DNA of 64,000 nucleotides from Clostridiales bacterium. GTDB taxonomy: Bacteria; Bacillota; Clostridia; Christensenellales; Borkfalkiaceae. Positions within the stretch are counted from its first letter, which is position 1; each line of letters begins with the position of its first letter. Of the stretch, positions 1 to 64,000 are shown piece after piece. The notes under the pieces were generated by a model. That model was given only the letters and a program-made list of their open reading frames with translations. It did not search any database and was not told where the DNA came from. The stretch is taken from the NCBI GenBank assembly GCA_015055945.1, contig SVHH01000001.1, positions 273,315 through 337,314 of the forward strand, in the 5' to 3' direction. The position numbers and the translations under genes were made by a program.

Positions 1-954
1 TGCGGTAAATTCTTTATTACCTATATCGGTTGAGTTAATCTTAACGCTCATAACGGGTTGAGTTTGACCTTCGTAAGTCCAACCGATAAAGTCGTAACCT
101 TCTTTCGTGGGGTTGTTAAGCGTAAAAGAATCACCAACCGAGTAAGATATAGGATTGTCGGTTTTTTCCACGCCGTTGTAGAAAATCAAGTACTCGCTTT
201 CTTCAACCCAAAGCGCTTCTAAAGTAATATCATAATCAAATGAATACAAACTTTCACTAAACACTTTTGTTGCAACTTGTTCCAACTTCCACGCGCCGAA
301 AGTTTTGCCGTCCTTCTTAGGAACTGGCAATTCACCTATGGGCTGACCGTATTTAACTTCAAAATAAACTTTGCCGTTTTCGTCGGTCTTAATTAAATCT
401 TGGTTTTCAAAATTTAGCGTGCTGTCGTCTTGTTCTTGAAGATAAATTTTATAAGTGTTGGGTATCCACTTTGCTGTAACAGTTACGTTCGAATTGATAA
501 CGTCAAAATTATAACCGCCCCAAGTGGGGTCCATGGTGTAACCTTTTCTTTCATAAACGGGCGGAGTGATGTTAGTAACCGTATTGGTTTTAATTTCTTC
601 AGAACCGCTAACGAGCGTTGCATCTATTGCACCCGGTTCAAACTTAACTACGAATTCTTTTTCATACCATACTGCGGTAAGCGTAGTGTCTTTAGTAATA
701 TTTTCAGGTATATCATCCCAGCCCACGTGGTACGCTTGGTCGCATATAAACACTGGCAAAATAAGTTCTTTTGCATCTTTTACCCTTTGAATTAAATGTT
801 CTTCAGTAAACCCGTCCGCAAGCGTTGCTTGAGTATACTTACCAGGCGAAAAAGTAACGGTAAAAGAGCCGTCGTCAACGCAGCCGTAAAGCCCCACAAC
901 GGATGAAAAAGCAATTATTAAAGATAACGATAAAGATATAAGGAGTTTTTTCAC
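1..954 (-). CDS. Surface lipoprotein with InlB-type repeats (3' end outside window)
   Basis: The reading frame is open for 318 codons and runs off the left edge. The start is a GTG at 952-954 with an AAAGGTG SD eight bases upstream. A hydrophobic leader ends in LYGC, a lipobox, so the protein should be lipid-anchored outside the membrane. After it come at least two Listeria/Bacteroides-type (InlB B / Flg_new) modules, recognisable from the pattern G-Y-x(n)-W near Y-T-M-D-P-T-W-G-G-Y and V-T-A-K-W-I-P-N, and again near G-Y-D-F-I-G-W-T-Y. Such modules are beta-rich surface or adhesion domains. It has its own promoter. The ligand is unknown and the C-terminus is not seen. Confidence 0.8.
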   Translation of the reverse strand, partial: MKKLLISLSLSLIIAFSSVVGLYGCVDDGSFTVTFSPGKYTQATLADGFTEEHLIQRVKDAKELILPVFICDQAYHVGWDDIPENITKDTTLTAVWYEKEFVVKFEPGAIDATLVSGSEEIKTNTVTNITPPVYERKGYTMDPTWGGYNFDVINSNVTVTAKWIPNTYKIYLQEQDDSTLNFENQDLIKTDENGKVYFEVKYGQPIGELPVPKKDGKTFGAWKLEQVATKVFSESLYSFDYDITLEALWVEESEYLIFYNGVEKTDNPISYSVGDSFTLNNPTKEGYDFIGWTYEGQTQPVMSVKINSTDIGNKEFTA

Positions 955-1005
955 TTGTGCACCTTTTAATAAATTTCGCGCATTTAGCGCTTATCGTTAA
1001 AATAA

Positions 1006-1034
1006 ATTATACATTACAAATGTAATAAAGTCAA
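1006..1034 (-). promoter_or_regulatory. Promoter of the InlB-type lipoprotein with embedded TACA-N2-TGTA operator
   Basis: On the minus strand TTGACT (1029-1034) and TATAAT (1006-1011) are separated by 17 bases. The spacer contains ATTACA-AA-TGTAAT (1014-1027), a dyad of the TACA-N2-TGTA kind bound by BlaI/CopY-family repressors. Repressor identity is inference; no such regulator is in the window. Confidence 0.65.
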
Positions 1035-1043
1035 TACTAAAAC

Positions 1044-1074
1044 CAAAAAAACCGCACGTAACGCGCGGTTTTTA
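1044..1074. terminator. Terminator hairpin AAAACCGC/GCGGTTTT
   Basis: Eight-base arms with A- and T-runs on the two sides, lying 3' of the minus-strand membrane protein gene and upstream of the lipoprotein promoter. It ends the addB-addA-1086 transcription unit. Confidence 0.75.
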
Positions 1075-1085
1075 GCATTTTATCC

Positions 1086-1745
1086 TTATACACCGTACTT
1101 AGACATAATTTTAAGCAACGTTCCTAAGCCATCGTTAATCTTGCTTTTTGTAAGCGGAGTTTCATCTCCATTTTCTAAATCTATCACACTTTTTTCTAAT
1201 TCTTCCACTTTTCTTTTATCATCTGAAGATAACGGAATATAACTCAATCTAGCGATAACGTTTTTAACGTGCGTAAAATCAATTGTACTTTGCTTTACTT
1301 TTTCGCTGTTAGAAATGGTGTTGAGTTGCATTTTTGCACAAAAATCTTTAACCCGTGTTTGTTTTTTTAATGCACCAACATCTTCTTCACTTATTTTTTG
1401 GTCTATAAGTTTAACGAATTCTTTTTGTTTAATATTGACCTTTAAAACACGCTTTTTAGTGCAAACTATAGGTATTAACAGTAATATACATACCGCGATT
1501 TGCAATAAAACAAACTTTTGAGTGTGTTTACATAAAACGGCAAGTGCCCACTCTGCAAAGCATATTCCCGTTTCAAAAAGAAAAAAACTTACCCTAAGCA
1601 CCGCTCTATTCACTTCAAAAAAACGCAAAATTACAGCGGCTAAAGTGCAGCCTAAAATTAAGATTGCGGAAAATATGATAAATAATCCGCCCGCACCCAA
1701 ATAGTTATTTATGTAATCAAATAATAAATCAAAAAGTTCGGTCAT
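1086..1745 (-). CDS. Hypothetical membrane protein, 219 aa
   Basis: I do not recognise the family. The N-terminal ~95 residues contain about three hydrophobic segments (roughly residues 20-42, 47-70 and 76-95). A charged, helical, probably cytoplasmic C-terminal half follows, rich in Lys/Glu with likely coiled-coil stretches. It is the last gene of the addB-addA unit, 80 bases after addA. An SD (GAGGTGGG) lies directly before the ATG, and the start region is enclosed by a long inverted repeat (1731-1800). Function unknown. Confidence 0.7.
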   Translation of the reverse strand: MTELFDLLFDYINNYLGAGGLFIIFSAILILGCTLAAVILRFFEVNRAVLRVSFFLFETGICFAEWALAVLCKHTQKFVLLQIAVCILLLIPIVCTKKRVLKVNIKQKEFVKLIDQKISEEDVGALKKQTRVKDFCAKMQLNTISNSEKVKQSTIDFTHVKNVIARLSYIPLSSDDKRKVEELEKSVIDLENGDETPLTKSKINDGLGTLLKIMSKYGV

Positions 1746-1800
1746 AACCCACCTCGCCTAAATTTTAGGCTTTAAATAGGCTCGAATTACCGAACTTTTT
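1731..1800 (-). promoter_or_regulatory. 12-bp inverted repeat enclosing SD and start codon
   Basis: Arms 1731-1742 and 1789-1800 are perfectly complementary. In the minus-strand mRNA the upstream arm pairs with codons 1-5 of the 219-aa gene, beginning at the AUG. A nested hairpin (1756-1770) lies just before the SD. This could occlude translation or act as an attenuator between addA and the downstream gene. Confidence 0.55.
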
Positions 1801-1825
1801 ACATTATTTTGGCTTATTTAATAGT

Positions 1826-4800
1826 TTAATTAACACTTTCGCAAAAGCCGTGGAAAATATTTATGAGAGTTTTTCTTATAACCTTTTTACCAGTAATTTT
1901 CTCTACTGCATAAGCGTAAAGGTCTAATTGTTTTTTATATTTCTTTTTCAAACTTTCGTTAGCCAAAGACGAATACTTATAATCGATTATTTCCGCGCTG
2001 TCGCCGTCGACAACTAAAAGGTCTATTACACCTTGAATAAGCACTGGGGCATCGCTTGTCGTGTCAAAAACTTGTGATGCGGGCACGTTTACTAAAAAGC
2101 CCTTTTCCCTATACAACTTTTTGCCTTTTATACGACTGAAAGCGTCATAACTAAGCGCTTGATTTAACCTTTCAAGGTTAACTAGAGCAGCGTCTTCTCT
2201 GCTGATTAAACCGCAATCAATCATCCTTTCCACTTGCGTAAATAAGTCAATATCGCTATCAAAATCAAAGCACTCTAAAATTCTATGCGCAGCCGTACCG
2301 CTTTCTGCTGACGGAGTTTCTTCATCAAAAAGTGAATAAATCACTGGCGCATCTTCATCTATAACTTCAGTTTTACTAACTTCGGTTACACTTGCTTTTA
2401 ACGGCACTAAACAATCGGCCCTAAAGGGATATTCAGCACATATATCTTTTTGCATTTTTGCAACGATTTGTTCATCGGGCTTAATGATGATAACGTCTTT
2501 TTTATGCGCTAAAACGCGCTTAAACTCTAATTCCGCATCCGTATGAGAAAGAAAGCCCATACTTGACGGAATAAAATCTAAGAACTTATCCGCGCCGTGA
2601 AATTCGCTGCGGCGCAAGTCGTTTTTAGCCCAAAAAGTCAAGTGCAAAGCGTTTGTCGCTCTAGTTGCAGCAACGTAAAATAAGCGCATTTCTTCTTTGA
2701 TTCTCTCTAAACGCTTTTCTTCACGAATAATACCGCGCAAAATTGTTTCACTCTTACAACGCTTTTGGTCGTCATAATAGTTTACAGCATAGCCGTAATT
2801 TCTACTAAACAACATATCGCCGTAATCATCGTCCGTGTTAAAGGTGCGCTCTAGCCCGCAAGTAATAACCACTGGAAATTCTAAACCTTTTGACGCGTGA
2901 ATAGTCATTACTTTAACTGTATTATCACTTGCAAAAGGCGATAAGCCAAAGGCTTCGGGACAAGTTTCAACGCGCAACAAAAACTCTTTTACGGTCATTA
3001 TTTTACCGCCACTTACCGATGCCGAAACAAACTTTCTTAACCTATCTACCATATTATTGCCGTTTGGTTTAGCGTAGAGATGTGCTTCAAACGAACTGTC
3101 GTCAATCAGTTTATTAAGTGCTCCGTGTGCGCCTATAAAATCGGCTAAAATTCTAATCTTCTCAAAATAATCGTTAAACGAACTTAGTTTTTCTTGCAAA
3201 GGCGTTTTTGCGTTAGTTAAATAAAACTTAAACGCATCGTAAAAACCGCCGTGGCAATCAGTAGCGTTATCTTCATAAAACCTAACTATGCTAAGCAATT
3301 CTTCTTCACTAAAGTTACCAATAGTGCTCTTTAAGGTAGAAACTAAAGGCAAATCTTGCTTAAAGCAATCGATTAGTTTAAGCGCATTTATTACAACCTT
3401 GATTTCAGGAAAATCGCACACGTTTTCTTTTACATCAGAACTAACTGGAATTCCGTTTGCAATAAGCCCTGAAACCAAATCGCTTACGTATTTACTGCTG
3501 CGGTTTCTTGTTAAAATTGCAATATCGCCAAAAGTTACCGGACGGAATTCATCCGATTTCGTATCGTAAAAAGTCTTACCACGCTCTTCAAAAATTATGG
3601 TTGAAATAAGCGCGGCAAGCGTGTCCGTGTCGTCCTTTACGTCTTGCGGCATCTCGCGCAAAATATCGTAAATTCTAGGCTGTTCATCAGGGGTTTTTTC
3701 CGCCTTTTCTTTTTGCAAATAATGCAAAACTGCTCTACCAGAATAATCTTCAGGATAAAGCCCGCCCTTAACTAATTGCGCTTTTTCCCTATAATTTTCG
3801 CCGTAAACGCTGTCAGTCATACAGTAATTAAATATGCTGTTTACCATATTGATAACGCTGTCGGTTGAACGGAAGTTATGGTTAAGCCTTACCACCTTTT
3901 GACCATACTCGGTCATCCTTTTGTCTTTTTCGATAAAGAAATCGGGACGGCAACCGCGAAAACCGTAAATACTTTGCTTTACGTCGCCAACCATAAACAC
4001 GTTGTCTTTTGCAATCTTAGAAATAATTTCTTCCTGAACGCCGTTGGTGTCTTGATATTCATCCACGAAAATATATTTATATTTTTCACGAACTTCGTTA
4101 GCAACGCTTTCATCGCTTAAAATTTTAAACGCAAAATGCTCTAAATCGTTAAAGTCAAGCGCGTTTTCTTCACGCTTTTCTTGCGCGTAAATTTCCGCAA
4201 AACGATTGAGTATAATATTAAATTTTTCGCTGTGTTCTCTGCAAACGGCAGCGCGCGCTAAATCTTCTTCACGGTTAGCACCCACACACTTTGAAAAGCG
4301 GTTAATTAAGTCGGTAAAACTCTTCCTTACCGCCGCTACTATGTCTTTTTGCTCTTTTGCGGCTTCGCTTAACTTTCTTTCAACGTCTAAACGAAGTTTA
4401 TAGTTTTCATAGAATTTTATTGAATAAATATCTTTTGCCGCAATTACTGTGTCTATATCACCTATAAGCGTGTTGGTAAAGTTACAAGCCTTAGTTAACC
4501 CTTCAAGCGTAAACAACTGTAAGGCTGAAACTGCGTCGGCTTTCAATAAACTCAAGCGCTCGTTAAGAAGTTGCTTATACCTATCTAAAAGTTGGTCTAT
4601 GAATTCTTCGGTATAAATTTGCGCGCTCTTTTCTATAAGTTTTTTAGGCTCTGCTTCCGAATCAAAAAACGCATACGCCGATAAAATTAAACTCTTTAAG
4701 TTATCGTCTAAGCGGTTAGAAGAATGCCTATCCACAAGCGACAAAAACCAGTCTTGTTTACTTTCGTAAAACTCGGAAAAAGTTTTTTCAACACTTTCAA

Positions 4801-5221
4801 TGCGCAAAATATTAGCATCCGCTTCATCTAAAATCTTAAAGTCAGGTGATAAACCAACGGTAAAAAAGTACGAACGAATAATTCTTCCGCAAAAAGCGTG
4901 CATGGTACAAATATCCGCCGTTGCAATATCGGGGATTTGTTCTATACAAGCCTTTTTTTGCTCGGCGGTAATTTCACCGTCAAACTTCCCTAAGGCAACG
5001 TCGCTTAAAGCCTTTCTCATTTTTTGCTTCATATCCGCCGCCGCACTTTCAGTAAAAGTAACGGCAAGAATATTGTTTACGCTAACGCCTTCGGTTATGA
5101 TAAGCCTTTTAATGCGCTCAATCATAGTGTGCGTTTTGCCGCTTCCAGCGGATGCTGAAACAAGAATATTGCCACCAGCGTGGTTTACAACTTCAAGTTG
5201 TTCTTTTGTAAACTTACTCAT
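1826..5221 (-). CDS. addA: ATP-dependent helicase/nuclease subunit A
   Basis: This is the UvrD-type 3'-5' helicase plus nuclease subunit of the AddAB (RexAB) complex, which processes double-strand breaks for RecA loading. The Walker A SASAGSGKT is near residues 22-30. The DEYQD helicase motif, the V-x-L-N-H-N-F-R-S motif and VMTIHASKGLEFP follow in order. The C-terminus has a PD-(D/E)XK nuclease domain (GVIDLL ... EIIDYKYS ... QLDLYAYA). The start at 5221 overlaps the addB stop in an ATGAGTAA arrangement and has a GGAG SD nine bases upstream; a GTG 15 bases further out is less likely. It is coupled to addB. At 1131 aa it is near the usual length. Confidence 0.95.
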   Translation of the reverse strand: MSKFTKEQLEVVNHAGGNILVSASAGSGKTHTMIERIKRLIITEGVSVNNILAVTFTESAAADMKQKMRKALSDVALGKFDGEITAEQKKACIEQIPDIATADICTMHAFCGRIIRSYFFTVGLSPDFKILDEADANILRIESVEKTFSEFYESKQDWFLSLVDRHSSNRLDDNLKSLILSAYAFFDSEAEPKKLIEKSAQIYTEEFIDQLLDRYKQLLNERLSLLKADAVSALQLFTLEGLTKACNFTNTLIGDIDTVIAAKDIYSIKFYENYKLRLDVERKLSEAAKEQKDIVAAVRKSFTDLINRFSKCVGANREEDLARAAVCREHSEKFNIILNRFAEIYAQEKREENALDFNDLEHFAFKILSDESVANEVREKYKYIFVDEYQDTNGVQEEIISKIAKDNVFMVGDVKQSIYGFRGCRPDFFIEKDKRMTEYGQKVVRLNHNFRSTDSVINMVNSIFNYCMTDSVYGENYREKAQLVKGGLYPEDYSGRAVLHYLQKEKAEKTPDEQPRIYDILREMPQDVKDDTDTLAALISTIIFEERGKTFYDTKSDEFRPVTFGDIAILTRNRSSKYVSDLVSGLIANGIPVSSDVKENVCDFPEIKVVINALKLIDCFKQDLPLVSTLKSTIGNFSEEELLSIVRFYEDNATDCHGGFYDAFKFYLTNAKTPLQEKLSSFNDYFEKIRILADFIGAHGALNKLIDDSSFEAHLYAKPNGNNMVDRLRKFVSASVSGGKIMTVKEFLLRVETCPEAFGLSPFASDNTVKVMTIHASKGLEFPVVITCGLERTFNTDDDYGDMLFSRNYGYAVNYYDDQKRCKSETILRGIIREEKRLERIKEEMRLFYVAATRATNALHLTFWAKNDLRRSEFHGADKFLDFIPSSMGFLSHTDAELEFKRVLAHKKDVIIIKPDEQIVAKMQKDICAEYPFRADCLVPLKASVTEVSKTEVIDEDAPVIYSLFDEETPSAESGTAAHRILECFDFDSDIDLFTQVERMIDCGLISREDAALVNLERLNQALSYDAFSRIKGKKLYREKGFLVNVPASQVFDTTSDAPVLIQGVIDLLVVDGDSAEIIDYKYSSLANESLKKKYKKQLDLYAYAVEKITGKKVIRKTLINIFHGFCESVN

Positions 5222-8200
5222 CATCCACATCTCCACTAAATACGGCTTTTACACCGCCAACACTTCTTTTGTCCGCGTTATAAACGCCACAAAGCGCGCT
5301 GTAACTGCAAAATTCGCAAGCGTTTTCATACGGGGACGGCACTATTACACCGCTATCTAATCTCTCGGCTGCAAGTTCGCTTATCTTTAACGCGTAATCA
5401 ATGCAGTTTGAAAGGGTCAACTTGTCCACGGCATTTTTAATCTTACCGCTCTTTTCATCTACGCAAGCATCGGTAAAATTCGTTCCACCGTTATCAAAGA
5501 ACTCTTTATCTTGAGAAATAAGCGCATCTCTATCTTTAAGCGTTTTTCCAACGGCAAGCGTCTTTTTCTTATCGGTTTTACTTTCGTACTTATTCGAAAT
5601 CGCCAAATAATACAGTCCCGCGGGGGTTTTTGGCGCATCGTTATACTTACCCATAACCGCAGCAGCGTATAAATATAGTTGAAGTTTTACGCCGGCAAAA
5701 AGTGCCTTTTCGGACGCGTCCGCCTTACCGGTTTTATAGTCTAAAATTCTAAAGAATTCATCGTTTTCATCAACGCGGTCAATCTTACCTTTAAGTTTAA
5801 CCTTGCCGCCGCATAGCGGTATTGCGGGGTATTCGGCATTCTCGCCAAAGCCAACTTCGGTTTTGCATATCGTATAGTTAGAATTATCTAACGAAAGGTA
5901 AGTTTTATAACAATATTCCTTGCACTCTCTAAGCACTCTATTTACCGTGCAAATAGCGGAAAAATCAGTTAAATACTTCTTGTATTCATCCTTTTCAAGA
6001 ACGGTTTTGCTAACCTTTTCAAAAAGCGCGTCAGAAGTAGTTTTGTCGCTAACCTGCTTTAATCCCCTAACGTATCCTTTCAAAATATCGTGCATTAAGT
6101 TACCAACGGAAAGCACCTTAACCTGCCCTTCTTCACGCTCTCTAACCCTTAACGAATGAGAAATAAACGCGCGGAAAGGACACCTATAGTATTCTTCAAT
6201 AGCCGTAGGCGAAACGACACTTTTAATAAGTGAAACACTCTCTCCGTCAAGCCTTTCCTTAACTTGTTTTTGCGCGGCTTTAAGTATACTTTCTAACCCT
6301 TCGCCGCCCGTTGCAGCATAAAAAGACGACGGAATAGTAAAGTCGTAATTAAAATCGCCGTCACGCTTACCTAACACGAAATCTCCACACTCTCTAGCAA
6401 AGGTTTTGTATCCTGTTTCGCGGCTTAAATAACCGCTCAGCGCGGGGAACGGTTTTAATGTAAATAACTTAGCAATATCGTCAATAATTAGGCTCTTATC
6501 GTTTTGTTTGCCGTCAACCGTAGAAGTGGGATAAGATAAATATAGCCTTTCACTAAATGCTGAAAGTGCCATAGCAACCTTTTCACGCATTCTATGGTTT
6601 ACAACCTTAATTTTAGGTTCAACAAGGACTTTGATTTGTTCGAGTGAAGAAATTTCCACGTCGGAAAGTAGCGAAACGTCCGCTTGCACTGCGGGCACTG
6701 CGCTGGTTAAACCTATCGCAAACAATCTCTTTGCTTTTGCGAGCGCAGTTTCTTTAAACCCACCGATGAAAACAGCGTCGTTATACTGGGGAATTATACT
6801 CATTTTAAGCGAGCAAACACCTATTAAAAACAAGTTTTTGTACTCGGTTAAAGATAGTTTAACACCATCTAAAATCATAGTCATTTCACTGAGTAATTTT
6901 TCGATTGCATTGTAGATTTGCTCGGTGATTTTTGCTTGTTTTACTTCGCCTATGTCGCTAAGCGATAAGGCTAATTTTTCAAGTTTTTCTTTAACGCCCA
7001 AGTTTTGAATTAACGCCGAAATATTAAATGAACTTAAATACTGACAAAGCGTATCCCTTGTGCTTTCAAGCAACACAAGAGTTTCTTCGCTATCAGCGGG
7101 ATAAGCAAAGGGCGCAAAAATACGCTTGCGGTTTACGTTATATTTGATTAGATAATTTTCAAACTCATCGGTAAGGTTTTTATCTGCCATTACTAACGGA
7201 TTTTTCAAGAAAGATAAAAGATTTTTTCTATCAAAACCCGACCTAAACGTTTCTATATAAGATAAAATTAGCGTTACTAACGGATGGTTTAATGGCACGA
7301 TTTGCTCGTCTAAATAATAGGGAATTTCAAGTGCGTTAAAAACTGACCTTATACTATCGCGATAAGTTTCCGCGTCATCTAAGGCTATGGTAAAGTCTTT
7401 AAATTTGCACTCGCCGTCTAAAACAGAGCGGCGAATAATTTCACCAACGCGCATAATCTCATCATAAGGGTTTAGCGCAGCGCTAAAATATACTTCTTCA
7501 CTGTTTTTTAACTTCTTGTCATCTACAATTGTGGGCGAAAAAATATTATCGGCAATAATACTACCAGCAACGGAAAAGTCCCCGTCAAAACGCTTTTCAA
7601 AAAGGTTAAGCGATAATTCTTTGCATTTTGTGCGTACAAAGTTTGACGTTTCGTTTACGTAAGAAAAAGGATTATCCCCTTCAGTCAAAATAAACGTAAC
7701 TTGTTTAGCACTTTTTATCAACGCGCTGACAGCGTCGCGCGCTTGCGCAGTAAACGAACTAAACCCAACTACGAAAATTTCCGCGCCCTTGATTTCAGCA
7801 GAGTTATCTATTAGGTCGGGAAGGTATGAAAGCAACGAACTTTGGTCTTCAAAGCCATTATCTTTAACGTACTTTTCATACTGCAAATAAATCTTATAAA
7901 TATCGGTTAATTTATTTTTCAACACGCCGCGCGTATTTTGCGCAGCAAATTCCACGTCTTCAGGCTTAACCTTTGCGCTCTTTAACTGAATAATTAAGTC
8001 ATAAAGGGACGATGCAAAATTTTGAGTAGATTGATTAAAACAAACTAAACTTACGCTTGACAAAATGCGCTTGATAGCCATAGCCGAACCTTCTTTTGAA
8101 AGAACTCTGCCAAGGTTTTTTCTTGCGCTTAAAAACTTACCGAAAGAATAAACTTCGGTATTAAAACTTCCCCCCACCTTATCACACAGCATACGCTCAA

Positions 8201-8330
8201 TCATAAGCGAAACTTTTGCTTCGCAAAAAACTATGCGCTTTCCATCTAAACCGTTACTGTTTTCAGCAAGGTTTTTAGTAAGAATGGGAAATAAATTAAA
8301 ATAAGAATTAGTTAAAAATAAATTTATCAT
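5214..8330 (-). CDS. addB: ATP-dependent nuclease subunit B, RexB-like
   Basis: Inactivated-helicase plus nuclease subunit of AddAB/RexAB. The C-terminal nuclease has KGKIDRVDENDEFFRILDYKTGK-type residues (D ... LDYKTGK ... LQLYLYA). Four cysteines typical of the iron-sulfur staple are present: one in EYYRCPFRAF and three in CEFCSYSALCG. The N-terminus (MINLFLTNSYFNLFP) lacks the GxxGxGKT P-loop found in Bacillus AddB, so this copy resembles RexB. No SD is visible before the ATG; an AT-rich TACAAT/TATAAT lies immediately upstream, so the start could be leaderless. First gene of the addB-addA-1086 unit, 1038 aa. Confidence 0.9.
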   Translation of the reverse strand: MINLFLTNSYFNLFPILTKNLAENSNGLDGKRIVFCEAKVSLMIERMLCDKVGGSFNTEVYSFGKFLSARKNLGRVLSKEGSAMAIKRILSSVSLVCFNQSTQNFASSLYDLIIQLKSAKVKPEDVEFAAQNTRGVLKNKLTDIYKIYLQYEKYVKDNGFEDQSSLLSYLPDLIDNSAEIKGAEIFVVGFSSFTAQARDAVSALIKSAKQVTFILTEGDNPFSYVNETSNFVRTKCKELSLNLFEKRFDGDFSVAGSIIADNIFSPTIVDDKKLKNSEEVYFSAALNPYDEIMRVGEIIRRSVLDGECKFKDFTIALDDAETYRDSIRSVFNALEIPYYLDEQIVPLNHPLVTLILSYIETFRSGFDRKNLLSFLKNPLVMADKNLTDEFENYLIKYNVNRKRIFAPFAYPADSEETLVLLESTRDTLCQYLSSFNISALIQNLGVKEKLEKLALSLSDIGEVKQAKITEQIYNAIEKLLSEMTMILDGVKLSLTEYKNLFLIGVCSLKMSIIPQYNDAVFIGGFKETALAKAKRLFAIGLTSAVPAVQADVSLLSDVEISSLEQIKVLVEPKIKVVNHRMREKVAMALSAFSERLYLSYPTSTVDGKQNDKSLIIDDIAKLFTLKPFPALSGYLSRETGYKTFARECGDFVLGKRDGDFNYDFTIPSSFYAATGGEGLESILKAAQKQVKERLDGESVSLIKSVVSPTAIEEYYRCPFRAFISHSLRVREREEGQVKVLSVGNLMHDILKGYVRGLKQVSDKTTSDALFEKVSKTVLEKDEYKKYLTDFSAICTVNRVLRECKEYCYKTYLSLDNSNYTICKTEVGFGENAEYPAIPLCGGKVKLKGKIDRVDENDEFFRILDYKTGKADASEKALFAGVKLQLYLYAAAVMGKYNDAPKTPAGLYYLAISNKYESKTDKKKTLAVGKTLKDRDALISQDKEFFDNGGTNFTDACVDEKSGKIKNAVDKLTLSNCIDYALKISELAAERLDSGVIVPSPYENACEFCSYSALCGVYNADKRSVGGVKAVFSGDVDDE

Positions 8331-8381
8331 AATTATATTGTAACATATTTAAGAAACTTTTAAAGTTCTTTTGCATTAAGT

Positions 8382-8410
8382 TTTACAATTTTTTTTATTT
8401 GTGTTATTAT
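8382..8410 (+). promoter_or_regulatory. Promoter of the 8439 lipoprotein
   Basis: TTTACA (8382-8387), 17-base spacer, TATTAT (8405-8410). The intergenic region is shared with the divergent addB. Confidence 0.7.
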
Positions 8411-8438
8411 ATAAGCGTACTAATTTAGGGAGATGAAA

Positions 8439-9470
8439 ATGAAAAAACGCTTTTTTAAATTTTTGTCGCTAATTCTTGCAGTTTCGATAAGCCTTTTTAC
8501 CGTAGGCTGCACGGAAGACAACACACTTTATTTTAATAATGACTTCCTTGGTGGCGGCTCTGTTTCTGACGCGCCTATGGATTATACCGAAACACTTATT
8601 TACGACGTAACCTATACACCCTCTTTTGGAAAGGTTGAAAAGGCAGACGCACTTATTCAAAAAGCAGTCAATTATAACTTTACTGGTACGTACGAAATGA
8701 ATTTTTCTTCAGGGCTTACACCCCCAGAAGAATACGCGCTTGAAATTGACGGAGAATCTCAAGTTTATTGCTTGACTTCAACTCTTACCTTGAACGCGTG
8801 GTACGACTTAGAAGGAACTTTTGATGAAGGATATACCGAAGTTGACGGCGGAAAACAATACGTAGACACTATTAAATCTAAAGTTTACTTCTTGCCCAAA
8901 GGTCATTCTTTTGCACCTATCGTTTCAACGGTCGAACAAGATTACTCTTTACTCTTCGCAGCAAACTCTAAATTCGAAGTTGCAAAAATCAAAACGACAA
9001 GCAAAACGGTTTATAAAAATAATTCTTACACGACCACTATAAACTACGCTGATGGCAGTCAAAAAATTTCCACTTGTGAGTACGAGTTCAAAACTGCAAT
9101 TGATAATGCTCAATTCTTGTTCGCGCTTAGAAACTTAACGGTAAATTCAGGTACAATTAATATTGCAAACCTTCCCGTTATAACCCCCGCTTACAATAGC
9201 CCGCAAACTTTAACCGTTACAAACAACACCGAAAACACTACTTCTTGGACTATTGACGGCGTACAAACAAATTACGTAGTAAAAAATCTTCAAGTTTATA
9301 GACAAGACGCTTACAACAGAGGCTTATCGCAATACTTATTAGTAACCAAAACTAGTAACGACACTCCTCAATTAAAATCACAAGTTCTTCAATACGTTTA
9401 TCCGCTTTTAACTTACGGAACAAACAACCAAATGGGCGCGCTCGTTTATAAATTAGTAAGCGTTAAATAA
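8439..9470 (+). CDS. Hypothetical lipoprotein, 343 aa
   Basis: A signal peptide MKKRFFKFLSL... ends in TVGC, a lipobox, so the product should be anchored to the outer face of the membrane. The rest is a soluble, Thr/Tyr/Asn-rich, probably beta-rich domain that I do not recognise. The start at 8439 is chosen over 8433 because AGGGAG (8427-8432) then has the proper six-base spacing. It is monocistronic, with its own promoter and a strong terminator. Function unknown. Confidence 0.8.
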   Translation: MKKRFFKFLSLILAVSISLFTVGCTEDNTLYFNNDFLGGGSVSDAPMDYTETLIYDVTYTPSFGKVEKADALIQKAVNYNFTGTYEMNFSSGLTPPEEYALEIDGESQVYCLTSTLTLNAWYDLEGTFDEGYTEVDGGKQYVDTIKSKVYFLPKGHSFAPIVSTVEQDYSLLFAANSKFEVAKIKTTSKTVYKNNSYTTTINYADGSQKISTCEYEFKTAIDNAQFLFALRNLTVNSGTINIANLPVITPAYNSPQTLTVTNNTENTTSWTIDGVQTNYVVKNLQVYRQDAYNRGLSQYLLVTKTSNDTPQLKSQVLQYVYPLLTYGTNNQMGALVYKLVSVK

Positions 9471-9486
9471 TTTTACAATGATAACA

Positions 9487-9515
9487 AAAAACGACCTTTT
9501 AGCAAGGTCGTTTTT
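9487..9515. terminator. Bidirectional terminator, 12-bp stem
   Basis: AAAAACGACCTT, 5-base loop, AAGGTCGTTTTT, placed between two convergent lipoprotein genes. Confidence 0.9.
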
Positions 9516-9533
9516 CTTTTATTTAATTTACAT

Positions 9534-10523
9534 TTAAGCAAGTTTAGTTTCGCCAAAAACCTTTTCAGTATTAACTCCGCTTGCATTTTTAACGGTGTAT
9601 TCAACTTCGTTATTAGATAAATCAAATGCGTTTCTACCGATTGTTGAAACTTCAACTTTAGAAAGGTCGATAGTGTTTTTTGCGGGAGTGCCTGCTCCTA
9701 CAAAGTTTAAGAGCGTGCAGCCTAAGAACGCATTTTCTTCAACCTTAATATTAGAACAACCGTTATCAAAAACAAAGTTCTTAATATAGCAACCAGCAAA
9801 AGCACTAGCATAAATGGTCTTAACGCTTGCGGGAATTTTAATGGTTTCAATTCCACCAACGCCGCCAAACGCATTTTCACCAATACCAACGATGTTACCT
9901 TTAAGTTCAATATTAGTAAACGCGGTTACGCCGTTAAAAGCATACATAGGAATATTATATTCTTCTTGCTTTGCGTTATTGATTATTACAGTCTTTAAGG
10001 TCAAAGGAATATAAACGGTTGTGGTTGACGCGCCGTAATTTACGGTAACTTGTGAACCGCCGTCATATTCATCCGCACCAAAGATATGCGCAATAGTTCT
10101 TTCAGAATCGCTAACGGTTACTGACTCAGAAGAATTGTGCTTATAGTTAGCGTTAAATTCCGCACCAACGAAAGGAAGTTCAATCTTTTCAAGGTTTACC
10201 ATTTTAGCAAAAGCACCCGCACCGATTTCAACGGTATTTGAAGGAACTTTAATGCTCTTTAATGAAGTGTTACCAGCAAATGCGTTAGCCTTAATCTTAA
10301 TTTCAGTAACGCCTTCGGGAAGTTTGATTGCGCCAAGGTCAAGCGTGTCAACGCCGTCTTCAGCGTAATATTTTCTAACTTCGTAAATTCCCTTTTCAGT
10401 AACAGCCCCGTCTACGCCTTTCTTGCCACTGCCGCTAGTTACAGTACCATCACACGCAACCATAGTCAACGCGGTTGCAATGGCTAGAACGGAAATTAAC
10501 AATAATTTAAGAAATTTTTTCAT
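9534..10523 (-). CDS. BspA-type leucine-rich-repeat lipoprotein
   Basis: The leader ends in MVAC (lipobox). The body has several LRR_5 (BspA/TpLRR) units with the signature pattern I-x-x-x-A-F-A-G-x-x-x-L-x-x-I-x-I-P: IKANAFAGNTSLKSIKVP, IGAGAFAKMVNLEKIELP, IGENAFGGVGGIETIKIP and related ones. A non-repeat insertion of about 60 residues (roughly 130-190) interrupts the series. Such proteins are surface-exposed adhesion or interaction modules in gut anaerobes. At 329 aa it is short for the family. SD GAGGTATGT precedes the ATG, and it has its own promoter. Confidence 0.85.
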   Translation of the reverse strand: MKKFLKLLLISVLAIATALTMVACDGTVTSGSGKKGVDGAVTEKGIYEVRKYYAEDGVDTLDLGAIKLPEGVTEIKIKANAFAGNTSLKSIKVPSNTVEIGAGAFAKMVNLEKIELPFVGAEFNANYKHNSSESVTVSDSERTIAHIFGADEYDGGSQVTVNYGASTTTVYIPLTLKTVIINNAKQEEYNIPMYAFNGVTAFTNIELKGNIVGIGENAFGGVGGIETIKIPASVKTIYASAFAGCYIKNFVFDNGCSNIKVEENAFLGCTLLNFVGAGTPAKNTIDLSKVEVSTIGRNAFDLSNNEVEYTVKNASGVNTEKVFGETKLA

Positions 10524-10559
10524 ACATACCTCGTATTTAATGTACTCGTATACCTAATT

Positions 10560-10588
10560 AGTTTATCATTTTCGTTTGCTTTTGTCAA
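10560..10588 (-). promoter_or_regulatory. Promoter of the BspA-type lipoprotein
   Basis: TTGACA (10583-10588), 17-base spacer, TAAACT (10560-10565) on the minus strand. Confidence 0.75.
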
Positions 10589-10671
10589 TAGATAACATTT
10601 ATTTAATTGATATTTACTAGACTTTTTAAACAAATTTTTTATTTAAAGTTTAAGTTTTGCCCTATAAAATA

Positions 10672-10706
10672 AAATTACGCTGTCAAAATTATTTGCAGCG
10701 TAATTT
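10672..10706 (-). terminator. Terminator of the M1-type peptidase gene
   Basis: Eleven-base arms AAATTACGCTG/CAGCGTAATTT, followed on the minus strand by an AT-rich run. Confidence 0.75.
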
Positions 10707-10714
10707 GTTAGTTG

Positions 10715-12172
10715 CTATATTATAACCTTACCATCAAAAAAACTTTGGAAAAATCCGTTTGTGTCCGCCCCGCTCTTTTCAAAAACCCCAACTAAATCGT
10801 ACGGCGTAGCGCAGTCAAACTTATACTTCTCATAGTAATCTTTTAGACTCTTAAAAAATCTTTTATCACCTATGGTCGTCCTTAAATAATCATACATAAT
10901 ACACGGCTTTACGTAAGCGAGATTTACGTATTCGTATTCGCTCTTAAAATCTTTTAACGAGCGCAACATCCTAGTATCTACCGATCCAAAAACCTTGTCA
11001 GAAACCGTGCAAAATATCCTATAAGTATCTTCTGCACTTTTTATAAGTTCCGCGCGTGAAAGCGAATATTCGGGGTGATTTTCATAAAATAAAACCACTG
11101 AATACTCGGTTAAACCTTCATCTAAAAAACCGTATTCAATCTCATTATTGCTAACCGCCGTTTGCCACCATTGATGCGCAGTCTCGTGCACGATAACTTC
11201 ACCAAAGGACTCTGCGGAAAGGTCATCGCTAATCATTGTTAGTGCGCTAAATTCCATACCGCCTTGCACGAATTCCGTCTCGACAAAAGTATACTGTGAA
11301 TATGCGTATTCGCCAAAAGTTTTTGAAAAATACGATATGCATTTTTCGGCGTATTCCATTGACGAATTTGGATTTTCATCATCGTAGTAATAATAGTAGA
11401 TATCTACACCCGATTTGTTAGATTTTAACACGGAAAATTTATCGGATAAAACAAAGCAAAAAGACAGCGCGTTTTCAATTTCATAAACGCTTGTGACGGT
11501 GCTGCCGTTTTCTGTATTAGATAGGTTTTTTCCGCTTGCAGCAACCACGTATTTTTTATCCGCGGTAAGCGTTACCCTATAGTCTGAGTGGTCGCTGTAA
11601 AAAGGGTCGCCCGTAGAATAATAAACGCACTCGTAAAAGCCGTTTTCATCACGCGCGCAAAGTATAGGATAAAAGTTCGCAAGGTTTATAGTGTGCTCGT
11701 TTATTCCCGTGCGCGAAACTACTTTTGCAATCGATAGCGTATAGTCGATTTTGACGCTAATTCTTTCATCGGGGAAAATTTCTTTGCCTAATTCCACTTG
11801 TAAAATATTTAAATCTTGACCGCAAACTTCAAAATTAAGTTTTTCGCCACCGCAAGTTACGTTATTTATTTTCATATCTCCGTAACTAAAGCCGTTCGGG
11901 TAAGACTGCGCAACGTGCTGCGCGCTTACAGGGCTAAATTTAGCATCCTTTCTATACGCGTTGCCGTAAAGATTAAACTTTAAGACCGAAATCGCCGTTT
12001 CTGTATCGTTATAATAGTTAACCGTTTGCTCTCCGCTTAAAATGTTATCGGTAAGCGTAACGTTTATATCGTAGGTTGTGCGCGATACTTCTTCTCTCTT
12101 ACACCCTACAAAAACAAACGAACAAGTTATAAAAATTACCGATAAAATTAAAGCCGCTGTCCTTTTAAACAT
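10715..12172 (-). CDS. M1-family-like zinc metallopeptidase, lipoprotein
   Basis: The leader ends in FVGC, a lipobox. The catalytic signature HETAHQWW followed 18 residues later by E in DEGLTEY is the gluzincin HExxH-x18-E zinc site. GGMEFSAL upstream matches the position of the M1 GAMEN substrate-binding motif. An N-terminal beta-sandwich region (residues ~30-230) precedes the catalytic domain. At 485 aa it lacks the long C-terminal helical domain of full-size M1 aminopeptidases. It probably trims extracellular peptides; substrate unknown. Its SD (GGAG, 12180-12183) lies inside the terminator-like hairpin 12177-12217. Confidence 0.85.
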   Translation of the reverse strand: MFKRTAALILSVIFITCSFVFVGCKREEVSRTTYDINVTLTDNILSGEQTVNYYNDTETAISVLKFNLYGNAYRKDAKFSPVSAQHVAQSYPNGFSYGDMKINNVTCGGEKLNFEVCGQDLNILQVELGKEIFPDERISVKIDYTLSIAKVVSRTGINEHTINLANFYPILCARDENGFYECVYYSTGDPFYSDHSDYRVTLTADKKYVVAASGKNLSNTENGSTVTSVYEIENALSFCFVLSDKFSVLKSNKSGVDIYYYYYDDENPNSSMEYAEKCISYFSKTFGEYAYSQYTFVETEFVQGGMEFSALTMISDDLSAESFGEVIVHETAHQWWQTAVSNNEIEYGFLDEGLTEYSVVLFYENHPEYSLSRAELIKSAEDTYRIFCTVSDKVFGSVDTRMLRSLKDFKSEYEYVNLAYVKPCIMYDYLRTTIGDKRFFKSLKDYYEKYKFDCATPYDLVGVFEKSGADTNGFFQSFFDGKVII

Positions 12173-12176
12173 AAAA

Positions 12177-12217
12177 AAACTCCAAATACGATATTTACAA
12201 TATCTTATTCGGAGTTT
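12177..12217 (-). terminator. Terminator-like hairpin containing the downstream SD
   Basis: On the minus strand AAACTCC pairs with GGAGTTT, with an inner AATA-A/C-GATA stem, followed by seven Ts and then the ATG of the M1 peptidase. It ends the M23 gene transcript and at the same time buries the GGAG of the next gene. Confidence 0.65.
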
Positions 12218-12230
12218 GTCTATTTAATGC

Positions 12231-12869
12231 TTATTTTTCATTGAAAGAAAGATATTTTGCGGGATCAATTATCTCGCCTTCTTCCATAACTTCAAAATGA
12301 AGATGCGCGCCATCCTTGTATTCTTGGCGGTTAGTTACTGAAACTTCACCTATTTTATCGCCTTGGCTTACCGTTTGCCCTACGAAAACTTGTTCGCCGT
12401 CAACAAGTGAATTGTATACGGTTTTAAGTCCGTTGCCGTGGTCAATGGTGATAGTTACACCTTGCAAAAAAGTGCTTTCAACGCTCTCAATAACGCCGTC
12501 GTAAACAGCCAAAACGTCAGTTCCTTCTTCGGCGAAGAAGTCAATTGCCTTGTGAGAAGAAAATCTTCCTAAAGTGCTGCACCAAACCATACTTTCACTG
12601 TAATCTGCTATTGAAACGGGTGTTTCAACTGGCATAATAAAGGTTACGGTTGTTTGCACTGGCTCGCTTACGTCAGGCTCTTGATTTGCGCCTGTGTCCG
12701 TGTCTGGTGCGGGCGTTTCAATGGTCGGCGTGTTTTGCAACTGTTTGTTTTTGTTTTGTTCAACCAACATTAGCGTTACTGAAAGTCCAACAGCAAGAAT
12801 ACAAGTTGCCAAGACTAAATACAACGCATTTCTTTTCATAAATGTTAAAACTCTGCTTGTCTTTTTCAT
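12231..12869 (-). CDS. M23/LytM peptidase, SpoIIQ-like membrane protein
   Basis: One N-terminal membrane segment (about residues 15-35) is followed by a Thr/Pro/Asp-rich linker and an M23 domain. The zinc-binding pattern is complete: H-x3-D in SSHKAIDF and HLHFEV. It could therefore be an active endopeptidase, unlike Bacillus SpoIIQ, which has lost a ligand. SpoIIQ works in the engulfment channel during sporulation. Assignment rests on topology, length (212 aa) and the adjacent small anchored protein. It could equally be a vegetative cell-wall hydrolase. SD AAGGAGTAT; no other sporulation gene is visible nearby. Confidence 0.7.
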   Translation of the reverse strand: MKKTSRVLTFMKRNALYLVLATCILAVGLSVTLMLVEQNKNKQLQNTPTIETPAPDTDTGANQEPDVSEPVQTTVTFIMPVETPVSIADYSESMVWCSTLGRFSSHKAIDFFAEEGTDVLAVYDGVIESVESTFLQGVTITIDHGNGLKTVYNSLVDGEQVFVGQTVSQGDKIGEVSVTNRQEYKDGAHLHFEVMEEGEIIDPAKYLSFNEK

Positions 12870-12934
12870 AAATATACTCCTTATTTAATTTGCTTTGATT
12901 ATTACCTGTTATTTTGTTTTTATACACATAAAAA

Positions 12935-13348
12935 TTAAAAACTTCCGTAAATTAATGGCGCACCCACGGTAACGGTTGTTCCGACAAAAATTTGTAAATT
13001 TATCGTTTTGCCTTTTAGGTTTACGCGCTCTTTTATCTTTGGTGAGTACGCGTAATATGAAACGCCTTCATCTATGCTTTCCGTAAAAATAACTTTAGCA
13101 TCAAAATCATCTAAAAACGATTTTAAGTCAAACTCATTTAGGTCGGTTTTGAAAGATTGTCCATACACTCCGCTATAATATGGGTAATCTTTAACGTCAA
13201 TAGTTTGAATTTGCGATAAAGAGCCGCCCTTTCCTAGATAAACTTCCACTCTTTTAGTGTACCCGCTAAAAATTGAAGTGTTTAAGGATATATTAGATAA
13301 AAGTAGCATCACTGCGCATATACATAATATAAAAAGTCTTTTAAACAT
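12935..13348 (-). CDS. Membrane-anchored protein, possibly YwmB-like
   Basis: 137 aa with an N-terminal hydrophobic anchor (MFKRLFILCICAVMLLL) and an extracytoplasmic domain ending in Y-A-Y-S-P-K-I ... I-N-L-Q-I-F-V-G ... G-A-P-L-I-Y-G-S-F. That ending is reminiscent of the YwmB-type proteins found near spoIID and spoIIQ in clostridia, but it is much shorter than Bacillus YwmB, so this is a tentative link. The start at 13348 is chosen for the GGAGAG SD seven bases upstream; a start 24 bases further out has none. It lies upstream of the M23 gene in the same direction. Confidence 0.6.
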   Translation of the reverse strand: MFKRLFILCICAVMLLLSNISLNTSIFSGYTKRVEVYLGKGGSLSQIQTIDVKDYPYYSGVYGQSFKTDLNEFDLKSFLDDFDAKVIFTESIDEGVSYYAYSPKIKERVNLKGKTINLQIFVGTTVTVGAPLIYGSF

Positions 13349-13353
13349 AAAAA

Positions 13354-13379
13354 ACTCTCCGTTTTTAGTCACAGAGAGT
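13354..13379 (-). promoter_or_regulatory. SD-containing hairpin with U-run before ATG
   Basis: On the minus strand ACTCTC pairs with GAGAGT (14-base loop). The SD GGAGAG is in the 3' arm and is followed by Ts and the ATG. Same design as the hairpin at 12177-12217. Confidence 0.5.
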
Positions 13380-13517
13380 ATTGACAGTTTTACTTATCAA
13401 TATACGAATTTTAGGTAATTTTTGGATAAAAATGTTAAGCAAATATGTAAATCATAAAATTTTAACAAAAAACACTCAAAAAAAGCATATTTTTCGACAT
13501 TTTTTTAAAAAAACCCC

Positions 13518-13545
13518 TTGAAAAATATTTTATTTGTGCTATAAT
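13518..13545 (+). promoter_or_regulatory. HU promoter, extended -10
   Basis: TTGAAA (13518-13523), 16-base spacer ending in TGC, TATAAT (13540-13545). The TGn upstream of the -10 makes it an extended -10 promoter, as expected for an abundant protein. Confidence 0.8.
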
Positions 13546-13572
13546 AAACCTATAAAAACTCGGAGGTTTTTT

Positions 13573-13845
13573 ATGAACAAAAATGAATTGATAAGGGCTA
13601 TGGCAAACAACGCAAAAATTACTTTGAAGGATGCAGGTATTGCACTTGACAGTTTTATTGATGCAATCACTGCTGGCTTGAACGCTGGCGAAAAGATCCA
13701 AATTTCTGGTTTCGGTACTTTTGAATTGAAAGAAAAACCCGAAAGAGATGGCTTCAACCCCAAGACTGGCGAACAAATAAGAATTAGCGCAACTAAAATA
13801 CCCGCTTTCAAGTTTGGTAAAGCATACAAAGATTCTTTCAACTAA
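13573..13845 (+). CDS. DNA-binding protein HU
   Basis: 90-aa nucleoid protein of the HU/IHF family, which bends and compacts DNA as a dimer. It opens with MNKNELI and has the conserved GFGTFELKEKPERDGFNPKTGE beta-arm segment (shown in part: GFGTFELKEKPERDG), ending in PAFKFGKAYKDSFN. The start at 13573 follows CGGAGG at good spacing; an in-frame ATG 39 bases upstream lies within the promoter and is rejected. Monocistronic, with a strong promoter and terminator. Confidence 0.96.
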   Translation: MNKNELIRAMANNAKITLKDAGIALDSFIDAITAGLNAGEKIQISGFGTFELKEKPERDGFNPKTGEQIRISATKIPAFKFGKAYKDSFN

Positions 13846-13860
13846 ACCGTTAATTTGCCC

Positions 13861-13895
13861 AGCCTGTTCTTTTTGAACAGGCTGTTTGTTTATTT
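13861..13895 (+). terminator. HU terminator
   Basis: AGCCTGTTC, 5-base loop, GAACAGGCT, then a T-rich run. The start of the next gene follows 20 bases later, so the SDR may rely on read-through. Confidence 0.9.
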
Positions 13896-13915
13896 TTTGT
13901 TTTAAGGATAATTTT

Positions 13916-14689
13916 ATGAACGTTACTTTAATTACTGGCGCAACTGGCGGCTTAGGCAAAGCCTTTTCTAGGCTATACGCTGAAAAAAGACATAACCTTC
14001 TCTTAGTTGGTACTTCAGAAGATAAACTTTTAAGACTTAAAACCGACTTAATTAAAGACTACGCCGTACGCGTTGATTACGTTGTCGCTGACCTTTCTAA
14101 AAAAACTCATTGTATAAAAGTTTATGAATATACAAAGGAAAAAGAGTATTTTGTCGACACGCTTATTAACAATGCAGGCTTTGGTGATAGAACGGACTTT
14201 AAAGATATGGATATCGACCTTCAAATGAAGATGGTTGCCGTAAACTGCACTGCCCTTTTGTATTTTACGCGCGTATTTTTAACCGATATGTTAAAAAAAG
14301 ACCAAGGTCATATCATAAACGTTGCATCAATTGCTGGTTTTGTACCCGGTCCGTATATGTGTACTTATCACGCGACAAAATCTTTCGTGCTAAATTTAGG
14401 CGAATCTATCGCGCATGAAATTAGAAAAACTAACGTAAAACTTCTTACCCTTTGCCCCGGCCCGTTTATTTCTGGGTTTGTAAGTAAAGCGGGTAACGAC
14501 TATACTTTCCAAAAAATTAAACCCGTTACGGCTGAAAAGATTGCATCTTTTGCTTATAAAAAGTCAATCAAAGGCAAACGCCTAGCCGTCTACGGCTTAA
14601 ACAATAAACTAACGGTATTTGCGCCCAGATTTTTCTCAAGAAAATTTGTAACTGCAGTAAGTGCCAAAACCCTAAAAAAAGGCGACTAG
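13916..14689 (+). CDS. Short-chain dehydrogenase/reductase
   Basis: 257-aa classical SDR. The Rossmann cofactor motif TGATGGLGKAF is at residues ~7-17, NNAG in LINNAGFGD, a catalytic Ser in VASIAG, and YHATK supplies the Tyr/Lys pair. The best match is the DltE/YqjQ-like group (COG0300), whose substrates are mostly undefined. The start at 13916 follows AAGGATAATTTT. It lies just after HU in the same direction. Confidence 0.85.
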   Translation: MNVTLITGATGGLGKAFSRLYAEKRHNLLLVGTSEDKLLRLKTDLIKDYAVRVDYVVADLSKKTHCIKVYEYTKEKEYFVDTLINNAGFGDRTDFKDMDIDLQMKMVAVNCTALLYFTRVFLTDMLKKDQGHIINVASIAGFVPGPYMCTYHATKSFVLNLGESIAHEIRKTNVKLLTLCPGPFISGFVSKAGNDYTFQKIKPVTAEKIASFAYKKSIKGKRLAVYGLNNKLTVFAPRFFSRKFVTAVSAKTLKKGD

Positions 14690-14697
14690 TAAAAAAC

Positions 14698-14730
14698 CCC
14701 GTTTTGGAAAATCCAAAACGGGATTTTTTA
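14698..14730 (+). terminator. SDR terminator, 11-bp stem
   Basis: CCCGTTTTGGA, AAA loop, TCCAAAACGGG and a T-run. A near copy of this hairpin recurs at 14916-14946. Confidence 0.9.
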
Positions 14731-14789
14731 ATTAAAAAGATTTTAACCGTTTAGAACCAAGTTAGGCAAGACTTTACATGCTGCTTTTT

Positions 14790-14906
14790 AAGGCATAGTT
14801 GCAAGCAAGACAAGGCTCGCTCATAAAAACAGACGAGATTGACCGTCTGGTCATCGAGATTGTTTTTATAGAGCAGTAAACGCAGTATTGCGAAGTAAAT
14901 ATGCCT
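14790..14906 (+). repeat. Structured intergenic repeat, copy A
   Basis: Closing stem AGGCATA/TATGCCT. Middle stem ATAAAAACA (14823-14831) with TGTTTTTAT (14861-14869). Apical hairpin TGACC-GTCT-GGTCA. A third hairpin CGCA-GTAT-TGCG lies near the 3' end. Confidence 0.8.
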
Positions 14907-14915
14907 AGAAAAAGA

Positions 14916-14946
14916 AAAACCGTTTTGGAAAATCCAAAACGGTTTT
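14916..14946 (+). terminator. Terminator-like hairpin, duplicate of the SDR terminator
   Basis: AAAACCGTTTTGGA, AAA loop, TCCAAAACGGTTTT, followed by T-rich sequence. Confidence 0.7.
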
Positions 14947-14967
14947 AATTTTTCGTTAAAAAGATTT

Positions 14968-15078
14968 TAACCGTTTAGAACCAAGTTAGGCAAGGCTCGT
15001 GAAGTGTTTTGGGTGAGATTAACCTTTTTGGTTATCGAAGTAAAAACACGAAACAGTAACGTAGCATAACGACGGTTA
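14968..15078 (+). repeat. Structured intergenic repeat, copy B
   Basis: Closing stem TAACCGT/ACGGTTA. Middle stem GTGTTTT/AAAACAC. Apical hairpin TAACC-TTTTT-GGTTA. Confidence 0.75.
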
Positions 15079-15091
15079 TAAACGAGCATAA

Positions 15092-15120
15092 AAAAAGCAG
15101 TGCAAAATGCACTGCTTTTT
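15092..15120. terminator. Terminator-like hairpin, 13-bp stem
   Basis: AAAAAGCAGTGCA, AAA loop, TGCACTGCTTTTT, between repeat copies B and C. Confidence 0.8.
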
Positions 15121-15144
15121 TATATGCGTGTTAAAATGGTTAAA

Positions 15145-15260
15145 CGGTTTAGATGCAAGCAGTTCAAGGCTCGCTTGCAAAAATGGATGAAATAGACCGT
15201 CTGGTCATTGAAGTCATTTTTGCAAAGCAGTAAACGATGAAATGCGACGCATATAAGCCG
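15145..15260 (+). repeat. Structured intergenic repeat, copy C
   Basis: Closing stem CGGTTTA/TAAGCCG with one U-G pair. Middle stem TTGCAAAAATG (15175-15185) with CATTTTTGCAA (15215-15225), 11 perfect pairs. Apical hairpin AGACC-GTCT-GGTC. Confidence 0.8.
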
Positions 15261-15270
15261 AATAAAAATA

Positions 15271-15306
15271 AAAAAAAGTATAGGAACAACGTCCTATACT
15301 TTTTTT
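15271..15306 (-). terminator. tuf terminator
   Basis: AAAAAAAGTATAGGA, 6-base loop, TCCTATACTTTTTTT: a 15-bp stem with A- and T-tracts, 3' of tuf on the minus strand. Confidence 0.9.
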
Positions 15307-15324
15307 TATTTTTAAGGTTTAACC

Positions 15325-16545
15325 TTATTTAACAATCTTAGCAACAACGCCTGAACCTACGGTTCTGCCACCTTCACGGATAGCGAATCTCAAACCTTCT
15401 TCCATAGCGATAGGAGTGATGAGTTCAACGTCCATTTCAACGTTGTCACCAGGCATAACCATTTCTACGCCTTCGGGAAGTTTGATTGAACCAGTAACGT
15501 CGGTAGTTCTGAAGTAGAATTGAGGACGATAGTTGTTGAAGAACGGAGTATGTCTACCACCTTCATCTTTAGAAAGTACGTAAACTTGACCCTTGAATGC
15601 GGTGTGGGGTTTTACTGAACCGGGTTTAGCAATAACTTGACCACGTTCGATATCTTTCTTATCGATACCACGGAGAAGAGCACCAACGTTGTCACCAGCT
15701 TGTGCTTCGTCAAGAAGTTTACGGAACATTTCAAGACCGGTAATAACGGTGTTTCTGCTTTCTTCAGAAAGACCTACGATTTCAGCGGGATCGTTAACGT
15801 GTGCAACACCACGTTCTACACGGCCGGTAGCAACAGTACCACGACCAGAAATGGTGAATACGTCTTCTACAGGGAGAAGGAAGGGTTTAGCTTCGTCACG
15901 TTCAGGAGTAGGAATATAGGTGTCTACTGCATCCATAAGTTCGAAAATAGGTTTGCAATCTGCAGAAGCCTTAATTTCATCAGCAGAGTGGTCGCCTTGA
16001 GCATATTCGAGAGCCTTAAGAGCAGAACCCTTGATGATGGGAGTATCGTCGCCAGGGAAACCATATTCAGAAAGAAGTTCTCTGATTTCCATTTCAACGA
16101 GTTCCAAAAGTTCGGGGTCATCGAGTTGGTCGCATTTGTTCATGAATACGATGATGTAAGGAACACCTACTTGACGAGCAAGAAGAATGTGTTCTCTGGT
16201 TTGGGGCATGGGACCATCGGTAGCAGCAACTACGAGGATTGCGCCGTCCATTTGAGCAGCACCGGTAATCATGTTCTTAACGTAGTCAGCGTGTCCGGGG
16301 CAGTCAACGTGTGCATAGTGACGGTTTTCGGTTTGGTATTCAACGTGTGAAGTGTTAATCGTGATACCACGTGCCTTTTCTTCCGGTGCCTTATCGATTT
16401 CGTCATATCTCATCTTTTGAGCGTTACCCAAAGAAGATAAAGTCATAGTGATAGCCGCGGTAAGAGTAGTTTTACCGTGGTCAACGTGACCGATAGTACC
16501 GATGTTAATGTGCGGTTTGCTTCTGTCAAATTTAGCTTTTGCCAT
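15325..16545 (-). CDS. tuf: Translation elongation factor Tu
   Basis: 406-aa GTPase that delivers aminoacyl-tRNA to the ribosome. G1 is [10 protein letters not shown]3 DCPGHADY, G4 NKCD and G5 GSALKAL. The effector region [12 protein letters not shown] and the C-terminal domain are complete. The start at 16545 (MAKAKF) follows GGAGGAAACAATA; a start 15 bases upstream is rejected. Last gene of the str cluster, with an additional promoter between fusA and tuf. Confidence 0.98.
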
Positions 16546-16620
16546 TATTGTTTCCTCCAATAATTCTTAAATAAATTATAATTTTTTTTATTTTTGTTTT
16601 TTATTTTAATACGTAATCTT

Positions 16621-16649
16621 ATTTTACAATAATTTCTATTAATTGTCAA
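16621..16649 (-). promoter_or_regulatory. Internal tuf promoter
   Basis: TTGACA (16644-16649), 17-base spacer, TAAAAT (16621-16626) in the fusA-tuf gap. It gives tuf extra expression independent of the str operon. Confidence 0.75.
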
Positions 16650-16656
16650 CAGTTAA

Positions 16657-18726
16657 TTACGCTTTTTTACCCATAATCTTTTCAGCAACAGACTTGGGTA
16701 CTTCAGCATAGTGGCTGAATTGCATGGTGTAGTTACCTCTACCTTGCGTTCTTGATCTAAGGTCGGTTGCGTAACCGAACATTTCAGAAAGCGGGATGTG
16801 TGCATCGATAACTTTTACACCGTTTCTATCATCAGTACCTTGGATAATACCACGACGAGCGGTTACGTTACCCATAAGGTCACCAAAGTAATCGTCCGGA
16901 GTAATGATTTCAACCTTCATAATCGGTTCTAAGAGAACGCTCTTAGCTTTTGCTAAGCCGTCTTTAAGAGCCATTGAACCAGCAATCTTAAACGCCATTT
17001 CTGATGAGTCAACGTCGTGGTAACTACCGTCGTAAACGGTTACTTTGAAGTCAACTACTTCATAGCCTGCTAAGATACCGTTCTTAGCTGCTTCTTGAAT
17101 ACCCTTGTTGATAGGTTGGATGAATTCCTTAGGAATTGAACCACCAACGGTTTCGTCAACGAATTCGTAGCCCTTACCAGGTTCTTGGGGTTCAAGGCGA
17201 ATCTTACAGTGACCATATTGACCGTGACCACCTGATTGACGCTTGAACATACCTTCCGCTTCAACGGCTTGTCTAATTGTTTCCTTGTAAGAAACTTGGG
17301 GTTTACCAACGTTTGCTTCAACTCTGAATTCGCGGAGCAATCTGTCTACGATAATTTCAAGGTGAAGTTCGCCCATACCAGCGATAATGGTTTGACCGGT
17401 TTCGGTATCGGTGTGCGTTTTGAAAGTGGGATCTTCTTCAGCAAGTTTTGCAAGAGCGAAGCCCATCTTTTCTTGACCTTGTTTGGTCTTGGGTTCAATA
17501 GCAACTTCGATAACGGGATCGGGGAATTCCATTTGTTCAAGGATAATCGGCTTTGCTTCATCACAAAGAGTATCACCAGTGGTGGTTTCTTTAAGACCTA
17601 CGAGCGCGCAAATTTCACCTGAATATACTGCATCAACTTCTTCTCTGTGGTTAGCGTGCATACGAAGGATACGTGCAACACGTTCTTTCTTACCCTTTAC
17701 ACTGTTGTAAACGTAAGAACCGGTTTTAAGTACGCCTGAGTATGCGCGGAAGAATGCAAGTTTACCAACGAACGGGTCGGTCATAATCTTAAATGCCAAA
17801 CCACTGAAAGGTTCGTCGTCACCAGGATTTCTTGAATCTTCTTCACCGTTAGTATTAACGCCGTTTACAGCACCAACGTCTAACGGGCTGGGAAGGTAAT
17901 CAACTACTGCGTCCAAAAGGTTTTGAACGCCTTTATTTTTGTAAGAACTACCGCAAAGTACGGGAGTAACTTTCATAGCAAGAGTTGCTGTACGCAAACC
18001 CTTTTTAATTTCTTCGATAGAAAGGTCGCCTTCTTCAAAGAATTTTTCCATCAATGCGTCGTCAGTTTCAGCCGCAACTTCTACCACAGCCGCTCTGAGT
18101 TCTTCAACCATGTCTGCCATATCAGCAGGAACGTCGGTTATGTCAATTTCTTTACCCAAATCGTCAAGATAGATATAAGCCTTTCTAGCGATAACGTCTA
18201 CGATACCTTTGAAAGTGTCTTCCTTACCTACGGGTACAACGATGGGAAGCGGGTTGGTATGAAGTCTTTCACGCATCATGTTAACAGCGTTGTCATAGTT
18301 AGCGCCGTTAATATCCATCTTGTTGATGTATGCGATACGGGGAACTTTATACTTGTCAGCTTGACGCCATACGGTTTCACTTTGGGGTTCAACACCGCCC
18401 TTTGCACAGAAAGTTGCAACGGCGCCGTCGAGAACACGGAGTGATCTTTCTACTTCTACGGTGAAGTCAACGTGTCCAGGAGTATCAATAATGTTAATAC
18501 GGTGGCCTTTCCAATAGCAAGTGGTCGCAGCACTGGTAATAGTAATACCACGTTCTTGTTCTTGAACCATCCAGTCCATAGTTGCGCCACCTTCGTGGGT
18601 TTCGCCTAACTTATGGGTTTTACCGGTATAGAACAAAATACGTTCAGTGGTAGTGGTCTTACCTGCGTCGATGTGCGCCATTATACCTATATTTCTGGTT
18701 ACACCTAAATCAAAATCTCTCGGCAT
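16657..18726 (-). CDS. fusA: Translation elongation factor G
   Basis: 689-aa translocase GTPase. G1 [16 protein letters not shown]3 DTPGHVDF and G4 NKMD are all present. Domain IV carries the conserved YKET ... GGHGQYGHC region and the C-terminal domain is intact. It sits between rpsG and tuf in the standard str order and has the normal length. Confidence 0.98.
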
Positions 18727-18744
18727 AATGTTTTATCTCCCAAA

Positions 18745-19215
18745 TTAGTATCTAAAATGTGCAAAAGCCTTGTTTGCTTCAGCCATTCTATGAGTGTCTT
18801 CTTTCTTCTTAACTGCGCTACCAGTGTTATTGAATGCGTCAACGAGTTCACCAGCGAGTCTTTGAGCCATTTCTCTTTCGCCTCTCTTTCTTGCTGCTGC
18901 TACCAACCATCTGATTGCGAGTGTTTGTCTTCTTTCAGCACGGATTTCGATAGGTACTTGATAGTTAGCACCACCAACTCTCCTTGCTTTTACTTCTACC
19001 ATAGGCATAATGTTTGCGAGCGCTTGATTAAACATTTCTTTTGCTTCTGCGCCAACTTTTTCTGATGCTGCAGTGAACGCTTCGTAAACGATGCCTTGAG
19101 CAATACCCTTCTTACCGTCGAGCATAACTTGATTGATAAGTTTGGTTACAACCTTATCGTTATACACGGGATCGGGTAATACGTCTCTTTTTGCAATACT
19201 GCCTCTTCTCGGCAT
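18745..19215 (-). CDS. rpsG: Ribosomal protein uS7
   Basis: 156-aa small-subunit head protein that nucleates 16S 3'-domain assembly. It begins [10 protein letters not shown] and contains the [16 protein letters not shown] segment typical of S7. It is preceded by AAAGGAGG and by a heavily structured 215-base rpsL-rpsG spacer, a likely site of S7 autoregulation. Confidence 0.97.
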
Positions 19216-19240
19216 ATCTGTAATCCTCCTTTAATTTTTG

Positions 19241-19387
19241 TATGCGGTGCGTGGCATACTCACGATTAAGGGTAAACCCTTGTGTTTAGTACAGCTATCG
19301 CTTGCCCTATTGGGTAGCGAACCTTCTGTCTTACGACATACTGCCTACCAAATCGGGTTAATTTTCCGAATTCCGATTATAAGTAGG
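19241..19387 (-). ncRNA. Structured rpsL-rpsG intercistronic leader
   Basis: In the minus-strand RNA at least five helices are visible. CCTAC/GTAGG with nested ATCGG/CCGAT spans 19344-19387. TGTC-GTAA-GACA is at 19327-19338. TCGCT with CCC/GGG and AGCGA is at 19298-19320. AAGGGT/ACCCTT is at 19268-19281. CGTG/CACG is at 19250-19264. In E. coli the S12-S7 spacer is the S7 repressor site. A comparable role here is inference. Confidence 0.6.
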
Positions 19388-19431
19388 TGTCTTTTGTTAA
19401 ATAAGTTTTAGTTTTAATGTTTTAGTTAAAC

Positions 19432-19803
19432 TTATTTAGGTCTCTTAGCGCCGTATTTAGATCTTGCTTGTCTGCGTTTTGCAACACCAGCAGTATCGAG
19501 CGCGCCACGAATAATGTGATATCTTACACCAGGTAAGTCTTTAACTCTACCGCCACGGATAAGAACAGAGCTGTGTTCTTGAAGGTTGTGACCTTCACCG
19601 GGGATGTAAACGATACCTTCTGCTTTGTTAGTCAAGCGAACACGAGCAATTTTACGAAGAGCTGAGTTAGGTTTCTTCGGCGTAGTCGTAGTTACTGACA
19701 AGCATACGCCACGCTTTTGGGGACATTCATCCAATGCGGGTGATTTTGACTTGTAAGTGATTTTTGCTCTGCCTTGTCTAATAAGTTGTTGAATTGTAGG
19801 CAT
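19432..19803 (-). CDS. rpsL: Ribosomal protein uS12
   Basis: 123-aa decoding-site protein. [10 protein letters not shown] and the [14 protein letters not shown] loop are intact, with the Lys residues altered in streptomycin-resistant mutants unchanged. First gene of the str operon. SD AAAGGAGGTGCG. Confidence 0.98.
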
Positions 19804-19877
19804 ATCGCACCTCCTTTACTTATTTCGGATATTCAGAAAACGGATTCGGAATTTCCGTTTTTAGAAACTGTTTTTAT

Positions 19878-19901
19878 ACTCGGTGGAATTACCCACCGAG
19901 T
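19878..19901 (-). promoter_or_regulatory. 5'-end hairpin of the str operon mRNA
   Basis: ACTCGGTGG/CCACCGAGT with a 6-base loop. It starts at about the expected +1 of the promoter at 19906-19934, so it would cap the 5' end of the mRNA. It has no T-run on the minus strand, so it is a poor rpoC terminator. Confidence 0.55.
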
Positions 19902-19905
19902 AAAT

Positions 19906-19934
19906 ATTTTACCATTTATTGCATTTTTAGTCAA
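19906..19934 (-). promoter_or_regulatory. str operon promoter
   Basis: TTGACT (19929-19934), 17-base spacer, TAAAAT (19906-19911), between rpoC and rpsL. Confidence 0.75.
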
Positions 19935-19978
19935 TCAAATAGCACACTTTTGGCGCATTTTTTGACTAATTTACGCAA

Positions 19979-22900
19979 TTATTCTTGTTCTTCTGCAGTT
20001 CTTTGAAGAACGGTTTGGGGTGAAACGTTTTTATAGTGTTTTATACCCGTACCTGCGGGGATAAGTTTACCGATAATAACGTTTTCTTTAAGACCGATAA
20101 GCGGGTCAATCTTGTTCTTGATTGCGGCTTCGGTAAGAACTCTTGCGGTTTCTTGGAATGACGCTGCTGACAAGAAACTTTCTTTAGCGAGCGCAGCCTT
20201 AGTGATACCGAGAAGAATTCTCTTACCTTGCGGCGGAACGAGTCCGTTTTCAAGAGCGTTCATGGTTTCTTCTTCAAACTTGTAAACGTCAAGTTTTTCA
20301 CCAGGAAGAATATCAGTTCCACCAGGATTTTCAACTTGAACTTTCTTCATCATTTGACGAACGATAATTTCAACGTGTTTGTCGTTGATATCAACGCCTT
20401 GTGAACGGTATACGCTTTGAATTTCACGCAAGATGTAATCTTGAACACCCTTAATACCCTTGGTCTTTAAGATATCTTGCGGATATACTGAACCAGTAGT
20501 GAGTACTGAACCGGGTTCAACGATGTCGCCGTCCTTAACGATTACGCCAGTACCAAACGGAATGGGATAATCTTCAGGCTTAGCACTTTCGTCAGTATGA
20601 ACGAGTACGTGAATATTCTTATCTTGTTCTTTAATTTCAACCTTACCGCTGTGTTCGCAAACGATTGCAGCGTGCTTGGGTTTACGCGCTTCGAAAAGTT
20701 CTTCTACTCTAGGAAGACCTTGCGTGATGTCTCCAGTTGATGCGATACCACCAGTGTGGAAGGTACGCATGGTAAGTTGAGTACCAGGTTCACCGATTGA
20801 TTGAGCAGCGATGATACCAACTGCTTCACCGATTTGAACGGGGTTGTTGTTAGACATGTTCTTGCCGTAACACTTAGCGCAAACACCAGTCTTAGATTTA
20901 CAAGTAAATACGCTTCTGATTTCTACTTCTTCGATACCTACTTTGCAGATTTCATCAGCCATATCTTCAGTAATCATTTCGTTAGCGGCAACCATGATTT
21001 CGCCAGTTTGGGGGTTAACGATATCGTTAACGGTAAATCTACCAGCGATACGGTCTCTTAAGCCTTCGATAACTTCGCCCTTACTACCCTTGATAGCAGA
21101 TACTTTAACGCCCTTAACAGCGTCGCCAGTTGCAGCAAAGCAATCGTCTTCTTTAATGATAACTTCTTGCGAAACGTCTACGAGACGACGGGTCAAATAA
21201 CCTGAGTCAGCCGTCTTAAGAGCGGTATCGGCAAGACCTTTACGACCACCGTGTGATGAAATGAAGTATTCGAGAACTGAAAGCCCTTCACGGAAGCATG
21301 ATTTTACAGGAATTTCAATAGTTTTACCGTTCGGGTCAGTCATAAGACCACGCATGCCAGCAAGCTGTTTGATTTGGTCCTTTGAACCACGCGCACCAGA
21401 GTTAGCCATCATAAGAATCGGGTTAAACTCATCGAGAGTAGCCATCAACTTATCAGTAACGTCATCAGTTGCTTTCTTCCAAATGCTAACGACTTTCTTA
21501 TATCTTTCATCGTCGGTGATGTAACCTTTCTTATAAAGGTTTTCAACCTTAAGAACGTGGGCTTCAGCTTCCTTAAGAATTTCAGCCTTTTCTTTAGGCA
21601 TGTGCATATCGAATACGCTGGTGGTAATAGCGCCGACGGTTGAATACTTAAAGCCGAGTGCTTTAATCTTATCGAGAACGTCAGCTGCTGAACTTGCGCC
21701 GTGGCGTTTAAAGCATGCACCAACGATTTTTTGCAAGTCTTTCTTACCTACGAGTTTATCGATTTCATATTTTAAATAATCTTCTTTGGTCTTTCTTTCA
21801 ACGAAACCAAGGTTTTGCGGAATTGCTTCGTTGAAGATAATCTTACCAACAGAAGTCTTAACTCTACCAGTAACTTCTTCCCCGTCAACTATTACGCTGC
21901 GGCGAACGATAATTTCATCTTGTAAACCGATTTTCTTGGTTTGATAAGCCATGATGGCTTCTTCGGGTGAAGTGTAAGAAACGGTGTATTCAGGTACGCC
22001 GTATACGGTACCGTTTTCGTCTTTTCTACCCTTTTCGTTGTATTTTTCGCCAATCTTTCTCTTAATAATGGTAAGGTAGTAAGAACCCATGACCATATCT
22101 TGAGTGGGCGACATAACAGGCTTACCGTCTGAAAGCTTTAAGATGTTGTTTGATGCAAGCATCAAGAATCTTGCTTCAGCTTGAGCTTCTACTGATAAAG
22201 GTACGTGAACAGCCATTTGGTCACCGTCGAAGTCGGCGTTGAACGCGCCGCATACTAACGGGTGAAGTTTGATTGCTCTACCTTCAATAAGAACAGGTTC
22301 GAAAGCCTGAATTGAAAGTCTGTGAAGTGTAGGTGCACGGTTGAGCATTACGGGATGGTCTTTGATAACTTCTTCCAACACGTCCCAAACGACGCTCTTG
22401 CCGCGCTCTACCGTACGTTTTGCGTTCTTAATGTTGTGGCAAATGTTGTTTTCCACAAGTTTTTTCATTACGAACGGCTTGAAAAGTTCGATTGCCATTT
22501 CCTTAGGCAAACCGCATTGATAAAGTTTGAGTTCAGGACCTACGACGATAACTGAACGACCAGAATAGTCAACACGTTTACCGAGAAGGTTTTGACGGAA
22601 ACGACCTTGCTTACCACGGAGCATACCAGAGAGTGATTTAAGTTCACGGTTACCTGCGCCGGTGATTGCCTTGCCGTGTCTACCGTTATCGATAAGAGCG
22701 TCAACTGCTTCTTGTAACATTCTCTTTTCGTTTCTAATGATGATTTCGGGCGCGCCGAGTTCAATCAATTTTTTCAAACGGTTATTTCTGTTGATAACAC
22801 GACGATACAAGTCGTTAAGGTCGCTGGTTGCAAATCTGCCGCCGTCGAGTTGAACCATCGGGCGGAGTTCGGGCGGGATTACGGGGAGAACGTCTAAAAT

Positions 22901-23584
22901 CATCCATTCGGGGCGGTTGCCGCTCTTTCTAAATGATTCGATAATTTCAATTCTCTTTACCGCACGAATTCTTCTTTGACCAGAACCGTTTTCAGCAATG
23001 ATTTGCTTGGTTTCTTCGCTTTCCTTGTCAAGGTCGATTGCCATGAGAAGTTCTTTGATTGCTTCAGCACCGATACCAGTCTTAAAAGAGCCTTCACCGA
23101 ATTGTTCTTCTTTTTCAAGTTTTTCTCTATCGCTGATAACTTGCTTGTATTGAAGATCGGTTGTACCAGGATCTAAAACTACGTGGCTAGCGAAGTACAA
23201 TACGTGTTCCAAAGACTTGGGGCTCATATCGAGCATCAAGCCTATTCTTGAAGGAACACCCTTAAAATACCAAATGTGAGAAACGGGCGCTGCAAGTTCG
23301 ATATGACCCATACGATCACGACGAACTTTTGACTTAGTAATTTCTACGCCGCACTTGTCGCAGATAACGCCTTTATAACGGATACGTTTATATTTTCCGC
23401 AATGACATTCCCAGTCCTTAGTCGGTCCGAAAATTCTTTCGCAGAAAAGGCCGCCCATCTCGGGTTTTTGAGTTCTATAGTTAATGGTTTCAGGCTTAGT
23501 TACTTCGCCGTAAGACCATTCTCTGATTTTTTCGGGGGAAGCTACACCGATTTGAATCGAGTCAAAATTGTTAAGTTCAAACAT
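19979..23584 (-). CDS. rpoC: DNA-directed RNA polymerase subunit beta'
   Basis: 1201-aa catalytic subunit. The N-terminal zinc ribbon ([20 protein letters not shown]) is present, with the active-site Mg loop NADFDGDQM and the second zinc site built from [13 protein letters not shown]. The trigger-loop region [16 protein letters not shown] is intact. It is 19 bases downstream of rpoB and co-transcribed. Length is normal for Firmicutes. Confidence 0.98.
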
Positions 23585-23603
23585 ATTCTATATTCCTCCC
23601 TAA

Positions 23604-26600
23604 TTATTCTTCATCCGTGATGTCGATATCGTCGTAATCTTCATCTTCTAAGCCGTCAACTTCGGGGATAGAAGTGTCGATTTCATCGTCTTCATCATCG
23701 AACATACCTGTAAAGTTGAGTTCATCGCCCAAATCGTCGTCAGTATCGCTGTCTTCAAATACAACTTCGCCAACGTCGGTTTCATCGATTTCTTCAATAG
23801 CAACTTCGTCTTGAACAACTCTTTCACGAACGAACGGCATATCGTCGATATCGCTTTCGATAAGATCTTTGATAGCTAGTTCTTCTTTGTTTTCAGTAAG
23901 AACTTTCATATCGAGTGCCAAAGATTGTAATTCTTTGAGCAATACCTTGAATGCTTCGGGGATACCCGGTTCGCTGATGTTAGTGCCCTTAACGATTGAT
24001 TCATAAGTCTTAACTCTACCAACGATATCGTCAGACTTAACGGTAAGGATTTCTTGTAAGATGTGTGCTGCGCCGTACGCTTCAAGTGCCCAAATTTCCA
24101 TTTCACCGAAACGTTGACCACCGAACTGTGCTTTACCACCGAGCGGTTGTTGGGTTACGAGACTGTAAGGACCAGTTGAACGCGCGTGAATCTTATCGTC
24201 AACCAAGTGGATAAGTTTGATCATATACATTTGACCAACGGTTACCCTATTTTCAAACGGTTCACCCGTTCTGCCGTCGTAAAGTTGAATTTTACCGTCA
24301 ACTTCGCCGTCGGGGTTAACAATATTGTTTTCGCGGAGCAATTCTTTAATATCGCTTTCAGATGCACCGTCGAATACGGGGGTTGCAATCTTCCAGCCGA
24401 GTTGTTTACATACTAAACCTAAGTGAACTTCTAATACCTGACCGATGTTCATACGAGAAGGAACGCCGAGCGGGTTAAGTACGATTTGAAGCGGAGTACC
24501 GTCAGCCATAAAGGGCATATCAGATTCGGGAAGAATTCTTGAAATAACACCCTTATTACCGTGACGACCTGCCATCTTATCCCCGATAGAAATCTTTCTC
24601 TTTTGAGCGATGTAAACTCTAACGAGTTTATTTACGCCGGGAGAGAGTTCGTCTTTGTTAGCGCGGGTAAAGATTTTAACGTCTACAACGATACCGCCTT
24701 CACCGTGCGGAACTTTGAGTGAAGTATCTCTAACTTCTCTTGACTTTTCACCGAAAATTGCGCGGAGCAATCTTTCTTCGGGGGTAAGTTCAGTTTCACC
24801 CTTAGGCGTAACTTTACCAACCAAGATATCGCCACTGTTAACTTCAGCACCGATTCTTACGATACCGTCTTCGTCAAGGTCTTTAAGCGCGTCTTCACCA
24901 ACATTGGGGATATCTCTAGTGATTTCTTCTTCACCAAGTCTAGTATCCCTTGCTTCGATTTCGTGTTCTTCAATGTGGATAGTGGTAAATACGTCTTCTC
25001 TAACGAGTTTTTCCGATAAGAGTATAGCGTCTTCGTAGTTATAACCTTCCCAGCTCATGAAACCAACTAAGATGTTTCTGCCGAGAGCAAGTTCGCCGTT
25101 TCTGGTTGAAGGACCGTCGGCAATGGTTTGACCAGCCGCAATCTTTTCACCCTTGTCAACGATAGGTCTTTGGTTAAGGCAAGTGCCTTGGTTGCTACGT
25201 TCGAATTTCTTTAAGATATATTCTCTATCCGTACCATCTTCTTCGGTAATTACGATTTTATCACTTGCAACAGTTTTAACAGTACCAGCGTTAACAGCGT
25301 TAACCATTACACCAGAGTCGTAAGCGATTCTTCTTTCAATACCAGTAGCAACGATAGCGTTTTCAGGACAAAGTAGCGGAACTGCTTGACGTTGCATGTT
25401 AGAGCCCATGAGCGCACGGTTGGTATCGTCGTTTTCCAAGAACGGAATAAGCGCGGTAGCAACTGAAATTAACTGTTTGGGCGAAACGTCCATGTAGTCC
25501 ATTTTTTCCTTAACGTCTTCAGTAATTTCATCTCTGTGTCTGCAAGAAACACGGTCGTTTACGAAATACTTGTTATCGATAAGGGGTTCGTTTGCTTGTG
25601 CAACGATGTAATTATCTTCTTCGTCTGCGGTAAGATAATCAACGTGTTCGGTTACTTCGGTAATGATCTTACCGTCTTCACCCATTCTGTGTTCAATCTT
25701 TCTATAGGGTGATTCGATAAAGCCGAATTCGTTTACCTTAGCGTAAGCAGCGAGAGATGAGATAAGACCGATGTTTTGACCTTCAGGGGTTTCAATCGGG
25801 CACATTCTGCCGTAGTGAGAGTGGTGAACGTCACGCACTTCAAAGGTTGCTCTATCACGGTTAAGACCGCCAGGACCTAAAGCAGAAAGTTTTCTCTTGT
25901 GGGTAAGTTCAGCAATCGGGTTGGTTTGGTCCATAAATTGAGAAAGTTGTGATGAACCAAAGAATTCCTTAATAGCAGAACTTACGGGGCGCACGTTGAT
26001 AAGACCTTGGGGAGAAACGTCTTTGGGATCTTGAGTACCCATTCTTTCTCTGATAACGCGCTCAAGTCTTGCAATACCGATACGGAATTGATTTTGTAAA
26101 AGTTCGCCAACTGAACGAACACGACGGTTACCTAAGTGGTCGATATTGTCAACGCTATTGATACCGAAAGCAAGGTCAAGGTTAACTGAAACGCTTGCAA
26201 CGATATCGTCAACGGTAATGTGCTTGTGGTTGAGTTTTTCCATAAGCGGACGGAGAGTTTTTCTATCTTCCGCGCCGATGGTTTCAGGAAGAGTGCCTTC
26301 GGTAATTTCATAGAACTTAACGCAAGCGTTGATGAACTTAATTCTAGTTTCACGCGCCTTTTCTTGGTTCTTTCTATCTTCGGGTTTTTCTTCCCCTGCT
26401 TTGATTTCTTTTTCTTCGATGTAGAAGAAAGCGTTGATTTCTTTCTTCAAGATATCAGCAGTTTGTTCTACGCCACTTTCTTTTGCGGTTTCAGCAACTT
26501 GCTTAGAGAAAGTAAGCGTGGGATAATAAACGTAGTCGAGTAAGCCGAAAAGTCTGGGATTGATGCCAGTGCACGCTTCGAAACTTACTACGTTGTTTGC

Positions 26601-27620
26601 GATAATCTTGTGGTTTTCGCCATTGATTTCCGCAACGAAGTAATTGATACCAGCGTTTTGGATATCTTCTGCTTGAGCCTTGGTAATGATAGAACCTGCT
26701 TCAGCCAAAACTTCGCCATCAGGACTAACAACCGTTTCCGCAGACTTTAAGCCAACGATTCTTACGCCAAGACGCAATCTCTTGTTGAACTTGTATCTGC
26801 CCACTCTTGCAAGGTCATAACGACGGGGGTCGAAGAACAAATTCTTCAAATGTTGCTTAACTGCTTCATCCGTGGGAATTTCGCCCGGACGGAGACGACG
26901 ATAAAGTTCGAAAAGGCTTTCACTTTCTGACTTGCAAGTGTCTTTTCCAACAGTATCGATAATCATCTTGTTATCGGTGAAAAGGTTTTTGGTGAGTTCT
27001 TCATCGCTGCCAAAACCGAGTGCACGAAGAAGAACGGTAGCAGTAAGTTTTCTAGTTCTATCAACGCGAACCCAGAGAACGTTTTGAGAATCTTGTTCGA
27101 ATTCAAGCCAAGCGCCTCTCGAAGGAATAACGGTGGTGTTGAAAAGTTTCTTACCAGACTTGTCCACTTCCACGCCGTTATAAACGCCAGGAGAACGAAC
27201 GAGTTGAGAAACGATAACTCTTTCCGCGCCGTTGATGATAAATGAACCGTTATCGGTCATAAGCGGGAAATCACCCATAAACACTTCTTGGTCGATAACT
27301 TCAGCGGTTACTTTGTTAACTAAGCGAACTTTAACGCGCAAAGGAAGAGCGTAGGTAGCATCCCTATCTCTGCATTCCTTTTCATCGTACTTGGGTTTGC
27401 CGTCAAGAGAGTAATCCAAGAAGTACATTTCAAAGTGGTCGGAATAATCCGTAATAGGTGAAAAGTCTTCAAGCACTTCGCCGATGCCTTCTTTAATGAA
27501 AGCGTCGTAGGAGTCCTTTTGGATTTTGACGAGATACGGAAGTTCAATCGCTTCTTTAATCTTGCTGAATGTCTTCCTAGTTACCTTGCCACATACAACT
27601 TCGGGTAGAATACGTGTCAT
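23604..27620 (-). CDS. rpoB: DNA-directed RNA polymerase subunit beta
   Basis: 1338 aa. The rifampicin region [20 protein letters not shown] through LSALGPGG has the sensitive wild-type residues. The conserved [19 protein letters not shown] and the [14 protein letters not shown]-terminal motif are present. The last ~80 residues form a very acidic tail rich in Asp/Glu, an extension seen in some clostridia. The start at 27620 (MTRILPEV) follows AAGGAGTG; a start 42 bases upstream is rejected. Ribosomal rplJ/rplL are not upstream, unlike the E. coli arrangement. Confidence 0.97.
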
Positions 27621-27932
27621 TAAAACACACTCCTTAAAAAAATTTACAATTTTGGTCGACACAGTTTACAAAACCAAAAATATGGTGTATAATAAACTCG
27701 GTCGATAAAGGTTTTATCTTTTTTCGCCCTTGCCCTTTCCTTATAGGAAACACGGCAATTTTTTATTGATTTTTTCCAAAAAAGGCGATAAAAATCGATA
27801 TTAACCTATCATAATGCATTATACAATAATATCTTAAGTCGTCAACAATGTCAAGCAAAAAAGCGGTTATTTTAAAATAATTTTGTTTTTTGCCGTTTTT
27901 CGACAATTTTTTCGTGGTAATAAGGTGTTTTT
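27621..27932. other. Divergent rpoB/rqcP intergenic region, 312 bp
   Basis: No gene is seen. It contains the rpoB promoter and a leader of roughly 190 nt. On the minus strand the leader includes a small TTTCC/GGAAA hairpin near 27740. AT-rich elsewhere. Confidence 0.6.
27818..27845 (-). promoter_or_regulatory. rpoBC promoter
   Basis: TTGACG (27840-27845), 16-base spacer, TATAAT (27818-27823). A second TTGACA lies a little further upstream. Confidence 0.7.
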
Positions 27933-28178
27933 ATGAGAATAGATAAATTCTTAAAAGTTTCAAGATTATTAAAGAGAAGAACTATCGCACAAGAAGCGTG
28001 CGATGGTGGTAGAGTATCCGTTAACGGTAGAGCGGTTAAACCGTCATATAATATAAAAATAGGCGATATCGTTGAACTGGGTTTTAACAGCGGCGCTGTC
28101 AAGTTTAAAATTTTAGACATTAAGGAAACCGTCCGCAAAGAAGATGCGGAAAAACTTTATGAAATTCTTCCGGAGTAA
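27933..28178 (+). CDS. rqcP: S4-domain RNA-binding protein, RqcP/YabO family
   Basis: 81-aa single S4 domain: MRIDKFLKVSRLLKRR and G-G-R-V-x-V-N-G are the hallmark. In Bacillus RqcP (YabO) works with RqcH in ribosome-associated quality control, stabilising the P-site tRNA during alanine tailing. SD TAAGGTG. It is followed after three bases by ispDF, so translation is probably coupled. HslR-type heat-shock protein is the alternative name for this fold. Confidence 0.85.
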   Translation: MRIDKFLKVSRLLKRRTIAQEACDGGRVSVNGRAVKPSYNIKIGDIVELGFNSGAVKFKILDIKETVRKEDAEKLYEILPE

Positions 28179-28181
28179 AAT

Positions 28182-29294
28182 ATGAACGTATCAGTTATTT
28201 TAGCATGCGCTGGCAAGGGCGAGCGCGCAAAACAAGGCAAGAACAAAATCTTTTATGAAATAGACGGCAAGCCGTGTTTTATGCACGCTTTAGATGTGTT
28301 TAAGGCTAACCCGAAAATTAGCCAAATCTTAGTTACGGCAAGCGAAGAAGATTTAGAACAAATCAAAGCGTTTGTTGGCGATAAAGGCACGGTTATTAAG
28401 GGCGGCGCAACCCGCACTGAATCGGTTAAAAACGCTCTCAAAAAAGTTACTGGAACTATCACCTTAATTCACGACGGTGCAAGACCTTTTATTAGCCAAA
28501 AAATTATTGACGATTGCATTGATAAAGCGTATAATTTCGGCGGTGCTATCCCCGTTATCCCCTGCCGCGATACGACAGTTAAGGCAGACGAAAAAAAAGT
28601 CAGCGAATATCTTGGAAAAAGCGGGCTTTATTCAGTACAAACTCCGCAAGGCTTTTTAACACAATCTATAAATTACGCGTACGCGTGCGCGGGCGAACAA
28701 ATTTTCAACGACGACGGCGAAGTTTATAAACAATTCTTTGGCAACCTTGCGGTATTCGACGGCGATAGCAATAATATCAAACTCACCTTCCCCGAAGACT
28801 TTATTAGTAATAAAACCGACTTCCGCTTTGGCACGGGTTTTGATTGTCATCAACTTGTTAAGGATAGAAAACTCATTTTAGGCGGTGTAGAAATTCCACA
28901 CGACAAAGGCTTACTTGGGCATTCTGACGCGGACGTTTTAACACACGCTATAATGGACGCTATGCTCTCTGCCCTATCACTTAGAGATATAGGCTACCAC
29001 TTCAGCGATAAAGACCCTGCTTATAAAGATGCTTGCAGCATGGACCTTTTGCAAAAGGTTTTAGAAATGGTAAAAGACAAAGGTTATAAACCACACAATA
29101 TTTCAGCAACAATTATGGCGGAAAAACCCAAATTGTTAAAAATTTTGCCCACCGTTACCGAAAATTTAGCAAACGCGTTAAATATTAATACCGACCAAAT
29201 AGGCATAGGCGCAACCACAATGGAAGGCTTAGGGTTGGTTGGCAGAGAAGAAGGTATTTGCGTACACGCAACCGCAACCTTAATAAAAGAATAA
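28182..29294 (+). CDS. ispDF: Bifunctional IspD/IspF
   Basis: 370-aa fusion of two steps of the MEP isoprenoid pathway. Residues ~1-215 are 2-C-methyl-D-erythritol 4-phosphate cytidylyltransferase (LACAGKGERAKQGKNK, HDGARPF, TPQGF). Residues ~216-370 are MECDP synthase (GTGFDCHQL, GGVEIPHDKGLLGHSDADV, DIGYHFSD, and the C-terminal ATTMEGLG). Fused IspDF is known from several bacterial groups. It supplies IPP used by UppS and others; dxr is in this window at 38935-40074. Confidence 0.95.
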   Translation: MNVSVILACAGKGERAKQGKNKIFYEIDGKPCFMHALDVFKANPKISQILVTASEEDLEQIKAFVGDKGTVIKGGATRTESVKNALKKVTGTITLIHDGARPFISQKIIDDCIDKAYNFGGAIPVIPCRDTTVKADEKKVSEYLGKSGLYSVQTPQGFLTQSINYAYACAGEQIFNDDGEVYKQFFGNLAVFDGDSNNIKLTFPEDFISNKTDFRFGTGFDCHQLVKDRKLILGGVEIPHDKGLLGHSDADVLTHAIMDAMLSALSLRDIGYHFSDKDPAYKDACSMDLLQKVLEMVKDKGYKPHNISATIMAEKPKLLKILPTVTENLANALNINTDQIGIGATTMEGLGLVGREEGICVHATATLIKE

Positions 29295-29323
29295 ACTATC
29301 CCCCACAATAGACCGCAAAACAA

Positions 29324-29357
29324 AACGGAGCGAACAAAATGTTCTCTCCGTTTTTAT
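29324..29357 (+). terminator. ispDF terminator
   Basis: AACGGAG-C-GAACA, AAA loop, TGTTC-T-CTCCGTT and a T-run. Confidence 0.9.
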
Positions 29358-29774
29358 TTTTATATAGTTTTTTTCCTATCCACACCCCGCTGTCAACTTT
29401 TATTCCACTGCTCTTTCAATTTTATCCCACCGCACTTTTTACTCTACCGCACTTTTTACCACATCTTTTTGCAAATATATTCACTATTTACTGTTAAAGT
29501 ATAGAATATTCTATATATTAAGTAATTGTATCGAATTTTCTATATAATTATAATTAAAGTTAACACTTTAGTTCGTGCTATAGTTAGTACTATAGTTAGT
29601 GCTATAGTTAGTGCTATAGTTAAAGTTGTAATTTTATAAATATGGCTATAGTTTAAATTATATTTTTAAAACTATAGTTATGATTTTAGCATAACTTTAG
29701 CAAACTAATATAAAAGTGCATTTTGCTCTAATAAAAATAAATATCACCATACTTAATAAACAAAAAAATATAAG
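29358..29774. other. AT-rich regulatory stretch with CTATAG-type repeats
   Basis: No gene is supported. It contains a pyrimidine-rich part with a direct repeat ACCGCACTTTTTAC (29429-29442 and 29446-29459). Then come four tandem 12-mers (29575-29622) and a further inverted CTATAGTTT/AAAACTATAG pair at about 29644-29685, all leading to the XRE gene. Confidence 0.6.
29575..29622. repeat. Four tandem 12-bp units GTGCTATAGTTA
   Basis: Units start at 29575, 29587, 29599 and 29611. The second reads GTAC instead of GTGC. Each contains the palindrome CTATAG. Iteron- or operator-like, about 150 bases upstream of an XRE regulator. Confidence 0.85.
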
Positions 29775-29993
29775 ATGAAAAATAAAGAACTTGAATTTAA
29801 GGACACGTTAAAATCATTTTTAAAAGAATATGACTTGACACAAACTGCTTTTGCGAGTATGATAGGAGTGAAACAAAGTCAAGTGTCAGAGTGGCTTAGC
29901 GGAAAAGCCAAACCTGGATACGAAAATCTACGCGCTATGGTTATTGCATTTGGTATTCCTGCTGAATACTTTTTGTGCTTAGAAAGCGACTGA
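29775..29993 (+). CDS. XRE-family HTH regulator, 72 aa
   Basis: A single lambda-repressor-type HTH: YDLTQTAFASMIGVKQSQVSEW. The recognition helix is near residues 30-42, and there is no effector domain. No SD is evident before the ATG. Solitary plus-strand gene ending in a strong terminator. The tandem CTATAG repeats upstream are candidate operators for autoregulation (inference). Target unknown. Confidence 0.8.
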   Translation: MKNKELEFKDTLKSFLKEYDLTQTAFASMIGVKQSQVSEWLSGKAKPGYENLRAMVIAFGIPAEYFLCLESD

Positions 29994-30010
29994 TAATAAT
30001 TTATAACATA

Positions 30011-30041
30011 AAAGCACGCAAACTAAAAAGCGTGCTTTTTT
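30011..30041 (+). terminator. Terminator of XRE gene 29775
   Basis: AAAGCACGC/GCGTGCTTT with a T-run. Confidence 0.9.
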
Positions 30042-30144
30042 ATATAGTATTACAAGTAATAATTAAAAAATTACGACATCTTAAGACAATATTACTAGTA
30101 ACAATTCGATTGAAGGAAAAACCTACTAATCGCCGTTACAAAAT

Positions 30145-30178
30145 AAAAAGACACACTTCAATCGAAGTGTGTCTTTTT
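30145..30178. terminator. 15-bp terminator hairpin with possible antiterminator
   Basis: A- and T-flanked perfect stem (AAAAAGACACACTTC and its complement, AATC loop). The upstream segment TTCGATTGAAG (30107-30117) is complementary to the loop plus inner stem (30156-30166), so an alternative pairing is possible on the plus strand. Confidence 0.75.
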
Positions 30179-30361
30179 TATATCAAATCGGAATTTAATC
30201 TTCTTTTTAAGGAGGTAAGCAACTAAGATGATATTGCCAAGAAGTGAAATTCCGCCGATAACTGCACCTGTGATAGCAAGAATTTTAAAAACGTCGTCGA
30301 CATCTTTAATAAAATTTTTAAAGCAACTTAGCGATTTTATCTTAATAACACGTGTACCTAT
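30158..30361 (-). pseudogene. Possible decayed small membrane-protein frame
   Basis: An open minus-strand frame of 67 codons ends in TGA inside the terminator hairpin. It encodes a plausible single membrane segment followed by a basic tail (ILAITGAVIGGISLLGN..., then KKKIKFRFDIKK). It resembles small YtxH-like proteins of these bacteria. No ATG/GTG/TTG start is present after the upstream stop, so it may be the remnant 3' end of a gene. It could also be chance. Confidence 0.3.
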
Positions 30362-30478
30362 TAAATTTTATTTAACCTTAATACTACCGATTAAAATTTA
30401 TTTCACTATATCTATTGTATTTTACTACCGATTTAAGGCAATATTATATATTAAATTTAAAGTTATTTAAAATATTAT

Positions 30479-30495
30479 ACATCATTATATGATGT
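30479..30495. promoter_or_regulatory. Perfect 17-bp operator palindrome
   Basis: ACATCATTATATGATGT, 76 bases upstream of the XRE start at 30571. It is a natural candidate for that regulator's binding site. A TATAAT at 30524-30529 follows. Confidence 0.55.
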
Positions 30496-30570
30496 ACTGT
30501 CAACCATTCAAAAAAAGTATTACTATAATAATTTATGATTGGTATTAGAATGACTTTATAGGGGGATTTT

Positions 30571-30786
30571 ATGTTTGTTAAAGTAGAAGTAGGCAAAAGG
30601 CTAAAAGAGGCAAGGCGTATTGCGGGATACACCCAAAAACAAGTTGCTGATAAGTTGCTTATGACTCAACAGCAATACAGTCGATTTGAAAACGGAATAT
30701 TTGAACTAAACTACGAACAAATTATTGCTTTATGCAAAATGTACGACATTTCTGCAGACTATCTTTTCGACTTGGAAAAATTCTAA
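30571..30786 (+). CDS. XRE-family HTH regulator, 71 aa
   Basis: HTH of the Cro/C1 type: R-L-K-E-A-R-R-I-A-G-Y-T-Q-K-Q-V-A-D-K-L ... Q-Q-Q-Y-S-R-F-E-N-G, followed by the helix ending D-I-S-A-D-Y-L-F. No effector domain. SD GGGGG before the ATG. Solitary, with its own terminator and an upstream 17-bp palindrome. Target unknown; autoregulation is likely. Confidence 0.88.
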   Translation: MFVKVEVGKRLKEARRIAGYTQKQVADKLLMTQQQYSRFENGIFELNYEQIIALCKMYDISADYLFDLEKF

Positions 30787-30793
30787 ACAAAGA

Positions 30794-30830
30794 AAACGCC
30801 CGTGGTCAATTGCCACGGGCGTTTGTTTAT
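30794..30830 (+). terminator. Terminator of XRE gene 30571
   Basis: AAACGCCCGTGG/CCACGGGCGTTT with a T-rich tail. Confidence 0.92.
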
Positions 30831-31208
30831 TTCTTTTTTTTCTTGTAGATACAAGTAAATCTCTGCCAACGGGCGCATAAGTTAGAAACATTATTTTGGC
30901 CCAACACTTTGGTCTACATTTAAAACGTATAAGAAACCGTTTGTTATTTTAACAAGCGGTTTCTATGTTTTTAACGCTATTTTGTTAAAAAATTTTTAAG
31001 AATGAAAAATTCCACTCTACCCTATTATAAGGAATTAAGGATTTAGATGCAAGTTGCAGTAGGCTAAACCTTAATAAATGTATTTAAGTGTGAAAAAGCA
31101 AGCAGTTCAAGGCTCGCCCACACAAACGGATGAGATTGACCGTCTGGTCATTGAAATCGTTTTTGTAAGGGCAGAAACGCAGAAATGCGCCGCTTATTCG
31201 CGCTTAAA
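30825..31208. other. 384-bp gene-free stretch with hairpin and repeats
   Basis: It holds a 14-bp hairpin (30932-30945 with 30951-30964, one U-G pair), a miniature repeat derivative (31036-31074) and full repeat copy D. No coding frame is convincing. Confidence 0.65.
31036..31074 (+). repeat. Miniature derivative of the structured repeat
   Basis: TTAAGG (31036-31041) followed by the repeat's ATTTAGATGCAAG start, then directly a closing CCTTAA (31069-31074). It looks like an internal deletion that kept a closing stem. Confidence 0.5.
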
Positions 31209-31209
31209 T
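31082..31209 (+). repeat. Structured intergenic repeat, copy D
   Basis: Closing stem ATTTAAGTGTGAA (31082-31094) with TTCGCGCTTAAAT (31197-31209): 13 pairs, two of them U-G on the plus strand. Third hairpin CGCA-GAAA-TGCG has a GNRA loop. The last base is the first base of the rpmF stop codon. Confidence 0.8.
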
Positions 31210-31400
31210 TAGTTTTTTTCCTTCTTTGCTACGTCTACAACTTGCTTTCCGTTATAGTAACCGCACTTGGGGCATACTCTGTGAGAAGCCTTGAGTTCGT
31301 GGCATTGGGGGCATTCTGAAAGGTTGGGAGTTTCCAACTTCCATTGAGCGTATCTAGTATTAGTTCTTTGTTTTGAAGTTTTACTTTTTTGTACTGCCAT
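31209..31400 (-). CDS. rpmF: Ribosomal protein bL32
   Basis: 63 aa, opening MAVQKSKTSKQR. It has the zinc-binding form CPQCHE ... CPKCGYYNG. Directly downstream of yceD, the standard yceD-rpmF pair. Its stop codon coincides with the end of repeat copy D. Confidence 0.97.
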   Translation of the reverse strand: MAVQKSKTSKQRTNTRYAQWKLETPNLSECPQCHELKASHRVCPKCGYYNGKQVVDVAKKEKN

Positions 31401-31414
31401 TTTTATATACCTAC

Positions 31415-31855
31415 CTATTTTTTACATTTACATTCCCCGTCGTTAAGGTTTGTTCCGCAACCTACACATATGCCCTTGCAGTCTTCGCTGCACAAGAAAC
31501 TTACGGGGATATTCATCGCAATATAATCGTCAACGATAACGCTTAAATCTACGGTATCGTTTTTAAGCGAATAACCGTCAGGGTTATCCACTTCCAAAGA
31601 TTCTCTAAACTCCACCAAGTAAGCGTTTGAAGTGTCCTTAAGACACCTAGTACATTCGCCCGACACGGTAAAGTCAATTTCCCCTTCAACAAAGCAAGAG
31701 TGATCGCCAGTTAAAGTTATCGTGCCGTTAATGCGCACTTCCCCGTCAATTTTTGCTGACGGAATATCAACGAGTTCAGTCTCCGGCTGATAAAGAAAGA
31801 AAAAATCACTTTGGTCTTTTCCGCTTCTTTTAAGTTTTCTAAGGTCTAAAATCAT
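31415..31855 (-). CDS. yceD: YceD/DUF177 family protein
   Basis: 146 aa. The core G-E-C-T-R-C-L-K region and the Cys cluster C-S-E-D-C-K-G-I-C-V-G-C-G near the C-terminus match the DUF177 family, which is linked to 23S rRNA accumulation in E. coli and plants. The genomic pairing with rpmF is conserved widely. It has its own promoter. Molecular function is not established. Confidence 0.9.
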   Translation of the reverse strand: MILDLRKLKRSGKDQSDFFFLYQPETELVDIPSAKIDGEVRINGTITLTGDHSCFVEGEIDFTVSGECTRCLKDTSNAYLVEFRESLEVDNPDGYSLKNDTVDLSVIVDDYIAMNIPVSFLCSEDCKGICVGCGTNLNDGECKCKK

Positions 31856-31881
31856 ACTACCTCAACTTAATAAGCCATACA

Positions 31882-31910
31882 AGTATAAACTATTTGTCGC
31901 TTATTGTCAA
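31882..31910 (-). promoter_or_regulatory. yceD-rpmF promoter
   Basis: TTGACA (31905-31910), 17-base spacer, TATACT (31882-31887). Confidence 0.75.
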
Positions 31911-31946
31911 CGATTTTTCGCGAAAATTTATCTAAGATAAACAAAA

Positions 31947-33143
31947 TTAGTTCTTTTGGGTAAGGTCTTTGGTTTCTCTTGCGATAGAAAGTTCTTCGTT
32001 TGTGGGAAGAACGATAACCTTTACCTTGCTGTCTTCAGCATTGAGATAACCGATACCTGAATCGTAAGAAAGGTTCTTTTCTTCATCGAACTTAGCGCCG
32101 CAGAATTCCATACCTTCCATTACTAAACGACGAATTCTAGGAGAGTGTTCACCGATACCACCGGTAAATACGATAGCGTCAGCACCGCCTAAAACAGCAA
32201 TGTAACTACCAACGTACTTTTTAACTCTATACGCCAACATTTCGAGTGCAAGAATTGCTCTTTCATTACCTTGTGCTGCCGCTGCTTCTAAGTCACGAAG
32301 GTCGCTTGAAATACCGCTTACACCTAAAACGCCGCACTTTTTGTTAAGATAGCTAACAACTTCTTCGGGTTTCAAGTTAAGTCTTTCTCTCAAATAATCA
32401 ACCGCTGCGGGATCGATATCACCACTACGAGTGCCCATAACTAAACCTTCTAACGGTGTAAAGCCCATTGAAGTGTCTTGACACTTGCCGTCTTTAACAG
32501 CAGAGATTGAAGAACCGTTACCTAAGTGGCAAACGATAATTTTTGCGTTGGGGTTGCCCAAAAGTTTAGCGGTTTCTTGGCTAACGAACTTGTGTGAAGT
32601 TCCGTGGAAACCGTACTTTCTGATTTTGTGTTCTTCGTATACTTCATACGGAATACCGTACATATACGCTTTTGCGGGCATGGTTGAGTGGAAAGTAGTA
32701 TCGAATACTGCTACCATAGGAACGCCGGGCATAACTTCACGGCAGCTCTTGATGCATGCGATGTTACCAGGCATGTGGAGCGGTCCGAATACTGCGTTCT
32801 TTTCGCAAATTCTAATAACTTCATCATCGATAACAACTGATTCGTGGAAGTCTTCAGCAGAGTGGAGAACTCTATGACCTACAGCACTGATTTCACTGAT
32901 GTCACTGAGTGCGCCGTTTTCTTTATCGAGCATAGCCTTAAGAACGAGTTCCATTGCTTCTTTATGAGAAGGCATATCTTGTTCGATAACGAGTTTTCTA
33001 TCGTCGAAAGTCTTTTGAGTAAGAATACCGCCAGTGAACGTAATACGTTCGCAAACACCTTTCAATACTACGCTTTCATCTTCCATATTGATGAGTTGGT
33101 ATTTGAGTGAAGAACTACCTGCATTGATAACGAGAATTTTCAT
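31947..33143 (-). CDS. ackA: Acetate kinase
   Basis: 398 aa. NAGSSSLKY at the N-terminus, VFDTTFHSTMP, HLGNGSS and FTGGIGEHSP identify the ASKHA-fold kinase. It makes ATP and acetate from acetyl phosphate, the last step of acetate fermentation, and acts with the neighbouring Pta. SD AAGGAAATAT. The 247-base gap to pta contains a hairpin (33188-33218) and repeat copy E. Confidence 0.97.
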   Translation of the reverse strand: MKILVINAGSSSLKYQLINMEDESVVLKGVCERITFTGGILTQKTFDDRKLVIEQDMPSHKEAMELVLKAMLDKENGALSDISEISAVGHRVLHSAEDFHESVVIDDEVIRICEKNAVFGPLHMPGNIACIKSCREVMPGVPMVAVFDTTFHSTMPAKAYMYGIPYEVYEEHKIRKYGFHGTSHKFVSQETAKLLGNPNAKIIVCHLGNGSSISAVKDGKCQDTSMGFTPLEGLVMGTRSGDIDPAAVDYLRERLNLKPEEVVSYLNKKCGVLGVSGISSDLRDLEAAAAQGNERAILALEMLAYRVKKYVGSYIAVLGGADAIVFTGGIGEHSPRIRRLVMEGMEFCGAKFDEEKNLSYDSGIGYLNAEDSKVKVIVLPTNEELSIARETKDLTQKN

Positions 33144-33187
33144 AATTTATATATTTCCTTGTAAAGTTTTTTAACTGATTAAATTTT

Positions 33188-33218
33188 AGAAACAAGCGAG
33201 AAACTCTCCCCTGTTTCT
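33188..33218 (-). promoter_or_regulatory. Hairpin in the pta-ackA spacer
   Basis: AGAAACA/TGTTTCT with an inner GAG/CTC. It lies in the ackA leader and could be an attenuator or a pta 3' end. Weak T-run. Confidence 0.4.
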
Positions 33219-33264
33219 AAAATATTTAAAGACATAGACACAAGTCTACCCTTTTAAGGTTGAT

Positions 33265-33391
33265 ATTTTAAGGCGTAGATACAAGCAAGACAAGGCTCGC
33301 GAAGCGTTTTGGGTGAGATTAACCTTTTTGGTTATCGAAATCAAAACGCAAAGCAGTAACGCAGTATTGCGAAGTATATACGGCTTAAAAT
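33265..33391 (+). repeat. Structured intergenic repeat, copy E
   Basis: Closing stem ATTTTAAGGCGTA/TACGGCTTAAAAT (one G-G mismatch). Middle stem GCGTTTT/AAAACGC. Apical hairpin TAACC-TTTTT-GGTTA, then CGCA-GTAT-TGCG. The last base is the first base of the pta stop codon. Confidence 0.82.
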
Positions 33392-34422
33392 TAGGCTTGG
33401 AGAGCAGTAATTGCTACCACCGCAATAATGTCGTCAACGTTGCAACCACGAGATAAGTCGTTGATGGGTTTTGCAAAGCCTTGGCAGATAGGACCTAAAG
33501 CCATGTAACCGCCGAATCTTTGAGCAATTTTGTAACCGATATTACCAGCGTTGATGTTGGGGAATACGAATACGTTTGCGTTACCAGCAACGGTTGAATC
33601 GGGTGCTTTTAACTTACCAACTTCGGGAGCAACTGCAGCGTCGAATTGGAATTCACCGTCGAGTTTAAGGTCGGGTGCAGCAGCCTTTGCAATAGCGGTT
33701 GCTTCTTGCATTTTGGGAACTGACTTGAAGAACTTATCGTCATTACCAGAACCTTTAGTTGAGAAAGAAAGCATAGCAACTCTAGGTTCGATACCAGCGA
33801 TATTTTTTGCGGTTTCAGCAGAAGAAATAGCGATATCAGCGAGTTGTTGTGCATCGGGTTCGATGTTGATAGCACAGTCAGCAAATACTGCAACGCCATC
33901 GGGGTTGTATTTGTTTTCACGGTCAGCAACCATAATGAAACTGCTTGAAACGGTATTGATACCAGGCGCAGTTTTGATTACTTGAAGACCAGGACGGAGC
34001 GTGTTAGCGGTTGAGTGGCAAGCGCCTGAAACCAAACCGTCAACGTCGCCTGCTTTAAGCATAAGTGCGGCGTACATAGTGTAATCTTTCAATACGCCAG
34101 CCTTAGCAGCATCAACGTCAGCATATTCGGGAAGACCAGTTTTTTTGTTGATTTTGCCTTCTCTTGCTTTATAGAGCATTTCAGCGTAAGTAGCAGTTTT
34201 GTCGTAAGTTACGGGGTCAACTACGTTTACACCGGTAAGGTCAACGTCGGGGTTGTTTTTAGCGATTTCAGCAGGATTACCGAGAAGGGTAATTTTTGCA
34301 AGACCTTGCTTAACAACTTCGGCTGCAGCCTTAACTACTCTTGAATCTTCACCTTCGGGAAGAACTACGTGTTTGTTCATTGCAGATGCTTTTGCTTTAA
34401 TATTTTCTAAAACGTTGGACAT
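33391..34422 (-). CDS. pta: Phosphate acetyltransferase
   Basis: 343-aa short-form Pta (PTA_PTB family), converting acetyl-CoA and phosphate to acetyl phosphate for AckA. HVVLPEGEDSRV and the SGACHSTANTLRPGLQ region are typical. The C-terminal R-G-C-N-V-D-D-I end is intact. Divergent from tmcAL. The upstream region holds an AT-rich near-palindrome (about 34473-34499). Confidence 0.95.
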   Translation of the reverse strand: MSNVLENIKAKASAMNKHVVLPEGEDSRVVKAAAEVVKQGLAKITLLGNPAEIAKNNPDVDLTGVNVVDPVTYDKTATYAEMLYKAREGKINKKTGLPEYADVDAAKAGVLKDYTMYAALMLKAGDVDGLVSGACHSTANTLRPGLQVIKTAPGINTVSSSFIMVADRENKYNPDGVAVFADCAINIEPDAQQLADIAISSAETAKNIAGIEPRVAMLSFSTKGSGNDDKFFKSVPKMQEATAIAKAAAPDLKLDGEFQFDAAVAPEVGKLKAPDSTVAGNANVFVFPNINAGNIGYKIAQRFGGYMALGPICQGFAKPINDLSRGCNVDDIIAVVAITALQA

Positions 34423-34563
34423 AATAAATTTACGCTCCTTTTTAATTTTCTTCTAATATCGTTTTGAAATTTCAATAAAATATTGTAAAATATTTATTGA
34501 CTAATCTATTTTACAACATTTAACAAAAAAAGTAAATAAATATTTAGGGTTTTATATAAATTT

Positions 34564-35739
34564 ATGAAAATTTGCGCTTGTATTGCCGAATATAACCCCT
34601 TTCATTTAGGTCATAAAAAACATCTTGACTATATAAGGCGGGAACTCGGTGCGGACAAAATTATAGTTATTATGAGTGGAAACTTTACCCAACGCGGAGA
34701 AATTGCCGTTTTGGATAAGTTTACAAGGGCACGCCACGCGATACAAGCGGGCGCTGATTTAGTGCTTGAATTACCTACCCCACTCGCTACCGCTAATGCT
34801 GAAATATTCGCAAAAGGCGCGGTTAATATCTTAAATTCTTTGGGCGTTATCGACGGAATTTGCTTTGGGGTTGAGAGCGGAGATAAGAAAGATTATATTC
34901 TTCTTGCGGACGCGCTCAACGACGAGAGTAGAGAATATAAAAAGGCGTTAAAGGCTGAACTTGAAAAGGGCGTATCTTTAGCCAAGGCGAAGTTTAACGC
35001 GCTTAAGAATTTAGGTAGAGATGAGTTTGACCAAAACTTAATATCTTCGCCCAACAATATTTTGGGGCTAGAATACACCAAGGCTATCTTAAAATTAAAG
35101 AGCAATATGGAAATTTATCCTATGCTAAGGGACGGCAACCACAACGATACCACGCTTAAAAAAGGCATAACCAGCGCAACTAGTATTAGAGAAACTTTGA
35201 AAACTGGCAAAAAACGCAAGGTTAAGAACTGTGTTCCCCCGTTCGTTTATAAAGATTTGGGGGCTTATCCGTTTGCGATTGAAAACTTGATTTTAGCAAG
35301 TGTTTATAAGCAAAGCACCAAGGAAATGGCTAAAATTTCCGACTGCACTGAAGGCTTAGAAAATAGAATTAAAGCATTTTCTAAAGATAATCAGGACTTA
35401 GAAACTCTCGTTGAAAAAGTGTCCACAAAACGCTATACTAAAACTAGAGTTAGGCGCATTTTAACCGCTAACCTTTTGGGTATTGATAAGTTTGATTTAC
35501 AAGACTTTTTGGAAGAAAAACTCTATGCAAAAGTGCTTGCCGTTAAAGAGAGTTCTAAAGAACTGATTTCCTTGCTCGTCACTAACAGTTCTATCCCCGT
35601 ACTCACTAGAAAAAGCGACGTGGATAAACTAAAAAAATCAGCAAAGCGCTGCTTTGAATTCGATATCTTAGCAAACGATATTTATAACCTTGTTTCAGAA
35701 AAAAAACAAAACGAAAATCATATGCTTATTATAAAATAA
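34564..35739 (+). CDS. tmcAL: tRNA(Met) cytidine acetate ligase
   Basis: 391 aa. The N-terminal nucleotidyltransferase signature AEYNPFHLGHKKHL (HxGH) and MSGNFTQRGE match TmcAL (YlbM), which activates acetate with ATP and makes N4-acetylcytidine at the tRNA-Met wobble base. It uses acetate, which the adjacent pta/ackA pathway produces; whether the adjacency matters is unknown. Full length, with a strong terminator. Confidence 0.92.
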   Translation: MKICACIAEYNPFHLGHKKHLDYIRRELGADKIIVIMSGNFTQRGEIAVLDKFTRARHAIQAGADLVLELPTPLATANAEIFAKGAVNILNSLGVIDGICFGVESGDKKDYILLADALNDESREYKKALKAELEKGVSLAKAKFNALKNLGRDEFDQNLISSPNNILGLEYTKAILKLKSNMEIYPMLRDGNHNDTTLKKGITSATSIRETLKTGKKRKVKNCVPPFVYKDLGAYPFAIENLILASVYKQSTKEMAKISDCTEGLENRIKAFSKDNQDLETLVEKVSTKRYTKTRVRRILTANLLGIDKFDLQDFLEEKLYAKVLAVKESSKELISLLVTNSSIPVLTRKSDVDKLKKSAKRCFEFDILANDIYNLVSEKKQNENHMLIIK

Positions 35740-35740
35740 A

Positions 35741-35776
35741 AAAAGAAAGGTCGACAAAAATGTCGACCTTTCTTTT
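35741..35776 (+). terminator. tmcAL terminator, 16-bp stem
   Basis: AAAAGAAAGGTCGACA, AAAA loop, perfect complement ending in Ts. Confidence 0.93.
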
Positions 35777-35883
35777 ATCTTTAAACTTTTCAAGGATAAT
35801 GAGTGTTCAAAAATAATTATAGATTCCATAGCATGCCCGTTAAAATTGCCCATCTCGGAATGACGTTGATAATTCAAAAACTA

Positions 35884-36011
35884 TTTTAAGACATACATGC
35901 AAGTTGCAGTAGGCACCCCTATCGAAAAAAGATGAGATTAACCTTTTTGGTTATCGAAGTTTTTTGCGCAAGGCAGTAACGACCTGCAACGCAGTAGATA
36001 AGCCCTTAAAA
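35884..36011 (+). repeat. Structured intergenic repeat, copy F
   Basis: Closing stem TTTTAAG/CTTAAAA. Middle stem of AAAAAA/TTTTTT. Apical hairpin TAACC-TTTTT-GGTTA. 3' hairpin CTGC-AAC-GCAG replaces the usual CGCA/TGCG. It ends one base before the gdhA stop codon. Confidence 0.75.
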
Positions 36012-36012
36012 A

Positions 36013-37461
<1,449 letters not shown>

Positions 37462-37528
37462 TTATAATTTAACATATAATTTTATAATTATAACTTATAT
37501 ATTGTTGAAAATATCGAACAATAAACAA

Positions 37529-37555
37529 AAAAGCAGTCCTTTTATAACTGCTTTT
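37529..37555. terminator. Terminator-like hairpin
   Basis: AAAAGCAGT/ACTGCTTTT with A- and T-runs, in the gdhA-rseP gap. Confidence 0.75.
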
Positions 37556-37580
37556 GATTTTTAAATTATAAAACTTAACC

Positions 37581-37670
37581 GCGCCGCAAATATGGCTTAA
37601 ATGTTTTTAAGGGTTTAGATACAAGTTGGGCTAGGCTCGACTGCACAAAAAGATGAGATTGAACGTCTAT
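37581..37670 (+). repeat. Truncated repeat pieces G0 and G1
   Basis: 37581-37600 matches the 3' end of copy G2 (GCAAATATGGCTTAAA). 37604-37670 matches the 5' half of the family (AAGGGTTTAGATACAAG ... GATGAGATTGAACGTCT) and then stops abruptly. Confidence 0.6.
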
Positions 37671-37680
37671 CCCAAAACTA

Positions 37681-37804
37681 TTTTAAGACATAGTTGCAAG
37701 TCAGCCGTGTAACCAAAGCATTTTATGCTGGGCGTGTACTTTCTGTACACAACCAAATAAAAGCGCAAGTTTTACGCGGATCACGCAGCAAATATGGCTT
37801 AAAA
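37681..37804 (+). repeat. Structured intergenic repeat, variant copy G2
   Basis: Closing stem TTTTAAGACATA/TATGGCTTAAAA (one mismatch). The interior is different from other copies and has hairpins AGCAT/ATGCT and GTGTAC-TTTCT-GTACAC. It ends at the rseP stop codon. Confidence 0.65.
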
Positions 37805-38935
37805 CTAAAAGCATTGTTGCAAATCAACAAACACTGCAAACGCTAATAATAATACTAAACCGACTGTGTGAATTATCCCTTCTACCCTGCGGTTTATGGG
37901 CTTTTTAGTAATACCTTCAATCAAGTTAAACACTACCCTTGAGCCGTCTAATGCGGGGATAGGCAGCAAATTAAACACCGCTAAGTTTACGCCTATAAAA
38001 GAAGTGATGTTCAGTAAATTTCTAAAGCCGCCGACCTTTATCGCTTCGGCTGTAACCGAGATGGTCGTAACCGTGCCACCGAGTGAATTTATACCCAGCG
38101 CACCAGTTAAGAGTTGACCTAAAATTGTGAATATGCTAAGCGCCAGTTTGATTGAATACTCAAAACTTCTTGCAATAGTTCTAAAAAAGTTAAACTTTAT
38201 ACCCGTAGAATAAAGCCCGCTGTTAGTAATTTCGCCAGTTTCCGCGTTAGTTTCAACTAAAATGCCCAGTGCTGTAAGCAAAGTTTTATTATCTTCAACG
38301 TTCTTAAAATCGGTATCGGCGCGGAGCATTAAGTTAAGCGTTACTTCCTTACCGCCGCGGTAAACTAAAAGTTCAACCGTATCCCCCGCCTTTTTGTTCG
38401 CCACAGCGTCCATAAGGTCGGTTACGAGATAAATATTTTTACCGTCCGCCTTTATTAAAACGTCCTTTTCAATAAAACTGTTTTGTTCGGTATAAATAGG
38501 GTTTTCGGTCGGTGCTAATTTATACGCAACCAGTGCCGTTTGTCCGTAAATAGAGAACATCAAGATTATAGCGAGTAGCGCCAAAATAAAGTTCATAAGC
38601 GCACCCGAGATAAGCACTATAATTCTTTGCCACCACTTTTTGTTGTTAAACGCGGTTGGGTCGTCGCTTTCGTTATCTTCGCCACGGAAAGCGCAAAACC
38701 CGCCGATAGGAAGAATGCGGATAGAAAAAACTTCGCCGTTCTTTTTGGTTTTAGAAAAGATTTTAGGTCCAAAGCCGATAGCAAATTCTTCTATGCCAAA
38801 CCCGAAGATTTTACCCGCAACGTAATGCCCAAACTCGTGAACGGTTATCATTACTAAAAGAATTAAAACCGCCAGCGCGATATATCCTATATAGCCCATT
38901 ACTTCGCCAAAAGTGGCCATCAATAAATATTCCAT
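37805..38935 (-). CDS. rseP: RIP metalloprotease, RseP/RasP-type
   Basis: 376-aa site-2 protease that cleaves membrane anchors of anti-sigma factors and signal-peptide remnants. HEFGH in the first membrane segment supplies the zinc site. NLLPIPALDGSR in a late segment supplies the third ligand. A PDZ-like region lies between. Four membrane segments are expected. Its start codon overlaps the dxr stop (TAATG). Confidence 0.93.
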   Translation of the reverse strand: MEYLLMATFGEVMGYIGYIALAVLILLVMITVHEFGHYVAGKIFGFGIEEFAIGFGPKIFSKTKKNGEVFSIRILPIGGFCAFRGEDNESDDPTAFNNKKWWQRIIVLISGALMNFILALLAIILMFSIYGQTALVAYKLAPTENPIYTEQNSFIEKDVLIKADGKNIYLVTDLMDAVANKKAGDTVELLVYRGGKEVTLNLMLRADTDFKNVEDNKTLLTALGILVETNAETGEITNSGLYSTGIKFNFFRTIARSFEYSIKLALSIFTILGQLLTGALGINSLGGTVTTISVTAEAIKVGGFRNLLNITSFIGVNLAVFNLLPIPALDGSRVVFNLIEGITKKPINRRVEGIIHTVGLVLLLAFAVFVDLQQCF

Positions 38936-40074
38936 TACACCCCGAAAAGTTCTTTTACGTAACGGCGACCGTACTCATCCGCTTCGATAAGTTCGTCAAG
39001 GTCAGTGTGGTGTCCACCGTAAAAGGCTTGAACCGTTCCATAAAGCGCTTTATATATATCGTTATAAGAGATTTTGCCTTGTAAAAAGAGTTGAACTGCT
39101 TGCTCGTTGGCAGCGTTTACCACCGCGGGATAATTTCCACCGAATTTTGCCGTGTCAACTACTAAGTTAAAGCACGGAAAACGCTCGTTATCAATCTTTT
39201 CAAAAGAAAGTTTAGAAAGCGCAGCAAAATCTAAACTCTTTAAGCCCGCGTCAAGTCTTTGCCCGCCAGACAGTGCAAGCGTTATGGGAAGTTCCATCGT
39301 GGGATAACTCATTTGCGCCATAACCGCTCCGTCAGCAAACTCTACCATAGAGTGTATGATACTTTCGCGGTGAATTATAACGTCTATTTTGTCAAAACTT
39401 GTATTATATAGCCATTTTGCTTCAATAACTTCAAAAGCCTTATTGACTAAGGTTGCGCAGTCAACGGTTATCTTGTTGCCCATAGCCCAGTTGGGGTGCG
39501 CAAGCGCATCGCGCGCGGTAACAGTAGAGAGTTGTTCTTTAGTCATATCTCTAAACGCGCCGCCGCTACAAGTCAAAATTATTTTATTAAACGGCGTTTG
39601 ATAATCGAAATTTAGCGCTTGCCAAATAGCAGAGTGCTCGCTGTCGACGGGCATAATTTTTACGCCCTTTTCCTTTGCCTTTCTCATAACCAAGTCGCCG
39701 CCAACTACAAGGCTTTCTTTGTTAGCAAGTGCAATGTCTTTGCCCTTTTCAATCGCTTCAAGCACTGCAAGAATGCCCTTAAAGCCAACGAGCGCAACTA
39801 AAACAATATCCGCGTCGTCAATAATAGCGTTTTTAAAAGCATCTTCGCCTTGATAAAACTCTACGCCCTTGGGCATTTTTGAGCACACTTGCTTGTCCGC
39901 GCAAGATAATGAAGCAACCTTGGGTTTAAACTCGGTTACTTGTGATAAAAACTCGCCGACGTTATTACCGGCGGCGAGTGAAACTATTTCAAATTTGTCG
40001 GCATGACGGCGCACAACCGATAAGGCTTGCTTGCCGATTGAACCCGTACTCCCAATAAGTGCTATTTTTTTCAT
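38935..40074 (-). CDS. dxr: 1-deoxy-D-xylulose 5-phosphate reductoisomerase
   Basis: 379 aa, NADPH-dependent second step of the MEP pathway. GSTGSIGKQ (cofactor), NKESLVVGG and DSEHSAIWQ (metal and substrate) are all present. It overlaps rseP and follows cdsA by seven bases, the conserved frr-uppS-cdsA-dxr-rseP order. Confidence 0.97.
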   Translation of the reverse strand: MKKIALIGSTGSIGKQALSVVRRHADKFEIVSLAAGNNVGEFLSQVTEFKPKVASLSCADKQVCSKMPKGVEFYQGEDAFKNAIIDDADIVLVALVGFKGILAVLEAIEKGKDIALANKESLVVGGDLVMRKAKEKGVKIMPVDSEHSAIWQALNFDYQTPFNKIILTCSGGAFRDMTKEQLSTVTARDALAHPNWAMGNKITVDCATLVNKAFEVIEAKWLYNTSFDKIDVIIHRESIIHSMVEFADGAVMAQMSYPTMELPITLALSGGQRLDAGLKSLDFAALSKLSFEKIDNERFPCFNLVVDTAKFGGNYPAVVNAANEQAVQLFLQGKISYNDIYKALYGTVQAFYGGHHTDLDELIEADEYGRRYVKELFGV

Positions 40075-40081
40075 TTTTCTC

Positions 40082-40921
40082 CTAAACGAATAAGAATACT
40101 ACGTAAATAAAAAGCGCAACGAAACTTATTCCGTCAATTCTATCCAAAATACCGCCGTGGCCAGGCAAAATGTTGCCCATATCTTTAATGCCAACCTTTC
40201 TCTTTATTGAACTTTCAAACAAGTCGCCAAGAATTGTAAGCACTGAAGATATTGCGCCGATTACAATAAAGAATAACCACTTATTATCAACGCCTAAGTG
40301 TACTCTACTACCGAATATTGCAAGCACCAAGATTGCGCCGACGATACCGCCGATAACGCCACCGATTGCGCCCGACCAAGTTTTTTTAGGGCTGAGTTTG
40401 GGACAAAGTTTCTTACCGCCGAAGAAACTTCCGATAAAGTAAGCAAATGTGTCAGATAAGGAACTACAAACAAAGCATAAAAGCAATGCGATAAAGCCTT
40501 CACCATAGTTAGAGCCAGCAAGGTCGTTACAAGAAAGCAAGGAAACTAGCGGAATGACAGGATAAAAATACCCAAGCATATTTGCTGCAACTATATCGTT
40601 ATTTTTCTTTTGCATTTTGCAAGCGATACCAAAACCTAGTGCAAGAAGAAGCGCAATTGCTATAACCGAACCGCCCGAATGGCGTTCGATAATATACTCA
40701 AATACACAGTACATAGGAACTAAACCCACGCCGAAAGTTATCTGCGTGTTATAGTTGCCGTTAATAAGATAAGGTTTTAAGGCGCGCGTAATTTCAAAAG
40801 TGCCAACGATAGCAAAAAGATAAATCATCAACGCAAATAAGCGGTGATCCACTTCACGAAGAAGGAAAAATCCCGCTATAAATAATACGTATAACGCACC
40901 TGTAATAGTTCTTTTTAACAT
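40082..40921 (-). CDS. cdsA: Phosphatidate cytidylyltransferase
   Basis: 279-aa integral membrane enzyme making CDP-diacylglycerol. The C-terminal signature S-x-x-K-R-x2-x-I-K-D-x5-P-G-H-G-G-x3-R-x-D is seen in ESSIKRKVGIKDMGN through ILPGHGGILDRIDG. About eight membrane segments. Between uppS and dxr. Confidence 0.95.
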   Translation of the reverse strand: MLKRTITGALYVLFIAGFFLLREVDHRLFALMIYLFAIVGTFEITRALKPYLINGNYNTQITFGVGLVPMYCVFEYIIERHSGGSVIAIALLLALGFGIACKMQKKNNDIVAANMLGYFYPVIPLVSLLSCNDLAGSNYGEGFIALLLCFVCSSLSDTFAYFIGSFFGGKKLCPKLSPKKTWSGAIGGVIGGIVGAILVLAIFGSRVHLGVDNKWLFFIVIGAISSVLTILGDLFESSIKRKVGIKDMGNILPGHGGILDRIDGISFVALFIYVVFLFV

Positions 40922-40930
40922 AGTTACACC

Positions 40931-41617
40931 TTAAATTTTGCCAAAACGGCGTTTTCTTTTTGAAAACTCTTCTAAAGCCTTATCGAACTCTATTTCATCA
41001 AAATCAGGCCACAACGCGTCGGTAAAATAAAGTTCGCTGTAAGCGCCTTGATAAAGTAAAAAATTAGATAAGCGTTTTTCCCCACCAGTTCTTATGATAA
41101 GGTCGGGATCGCCCGAGTCCTTTGTATATAAATATTCAGTAATCGAGTCAACGGTTACGCTTTTTCCGTCGTTAATTAGTTTATTGACCGCGTTTACAAT
41201 CTCTTGTCTACCGCCGTAATTTAAGGCGATGTTAAGAATATGCTCCGCGTTGTTTTTTGTTGCTTGTTCAACCTTTTCAATCTCTTTAACAAGGTCAGGA
41301 GTGAGCGCACTTTTATCCCCCGCTACTATAAGCCTTATACCACTGCCCACAAGTTTTTTATAAAACTTTTGTATATAAAGTTTAAGAAGTTTCATAAGTT
41401 CATCAACTTCTTTTTTAGGGCGCGCCCAGTTTTCAGATGAAAACGCGTATAAGGTGAGCGCGTAAACGCCGCTGTTAAATGCGTGTTCTACAATTTTATC
41501 AACGTTAGATGAGCCTATCTTGTGCCCGTAAGAACGGTCCTTGCCGCGCGCGGTTGCCCAGCGCCCGTTTCCGTCCATTATTATCCCTACGTGGTGGGGA
41601 ATTTTACTTTCACTCAT
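40931..41617 (-). CDS. uppS: Undecaprenyl diphosphate synthase
   Basis: 228-aa cis-prenyltransferase. GIIMDGNGRWA at the N-terminus carries the catalytic Asp. The conserved YALTLYAFSSENW and the C-terminal DPDLIIRTGGEKRLSNFLL are present. It makes the lipid carrier for wall synthesis from MEP-derived IPP. Its start overlaps the frr stop. Confidence 0.97.
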   Translation of the reverse strand: MSESKIPHHVGIIMDGNGRWATARGKDRSYGHKIGSSNVDKIVEHAFNSGVYALTLYAFSSENWARPKKEVDELMKLLKLYIQKFYKKLVGSGIRLIVAGDKSALTPDLVKEIEKVEQATKNNAEHILNIALNYGGRQEIVNAVNKLINDGKSVTVDSITEYLYTKDSGDPDLIIRTGGEKRLSNFLLYQGAYSELYFTDALWPDFDEIEFDKALEEFSKRKRRFGKI

Positions 41618-42192
41618 TATACAGAAAGAATATCCTTTTCTTTTTCAACACAAAGTTTTTCAATCTTTTCGATAGATTCAGCAATAACTTTGTCTAAATC
41701 TTTTTCGCAAATTGCATGTTCATCTTCAGAAAGTTCTTTGTTGTTTTTCATTTTCTTCAAAGCATCCATACCATCGCGACGGATGTTTCTTACTGCAACC
41801 TTGCTGTCTTCTGCCATCTTCTTGATTTGCTTAACGAGTTCTTTTCTTCTCTCTTCAGTAAGCGCGGGGAAAGTAAGGCGGATAACTTTACCATCGTTTA
41901 CGGGGGTAATACCAAGGTTTTCAGCAAGTAATTGCTTTTCAATTACTTTAAGCATACTTGCATCCCACGGAGCAATAACCAAACATCTACCTTCAGTTAC
42001 TGAAAGGTTACCAACTTGGTTGATAGGCGTAGGAGTACCGTAGTAATCAACTAAAACTTTATCTAAAATATGGGGGTTTGCTCTGCCCGCACGAATAGTG
42101 ATATATTCGCCGTTCAAAACAGAAACAGTTTTTTCCGTTTTTTCCATAGTTTCCATCATAATCATTTCAAATTGTTCGTTTTGTATTGCCAT
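41617..42192 (-). CDS. frr: Ribosome recycling factor
   Basis: 191-aa three-helix RRF. I-R-A-G-R-A-N-P-x-I-L-D and Y-Y-G-T-P-T-P-I-N-Q are diagnostic, as is VRNIRRDGMDALKK. It splits post-termination ribosomes with EF-G. Slightly longer than the usual 185 aa. Overlaps uppS. Confidence 0.97.
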   Translation of the reverse strand: MAIQNEQFEMIMMETMEKTEKTVSVLNGEYITIRAGRANPHILDKVLVDYYGTPTPINQVGNLSVTEGRCLVIAPWDASMLKVIEKQLLAENLGITPVNDGKVIRLTFPALTEERRKELVKQIKKMAEDSKVAVRNIRRDGMDALKKMKNNKELSEDEHAICEKDLDKVIAESIEKIEKLCVEKEKDILSV

Positions 42193-42279
42193 AATAATTT
42201 CTCCTTTCGTTATGGTAATTGTATATAATAAGTTTAAAATTTAACAAGTTTTAATTTATATATAAGCATTATTTGTAGT

Positions 42280-42430
42280 TTTTGTAGAGACAAAGGTTGA
42301 ACAAGAAGGACAAGCCAAACGCCAGCAAGATAAGGCAAAGCCCGAGACAAGAGTATACATCTTGACAAGGGGTTTAACACAATATTGCGTAGCGTTTCGC
42401 GTGGACTTCTCAACCGTTTGGAGCGAAAAA
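42280..42430 (+). repeat. Diverged structured repeat, copy H
   Basis: The frr-pyrH spacer has fragments of the repeat consensus (GCAAGATAAGGCAAAGCCCG, ACAATATTGCG) and a CAAGA/TCTTG hairpin. Much weaker resemblance than the other copies. Confidence 0.4.
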
Positions 42431-42436
42431 AACTAT

Positions 42437-43144
42437 TTATTTAATAAGAGTTCCTATTTTTTCGCCCGTTACCGCTCTCATCAACGCGTTTTCTTCAAAG
42501 AGCCCAAAAGATAGAACGTGGATATTGTTTTCCATACAAATTGTTATTGCGGTGGTGTCCATAGCCTTTAAGCCTTGAGCAATATAATCTTTATAAGAAA
42601 CTTCGTCAAGTTTTTTAGCGTTGGGGTTGGTTTTAGGATCGCTATCGTAAATACCGTCAACGTTTTTAGCAAGAAGAAGAACTTCCGCATTGATTTCAGC
42701 CGCGCGGAGCGCAGCGCCAGTGTCAGTAGTAAAGTACGGATTACCAGTTCCGCAAGCGAAAATAACTATTCTACCTTTGTTAAGGTGTGACATAGCCTTT
42801 CTTAAAATGTAAGGTTCAGCAACACGAGTAATAGTGAGTGCAGTTTGAACGCGGGTAGGAACGCCCTTTCTCTCAAGCGCGTCTTGAAGCCCCAAAGCGT
42901 TAATGATTGTAGCGAGCATACCCATATGGTCAGCAGTAGTTCTATCCATTTCCTTGCCTTGTCTACCACGCCAGAAGTTACCGCCGCCGACGATAATGCC
43001 GATTTCAACGCCTAAGTTTTTAACAGCGATGATTTGGTCGGTAATAGAATCTAAAACTTGTTCGTTAATACCGTTGCCTTGTTCACCAGCAAGCGCTTCG
43101 CCCGAAAGTTTAATGATAACTCTTTTGTAAACTGCTTTTTTCAT
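42437..43144 (-). CDS. pyrH: UMP kinase
   Basis: 235-aa amino-acid-kinase-fold UMP kinase. KLSGEALAG, GGGNFWRGR and the TDTGAALRAAE region are conserved. It feeds pyrimidine nucleotide synthesis. It has its own promoter downstream of the tsf terminator. Confidence 0.97.
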   Translation of the reverse strand: MKKAVYKRVIIKLSGEALAGEQGNGINEQVLDSITDQIIAVKNLGVEIGIIVGGGNFWRGRQGKEMDRTTADHMGMLATIINALGLQDALERKGVPTRVQTALTITRVAEPYILRKAMSHLNKGRIVIFACGTGNPYFTTDTGAALRAAEINAEVLLLAKNVDGIYDSDPKTNPNAKKLDEVSYKDYIAQGLKAMDTTAITICMENNIHVLSFGLFEENALMRAVTGEKIGTLIK

Positions 43145-43173
43145 AAATGCCTTCTCCTTAACTTATCTTATTT

Positions 43174-43202
43174 ATTATATACTATTTTTTTATTTTTGTC
43201 CA
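43174..43202 (-). promoter_or_regulatory. pyrH promoter
   Basis: TGGACA (43197-43202), 17-base spacer, TATAAT (43174-43179). Confidence 0.7.
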
Positions 43203-43276
43203 TAGTAAAAACAATATCCGTTAAAAAAACCGACTTTTTTTAACATTAAACAATGTTTTTAGAGCCTAAACATAAC

Positions 43277-43306
43277 AAAACACCGTTAGGAAACCTAACG
43301 GTGTTT
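43277..43306 (-). terminator. tsf terminator
   Basis: AAACACCGTTAGG, AAA loop, CCTAACGGTGTTT. Confidence 0.9.
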
Positions 43307-43319
43307 ATAGTTAATGAAA

Positions 43320-44201
43320 TTATTTCTTCATTTGTGCTTCAACTTCAGCAGCGAAGTCGTCGCTTCTCTTTTCTAAGCCTTCGCCCATTTCGAAACGGGT
43401 AAAGCGTTTGATAGAAAGAGTTTTGCCCATCTTATCGCCATATGATTTAACGAGTTTTTCGATGGTCATTGAAGGATCTTTAACGAATGCTTGATTTACT
43501 AAGCAGAATTCTTCGTAATACTTCTTAACTCTACCTTCAACCATTCTATCTACGATAGCAGCGGGCTTACCTTCGTTAAGTGCTTGAGCCTTCAAGATTT
43601 CTTTTTCGTGTTCCAAAACTTCTGCGGGAACTTCGTTAGCGTTTAAGTACAAGGGTTTAGCAGCAGCGATTTGAAGTGCAACGTCGTGTGCAAGTTCTCT
43701 AGCACCGTCGCAAGTGCAACCTTCAACTTCTACTAAAACGCCAACCTTACCACCCATGTGGATGTAACTTTCAACAACGCCACAGTCAGTGGTGTATTTA
43801 GCGAAACGACGGATAGCGATTTTTTCACCGATTTTAGCGGTTGCTTCAACGGTAGCGTCAGCCTTAGCAGCAACTAAAGCATCGATATCAGCAACTTCGT
43901 TATCGCAAACGTATTCAGCAACGCTTGCTACGAAAGCCTTATATTGATCGCCCTTAGCAACGAAGTCGGTTTCACAGTTAACTTCAACTAAAACGCCGGT
44001 CTTGTCTTTAACTAAAGCAGCAACAATACCTTCAGCAGCGATTCTTGATGCCTTTTTAGCAGCGGTAGCCATACCCTTTTCTCTCAAAAAGTCAACAGCC
44101 TTTTCCATATCGCCATCAGTTTCTTTCAAAGCCTTTTGGCAATCAGCAACGCCTGCACCGGTCTTCTTGCGGAGTTCCATTACGTCTTTACTTGTAAACA
44201 T
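43320..44201 (-). CDS. tsf: Translation elongation factor Ts
   Basis: 293-aa nucleotide-exchange factor for EF-Tu. The N-terminal UBA-like domain ([27 protein letters not shown]) and the core [10 protein letters not shown] are intact. Directly after rpsB, the standard pair. Confidence 0.97.
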
Positions 44202-44228
44202 AGTTATAATCTCCCTTAAAATCTTAAA

Positions 44229-44966
44229 TTATTCAGCCTTTGCTTCTTCACTAGCGGCTTCAGCAACTTCTTCCATTTGTTCGCCTTGGTTTGCTTCGAT
44301 AACAGCGTCAGCGATAACAGATGCGATAAGTTTAACTGCTCTAATAGCATCGTCGTTACCAGGGATAACGTGATCGATAAGATCAGGATCACAGTTGGTA
44401 TCGGTAATTGCTACGATAGGAATGTTAAGTTTTCTTGCTTCTAAAACAGCAATGTCTTCTTGTGCGGGGTCAACGATAAACATTAAACCAGGAAGAGTTC
44501 TCATTTCTCTGATACCGCCAAGGTTGGTTTGAAGTTTTTCTCTTTCAGCCTTAAGACCGATAACTTCTTTCTTGGGGAGCAAATCAAATTCGCCCATCTT
44601 TTCCATGTTGTCAAGTTTGTTAAGTCTTTCAACTCTTGATCTAATGGTCTTGAAGTTAGTAAGAGTGCCACCAAGCCAACGACTGTTGATGTAGTATTGA
44701 CCGCATCTTTCTGCTTCTTCTTTGATAGCGTCTTGAGCTTGCTTTTTAGTACCTACAAAAAGTACGCTCTTGCCTTTCTTAACGGTTTCAACAACGAAAG
44801 GATAAACGTCCTTTTCGATGAGTTCAACGGTTTGTTCAAGGTTAATGATATGAATACCGTTTCTTTCGCCGTAGATGTACTTCTTCATTTTGGGGTTCCA
44901 ACGTCTGGTTTGGTGACCGAAGTGAACGCCAGTTTCAAGAAGTTGTTTCATAGTGATAACTGCCAT
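44229..44966 (-). CDS. rpsB: Ribosomal protein uS2
   Basis: 245 aa. [15 protein letters not shown] near the N-terminus and the [12 protein letters not shown] segment identify uS2. The C-terminal tail is Ala/Glu-rich. First gene of rpsB-tsf, preceded by GGAGGTATTTT and a structured leader. Confidence 0.98.
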
Positions 44967-44989
44967 AATAAAATACCTCCGTTCTGCCT

Positions 44990-45064
44990 CCTTGCGAACG
45001 CTTGATTAAGGGTTACATTTCCACGGTTTAATAGTTTTTTATGGAAACACGAAAACCCTTGCGA
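44990..45064 (-). ncRNA. Structured rpsB leader
   Basis: In the minus-strand RNA AAGGGTT (from 45054-45060) pairs with AACCCTT (from 45008-45014), with an inner TTTCCA/TGGAAA helix (45018-45023 with 45042-45047). It lies between the promoter and the rpsB SD, so it may be an S2 or other autoregulatory site. Inference from position and structure only. Confidence 0.55.
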
Positions 45065-45091
45065 TACACAAGTGCGAATTTTTGCTTGTAT

Positions 45092-45120
45092 ATTTTAGCA
45101 CAAAACCGCTATATATGCAA
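45092..45120 (-). promoter_or_regulatory. rpsB-tsf promoter
   Basis: TTGCAT (45115-45120), 17-base spacer ending in TGTGC, TAAAAT (45092-45097). Confidence 0.7.
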
Positions 45121-45254
45121 ACGATTTTATAGGGTTTTTTAAAGAATTTTAGTAAAAAACCAACAAAAAAGATGAAAATAGTTTTCGGCTTTTTTTGATA
45201 TACAATATGTAGTTTTTTTGGATAAAATATTTATTAGTAAAGCCAAAATAAAAC

Positions 45255-45362
45255 AAACAACAAGTTAGTTAAGTCTTGAAAAGTGCTTCGGATAAGATTT
45301 GCCTTATGATATTAAACTACAAATACGTTTTAGCAAACGAAGTACAATGCCGTTTATTTGGT
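45255..45362 (+). repeat. Diverged structured repeat, copy I
   Basis: ACAAGTTAGTTAAGTC, GATAAGATTTGCCTTATGAT and AATGCCGTTTAT align with the repeat's start, apical hairpin and 3' end. Confidence 0.4.
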
Positions 45363-45365
45363 TTA

Positions 45366-45441
45366 CTTGCTTGATTTTATTCTAACTTGTAGTAAATTTT
45401 CTTCATATATTTGAATTGCTTGCTTGATTTTATTCTAACTT
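45366..45441. repeat. 23-bp direct repeat pair
   Basis: CTTGCTTGATTTTATTC... occurs identically at 45366-45388 and 45419-45441 (period 53). Confidence 0.8.
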
Positions 45442-45469
45442 TTAATATATTTTTCATACTTGTTAGCCT

Positions 45470-46182
45470 ACACAGTTTGTAACTGTGCACAACGTTTTAC
45501 CCTGCCGCATAATCTCAACATTTATGTTTTTTGCATTATATTTTAAGCATTTAATTTGCACAGTTTCCAACTGTATAGATTTGTTAGATGATTTATTTAT
45601 TTTTCTCTTTCCGAGGCGTATACACTCGACCTTCATTTTTTCTAACTCTAATTCATAATGAGTTTCTTATATATCTCCGTTTGCCCACACAGTTTGTAAC
45701 TGTACAAAATGTTTTTACCTTTACACAAGACACTTCACGCCATTTATGGAGCAGTCTTTTAGTTAAACAATATTAAATGTTCATAGTTCAAAACTGTATA
45801 TAATATTTTAATTCTACCGCATCACAGTATTTTCTGCTCTGGTTTTTTTAGCATTAAACCCAAATACTTTTTAACGATGTAAACTATTTAGAATTTATTA
45901 AAATTAACCTATCTCCCGTCTCTTTAATTTAATCTATACTTTAGTAAGTATTAGTCATACACGATAAATGCATACAGTTTCAAACTGTGTGCAACATTTT
46001 ACCCTACCCTATAATCATAGTATTCGGTGTTTTTGTCTTATTCAATTTTTAATATTTAATCTACACAGTTTGTAACTGTATAGATAATTTTAATTTAATA
46101 AATTAAATCACTTGCCACCTTTTCACTGCATTCCGCAATAAACAATATTGGGCACACAGCTCAAAACTGTGTGCCCAATATT
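45470..46182. repeat. Array of seven ACAGTT-N3-AACTGT dyads
   Basis: Sites: 45471-45487, 45560-45574, 45689-45703, 45783-45799 (weaker), 45973-45988, 46065-46079 and 46144-46182. The last is expanded to a 16-bp perfect stem (AATATTGGGCACACAG and its complement, 7-base loop). A related half site ACAAACTGT overlaps the -10 of the adjacent XRE gene. Spacing is irregular (60-190 bp). Confidence 0.8.
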
Positions 46183-46185
46183 TGC

Positions 46186-46214
46186 TTGACAAATACAATT
46201 ACAAACTGTATAAT
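46186..46214 (+). promoter_or_regulatory. XRE promoter predicting a leaderless mRNA
   Basis: TTGACA (46186-46191), 17-base spacer, TATAAT (46209-46214). The ATG at 46222 lies eight bases after the -10, about where transcription would begin. No SD. Confidence 0.75.
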
Positions 46215-46221
46215 GTCAAGT

Positions 46222-46452
46222 ATGAAGAAAGAAAATCTTAAAGAATTTAAAATTTTAGCAAATAGACTGTTCGAATTGAGAGAACTTTACCATTATACGC
46301 AAATGGACGTTGCGGCGGAACTTGGCGTTTCTTATCAATCATACCAAGCGTATGAGCGCGGAATTGCTGTACCCACTTTGCAAAACTTTATAAAACTTGC
46401 AAAGTTTTACGACGTATCGCTCGATTATCTTGTTGGGCGCGACGATATTTAA
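46222..46452 (+). CDS. XRE-family HTH regulator, 76 aa
   Basis: L-A-N-R-L-F-E-L-R-E-L-Y-H-Y-T-Q-M-D-V-A-A-E-L-G-V-S-Y-Q is the HTH start (given here by residue), followed by YQAYERG and D-V-S-L-D-Y-L-V-G-R. DNA-binding domain only. Two ATGs lie further upstream in frame but fall in or before the -10 box, so 46222 is preferred. The preceding dyad array is its likely operator set (inference). Terminator follows at once. Confidence 0.87.
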   Translation: MKKENLKEFKILANRLFELRELYHYTQMDVAAELGVSYQSYQAYERGIAVPTLQNFIKLAKFYDVSLDYLVGRDDI

Positions 46453-46460
46453 AAAAATAA

Positions 46461-46493
46461 AAAACACTCACCTTTTTTAAGATGAGTGTTTTT
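46461..46493 (+). terminator. Terminator of XRE gene 46222
   Basis: AAAACACTCA/TGAGTGTTTT with a T-run. Confidence 0.88.
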
Positions 46494-46524
46494 GTTTTAT
46501 GATTGCTTTTATCTTTTTAATTCA

Positions 46525-46597
46525 AAATAAACGGTGTCGATTTTGGTTATCGAAATCAAAACACAAAGCAGTTAACGCAGTATTGCGCCGTTTATTT
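46525..46597 (+). repeat. Structured repeat, deleted copy J1
   Basis: AAATAAACGG/CCGTTTATTT closes a shortened element that keeps GGTTATCGAAATC and CGCA-GTAT-TGCG but has lost the 5' half. Confidence 0.65.
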
Positions 46598-46605
46598 GCT
46601 CTTGC

Positions 46606-46847
46606 TTTAAGGGTTTAGATACAAGCAAGACAAGGCTCGCTCGTCAAAACTAATAAGCAATATCAGCACTTTGATAAAAACAAAGTGCAAGATTTTGCAA
46701 TTGTTCTTCCTCTTCCCAAAAAATCTTTTGCTTCGCAAAATCTTTTTCGGGATACCCTTTTTTATTTTGGGTGAGATTAACCTTTTTGGTTATCGAAGTC
46801 AAAACGTAAAGCAGTAACGCAGTATTGCGCCGTTTATTCTCTCTTGC
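46606..46847 (+). repeat. Structured repeat, copy J2 with an insertion
   Basis: It starts AAGGGTTTAGATACAAGCAAG, is interrupted after GTCAAAAC (near 46650) by roughly 115 bases of unrelated sequence, and resumes at TTTTGGGTGAGATTAACC (about 46765). The flanking segment GCGCCGTTTATT ... GGGTTTAG is duplicated at 46586 and 46828. Confidence 0.65.
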
Positions 46848-46973
46848 TTTAAGGGTTTAGATACAAGTGTGGCTAGGCTCGACTGCGCAAAAAGATGAGA
46901 TAGAACGTCTGTTCATCGAAGTTTTTTGCGCAAGGCAGTTAACGACGCCACGCGCCGTAGATAAGCCCTTAAA
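46848..46973 (+). repeat. Structured intergenic repeat, copy J3
   Basis: Closing stem TTTAAGGGTTTA (46848-46859) with TAAGCCCTTAAA (46962-46973). Middle stem TGCGCAAAAA/TTTTTGCGCA. Apical hairpin AGAAC-GTCT-GTTC. The closing stem contains the stop codon of the DUF1292 gene. Confidence 0.82.
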
Positions 46974-47334
46974 GGTCAGTTTCTTCTTCCAACGCTTCTT
47001 CCTCTTCCAAAGCCTTGCAGAATTCTTCAAACACAGCGTCTAAGATTGCTTCGTCTTCTACGGGGAGAAGGTCAGCAGTTTCTTCGTCGTCGCCAGCGAG
47101 TTCAAAGATGATAAGGTCGTCGTCATCAATGCCGTCGATTTGTTCTGCGGGTTCAAAAGCAGAGTAATTTTTACCTTGATATTCAAGAGTACCTACAAAG
47201 TAGAATTTAAGTTTTTTACCATCGTCGGTGGTAAGTTCTACGATATCGTCTTCATAATCACAACCGCAGTCGCAATCACAATCGTGTTCGTGTTCATCAC
47301 AGCCACAAGTGCATTTCTTTTCTTTTTCGCTCAT
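46969..47334 (-). CDS. DUF1292 (YrzB-like) protein
   Basis: 121 aa. A Cys/His-rich N-terminus (CTCGCDEHEHDCDCDCGC), likely metal-binding, is followed by the DUF1292 domain (DDGKKLKFYFVGTLEYQGKNY ... YSAFEPAEQ) and a very acidic tail. In Firmicutes it sits next to yqgF, as here (yrrK-yrzB in Bacillus). Function unknown. The stop codon lies within repeat J3. Confidence 0.88.
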   Translation of the reverse strand: MSEKEKKCTCGCDEHEHDCDCDCGCDYEDDIVELTTDDGKKLKFYFVGTLEYQGKNYSAFEPAEQIDGIDDDDLIIFELAGDDEETADLLPVEDEAILDAVFEEFCKALEEEEALEEETDL

Positions 47335-47348
47335 AATAAGTCTCCTTT

Positions 47349-47771
47349 TTATTTAGATTTATTTTTATCGTTTAAAAATCCTTGTAGAATAGTAGCAGCA
47401 GCAAGGCTGTCCACAAATTGTTTGCGCTCTTGCCTACTTTTACCTTGTGAAATAAGCGTTTCTTCCGCTTCACAAGTAGAGCAACGCTCATCAACCGTAA
47501 ACACTTCTAACGAAAGCGTTTCTTTTAGTTTTTCAATGAAAAACAACGCTTTTTGCGTTTGAATTGAAGGAGTTCCGTCAAAGTTGACGGGCAGCCCGCA
47601 AACGAGTGCCGTTATAGATTTATCCTTTACGTAAGCGCGCATTTTTTCCAAGTCGGTTTTCAAGTTCTTGCGAACGTAAGTTTCCACTGGGAGCGCGTAC
47701 GAGTTAAAAGGGTCGGATACGGCAACGCCTATTCTTCTATCGCCTATATCAAGGCACAAAAATCTTTCCAC
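47349..47771 (-). CDS. yqgF: YqgF/RuvX RNase H-fold protein
   Basis: 140 aa. FLCLDIGDRRIGVAVSDPF is the N-terminal RNase H-like motif with the catalytic Asp, and TVDERCSTCEAEE and the C-terminal D-S-L-A-A follow. It is implicated in 16S rRNA 5'-end maturation and in Holliday-junction-like cleavage. Upstream of DUF1292 in the conserved pair. Confidence 0.93.
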   Translation of the reverse strand: MERFLCLDIGDRRIGVAVSDPFNSYALPVETYVRKNLKTDLEKMRAYVKDKSITALVCGLPVNFDGTPSIQTQKALFFIEKLKETLSLEVFTVDERCSTCEAEETLISQGKSRQERKQFVDSLAAATILQGFLNDKNKSK

Positions 47772-47777
47772 GAATAT

Positions 47778-47807
47778 ATTTTACCATATTTTGTATAATA
47801 AATGCAA
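47778..47807 (-). promoter_or_regulatory. yqgF promoter
   Basis: TTGCAT (47802-47807), 18-base spacer, TAAAAT (47778-47783). Confidence 0.6.
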
Positions 47808-47822
47808 TTGATTTAAAGAAAA

Positions 47823-47857
47823 TGACGGAGAATAAGCAACATTTCTTTTCTCCGTCA
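47823..47857 (-). terminator. Terminator of the YtxH-like gene
   Basis: TGACGGAGAA/TTCTCCGTCA, 15-base loop. Confidence 0.7.
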
Positions 47858-47862
47858 ATCAA

Positions 47863-48024
47863 TTATTGATTTTTCTTTTGCGAACAGTTAGAAACTTCTT
47901 CCATTTTTTCTTTTACTTGTTCTTGACCGTCCCTAACCATTTGTCTAGCCCTTGCGGAATTAGTGGCAATAACCGCGCCACCGATAACGCCAAGGAGCAT
48001 ACCGAATAAAAACTTATCGTCCAT
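47863..48024 (-). CDS. Small YtxH-like membrane protein, 53 aa
   Basis: One glycine-rich membrane segment (FLFGMLLGVIGGAVIATN) followed by a short amphipathic, charged tail. Topology and length resemble the YtxH family. The start at 48024 is set by GGGGG just upstream; a longer frame begins 36 bases earlier without an SD. Role unknown. Confidence 0.65.
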   Translation of the reverse strand: MDDKFLFGMLLGVIGGAVIATNSARARQMVRDGQEQVKEKMEEVSNCSQKKNQ

Positions 48025-48085
48025 AATTCCCCCTTTATCCGCTTTAAATATTATAAGCAAATTTTGTCGAATTATACGGAAAAAA

Positions 48086-48334
48086 TTATTCTATTAGTTC
48101 TTTTATAAGAATAGTCGCCGACCTAAAGCCCCACTTATAAGTTTCTTCTTGGCGTGCCGCTAACCTATCACTGATAAGTTCAACAAATTCATCAAACAAT
48201 TCACGCTGACGTTTATTGAGAGATTTGCGCAACTCATCATAAGTTTTTTCTTCTTTAAGTTCTAATCTGCTTTTAACTTTAATAACTTCATTATCTAATT
48301 CTAACATATATAATTCTTCTAAAACCGATCTCAT
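48086..48334 (-). CDS. DUF6809-like small protein, 82 aa
   Basis: A helical, charged protein of the pattern L-x-x-L-Y near the N-terminus and a C-terminal W-G-F-R-S-A-T-x-L-x-x-E-L. This matches DUF6809-type proteins that are frequent in phages and integrative elements of clostridia. A second member is at 55090-55368. Divergent from the XRE gene at 48518. Function unknown. Confidence 0.6.
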   Translation of the reverse strand: MRSVLEELYMLELDNEVIKVKSRLELKEEKTYDELRKSLNKRQRELFDEFVELISDRLAARQEETYKWGFRSATILIKELIE

Positions 48335-48444
48335 AATACACCACCTGAAAGTTTTTCTTGTATAATAACATGTTATTGTTCACTATCCATTGCGCAAAAC
48401 TTAGTTATTATTTTTGTGGAATATTTCCATATTTAGAATTATAT

Positions 48445-48498
48445 AAAGAAATTTTCCACAAGTCAAGCATTTTGTAGAAATTTTCTTTATAATATAAT
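48445..48498 (+). promoter_or_regulatory. Operator dyad and -10 before XRE gene 48518
   Basis: AAAGAAATTTTCCACAA (48445-48461) and TTGTAGAAATTTTCTTT (48472-48488) form a 17-base inverted repeat with two mismatches. TATAAT boxes at 48488-48493 and 48493-48498 overlap its right arm, so a bound dimer would block the promoter. Confidence 0.65.
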
Positions 48499-48517
48499 AA
48501 AAATTTAAGGTGATTAT

Positions 48518-48856
48518 ATGTTTAAGTTAAAAGAATTAAGAAAAGAGGCTAATTTAACACAAGAACAACTAGCGAAAAAATTAGGTTTAAAGTACTTCAA
48601 CATTGGTGATTGGGAGCGTGGAAAATGCGAGCCGTGCATTGGAGACTTAATTAAACTTGCACAAATTTTTAATGTTTCGGTTGATTATCTTATTGGCAAT
48701 TGTGAAGACTATGCCCCTACCTTTCCCACATCAAACATTCCACAAATTACACTTGAAGAAAAAAACTTACTTAAATGGTACAATGAAATGAATGATACTC
48801 ATAAAGAAACATTGCTTGATTTGGCTGAATCGCTTTATAATAAACGAAACATTTAA
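48518..48856 (+). CDS. XRE-family HTH regulator, 112 aa
   Basis: N-terminal HTH (L-K-E-L-R-K-E-A-N-L-T-Q-E-Q-L-A-K-K-L-G ... IGDWERGKCEPC) ending D-Y-L-I-G. It is followed by a ~45-residue C-terminal segment with a helix rich in Glu/Lys/Asn (L-L-K-W-Y-N-E-M-N-D). That pattern is typical of prophage-type repressors. SD AAGGTG. Divergent from a DUF6809-like gene, so the pair may be a phage-derived remnant. Likely autoregulated through 48445-48488. Confidence 0.87.
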   Translation: MFKLKELRKEANLTQEQLAKKLGLKYFNIGDWERGKCEPCIGDLIKLAQIFNVSVDYLIGNCEDYAPTFPTSNIPQITLEEKNLLKWYNEMNDTHKETLLDLAESLYNKRNI

Positions 48857-48892
48857 CTTTTTAATATAAAAATCATTGAAATTCATAAACAA

Positions 48893-48922
48893 AAAAAGAC
48901 TCTCATTTTTGAGAGCCTTTTT
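48893..48922 (+). terminator. Terminator of XRE gene 48518
   Basis: AAAAAG-A-CTCTCA, TTTT loop, TGAGAG-C-CTTTTT. Confidence 0.85.
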
Positions 48923-49135
48923 ATTATTATGTTATATGGTTTTTAAGTGTGATAGATAAAAGTTAGGCAAGGCTAATTTTTTATAATTTATACCTTAATG
49001 ATTTCTCCTTAAAGAATAAGGAGATTTAGAGGTTTTGAGGAGTTTGCGGGGTGTGGGGCAACTTCGGAAAAGAGCCCCACGTTTTTTGGTGCTTTTTTGC
49101 AACTCAAAAAAGTACAATGTAAATATTATTTAAAC

Positions 49136-49169
49136 AAAAAAAGGGTCTCACTCTAGAGAGCCCTTTTTT
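49136..49169 (-). terminator. groESL terminator
   Basis: AAAAAAGGGTCTC/GAGA-G-CCCTTTTTT, one bulged base. Confidence 0.8.
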
Positions 49170-49188
49170 ATTACTTTTTGGGTAAAAA

Positions 49189-50820
<1,632 letters not shown>

Positions 50821-50829
50821 TTAGCCTCC

Positions 50830-51117
50830 TTAATCTTCTACAACCGCCAAAATATCACTTTGACGGATAATGGTCAATTCTTTGCCGTCTACCTTAAATT
50901 CACTGCCGGCATACTTAGAGTAAAGGATAGTATCCCCAACTTTAACTTGCATAACGATTTCTTTCCCGTCGATAATTCCACCAGGGCCAACGGCTACGAT
51001 TTTAGCCATTTGTTGCTTTTCTTGTGATGCTGACGGAAGAATAAAACCGCTTTGAGTTTTTTCTTCTTTTTCTAAACTTTCAACGACAACTTTGTCGAAT
51101 AAAGGTTTAACCTTCAT
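50830..51117 (-). CDS. groES: Co-chaperonin GroES (Hsp10)
   Basis: 95 aa. MKVKPLFDKVVVESLEKE and the mobile-loop segment KTQSGFILP identify it. The start at 51117 follows GGAGGTG; a GTG nine bases upstream is part of the SD. First gene of groESL. Confidence 0.97.
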   Translation of the reverse strand: MKVKPLFDKVVVESLEKEEKTQSGFILPSASQEKQQMAKIVAVGPGGIIDGKEIVMQVKVGDTILYSKYAGSEFKVDGKELTIIRQSDILAVVED

Positions 51118-51135
51118 ATTAAACACCTCCGTAAT

Positions 51136-51162
51136 TTAGCACTCTCGCCTTTGGAGTGCTAA
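51136..51162 (-). promoter_or_regulatory. CIRCE operator (HrcA)
   Basis: TTAGCACTC-N9-GAGTGCTAA, a perfect match to the CIRCE consensus, between promoter and groES. It predicts heat-shock control by the HrcA repressor (gene not in the window). Confidence 0.97.
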
Positions 51163-51167
51163 GTTTT

Positions 51168-51195
51168 ATTATATACGCTAAAAATTATTTGTCAA
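51168..51195 (-). promoter_or_regulatory. groESL promoter
   Basis: TTGACA (51190-51195), 16-base spacer, TATAAT (51168-51173). Confidence 0.85.
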
Positions 51196-51259
51196 CGATT
51201 TATGACTTGATTTTTAAACTTTTTAATTTTATCGTGTTTTATTCGCGTTTTTTCGCGTT

Positions 51260-52723
51260 TTAAGAACGCTTGGGCTCGCAAGTAACGTTTACGCCCAACT
51301 TCTTTAAGGTCATTTCATCTGCAGGGGATAAAATTACTGAAGAGTGGAATTGCGCGCCCTTCAACTTTGAAAGTTGCGCAAGGGCAACTTTAGCCTTGTC
51401 GTCAGTTGCGGCACACACTGCAAGAGAAAGTAATATTTCATCCGTATGAAGTCTGGGGTTAGCCGAACCCATATGATTTACTTTCAATTTTTGGATAGGC
51501 TCTATAACGGTTGAAGATATAAGATAAATAGAATCGTCAATGCCGCCCAAAACCTTTAACGCGTTAAGCATAGTTGCCGCGCTAGCGCCCAAAAGTTCGC
51601 CGGTTTTACCAGTTACGATAGTGCCGTCGGTAAGTTGCATAGCGCACGCGGGCTTACCAGTAATGGTTTCCTTGTCTAACGCCGCCTTAACCACTGCGCG
51701 GTCATTTATACTTATATGCATCTTTTGCATCAATATTTCAATTTTAGAAATTGTTTCCTTACCGATAACGCCCTTTCTAACGTCGATAAGAGCAGCGTAA
51801 TAACGGCGCAAAATTTCTTGCTTGGACGCTTCTTGGCAAACGCTATCGTCAACGATGCAATGCCCCGCCATATTAACGCCCATATCGGTAGGAGACTTAT
51901 AAGGGCACTCGCCAAGCACTTTTTGGAGCATAGCCGAAAGCACTGGGAAAATTTCTACGTCGCGGTTATAGTTAACCGCCATTTGACCGTACGCTTCTAA
52001 GTGGAAGGGGTCAATCATATTCATATCGTTAAGGTCGGCAGTAGCGGCTTCATAAGCAACGTTTACGGGGTGAGTAATGGGTAAATTCCACACAGGGAAA
52101 GTTTCATACTTAGCGTACCCAGATTTAACGCCGCGCTTATTATCGTGATAGAGTTGTGATAAGCAAGTTGCCATCTTACCGCTGCCAGGACCAGGTGCGG
52201 TAACTATAACGAGCGGACGGGTTGTAACCACGTATTCGTTCTTGCCGTACCCGTTATCGGAAACGATTTTTTCTACTTCTGAAGGATATCCATCAATAGG
52301 ATAATGACGATAAACTTTAAGCCCACGCATCTCTAATCTTTTTTGGAACGCGATTGCCGTGGGTTGTTCAGCAAAGCGAGTTAAAACTATGCTGCCAACG
52401 TAAAAACCTTGGCTTTCAAAAATATCTATTAAGCGGAGCACGTCTAAATCGTAAGTAATACCTAAGTCGCTACGCTGTTTATTTTTTTCAATATCGTTAG
52501 CGTTTATAACGACCAAAATTTCCGCTTTGTCCTTTAGTTGAGAAAGCATCTTGATTTTACTATCGGGTTCAAAACCAGGCAAAACTCTAGACGCGTGATA
52601 ATCGTCGAAAAGTTTTCCGCCGAATTCAAGGTAAAGTTTACCGCCGAACATTTTAATTCTTTCTAAAATCTTCGCCGATTGCATTTCTAAATACTTCTTG
52701 TTGTCAAATCCTAGTTTTTCCAT
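51260..52723 (-). CDS. DUF1846 (UPF0371) protein
   Basis: 487 aa. The family is recognised by the P-loop-like GPGSGKMATCLSQLYHD and the MGVNMAGHCIVDD region, and by the MEKLGFDNKKYLEMQS start. Structures of members show an ATP-grasp/Rossmann-like architecture, but the reaction is not established. It is downstream of the PqqD/HprK-like pair with a short gap, so possibly in one transcript. Confidence 0.9.
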   Translation of the reverse strand: MEKLGFDNKKYLEMQSAKILERIKMFGGKLYLEFGGKLFDDYHASRVLPGFEPDSKIKMLSQLKDKAEILVVINANDIEKNKQRSDLGITYDLDVLRLIDIFESQGFYVGSIVLTRFAEQPTAIAFQKRLEMRGLKVYRHYPIDGYPSEVEKIVSDNGYGKNEYVVTTRPLVIVTAPGPGSGKMATCLSQLYHDNKRGVKSGYAKYETFPVWNLPITHPVNVAYEAATADLNDMNMIDPFHLEAYGQMAVNYNRDVEIFPVLSAMLQKVLGECPYKSPTDMGVNMAGHCIVDDSVCQEASKQEILRRYYAALIDVRKGVIGKETISKIEILMQKMHISINDRAVVKAALDKETITGKPACAMQLTDGTIVTGKTGELLGASAATMLNALKVLGGIDDSIYLISSTVIEPIQKLKVNHMGSANPRLHTDEILLSLAVCAATDDKAKVALAQLSKLKGAQFHSSVILSPADEMTLKKLGVNVTCEPKRS

Positions 52724-52737
52724 GGTAAACTTCCTTT

Positions 52738-53001
52738 TTATACGAGTAGGCTTGCGCCTTGTAATTTATTTATGAAAGCCAAAACGTCTGCTTTAGCAGT
52801 GGTTTCGTCTATATCGTATTCGTCTAAAATAACTTTAACCAACTCATCTTGCGTAGCACCTTTTTCAAGCGCGCGCCATAAAAGCACGCCCGTTTCGTTC
52901 AAAGTGATTACCGCGTTAAAATTCTTAACCGCGCCACCTACCGCTACAACGATAAAGTTACCCGCAACTTCACGGAGTATAAATCCATCTTTTACTTTCA
53001 T
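52738..53001 (-). CDS. PqqD-family peptide-binding protein
   Basis: 87-aa PqqD/RRE-type domain: F-I-L-R-E-V-A-G-N-F-I-V-V near the start, L-N-E-T-G-V-L-L-W-R-A-L-E, and helices ending E-Y-D-I-D. PqqD-like proteins bind RiPP precursor peptides for modification enzymes. It overlaps the end of the HprK-like gene by four bases (ATGA). No radical SAM enzyme or precursor peptide is seen nearby. Confidence 0.85.
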   Translation of the reverse strand: MKVKDGFILREVAGNFIVVAVGGAVKNFNAVITLNETGVLLWRALEKGATQDELVKVILDEYDIDETTAKADVLAFINKLQGASLLV

Positions 53002-53711
53002 AATTTTTCCCCCGACATAGTTTCATAAGACAGTTTCGCGGCTGAAATTTGAGTATTGCAACCGAGCGAATAAAGTTCTACCGAAGTTATCATTTTTTCT
53101 ATCAACTTAAGCAGTTTGTCCATATCCCCAACCTGTTCTGGGCGTATGGTTTGATTAAGTATGGTAAGCAACATCTCTTTCGTGGACGCTTTTCTTATAG
53201 AATTTTCCGCCGCACGATTTAAGATGCAAATTGCCTTTAATTTTGCTTTTATATTGCTGTCTAAGCGGTGTTTTCCGTTCCACGGCGTGCCGTAAACGAA
53301 AAATTCACCGTCAACTTCTCTAACTATAGGCTTATCATCGTTAATCATAACCGCTCTATCGCCCAAAAGTTCACGCCAAAGTTTAGCGTGGGTGGACTTA
53401 CCAGTGCCGCTGGGCGCGGTAAATAGATAAGCGTTTCCGTCAACCATAATAGCACTGCTGTGAAAGAGCAACGCGTTGGCGTTTTGAACGGCGTAAGCGC
53501 AGAGTTTTCTAAGAAGTGCAAGCCATTCCAAATATTCTTCGTAAAAATCACGAGTGCGACGGCGCTCGTTATCAATATCTTCTTTAGTGATAACCATAGA
53601 AAACTCAACGGGTTCGTCCCCGTTATATTCGTAAGCCGCGCACACTTTTTTGGTAAAAGAGTGGGATACAAGGGCTTCAAAAACGATATCGGCAATCTTA
53701 TACTTAACCAT
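52998..53711 (-). CDS. HPr-kinase-like P-loop protein
   Basis: 237 aa. The C-terminal half has the HprK/PEPCK-type kinase P-loop APSGTGKSTHAK and N-D-D-K-P, then G-T-P-W-N-G-K-H. These HprK-like proteins recur with PqqD in RiPP or glycosylation-type cassettes, where their role is unclear. The start at 53711 is set by GGGGGT. First gene of a probable operon with PqqD and DUF1846. Confidence 0.82.
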   Translation of the reverse strand: MVKYKIADIVFEALVSHSFTKKVCAAYEYNGDEPVEFSMVITKEDIDNERRRTRDFYEEYLEWLALLRKLCAYAVQNANALLFHSSAIMVDGNAYLFTAPSGTGKSTHAKLWRELLGDRAVMINDDKPIVREVDGEFFVYGTPWNGKHRLDSNIKAKLKAICILNRAAENSIRKASTKEMLLTILNQTIRPEQVGDMDKLLKLIEKMITSVELYSLGCNTQISAAKLSYETMSGEKL

Positions 53712-53775
53712 TTTACCCCCTTTAGAAACGGTGGACGCACCAATTTCCCCACTATAAAATAAAAATTCGATTATT

Positions 53776-53804
53776 ATTTTATCAAAGTGGTTGATGTTTG
53801 TCAA
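53776..53804 (-). promoter_or_regulatory. Promoter of the HprK-like/PqqD operon
   Basis: TTGACA (53799-53804), 17-base spacer, TAAAAT (53776-53781). Confidence 0.75.
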
Positions 53805-53811
53805 TATAAAT

Positions 53812-53840
53812 TTGATTTTTAAAAAGTTTTTATATATAAT
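53812..53840 (+). promoter_or_regulatory. ApbE-type gene promoter
   Basis: TTGATT (53812-53817), 17-base spacer, TATAAT (53835-53840), divergent from the HprK-like operon. Confidence 0.65.
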
Positions 53841-53873
53841 AATATTATAAATTACTTATAAGAGAAATTTATT

Positions 53874-54950
53874 ATGAAATTTATCAAAAAACTTTTTGCG
53901 GTGATTTTGGCGCTCTCTATCACACTTTCGCTATTTGCGTGTGAAAACCGTGGCAGCGCGTTTGACTTTACTTGCTTTAATACTTATATCCATATTCAAA
54001 CGGCAACAAAGCCCATTTCCAAAGACACCGAAAATAAAATTAAATCAACCTTTTTTGAACTGGAGAGCGAGTTTGATGCTAATAAAGAAAACTCTATCGT
54101 CTATCGCTTTAACAACGGACTTAAAAACACTCCTATAACGCTTAGCGATAAAGCGGTTGAAATTTTCACTCAAGTCGACACCGCTTACGCGTTCACTCAA
54201 GGCGGCTTTGACCCGACCGTTTATCCGCTTGTTAAACTTTGGGGGTTTGCGCCTTATAAACTTACCGTAAACTTTACCCCGCCCACAATCGAGCAAATTA
54301 ATACTGCAAAAGCGAAAATCGGTTATGAAAAACTTTGTTTTGACAAAGAAAACAAAACGCTGACTAAGTTAGACGACTTTGTTAAACTTGACCTTGGCGG
54401 AATAGTTAAAGGTTATGCAGCCGACCTTGCCGCTTTAATCTTGCAAAATAGCGGTTATACCGACGGTTATGTTAGCGTTGGCGGCAGTAGTTTGAACTTA
54501 CTTAAAGTGGACACGCTTTCCATCCGCCACCCAAGAAAAACAAACGAACATATCATAAAAGTGTTGTGCGGTAACGATAAAAATATATCCCTTTCCACCA
54601 GCGGTGATTACGAAAGATATCACTTAGGCGCGGACGGCAAAAAGTATTGCCATATAATCGACACCAAAACTGGTGCACCCACGACTACTGGTGTTGCAAG
54701 TGTAACGGTTATGGGTGTAAGCGGTGCGCTTAGCGATGCGTTTACAACGGCTGGGTGCTTACTTTCATACGATAATGATAATCACGAAAGTTCACCGCTA
54801 ACTATTTACTTGAAAAATATTATTACCACCTACGACGGTGCAAAGGTTTTTGCAGTTATATCCACCGAAAATGATAAAATAATTTTAACCAACGCAAAAA
54901 CCGATGATTTTACCTTAAACGATAACGATTATTTGATAAAAAGTTTATAA
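53874..54950 (+). CDS. apbE: FAD:protein FMN transferase, lipoprotein
   Basis: 358 aa. The signal peptide ends in LFAC (lipobox). ApbE features are the N-terminal D-F-T-C-F-N-T-Y, KLDLGGIVKGYAAD, HIIDTKTGAP and S-D-A-F-T-T-A, which binds the metal and FAD. It attaches FMN to Thr of extracytoplasmic flavoproteins such as Rnf/Nqr subunits or flavin-based electron-transfer proteins. No substrate protein is in the window. Monocistronic. Confidence 0.93.
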   Translation: MKFIKKLFAVILALSITLSLFACENRGSAFDFTCFNTYIHIQTATKPISKDTENKIKSTFFELESEFDANKENSIVYRFNNGLKNTPITLSDKAVEIFTQVDTAYAFTQGGFDPTVYPLVKLWGFAPYKLTVNFTPPTIEQINTAKAKIGYEKLCFDKENKTLTKLDDFVKLDLGGIVKGYAADLAALILQNSGYTDGYVSVGGSSLNLLKVDTLSIRHPRKTNEHIIKVLCGNDKNISLSTSGDYERYHLGADGKKYCHIIDTKTGAPTTTGVASVTVMGVSGALSDAFTTAGCLLSYDNDNHESSPLTIYLKNIITTYDGAKVFAVISTENDKIILTNAKTDDFTLNDNDYLIKSL

Positions 54951-55039
54951 CAAAAAAGCCACGGCAAAGGTGGTGCAACTTAGGGATTTACAAAAAACAG
55001 TAAATTTTTGAGCGACACCTTCAAGCGGGGCAAACAAGT

Positions 55040-55079
55040 AAAGACCACACATAAGGATAAAACCTTGTGTGTGGTCTTT
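55040..55079. terminator. Bidirectional terminator at the element border
   Basis: AAAGACCACACA/TGTGTGGTCTTT with a nested AAGG/CCTT, between apbE and the DUF6809 gene. Confidence 0.85.
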
Positions 55080-55089
55080 CTTTTTGCGT

Positions 55090-55368
55090 TTAACCTTCTG
55101 CCGCGGGCAACATTACTTCAAGCATTGTTCTTGCACCGAGCCGAAAGGCATATACGAATATCGCCTCTTCCGCAAGACTCGCATACTCACTCCAACAATC
55201 ATCAAACCGCTCTAAAACATCACGTTGATCTTCTGTCATACCCTTTAACAGGTCTTCGTGATGCCTAGCCATATACTCCATCAACTGTTTCATTTCGGGA
55301 GTATTGTTACGGCTATCCGATTGCGGGTTTATATTGCCGTGCCACAATTCTGCAAGCGTATTTTTCAT
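55090..55368 (-). CDS. DUF6809 family protein, 92 aa
   Basis: TLAELWHGNINPQ at the N-terminus, a central L-E-R-F-D-D-C-W-S-E-Y helix and a C-terminal F-R-L-G-A-R-T-M-L-E-V-M are typical of this family. It is common in clostridial phages and conjugative elements. The start at 55368 follows AAGGAGGTGCGCAT. It lies downstream of the STAND gene in the same direction. Function unknown. Confidence 0.8.
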   Translation of the reverse strand: MKNTLAELWHGNINPQSDSRNNTPEMKQLMEYMARHHEDLLKGMTEDQRDVLERFDDCWSEYASLAEEAIFVYAFRLGARTMLEVMLPAAEG

Positions 55369-55445
55369 ATGCGCACCTCCTTGTAGCACAACACTATACC
55401 ACAGGTCTGCGCATAAGTCCAGATAACAAATTGTGAACAAAAATA

Positions 55446-58076
55446 TTATATTACGTTAGAAATTCTTTCGTAAATATTCCCTACTTTATGTGGGTTTATA
55501 AGCCTAGGACCTCCTTTGGATTCAAATAAATTATAATTTCCAAGAATATCTCCTTCCGTGAGGTCGGCGGGAAGTCCTACCATCGTGAAGTATATACCAG
55601 TTTTTTCTTGATTTTTACAGAATCCATATCCGTCTTTGATAGCTGTAACGATAGCTTCGTCTGAGTTGAGTAAGTGTAGATATTCATTCACATCAATTAA
55701 TAGAGCTTCTATATTCTTGAGAATATCTAAATTAGTTCGCGCATTCAAGCTTTTTAGGTGTGCCGTTATTGATTTGAACTTCGCAGATTTTCTCATTTTT
55801 TTGAGGTGCAATTTGAGTTTTTCAAACGCATATTCTAGGGAGGTTCTATCCAAATAGGAATGTAAAAGTTCAACAATAATATCAACCATATGATCTACAA
55901 TAATTTTGTCGTTCGATCCATAGTCTTCCAATATTGTGAATCCTTGTTTTAATAAGGATAGTTTTTCTTGGGTTCTCCTTACATCTAATCTCGTTGCTTG
56001 TCTTCTAAAAAGATCAGCTCGCTTTGCAACGATTTTAGGCATATATTCGTCGGTTGCAAAGTTTTTTTCCACGAAATCGAGTTCCTCGAAGGCGGAATCA
56101 AAATCAAATAAGCATCCTAAACTCTTGATTTTTTCAAGCCTTACATCTATCGAACTGGAATAAGCTTCTTGTAATTCCTTCAGAAATTCTAATGCTCGGT
56201 AATACTCGTTGTTCCTTATTAGATAATCCGCATAAACAATAGACGCTCTCAATTTTTCCTGTTCATCTCTAGAATATCTGATAGCACTTAGGTGCTCTTG
56301 TTCGGCCTTGAGGGGGCTGGAAACACCGTGTATGTAGGCTAGAACAAGATTGTTTTCATAAAATTTGGGTAATAACTCTTGACAGTGTTTTATGATTATA
56401 AATGCAGCAGCTGAGTCTTTACATCTAATATAGTCTTCAAGCGCCTTTGACAGGTAATACGTTACAACTCTTTCACCGTTATTTTTATACGTCATCGATT
56501 GTACTCGAAAAGGATCAGTGTTTTTGTTTGCGAGTGCATTTTGACCGTAACTCGTCATACGTTGCTCTTTAATCTTGAAATCTGGCAATAATGCGCGAAC
56601 GTCTGAGAAGTGTAGCGAAAGAAAGTCGCGTGCAAAATCAGTAACTATAACCTGGTTATGAATTTTGAATTCATCTTCGCTGATGAAATTGCACTTACCT
56701 AATTCATTGATAGCTAATTTGACATCAACAGCAGATTCTAAGTTTTTACCGAGATAATAAATTATTTCAGGCAGAGACAATGCTACGCCAGCAACTGTTA
56801 ATATATCTAGAACCTCTTTCGCTTGAATCGAGAGCTTGTCATATACATTTGCCATACAGAAATTAACCAGGTCATCTTTATGACTCAAAATATCTTCTTC
56901 GGTTTGTCCGTTATAAAGACATCTTATAAACCATTTTATCGCCAAGGGATTTGCGTGCAAGGTTTCACAAAATAATTGTTTCTTCCTTTCCTCAGTAAAG
57001 AAGCATTCGAAGCCATAAAGACCTAACAATACATCCGCATATGCTAAAACATCTGATTCTTTTAAGCCTTGCAGTTTGTAGCGGTGCTCCATTTCACCTA
57101 AGCCAATTCGAGAAGTGATGAGAACCTTCCCATATTCGGAGAAGTCATCTATAAATTCTCTAACATCGGCTGTGTTGATGGTTTCTAAATTATCAAGCAC
57201 AAAAAGAGTGTTAAAGTTCTTTGCCAATTCAATAATGTAATCTTTTGTGCCAGCAGAGTCATCAGATCCAACGAACGGCATAAGTTTCTCGTAAAGTTGT
57301 GCCGTTGAAGTTATAGAGTTTTTAATCTCCGAGAATTCATAATCGGAAAGCTCATTAGTTTTGAGAGAAACCCAAATAATAAGTTCATAATCGCATTGAG
57401 GGTCATCCAACATATCATATAAGAGTTTGAGAGTAATGGCGGTTTTTCCAATGCCACCATCACCAATAATACTTAATACGTTTACGTTTCTTCTCCCCAA
57501 TTGCTTTCTTATTTCGGCAATTTCTTGAGCACGACCGATGAAACTAGTCTCTTCATAATCCACAAGCGTAGGAAGATTTTCCATAATTCGCTCACTCTTT
57601 TTGAGGGTGGGCGGAGGAATAAGGGTTTCAGGGTGTTGTTCGATTTGAATTTTTGTGCTTGCAACATGTTCCCATGAAAAGCATGTGAGTCTTGTACTGA
57701 TGTTCTCAAAAAGAGTTTTGACCATAGAGTAATCGTAGAAACCGAGAGGACGGGGATGCATTACTGAATTCCTAACGGGTATGATTTTCCCCAACTCTTG
57801 ATTAAGAAAATGCTTTTGATCAGCATTGATTGATAATTTAAGGATATTATGATTGCAGATTTCTATGTATGCCTGTATATCTAAACCACGTAAAACTTTA
57901 AGTAAAGGATCTGTTTCAGTATCAACTTTTTTTGATCGTTCAATTAGCTGCATCGGCACATCGTCTAAAGCTATCTTTGCAGCAAAATTGGACACAAAAT
58001 CTGCTTCCATAGAAATTATCATTGCATACATTTCGGTTTTCTTGCTCAATATGCTTTCGTTTAATATTTCGCTCAT
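55446..58076 (-). CDS. HEPN-like/NB-ARC STAND NTPase with TPR-like and cold-shock-like regions
   Basis: 876 aa. Residues ~55-135 look like a HEPN/Swt1-type domain with R102-N-S-V-M-H107, the R-x4-H motif of HEPN ribonucleases. Residues ~175-345 are an NB-ARC ATPase: FIGRAQEIAEIRKQL, Walker A GDGGIGKT (205-212), Walker B LFVLDN (291-296) and TSR (321-323). A winged-helix-like region (~420-520) and a helical, TPR-like region (~560-800) follow. The last ~65 residues (DGYGFC ... IYFTM ... GGPRLINPHKVG) resemble a cold-shock OB domain with RNP-1 and RNP-2 positions. Such architecture fits a sensor-effector defence protein. It is downstream of the restriction-modification genes on the same strand. 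SD AAAGGAGT. Domain calls are from motifs, not searches. Confidence 0.8.
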   Translation of the reverse strand: MSEILNESILSKKTEMYAMIISMEADFVSNFAAKIALDDVPMQLIERSKKVDTETDPLLKVLRGLDIQAYIEICNHNILKLSINADQKHFLNQELGKIIPVRNSVMHPRPLGFYDYSMVKTLFENISTRLTCFSWEHVASTKIQIEQHPETLIPPPTLKKSERIMENLPTLVDYEETSFIGRAQEIAEIRKQLGRRNVNVLSIIGDGGIGKTAITLKLLYDMLDDPQCDYELIIWVSLKTNELSDYEFSEIKNSITSTAQLYEKLMPFVGSDDSAGTKDYIIELAKNFNTLFVLDNLETINTADVREFIDDFSEYGKVLITSRIGLGEMEHRYKLQGLKESDVLAYADVLLGLYGFECFFTEERKKQLFCETLHANPLAIKWFIRCLYNGQTEEDILSHKDDLVNFCMANVYDKLSIQAKEVLDILTVAGVALSLPEIIYYLGKNLESAVDVKLAINELGKCNFISEDEFKIHNQVIVTDFARDFLSLHFSDVRALLPDFKIKEQRMTSYGQNALANKNTDPFRVQSMTYKNNGERVVTYYLSKALEDYIRCKDSAAAFIIIKHCQELLPKFYENNLVLAYIHGVSSPLKAEQEHLSAIRYSRDEQEKLRASIVYADYLIRNNEYYRALEFLKELQEAYSSSIDVRLEKIKSLGCLFDFDSAFEELDFVEKNFATDEYMPKIVAKRADLFRRQATRLDVRRTQEKLSLLKQGFTILEDYGSNDKIIVDHMVDIIVELLHSYLDRTSLEYAFEKLKLHLKKMRKSAKFKSITAHLKSLNARTNLDILKNIEALLIDVNEYLHLLNSDEAIVTAIKDGYGFCKNQEKTGIYFTMVGLPADLTEGDILGNYNLFESKGGPRLINPHKVGNIYERISNVI

Positions 58077-58203
58077 ACATTACTCCTTTCTTCATATGTG
58101 ATTGTTTTTTAGTGGCGTTTTTATCCGCCAAAGATAAATTATTTCTACATATACGTTCTCAAGATATTTCTTTTGAAAAAATAATCATCCTGCTTTTTTG
58201 ATA

Positions 58204-59190
58204 TTATAAGTATTGTTTAATTGCTTTTGCAATAATATATGCCAATTCAACGGGGACGGCGTTACCAATCATTTTGTAGCCAGTATCAACGTCACTATAA
58301 ATAAATTCAAAGTCATCAGGAAATCCTTGAATTCTTGCACATTCTCGCACTGTTAGACGCCTATATAAATGTTCTTTTCCAGGAACAAAAATCCTTCTAT
58401 TATGTTCTACAAATTTCATTTTAGGTGCTTGTGGATGCAATTGACATTGACGACCGCTAGCTTGAACTGTAAATCCTTGTTCGTTCCAATCACGAACCCT
58501 ATTGCGGCTCATAAATATAGTGGAATAAGCACCGATAAAATATTCGTGGTTAAGAATGCTTAAGTTTTTGTTGGCTTTGTTTTTTGGTAAAGCGGGAACA
58601 GCAGAATCCGCTAGGTCACCAATGGCATCGCGTAATGTCTTCTTTTGCCATTCATTCGGCGTGGTTGGTTCAGGGAATTTAAAGTCAATACCTAAATCTC
58701 TTCTAAAACCGATATAAAAGACTCTCTTTCTATCTTGCGGCACGCCATAATCTGCGGCATTAACTAGTGTAATAGTAACATTGTAACCGCATTCTTCAAA
58801 GCATTTGATAATATTTTGTACTGCATCCGAGTGACGATTTGCAAGCATTCCAGATACGTTTTCAGCAAGGAAAAACTTGGGTTGTTTTTCTTTAAGAATA
58901 CGAATATAATCAAAGAACAACTTACCTCTATCATCATCTATACCACGCAAGGCACCTGCCTCACTCCAGCTTTGGCAGGGAGGTCCACCAATAATACCAT
59001 CAATATCATCAGGAAAATCAGTTTCTTTAATACTTCTGATATCACCCTTTATCAATGGAGCGGTATGGTTTTTTTCATAGGTAGCCCAAATGGTTTTATC
59101 AAACTCATTTGCCATTGCAATTTCAAATCCAGCTCGTTCAAAACCTAAATCCAATCCTCCTGCTCCAGAGAACAAACTAATTAATTTCAT
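58204..59190 (-). CDS. C5-cytosine DNA methyltransferase, HaeIII-like (GGCC)
   Basis: 328 aa with all core motifs: [69 protein letters not shown] and GNAVPV. The target-recognition stretch [17 protein letters not shown] is the one I know from M.HaeIII, and overall similarity to that enzyme is high, so GGCC is the predicted site. It protects the host from the nuclease encoded just upstream in the operon. Length is the same as M.HaeIII within a few residues. Confidence 0.92.
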
Positions 59191-59247
59191 TTATAATATC
59201 CTCCATTTTTTCTCTATATTAACTCTTTTTTCTAGATATATCAAGTC

Positions 59248-60138
59248 CTAAAAGTTAATTATTGAAGGATCTTCGACTATATCAGCGGTTATATCATCAG
59301 TATTTTCTATATCCAATTCGTCTAATGCGGCAATTAAGTTATCGGCAACCTCATCTCCACCTACTGTCAGAGGTGAATCAAAAACTAATTCGTGACACAA
59401 TTTGCCGTTTTCGACAAACCAATTCACATATACCGAAAGGGGTCTGTTGCCGTCATATTTATTTAGGAATGTTCGATAATTTAATGCCTTGCACGCAAAA
59501 TAAACGGTTGGATACATATCGACATACTCCTCAATAGTATAGAGATTATCTATAATTTCTTGTGTTGTTCTAACGTCATCATTCATCAATATGTAATTTG
59601 CGACACCGCAATTTGGAATCATTACGCCATTAACACGAGCATCTCTTTTATCGCGTGAAATATGAGTTCCAGCATAAACATCAATGATTTGTTCTTGTGT
59701 TAATGCTACAAGTCCTGATAATCCGCCACCGGTCTTGTTTAGTAATTCATATTTCCAACCAAGAGTTATAGCGCCACGTTCCGTTTTGCCAGATGAACTC
59801 TTATAAATAAGTTTCTTATTTTCAAAAACATCACGAATTGAGTCGGTGGCCTGCATTATAATGTCTTCCCAATCATCACCGAAGAGAGCTTGCGCACGTT
59901 CGGCATTGGTTTTGTTCTCTATAAAATCCGCATTTTCTTTTTTGTATGTGATTTTAATTTCTATGAGCGTACCGTTTTCCGCTTCTGCAGCAACATAAAT
60001 ATCTGTCTTGGGTTCGCCTCTTAAACAGGTAGGTTTACCCGAATTAATGATAGTATAGTTATCACCTTGAAAGATAAAGGTGTTTCCTCTGCGTAAAAGA
60101 TAAGCAATTGTACGTTCGGCTTCTCCAAATGTAGGCAT
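59248..60138 (-). CDS. Type II restriction endonuclease, PD-(D/E)XK type
   Basis: 296 aa. I do not recognise the exact family. The catalytic pattern is visible near residues 42-67: G-E-P-K-T-D-I-Y-V ... LIEIKITYKK, that is D-x(n)-E-x-K. Its position between an HTH protein and a cognate-type methyltransferase, in one operon, identifies it as the endonuclease partner. Predicted target GGCC from the methyltransferase (inference). The upstream HTH gene ends three bases before it. Confidence 0.82.
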   Translation of the reverse strand: MPTFGEAERTIAYLLRRGNTFIFQGDNYTIINSGKPTCLRGEPKTDIYVAAEAENGTLIEIKITYKKENADFIENKTNAERAQALFGDDWEDIIMQATDSIRDVFENKKLIYKSSSGKTERGAITLGWKYELLNKTGGGLSGLVALTQEQIIDVYAGTHISRDKRDARVNGVMIPNCGVANYILMNDDVRTTQEIIDNLYTIEEYVDMYPTVYFACKALNYRTFLNKYDGNRPLSVYVNWFVENGKLCHELVFDSPLTVGGDEVADNLIAALDELDIENTDDITADIVEDPSIINF

Positions 60139-60141
60139 ATT

Positions 60142-60342
60142 TTATTCCTCCTCGTTTTTATCAACACTGGCTGCGCCACCACTTTGAACCCAATTATCTA
60201 TTTCGCTAATGCGAAATTTCCATAAACGTCCAACCCTGTGGCAAGGTATGCTTTTATTATTAATCCATCTTTGCAAGGTATCCTTATTGATACCTAAATG
60301 TTCAGCAACTTCTTTACTAGATATCCATTTTTCTATCTCCAT
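60142..60342 (-). CDS. Excisionase-family HTH protein
   Basis: 66 aa, HTH_17/MerR-like winged helix: WISSKEVAEHLGINKDTLQRW ... (first 20 shown in part: SSKEVAEHLGINKDTLQRW), I-P-C-H-R-V-G-R-L-W-K-F-R. Either an excisionase of the element or the controller of the R-M operon it heads. The three-base spacing to the endonuclease gene favours a controller role. SD AAGGAGG. Confidence 0.85.
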   Translation of the reverse strand: MEIEKWISSKEVAEHLGINKDTLQRWINNKSIPCHRVGRLWKFRISEIDNWVQSGGAASVDKNEEE

Positions 60343-60371
60343 TTGCTATACCTCCTTAATAGAGAGATAAT

Positions 60372-60400
60372 TAATTATATCACATTTTTTAATTTTTGTC
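60372..60400 (-). promoter_or_regulatory. Promoter of the HTH-R-M operon
   Basis: TAGACA (60395-60400), 17-base spacer, TATAAT (60372-60377). TAATTAATTA overlaps the downstream side of the -10. Confidence 0.7.
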
Positions 60401-61039
60401 TATATGATAAGATATATTTTTATATGTTTTTATATGCTCTCGCGATTTTTCTTATATGGAGAAACCGCACGCTTTATATAATTTTACAAATATTTTCTTT
60501 TTAGGTTTCCGTTCCTTCCGGGGAGCGGATTTTTTATTTTCTGAAGATTTTTCAAAAAGGGGCTTAAAAAATGCTGTTTTCGTGAGCTACCTATGAAAGA
60601 TAAAAAATTCAAGTTTTATTGCTGTATTTGCCTTTTTCCGTGGCTTATCTATGAAGGGTAAAAAAATATTTTTTCAAAACCCTTCACTTTTTCTGCTTTC
60701 CCGTGAGTTTAGGGTGAGGGATATAAAAATCTAAGAATTTTTGCAAAATAGTTCACTTTTTGCTCCTTCTCGTGAGTTTGGAGTGAGGAATAAAAACTTT
60801 TTTGCACAAGGGGTTGACTTTTATCCTCTCTCAAGAGTTAAGAGTGGGGGCAAACAGCCCAGTTATGAAAATTATGTGAATTTTTCTAAAAAACCTTGAA
60901 TTTTTGCCTTTCCCGTGAGTGTAGAGTGAGGAGAAAAATTTTCATAAGAAATTTCGCGGATTTTTTCCGAAATGCCATTCTCGTTTCCATTAGAAGGCAG
61001 AAAGGCACAAACAGAATAATCAAGAAAGGAGGTAACTCG
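60401..61039. other. 639-bp non-coding region with hairpin array upstream of the primase
   Basis: No gene is supported. A GGTTTCC/GGGGAGCGG-type GC patch is near 60505-60530, followed by six degenerate hairpin repeats (60560-60945). The last ~90 bases lead to SD sites of the small ORF and primase. Confidence 0.6.
60560..60945 (+). repeat. Array of six ~60-bp degenerate hairpin repeats
   Basis: Units centre on CGTGAG-type cores at about 60581, 60639, 60702, 60771, 60831 (TCAAGAG) and 60914. Each has complementary arms around the core (for example TCCC/GGGA, TCCT/AGGA, TTTTC/GAAAG) and an A-rich 3' side. Consensus about TTTCCCGTGAGTTTAG followed by GTGAGGG. Iteron- or origin-like by position. 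Confidence 0.65.
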
Positions 61040-61150
61040 ATGAGCATAAAACACAATACCAAAATGAAAGGAGGTAGTAACAATGCAGGATTTTATGGCA
61101 GATCTGAAGGCGCAACGCATTTGGTTTCATTGGCATTGGGAGAAAGATAA
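61040..61150 (+). CDS. Small ORF overlapping the primase start, 36 aa
   Basis: An ATG preceded by a perfect AAAGGAGG SD opens a 36-codon frame that contains the primase SD and overlaps the first 68 bases of the primase gene in another frame. It may serve translational coupling. No recognisable protein family. Confidence 0.4.
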   Translation: MSIKHNTKMKGGSNNAGFYGRSEGATHLVSLALGER

Positions 61151-63416
61151 GGACGGTCGCATGACAAAAGTACCGCACTCCGCAAATGGTGGCTCAACAG
61201 GCACAACCGCAAATTGGGCGCATACGTGGGTAACCTACGATGAGGCACTCGCCACCAAGGAATCACATAACGCATCGGGACTCGGCTTCAAGGTGCCGGA
61301 CGGATACTTTTTCCTTGATGCCGATGATTATCCTCTTGATGCCCCCTTGATGCAAGAACTCTTGCAACGCTTCAACTCCTATACGGAATGTTCGGTCAGC
61401 GGTGGCGGTATCCATATCTACGGCAAATGCGATAGAGCCCAGCTCCCCTTTATAACCAATAAGGAAGGCAAGCAGAAGCTCGACCCTGCCTACTATATGA
61501 AAAATCCCCATAACCGCTTGGAACTGTATATTGGTGGTTTAACTGATAGGTTCGCTGTATACACCGGGGATATTGTGTGGGCAGAACCTTTAAAGGAATG
61601 TACCGAGGCTGTGCTTACTACCCTTGAAAACGATATGAAGCGTGAGGAAATACCGCAAACAAAATCCGTAAACGCTCCCGGCAGTTATCTTTCGGACGAT
61701 TCGGTTATTATCAAGGCTTCGGCATCCAAGCAGGGAGAAAAGTTCAAAGCATTGTGGAGAGGAGAAATCCCCGATGGCAAGACCCATAGTGAAGCCGACC
61801 TCTCCCTTTGTACCATCCTCGCATTTTGGTGCGGTGGTGACACCGAGCAGATGGACAGGCTCTTTAGGTCATCCTGTCTTATGCGTGAAAAATGGGAGCG
61901 GGACGATTATCGTAGCGCAACTCTTGAAAAAGCGGTTAATGCAACCACGGAGTTTTACTCTCCTATAACCACATCTGCAGCCGATGATTTTGCCGACACC
62001 TCAAATCGACTTTATGAGCTTGACCCTGCCAACAACAAACGCTACAGCGGTGGTGATATCGGTTTCGGCAGACTCTTTGCGGATATGTATAAGGACATTG
62101 CGCGTTATGTGCCTCAACGCAAGAAATGGTACATATTCGATGGCAAGAGGTGGGTTGCGGATATTGGCGGTCTTAAAGCTATGGAGCTTGCCAAGGAGTT
62201 ATCTGATGCCCTCATCGTATATACCGCAAGCATTCGTGATGAGACCCGCCGTACTGCCTTTTTAGAGGTGTGTAAGAAATGGGTACAACGTCGTTTCCGT
62301 GAGACCTACCTCAAAGAAGCACAAAGCGTGTATCCCGTCAGTATGGAAAAGTTTGATACTGACCGCTATCTCCTTAATTGTAATAACGGTACTCTTGACC
62401 TTCGCACTATGGAGTTCCGTGAGCATCGTCCCGAGGACTTCTTTACCAAAATCTCCAAGGTAGATTATATTCCCTCAGCAAAAAGCCCTCGTTTTGACAA
62501 GTTCATAGAGGAAATCACAAGCGGTGATAAGGAAAAAGCACGATTTCTTCAAAAAGCCTTGGGCTACGCCATTAGCGGTGACACACGCTTTGAATGCATT
62601 TTCTTCCTCTTCGGTGAGCTTACGCGCAATGGCAAAGGAACGCTTATGGAAAGCTGTCTCTTGGTGCTTGGCGATTATGGCAGAGCTGTGCGCCCCGAGA
62701 CCATAGCGCAGAAAAACAATACGAACAGCCAATCTCCAAGCGAGGACATCGCAAGGCTTGCAGGCATTCGTTTTGCTAACATTTCCGAGCCGAGCAGAGG
62801 TCTGCTTTTGAACGCGGCACAGGTCAAAAGTATGACAGGCAACGATACTATGAACGCTCGTTTCCTTAACGAAAACTCCTTTGATTTCAAGCCACAATTC
62901 AAAATGTATGTCAACACGAACTACCTTCCCGTTATTACCGATATGACTCTCTTCCAAAGTGGGCGCGTGGTAATCATTCCGTTCAACCGACATTTTGAGG
63001 AATGGGAGCAAGACCGTACTCTCAAAGAAGAATTTTCCAAGCCGAACACACAAAGCGCAATCCTCAATTGGCTTGTTGAAGGATATAGGTTACTCCGAAA
63101 GGAAGGCTTGAAACAGCCTAAATCCGTTATTGACGCGACTTATGCCTACTATCACGAAAGCAATAAAATGGCGCAGTTTGCGGAAGAAAAGCTTGAAGAG
63201 GATATCGAAGGAGAAATTCGTACCTCGGCTCTCTACGATAACTACCGTCATTGGTGTGGCATTAACGGCTTCTTTGCCGAAAGTAATCGTAATTTTATTA
63301 ACGAGCTTCGGAAGATGGGCACAATCGAACGTCGCAGACCCAAGACGGGTGGTGAGAAAACCACACTCCTTCTCGGCTATAAATTGAAAAACGAGTTTGA
63401 GGATTTTCTCGCATAA
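61083..63416 (+). CDS. Phage/plasmid primase-helicase, P4/D5 type
   Basis: 777 aa. The N-terminal ~300 residues resemble a primase-polymerase domain (GYFFLDADDYPLD and CSVSGGGIHIYGK). The C-terminal part is an SF3 helicase: Walker A FGELTRNGKGTLMES, Walker B region RFANISEPS, motif C MYVNTNYLP, preceded by a D5-N domain (about residues 330-470). It initiates and drives replication of the element. SD AGGAGG. Codon use is more GC-rich than in the surrounding chromosome. Confidence 0.92.
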   Translation: MQDFMADLKAQRIWFHWHWEKDKDGRMTKVPHSANGGSTGTTANWAHTWVTYDEALATKESHNASGLGFKVPDGYFFLDADDYPLDAPLMQELLQRFNSYTECSVSGGGIHIYGKCDRAQLPFITNKEGKQKLDPAYYMKNPHNRLELYIGGLTDRFAVYTGDIVWAEPLKECTEAVLTTLENDMKREEIPQTKSVNAPGSYLSDDSVIIKASASKQGEKFKALWRGEIPDGKTHSEADLSLCTILAFWCGGDTEQMDRLFRSSCLMREKWERDDYRSATLEKAVNATTEFYSPITTSAADDFADTSNRLYELDPANNKRYSGGDIGFGRLFADMYKDIARYVPQRKKWYIFDGKRWVADIGGLKAMELAKELSDALIVYTASIRDETRRTAFLEVCKKWVQRRFRETYLKEAQSVYPVSMEKFDTDRYLLNCNNGTLDLRTMEFREHRPEDFFTKISKVDYIPSAKSPRFDKFIEEITSGDKEKARFLQKALGYAISGDTRFECIFFLFGELTRNGKGTLMESCLLVLGDYGRAVRPETIAQKNNTNSQSPSEDIARLAGIRFANISEPSRGLLLNAAQVKSMTGNDTMNARFLNENSFDFKPQFKMYVNTNYLPVITDMTLFQSGRVVIIPFNRHFEEWEQDRTLKEEFSKPNTQSAILNWLVEGYRLLRKEGLKQPKSVIDATYAYYHESNKMAQFAEEKLEEDIEGEIRTSALYDNYRHWCGINGFFAESNRNFINELRKMGTIERRRPKTGGEKTTLLLGYKLKNEFEDFLA

Positions 63417-63422
63417 CCGCTT

Positions 63423-63506
63423 GGGGCAGATGTGGCAGGTTTTTATAGTCCTTTCTCTTATAGAGAAAATATAGAACCTACTAAGAATAACTGCCACATC
63501 TGCCCC
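63423..63506 (+). repeat. 16-bp perfect inverted repeat after the primase stop
   Basis: GGGGCAGATGTGGCAG (63423-63438) and its exact complement (63491-63506) enclose 52 bases holding a nested TTTCTC/GAGAAA hairpin. No T-run follows, so it is not a standard terminator. Confidence 0.85.
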
Positions 63507-63530
63507 GAAGAAAAAACAAGGAGATTTTTT

Positions 63531-63563
63531 ATGATTCTTATTCGTAGCCCTTGTGTGGACTAA
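63531..63563 (+). CDS. Ten-residue mini-ORF, possible leader peptide
   Basis: ATG ... TAA encoding MILIRSPCVD with an AAGGAG SD 7 bases upstream. It lies between the inverted repeat and hairpins at 63584-63597 (CCCGG-TGTA-CCGGG) and 63676-63690 (GGGG/CCCC). Could be a regulatory leader peptide; could be chance. Confidence 0.3.
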   Translation: MILIRSPCVD

Positions 63564-63736
63564 AGCTCTGCTTCAAATATTTTCCCGGTGTACCGGGTAG
63601 GGGGTCTAAATCTCTACAGCTTTTATATGGACAGCGGGCTGGGGCAGCCACGCACAAAAACCGGTATTCAAACGGGGTATTAACCCCTATTCAAACAAAC
63701 ACAAAAAATTCTATTCAAAAAGGAGGTAACGAGCCT

Positions 63737-63904
63737 ATGGAATCACCCAAGGAATGTTCTCACAAGACTGAAATCATCATTGACGGTACGGTCTATATTG
63801 TGGAATCGGTGAGTGCCGATGCCGCAAAGGATACTATGTACGGCAAGGTGAAAAAGCTCATTCTTGACCACGTAAAGTTATCCGAAAATTCAAAAGTATC
63901 TTAA
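63737..63904 (+). CDS. TnpW-family transposon protein, 55 aa
   Basis: E-I-I-I-D-G-T-V-Y-I-V-E-S, then D-T-M-Y-G-K-V-K-K-L-I-L-D. This matches the small TnpW proteins that precede large serine recombinases in clostridial transposons and integrative elements. SD AAAGGAGG. A longer frame open to 63551 has no SD at its start. Role unknown. Confidence 0.72.
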   Translation: MESPKECSHKTEIIIDGTVYIVESVSADAAKDTMYGKVKKLILDHVKLSENSKVS

Positions 63905-63913
63905 CAAAATGAC

Positions 63914-63942
63914 TTGACTTTTTGGCGATAGTACGGGATAAT
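63914..63942 (+). promoter_or_regulatory. Promoter before the recombinase
   Basis: TTGACT (63914-63919), 17-base spacer, GATAAT (63937-63942). A GTAC/GTAC dyad (63931-63949) overlaps the -10. Confidence 0.6.
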
Positions 63943-63979
63943 ACAGTACCGCTTGAAGGCTGTCGGAAGGAGGTAAAAA

Positions 63980-64000
63980 TTGAATAACAGACAGCCTACT
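63980..64000 (+). CDS. Large serine recombinase, first seven codons
   Basis: AAGGAGGTAAAAA then TTG AAT AAC AGA CAG CCT ACT, giving (M)NNRQPT, cut by the window end. Start, position after TnpW and the N-terminal residues are those of TnpX-like recombinases. Too short for certainty. Confidence 0.5.

Follow-up and report, generated by a model that had tools for sequence, protein, structure and literature searches.

A dispersed 126-nt palindromic repeat, often at bacterial stop codons, whose outer stem arm tends to mirror the adjoining gene end

Repeat copies in the window

We studied a family of repeats within the window, i.e., the whole 64,000-nt stretch of Clostridiales bacterium DNA that was analysed. 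The repeat is a 126-nt imperfect palindrome with four stems. Respective copies are as follows.

14741..14783, plus strand: truncated copy inside a duplicated segment that contains a terminator
14786..14911, plus strand (the model-forward strand): full copy A, leftmost of the A-B-C array downstream of tuf
14966..15092, plus strand: full copy B, second in the A-B-C array
15140..15265, plus strand: full copy C, directly after the T-run of a terminator-like hairpin following tuf (15325-16560, minus)
31083..31208, plus strand: full copy D, immediately past the stop codon of a bL32-like ORF (minus; identified by eye)
33266..33390, plus strand: full copy E, adjoining the TAA of a 343-aa gene (33391-34422, minus) that we take to be phosphotransacetylase-like
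35884..36010, plus strand: full copy F, 2 nt off the TAA of gene 36013-37431 (minus)
37606..37668, plus strand: truncated copy, sense positions 65-127 only
37681..37803, plus strand: full copy of a second sub-family, 1 nt off the TAG of gene 37805-38935 (minus)
45259..45364, plus strand: diverged copy, sense positions 5-113
46541..46603, plus strand: truncated copy, sense positions 4-67
46606..46841, plus strand: long-form copy (J2) with a structured insert of about 120 nt at about 46648-46768
46848..46973, plus strand: full copy J3, overlapping the TAA of a 121-aa gene (46969-47334, minus)

The first-pass annotation had listed A to F, J2 and J3 as good copies. Seven of these (A to F and J3) are full copies, but J2 belongs to a longer copy, of which it forms the 5' end on the plus strand. 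The partial and diverged copies it mentioned were found as well, along with an eighth, diverged full copy (37681-37803), which has the closing stems of the main family and a different apical half. The middle insert of the long form is common to two other loci in the genome. It contains a short open frame, but the idea of a captured gene was dropped because part of the insert recurs in other hairpin-like repeats. J3 has two sisters elsewhere in the genome, with 99% identity (at pfkA) and 97% identity (at a UPF0210-like gene).

Structure and covariation

The copies had been proposed to form a structured family with copy-to-copy covariation, and this is borne out. In an alignment of 79 copies from four genomes, which was fitted to the model and thus favours structure, covariation is 0.575 (0.167 when shuffled) and 91.4% of the pair cells are paired (67.5% when shuffled). 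Shifting the partners by 1-3 columns lowers pairing to 30-42%. Similar values are observed for 14 distinct copies, where 91.1% of the pair cells are paired vs. 72.6% after shuffling. Here, both sides have changed in 31/45 pairs. Counted by cell, two-sided changes are found in 108 cells and one-sided standard changes in 10. The plus-strand folds of A, C, D, E and J3 show z values of -5.2 to -6.3, those of B and F -2.6 and -2.7. In the GATGAG/CGAAG loop, which is 4x4 symmetrical, we looked by eye for a kink-turn and make no such claim. Our Rfam search at the gathering score and at E<=1 gave sub-threshold matches only, in line with the earlier statement that no named family is known to have this consensus.

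We evaluated which strand is favoured. Mismatches had been described as mainly U-G on the plus strand, which suggested the plus-strand RNA as the selected form. The former holds: the plus strand shows 257 G.T vs. 32 A.C and 144 G.A vs. 14 C.T, with two nearly invariant pairs supplying 147 of the 257 G.T. Concerning the latter, the non-canonical pairs do favour the plus-strand fold, but this preference is seen in the inner stem (70 G.T, 14 A.C) and is missing from the outer arm (14 G.T, 15 A.C). The part of the covariation that lies in the outer closing stem tracks the adjoining host sequence and lacks a strand preference, so it is not evidence of selection on an RNA. Furthermore, the copies are antisense to the genes they adjoin, such that read-through RNA from those genes would be the other strand. 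Selection on the folded plus strand probably preserves the inner stems and loops, and copying probably preserves the outer arm.

Siting and orientation

Among 104 near-full copies from the own genome (G000) and its relatives, 58 lie within -22..+8 nt of a stop codon, while 46 do not adjoin any called stop codon. Respective siting is also found outside the genus, i.e., for 28/35 copies in other genera and families. The copies most often begin at the stop codon of an upstream gene and lie antisense to the plus strand used in the first-pass annotation. Further sites are inside 5S copies and, in G044, in the gap that separates mnmE from the following gene start.

All 104 near-full copies have one orientation relative to GC skew. 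The same holds for the 89 profile matches from the own genome (about 0.95 Mb of 1.45 Mb scanned), 4 of which lie where the skew is under 0.02, and for all 77 matches in stretches of three relatives. Across the four genomes covered, orientation is uniform with regard to the likely replication direction; judged from the skew, the sense strand is the lagging-strand template. With a simple ORF caller, 1128 genes reach at least 150 aa, 197 of them on the lagging strand, and none of the 58 stop-adjoining copies is at such a lagging gene (p = 1.5e-5 if independent). Within convergent gaps, 11/11 copies keep the one orientation. On C4, the flip in orientation is bracketed by 86 and 146 kb, and the skew switches at around 140 kb, adjoining genes read as rsmG and dnaN. 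Outside the genus, the sense strand is G-rich in only 28/35 copies, and one 19-kb stretch carries two oppositely oriented copies. With the stop-codon siting and the strict orientation within the genus, the reason for the accumulation of palindromic repeats at the 3' ends of genes becomes testable.

Spread among genomes

The search beyond the window that had been suggested earlier yielded 57 matches in the own genome at E<=1, and relatives carry copies too. Copies are present in 29/44 genomes of this uncultured clostridial genus and in 56/297 genomes of the order, own genome included. Within one genus, the number per genome ranges from 0 to 42 (E<=1e-5, strict filters); G001-G004 and G012-G014 are among the genomes that carry none. 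Orthologous sites free of a copy are found at the dnaK, pfkA, UPF0210 and mnmE orthologues. The structured family described in the first-pass annotation thus stands, but has to be read as a dispersed repeat with empty orthologous sites. Concerning fragments, 25 retain the sense 3' part only and 7 the 5' part only (three long-form pairs set aside). In viral contigs, one pattern match was obtained that the model did not confirm within the 13,364 bases examined, and BLAST of J3 against phages and plasmids gave no match. The repeat is likely a non-autonomous mobile palindrome that is REP-like in its siting.

The outer arm and the insertion junctions

We compared the outer arm of the closing stem with the local host end, read as an inverted copy. 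For 99 copies, the match is 0.860 with the own and 0.625 with swapped arms; for the 37 copies with the stop codon inside the stem, values are 0.914 and 0.649, respectively (swap test: 0/2000 swaps in each of the two sets). Counted from the core, the match reaches 17-18 nt on average and has a sharp edge, with background values beyond 18 nt. At mnmE, the arm carries TTATTT against the native AAATAA in G000, G016, G044 and G017, and CTA against the TAG in G005 (copies confirmed by the model); the mnmE copy in G019 shows no host match beyond the stop. The coding ends of queA-like genes are mirrored in G267 and G299 (by eye) and partly in G006. In 4 of the 37 stop-in-stem copies, no more than 3-4 of the 6 outer positions match. 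J3 and its two near-identical sisters share the ends TTTAA..TTAAA, thus no copying of host letters is needed there.

Stem position 5 is a fixed mismatch in 98/99 copies and G.T is frequent near positions 9-11. Both are also found in host-derived arms. They are not accounted for by pure copying, i.e., selection must act too. The element separates two usually confused causes of stem covariation, namely selection on structure and arm copying, because the near arm at mnmE and the queA-like genes is host coding sequence.

The 5S site is the only one with an exact empty partner. Here, the intact GATGGT-A-CTTGTC compares to GATGGT-[element..ACC]-CTTGTC in two filled copies, i.e., there is no direct target duplication and one base is lost. 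At other loci, inverted copies of the host end are found.

Interpretation and alternatives

We give about an even chance to a non-autonomous mobile element whose insertion is predicted to end with snap-back copying, such that the outer far arm is an inverted copy of the host gene end. A strand growing in leading direction would end at a gene end such as TAA and be prolonged along a donor copy, i.e., the plus strand in its structured form (candidate donors are ssDNA or RNA). The extended strand might then fold back on itself, copy up to about 17 nt of the arm including the host's own end, and return to its template. A wider reading, possible but held with less than even confidence, is that of an element without complete ends. 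At the replication fork, it would enter at a stop codon and complete the final stem arm by copying the host's gene end backwards. A target-site inverted duplication would replace the direct one, which would make this a novel mode of DNA insertion. The titles and abstract openings covered by our literature searches contain no description of this combination including the host-copied end. If the inverted target copy is the insertion product, its signature could be sought in genomes of all kinds and would reveal mobile palindromes missed by tools that seek direct duplications.

The same observations could, less probably, reflect an element that acts in cis at 3' ends, as an mRNA stabiliser or as a hairpin for translation termination or transcription end, and that is kept by selection. 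Its arms would co-evolve with a constrained coding end, so that the host match would be compensatory evolution. The exact siting at stop codons, in the genus as well as in other genera and families, agrees with this, as do the strong covariation and the fixed 17-nt helix with its fixed mismatches even in the host-derived arm. However, many orthologous genes lack a copy, near-identical copies occur at three loci, copies lie inside 5S and between mnmE and the next gene start (G044), and the outer arm has no strand preference. We thus consider such an element unlikely.

A similarly low probability is assigned to a two-step course, in which the element inserts by whatever route and ordinary quasipalindrome template switching during replication then rewrites its far arm, including the host bases, with the near arm as template. 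Hairpins are known to arise and to be maintained by template switching (available part of PMC8794818), and copying of arm from arm explains the excess of two-sided changes in the 14-copy alignment. But such switches should vary in length, whereas the match stops sharply, at 17-18 nt on average, and internal mismatches are kept, not repaired. Also unlike quasipalindrome mutations, the element is a dispersed repeat with a 17-nt limit that inserts at gene ends.

Compared to these, it is somewhat more doubtful that a REP-like element is, or formerly was, moved by an IS200/IS605-type Y1 (HUH) transposase, i.e., inserted as ssDNA 3' of a short target ending in TAA within the lagging-strand template. 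In REP/BIME systems with RAYT (TnpA-REP), dispersed palindromes are present many times per genome, adjoin the 3' ends of genes and in many cases supply the stop codon TAG (available part of PMC3733652), and IS608 uses the lagging-strand template (available part of PMC6006769). The element shares this siting, a short left flank and, at one site, the absence of a target duplication; by skew its sense strand is on the lagging-strand template, which would agree with IS608 if the sense strand is the active one. The own genome encodes one Y1_Tnp protein. On the other hand, Y1_Tnp (PF01797) is found in only 6/31 genus genomes and is absent from most high-copy carriers; the carriers G006, G009, G010, G015, G016, G019, G022 and G044 have none. 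A GTAG/GTGG foot at nt 14-24 from the core occurs in 0/99 copies on the sense strand and in 3/99 on the other strand, and the strand favoured in folding is the opposite one. An inverted host copy is not among the IS200/IS605 products in the part of the descriptions available. Furthermore, REPs are given as 21-65 nt (available part of PMC6006769), while the element has 126 nt and four stems, an outer arm that mirrors the host and, in the genus, one orientation relative to skew.

We regard a retroelement passenger, mobilised in trans by a group II intron-like or other reverse transcriptase, as very improbable. The prevalence of 3'-only over 5'-only fragments and the targets, i.e., gene ends and sites behind T-runs, are in its favour, but RVT_1 (PF00078) is found in 5/31 genus genomes, is missing from the majority of high-copy ones and occurs in none of G000, G006, G009, G019 and G022. 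Y1 transposase and reverse transcriptase were both rejected as partners, given that neither co-occurs with the element.

In length, imperfect palindromy, dispersal and non-autonomy, the element resembles ERIC/IRU/RU-1 (127 bp, enterobacteria) and other bacterial MITEs (available part of PMC2229807). These are from other bacteria, and the element differs by its host-dependent arm and by the lack of a direct duplication at one exact site (ERIC was compared by description only). It is barely credible that the element is a MITE of the DDE-transposase type, which would have terminal inverted repeats and duplicate a TTAA or TA target. Inspection by eye of the 89 matches (about 0.95 Mb of 1.45 Mb) showed no ORF flanked by a split pair of ends, the arrangement of a related autonomous insertion sequence. 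Many copies do end in TTTAA..TTAAA, but the ends vary by locus and follow the host, which together with the 5S junction also disfavours a direct TTAA duplication.

Fold and distribution of the element

The first-pass annotation had claimed a family of structured repeats, and its copies were confirmed at their proposed positions (seven full and several partial ones in the window). A copy of about 126 nt folds as a single long hairpin of four stems, which are separated by the conserved internal loops CAAG, AGGCTCG, GATGAGAT..ATCGAAG and GCAGTAACG. Here and below, G numbers denote genomes (G000 being the source genome), C numbers contigs and L numbers sequence stretches.

Stems and variant forms of the element
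P1: outer stem, about 17 bp
P2: stem, 7 bp
P3: middle stem, longer than P2
P4: apical stem
Second sub-family: window 37681-37803, also ~123-nt copies on C15, C4 and C7; closing stems common, apical half different (GTGATACGCGTAAAAC..GTACACGCCC)
Long form: window 46606-46841 (copy J2), C7:108638-108880, C17 ~24211-24451 and G009 L239; ~120-nt structured insert in the middle stem
Short variants, ~103-104 nt: C7:98085, 150813 and 159925; C11:37184; C17:22669

Among 14 distinct copies, 91.1% of the pair cells are paired vs. 72.6% after shuffling, and sliding the partner columns drops pairing to 32-47%. Complementarity is indeed kept under sequence change, with two-sided changes at 31/45 pairs. The long-form insert occupies a single place in the middle stem, and the outer stems of its carriers differ although the insert is near-identical between them (82% in G009). 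Related sequence is present elsewhere in C14 and in G006. Separately, a terminator-like hairpin (CCGTTTTGGAAAATCCAAAACGG) is duplicated in window 14690-14945, before copy A and between copies A and B.

From the 14 copies we built a search model (R1). The search of the own genome, as proposed by the annotation, provided 57 matches at E<=1 in 1.45 Mb. Within the genus, 29/44 genomes carry the element (E<=1e-5). For the order, we find at least 56/297 genomes and at least 21/125 genera with the element (E<=1e-4, own genome counted), which are lower bounds given strict filters and 11 scored candidates per genome. No copy was found in an earlier sample of 16 genomes from other families. By EF-Tu, the nearest named genome among the best 80 of 591 matches is a sheep-colon Clostridia MAG (92%).

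Orientation and siting

All 46 located copies of G000 share a single orientation relative to GC skew; the remainder of the 57 matches are weak or on contigs outside those examined. The same holds for 89/89 profile hits in G000 (fragments counted; 4 near the skew switch sit where skew is <0.02) for 77/77 hits in stretches of three relatives, and for 104/104 near-full copies of both sets. On C4, element orientation flips between 86 and 146 kb and skew near 140 kb. This turn adjoins genes read as rsmG and dnaN, i.e. the usual surroundings of a replication origin. The neighbouring leading-strand gene runs in the direction opposite to the annotation's plus strand.

Read along with the gene, the element begins most commonly at the stop codon (58/104 near-full copies within -22..+8 nt of the called stop), while 19 copies follow another copy, 6 follow a T-run and 21 lie elsewhere. 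Stops were taken from a simple ORF caller that misses small genes such as bL32. Lagging-strand genes make up 197/1128 of those with >=150 aa vs. 0 among the 58 abutted genes (p = 1.5e-5, if copies are independent), and in convergent gaps the copy goes with the leading gene in 11/11. In other genera and families, stop-codon siting is kept (28/35 copies). The orientation rule is weaker there (28/35 by local skew), and one stretch outside the genus carries copies in both orientations.

Mirrored host ends

The P1 arms match 17-18 nt out from the core and are then at background (~0.25), regardless of stop-codon position. We distinguish the near arm, beside the host gene end, from its partner, the far arm. 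Over the outer 6 nt, arms match at 0.860 vs. 0.625 with far arms swapped within the genome (n=99); for copies with the stop inside the stem, values are 0.914 vs. 0.649 (n=37). In both sets, 0/2000 swaps reach the observed match. Exceptions are 4/37 stop-in-stem copies, which match at only 3 or 4 of the 6 positions.

Several cases demonstrate that the near arm belongs to the host. The mnmE proteins viewed end in FCVGK. In G000, G016, G044 and G017 the mnmE copy follows AAATAA and its far arm ends in TTATTT; in G005 the stop is TAG, with CTA in the far arm. For the mnmE copy of G019, no host match extends past the stop. A G006 gene ending in KIQRNKL has ~15 nt of its codons mirrored in the far arm, and this end is also found in the G000 and G009 orthologues, which carry no copy at that place. 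Genes we take to be queA-like, given their C-terminus FGDACLIV, have mirrored ends by eye in G267 and G299, and a partly mirrored end in G006. Some further loci with the stop inside the stem may owe their final codons to the element and not to the host; an example is the hydrogenase-like gene of G000, which retains native CCAAAAAA and then departs from its orthologues.

Filled and empty sites

By model, the dnaK site is filled in G000, G006 and G018. No copy was seen by eye at the remaining 24/27 gene ends, nor by the model in G009, the sole one of the 24 given to it. A pfkA copy occurs in G000 only, of 16 gene ends viewed, while the UPF0210-like gene is filled in G000, G009 and G019, of 15 viewed. 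For mnmE, 6/28 loci have a model match at the stop (G000, G005, G016, G017, G019, G044). J3 (window 46848-46973) is 99% identical to the pfkA copy and 97% to that of the UPF0210-like gene, from which the element's spread is taken to be recent.

In a genome of another family, an intact 5S is followed by two 5S rRNA-like copies, both of which the element interrupts at an identical base:
L399 (G110:C58) 1501-1625, 5S-like copy with element
L399 (G110:C58) 1819-1943, 5S-like copy with element
Comparing both filled copies with the intact 5S, one base is replaced, no direct duplication is found, and the far end CC/ACC is the mirror of host GGT.

Strand preference and a proposed insertion route

The annotation had proposed the plus-strand RNA as the selected form.

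Non-canonical cells on the plus strand
All cells, fitted alignment: G.T 257 (147 of them in two nearly invariant pairs), A.C 32, G.A 144, C.T 14
P1 inner part, no fitted alignment, stem position 5 left out: G.T 70, A.C 14, G.A 42, C.T 7
P1 outer, host-matching part, no fitted alignment: G.T 14, A.C 15, G.A 7, C.T 4

As regards the folded plus strand, the proposal is supported for the core by the G.T-over-A.C excess of inner P1, and not supported for the outer arm (14 vs. 15). We read the core as reflecting selection on the folded plus strand and the outer arm as reflecting copying; an alternative reading of the mismatch bias is that the sense strand is required to carry mismatches.

For the copying reading of the outer arm, we propose a route that goes beyond the observed siting, orientation, presence/absence at orthologous sites, mirrored end and, for one exact site, lack of direct duplication. 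In this route, a strand that terminates where the gene ends would be extended over a donor copy, would then fold back on its own stem, copy ~17 nt (the end of the host among them), and finally return. Orientation would then follow from the leading sense of the growing strand and the inverted host copy from the fold-back step. The surplus of fragments keeping the sense 3' part only (25 vs. 7 with the 5' part only, three long-form pairs set aside) would likewise result from this route. Copying does not explain the mismatch fixed at stem position 5 (98/99 copies) and the frequent wobble at P1 positions 9-11, such that selection would be needed as well. A partner enzyme was not found among 31 genomes (Y1_Tnp in 6/31, RVT_1 in 5/31); the sole Y1_Tnp match of the source genome is a 163-aa frame at G000:C5:124870-125226. 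One study (PMC10766183) reportedly concerns fork template switching and inverted copies.

Relation to known systems

The element is classed with mobile bacterial palindromes. Closest in siting is REP, whose palindromes sit at gene 3' ends, often supply the stop codon TAG (PMC3733652) and go with RAYT proteins (PMC2817692). In contrast, REP's GTAG/GTGG foot is missing from the element (0/99 sense feet, 3/99 on the other strand). IS608 uses the template of the lagging strand (PMC6006769), ERIC repeats are 127 bp long (PMC2229807), and template switching is able to create and maintain hairpins (PMC8794818). Since the portions consulted of published accounts of REP/RAYT, IS608, ERIC and template-switch hairpins contain no host-copied arm, the insertion signature may be new.

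Other repeats in the window

Further repeats are observed as follows:
45462-46200: ACAGTTTGTAACTGT-like palindromic sites at 45462, 45679, 45964, 46055 and near 46155; they lie upstream of a small HTH-like ORF whose end is at 46452, and the series looks like an operator array
60668-60931: ~52-nt repeat, four copies (TTCACTTTTT..CGTGAGTTTAGGGTGAGG), 61-82 nt start-to-start
29580-29650: short tandem repeat AGTGCTATAGTT, upstream of an HTH-like ORF
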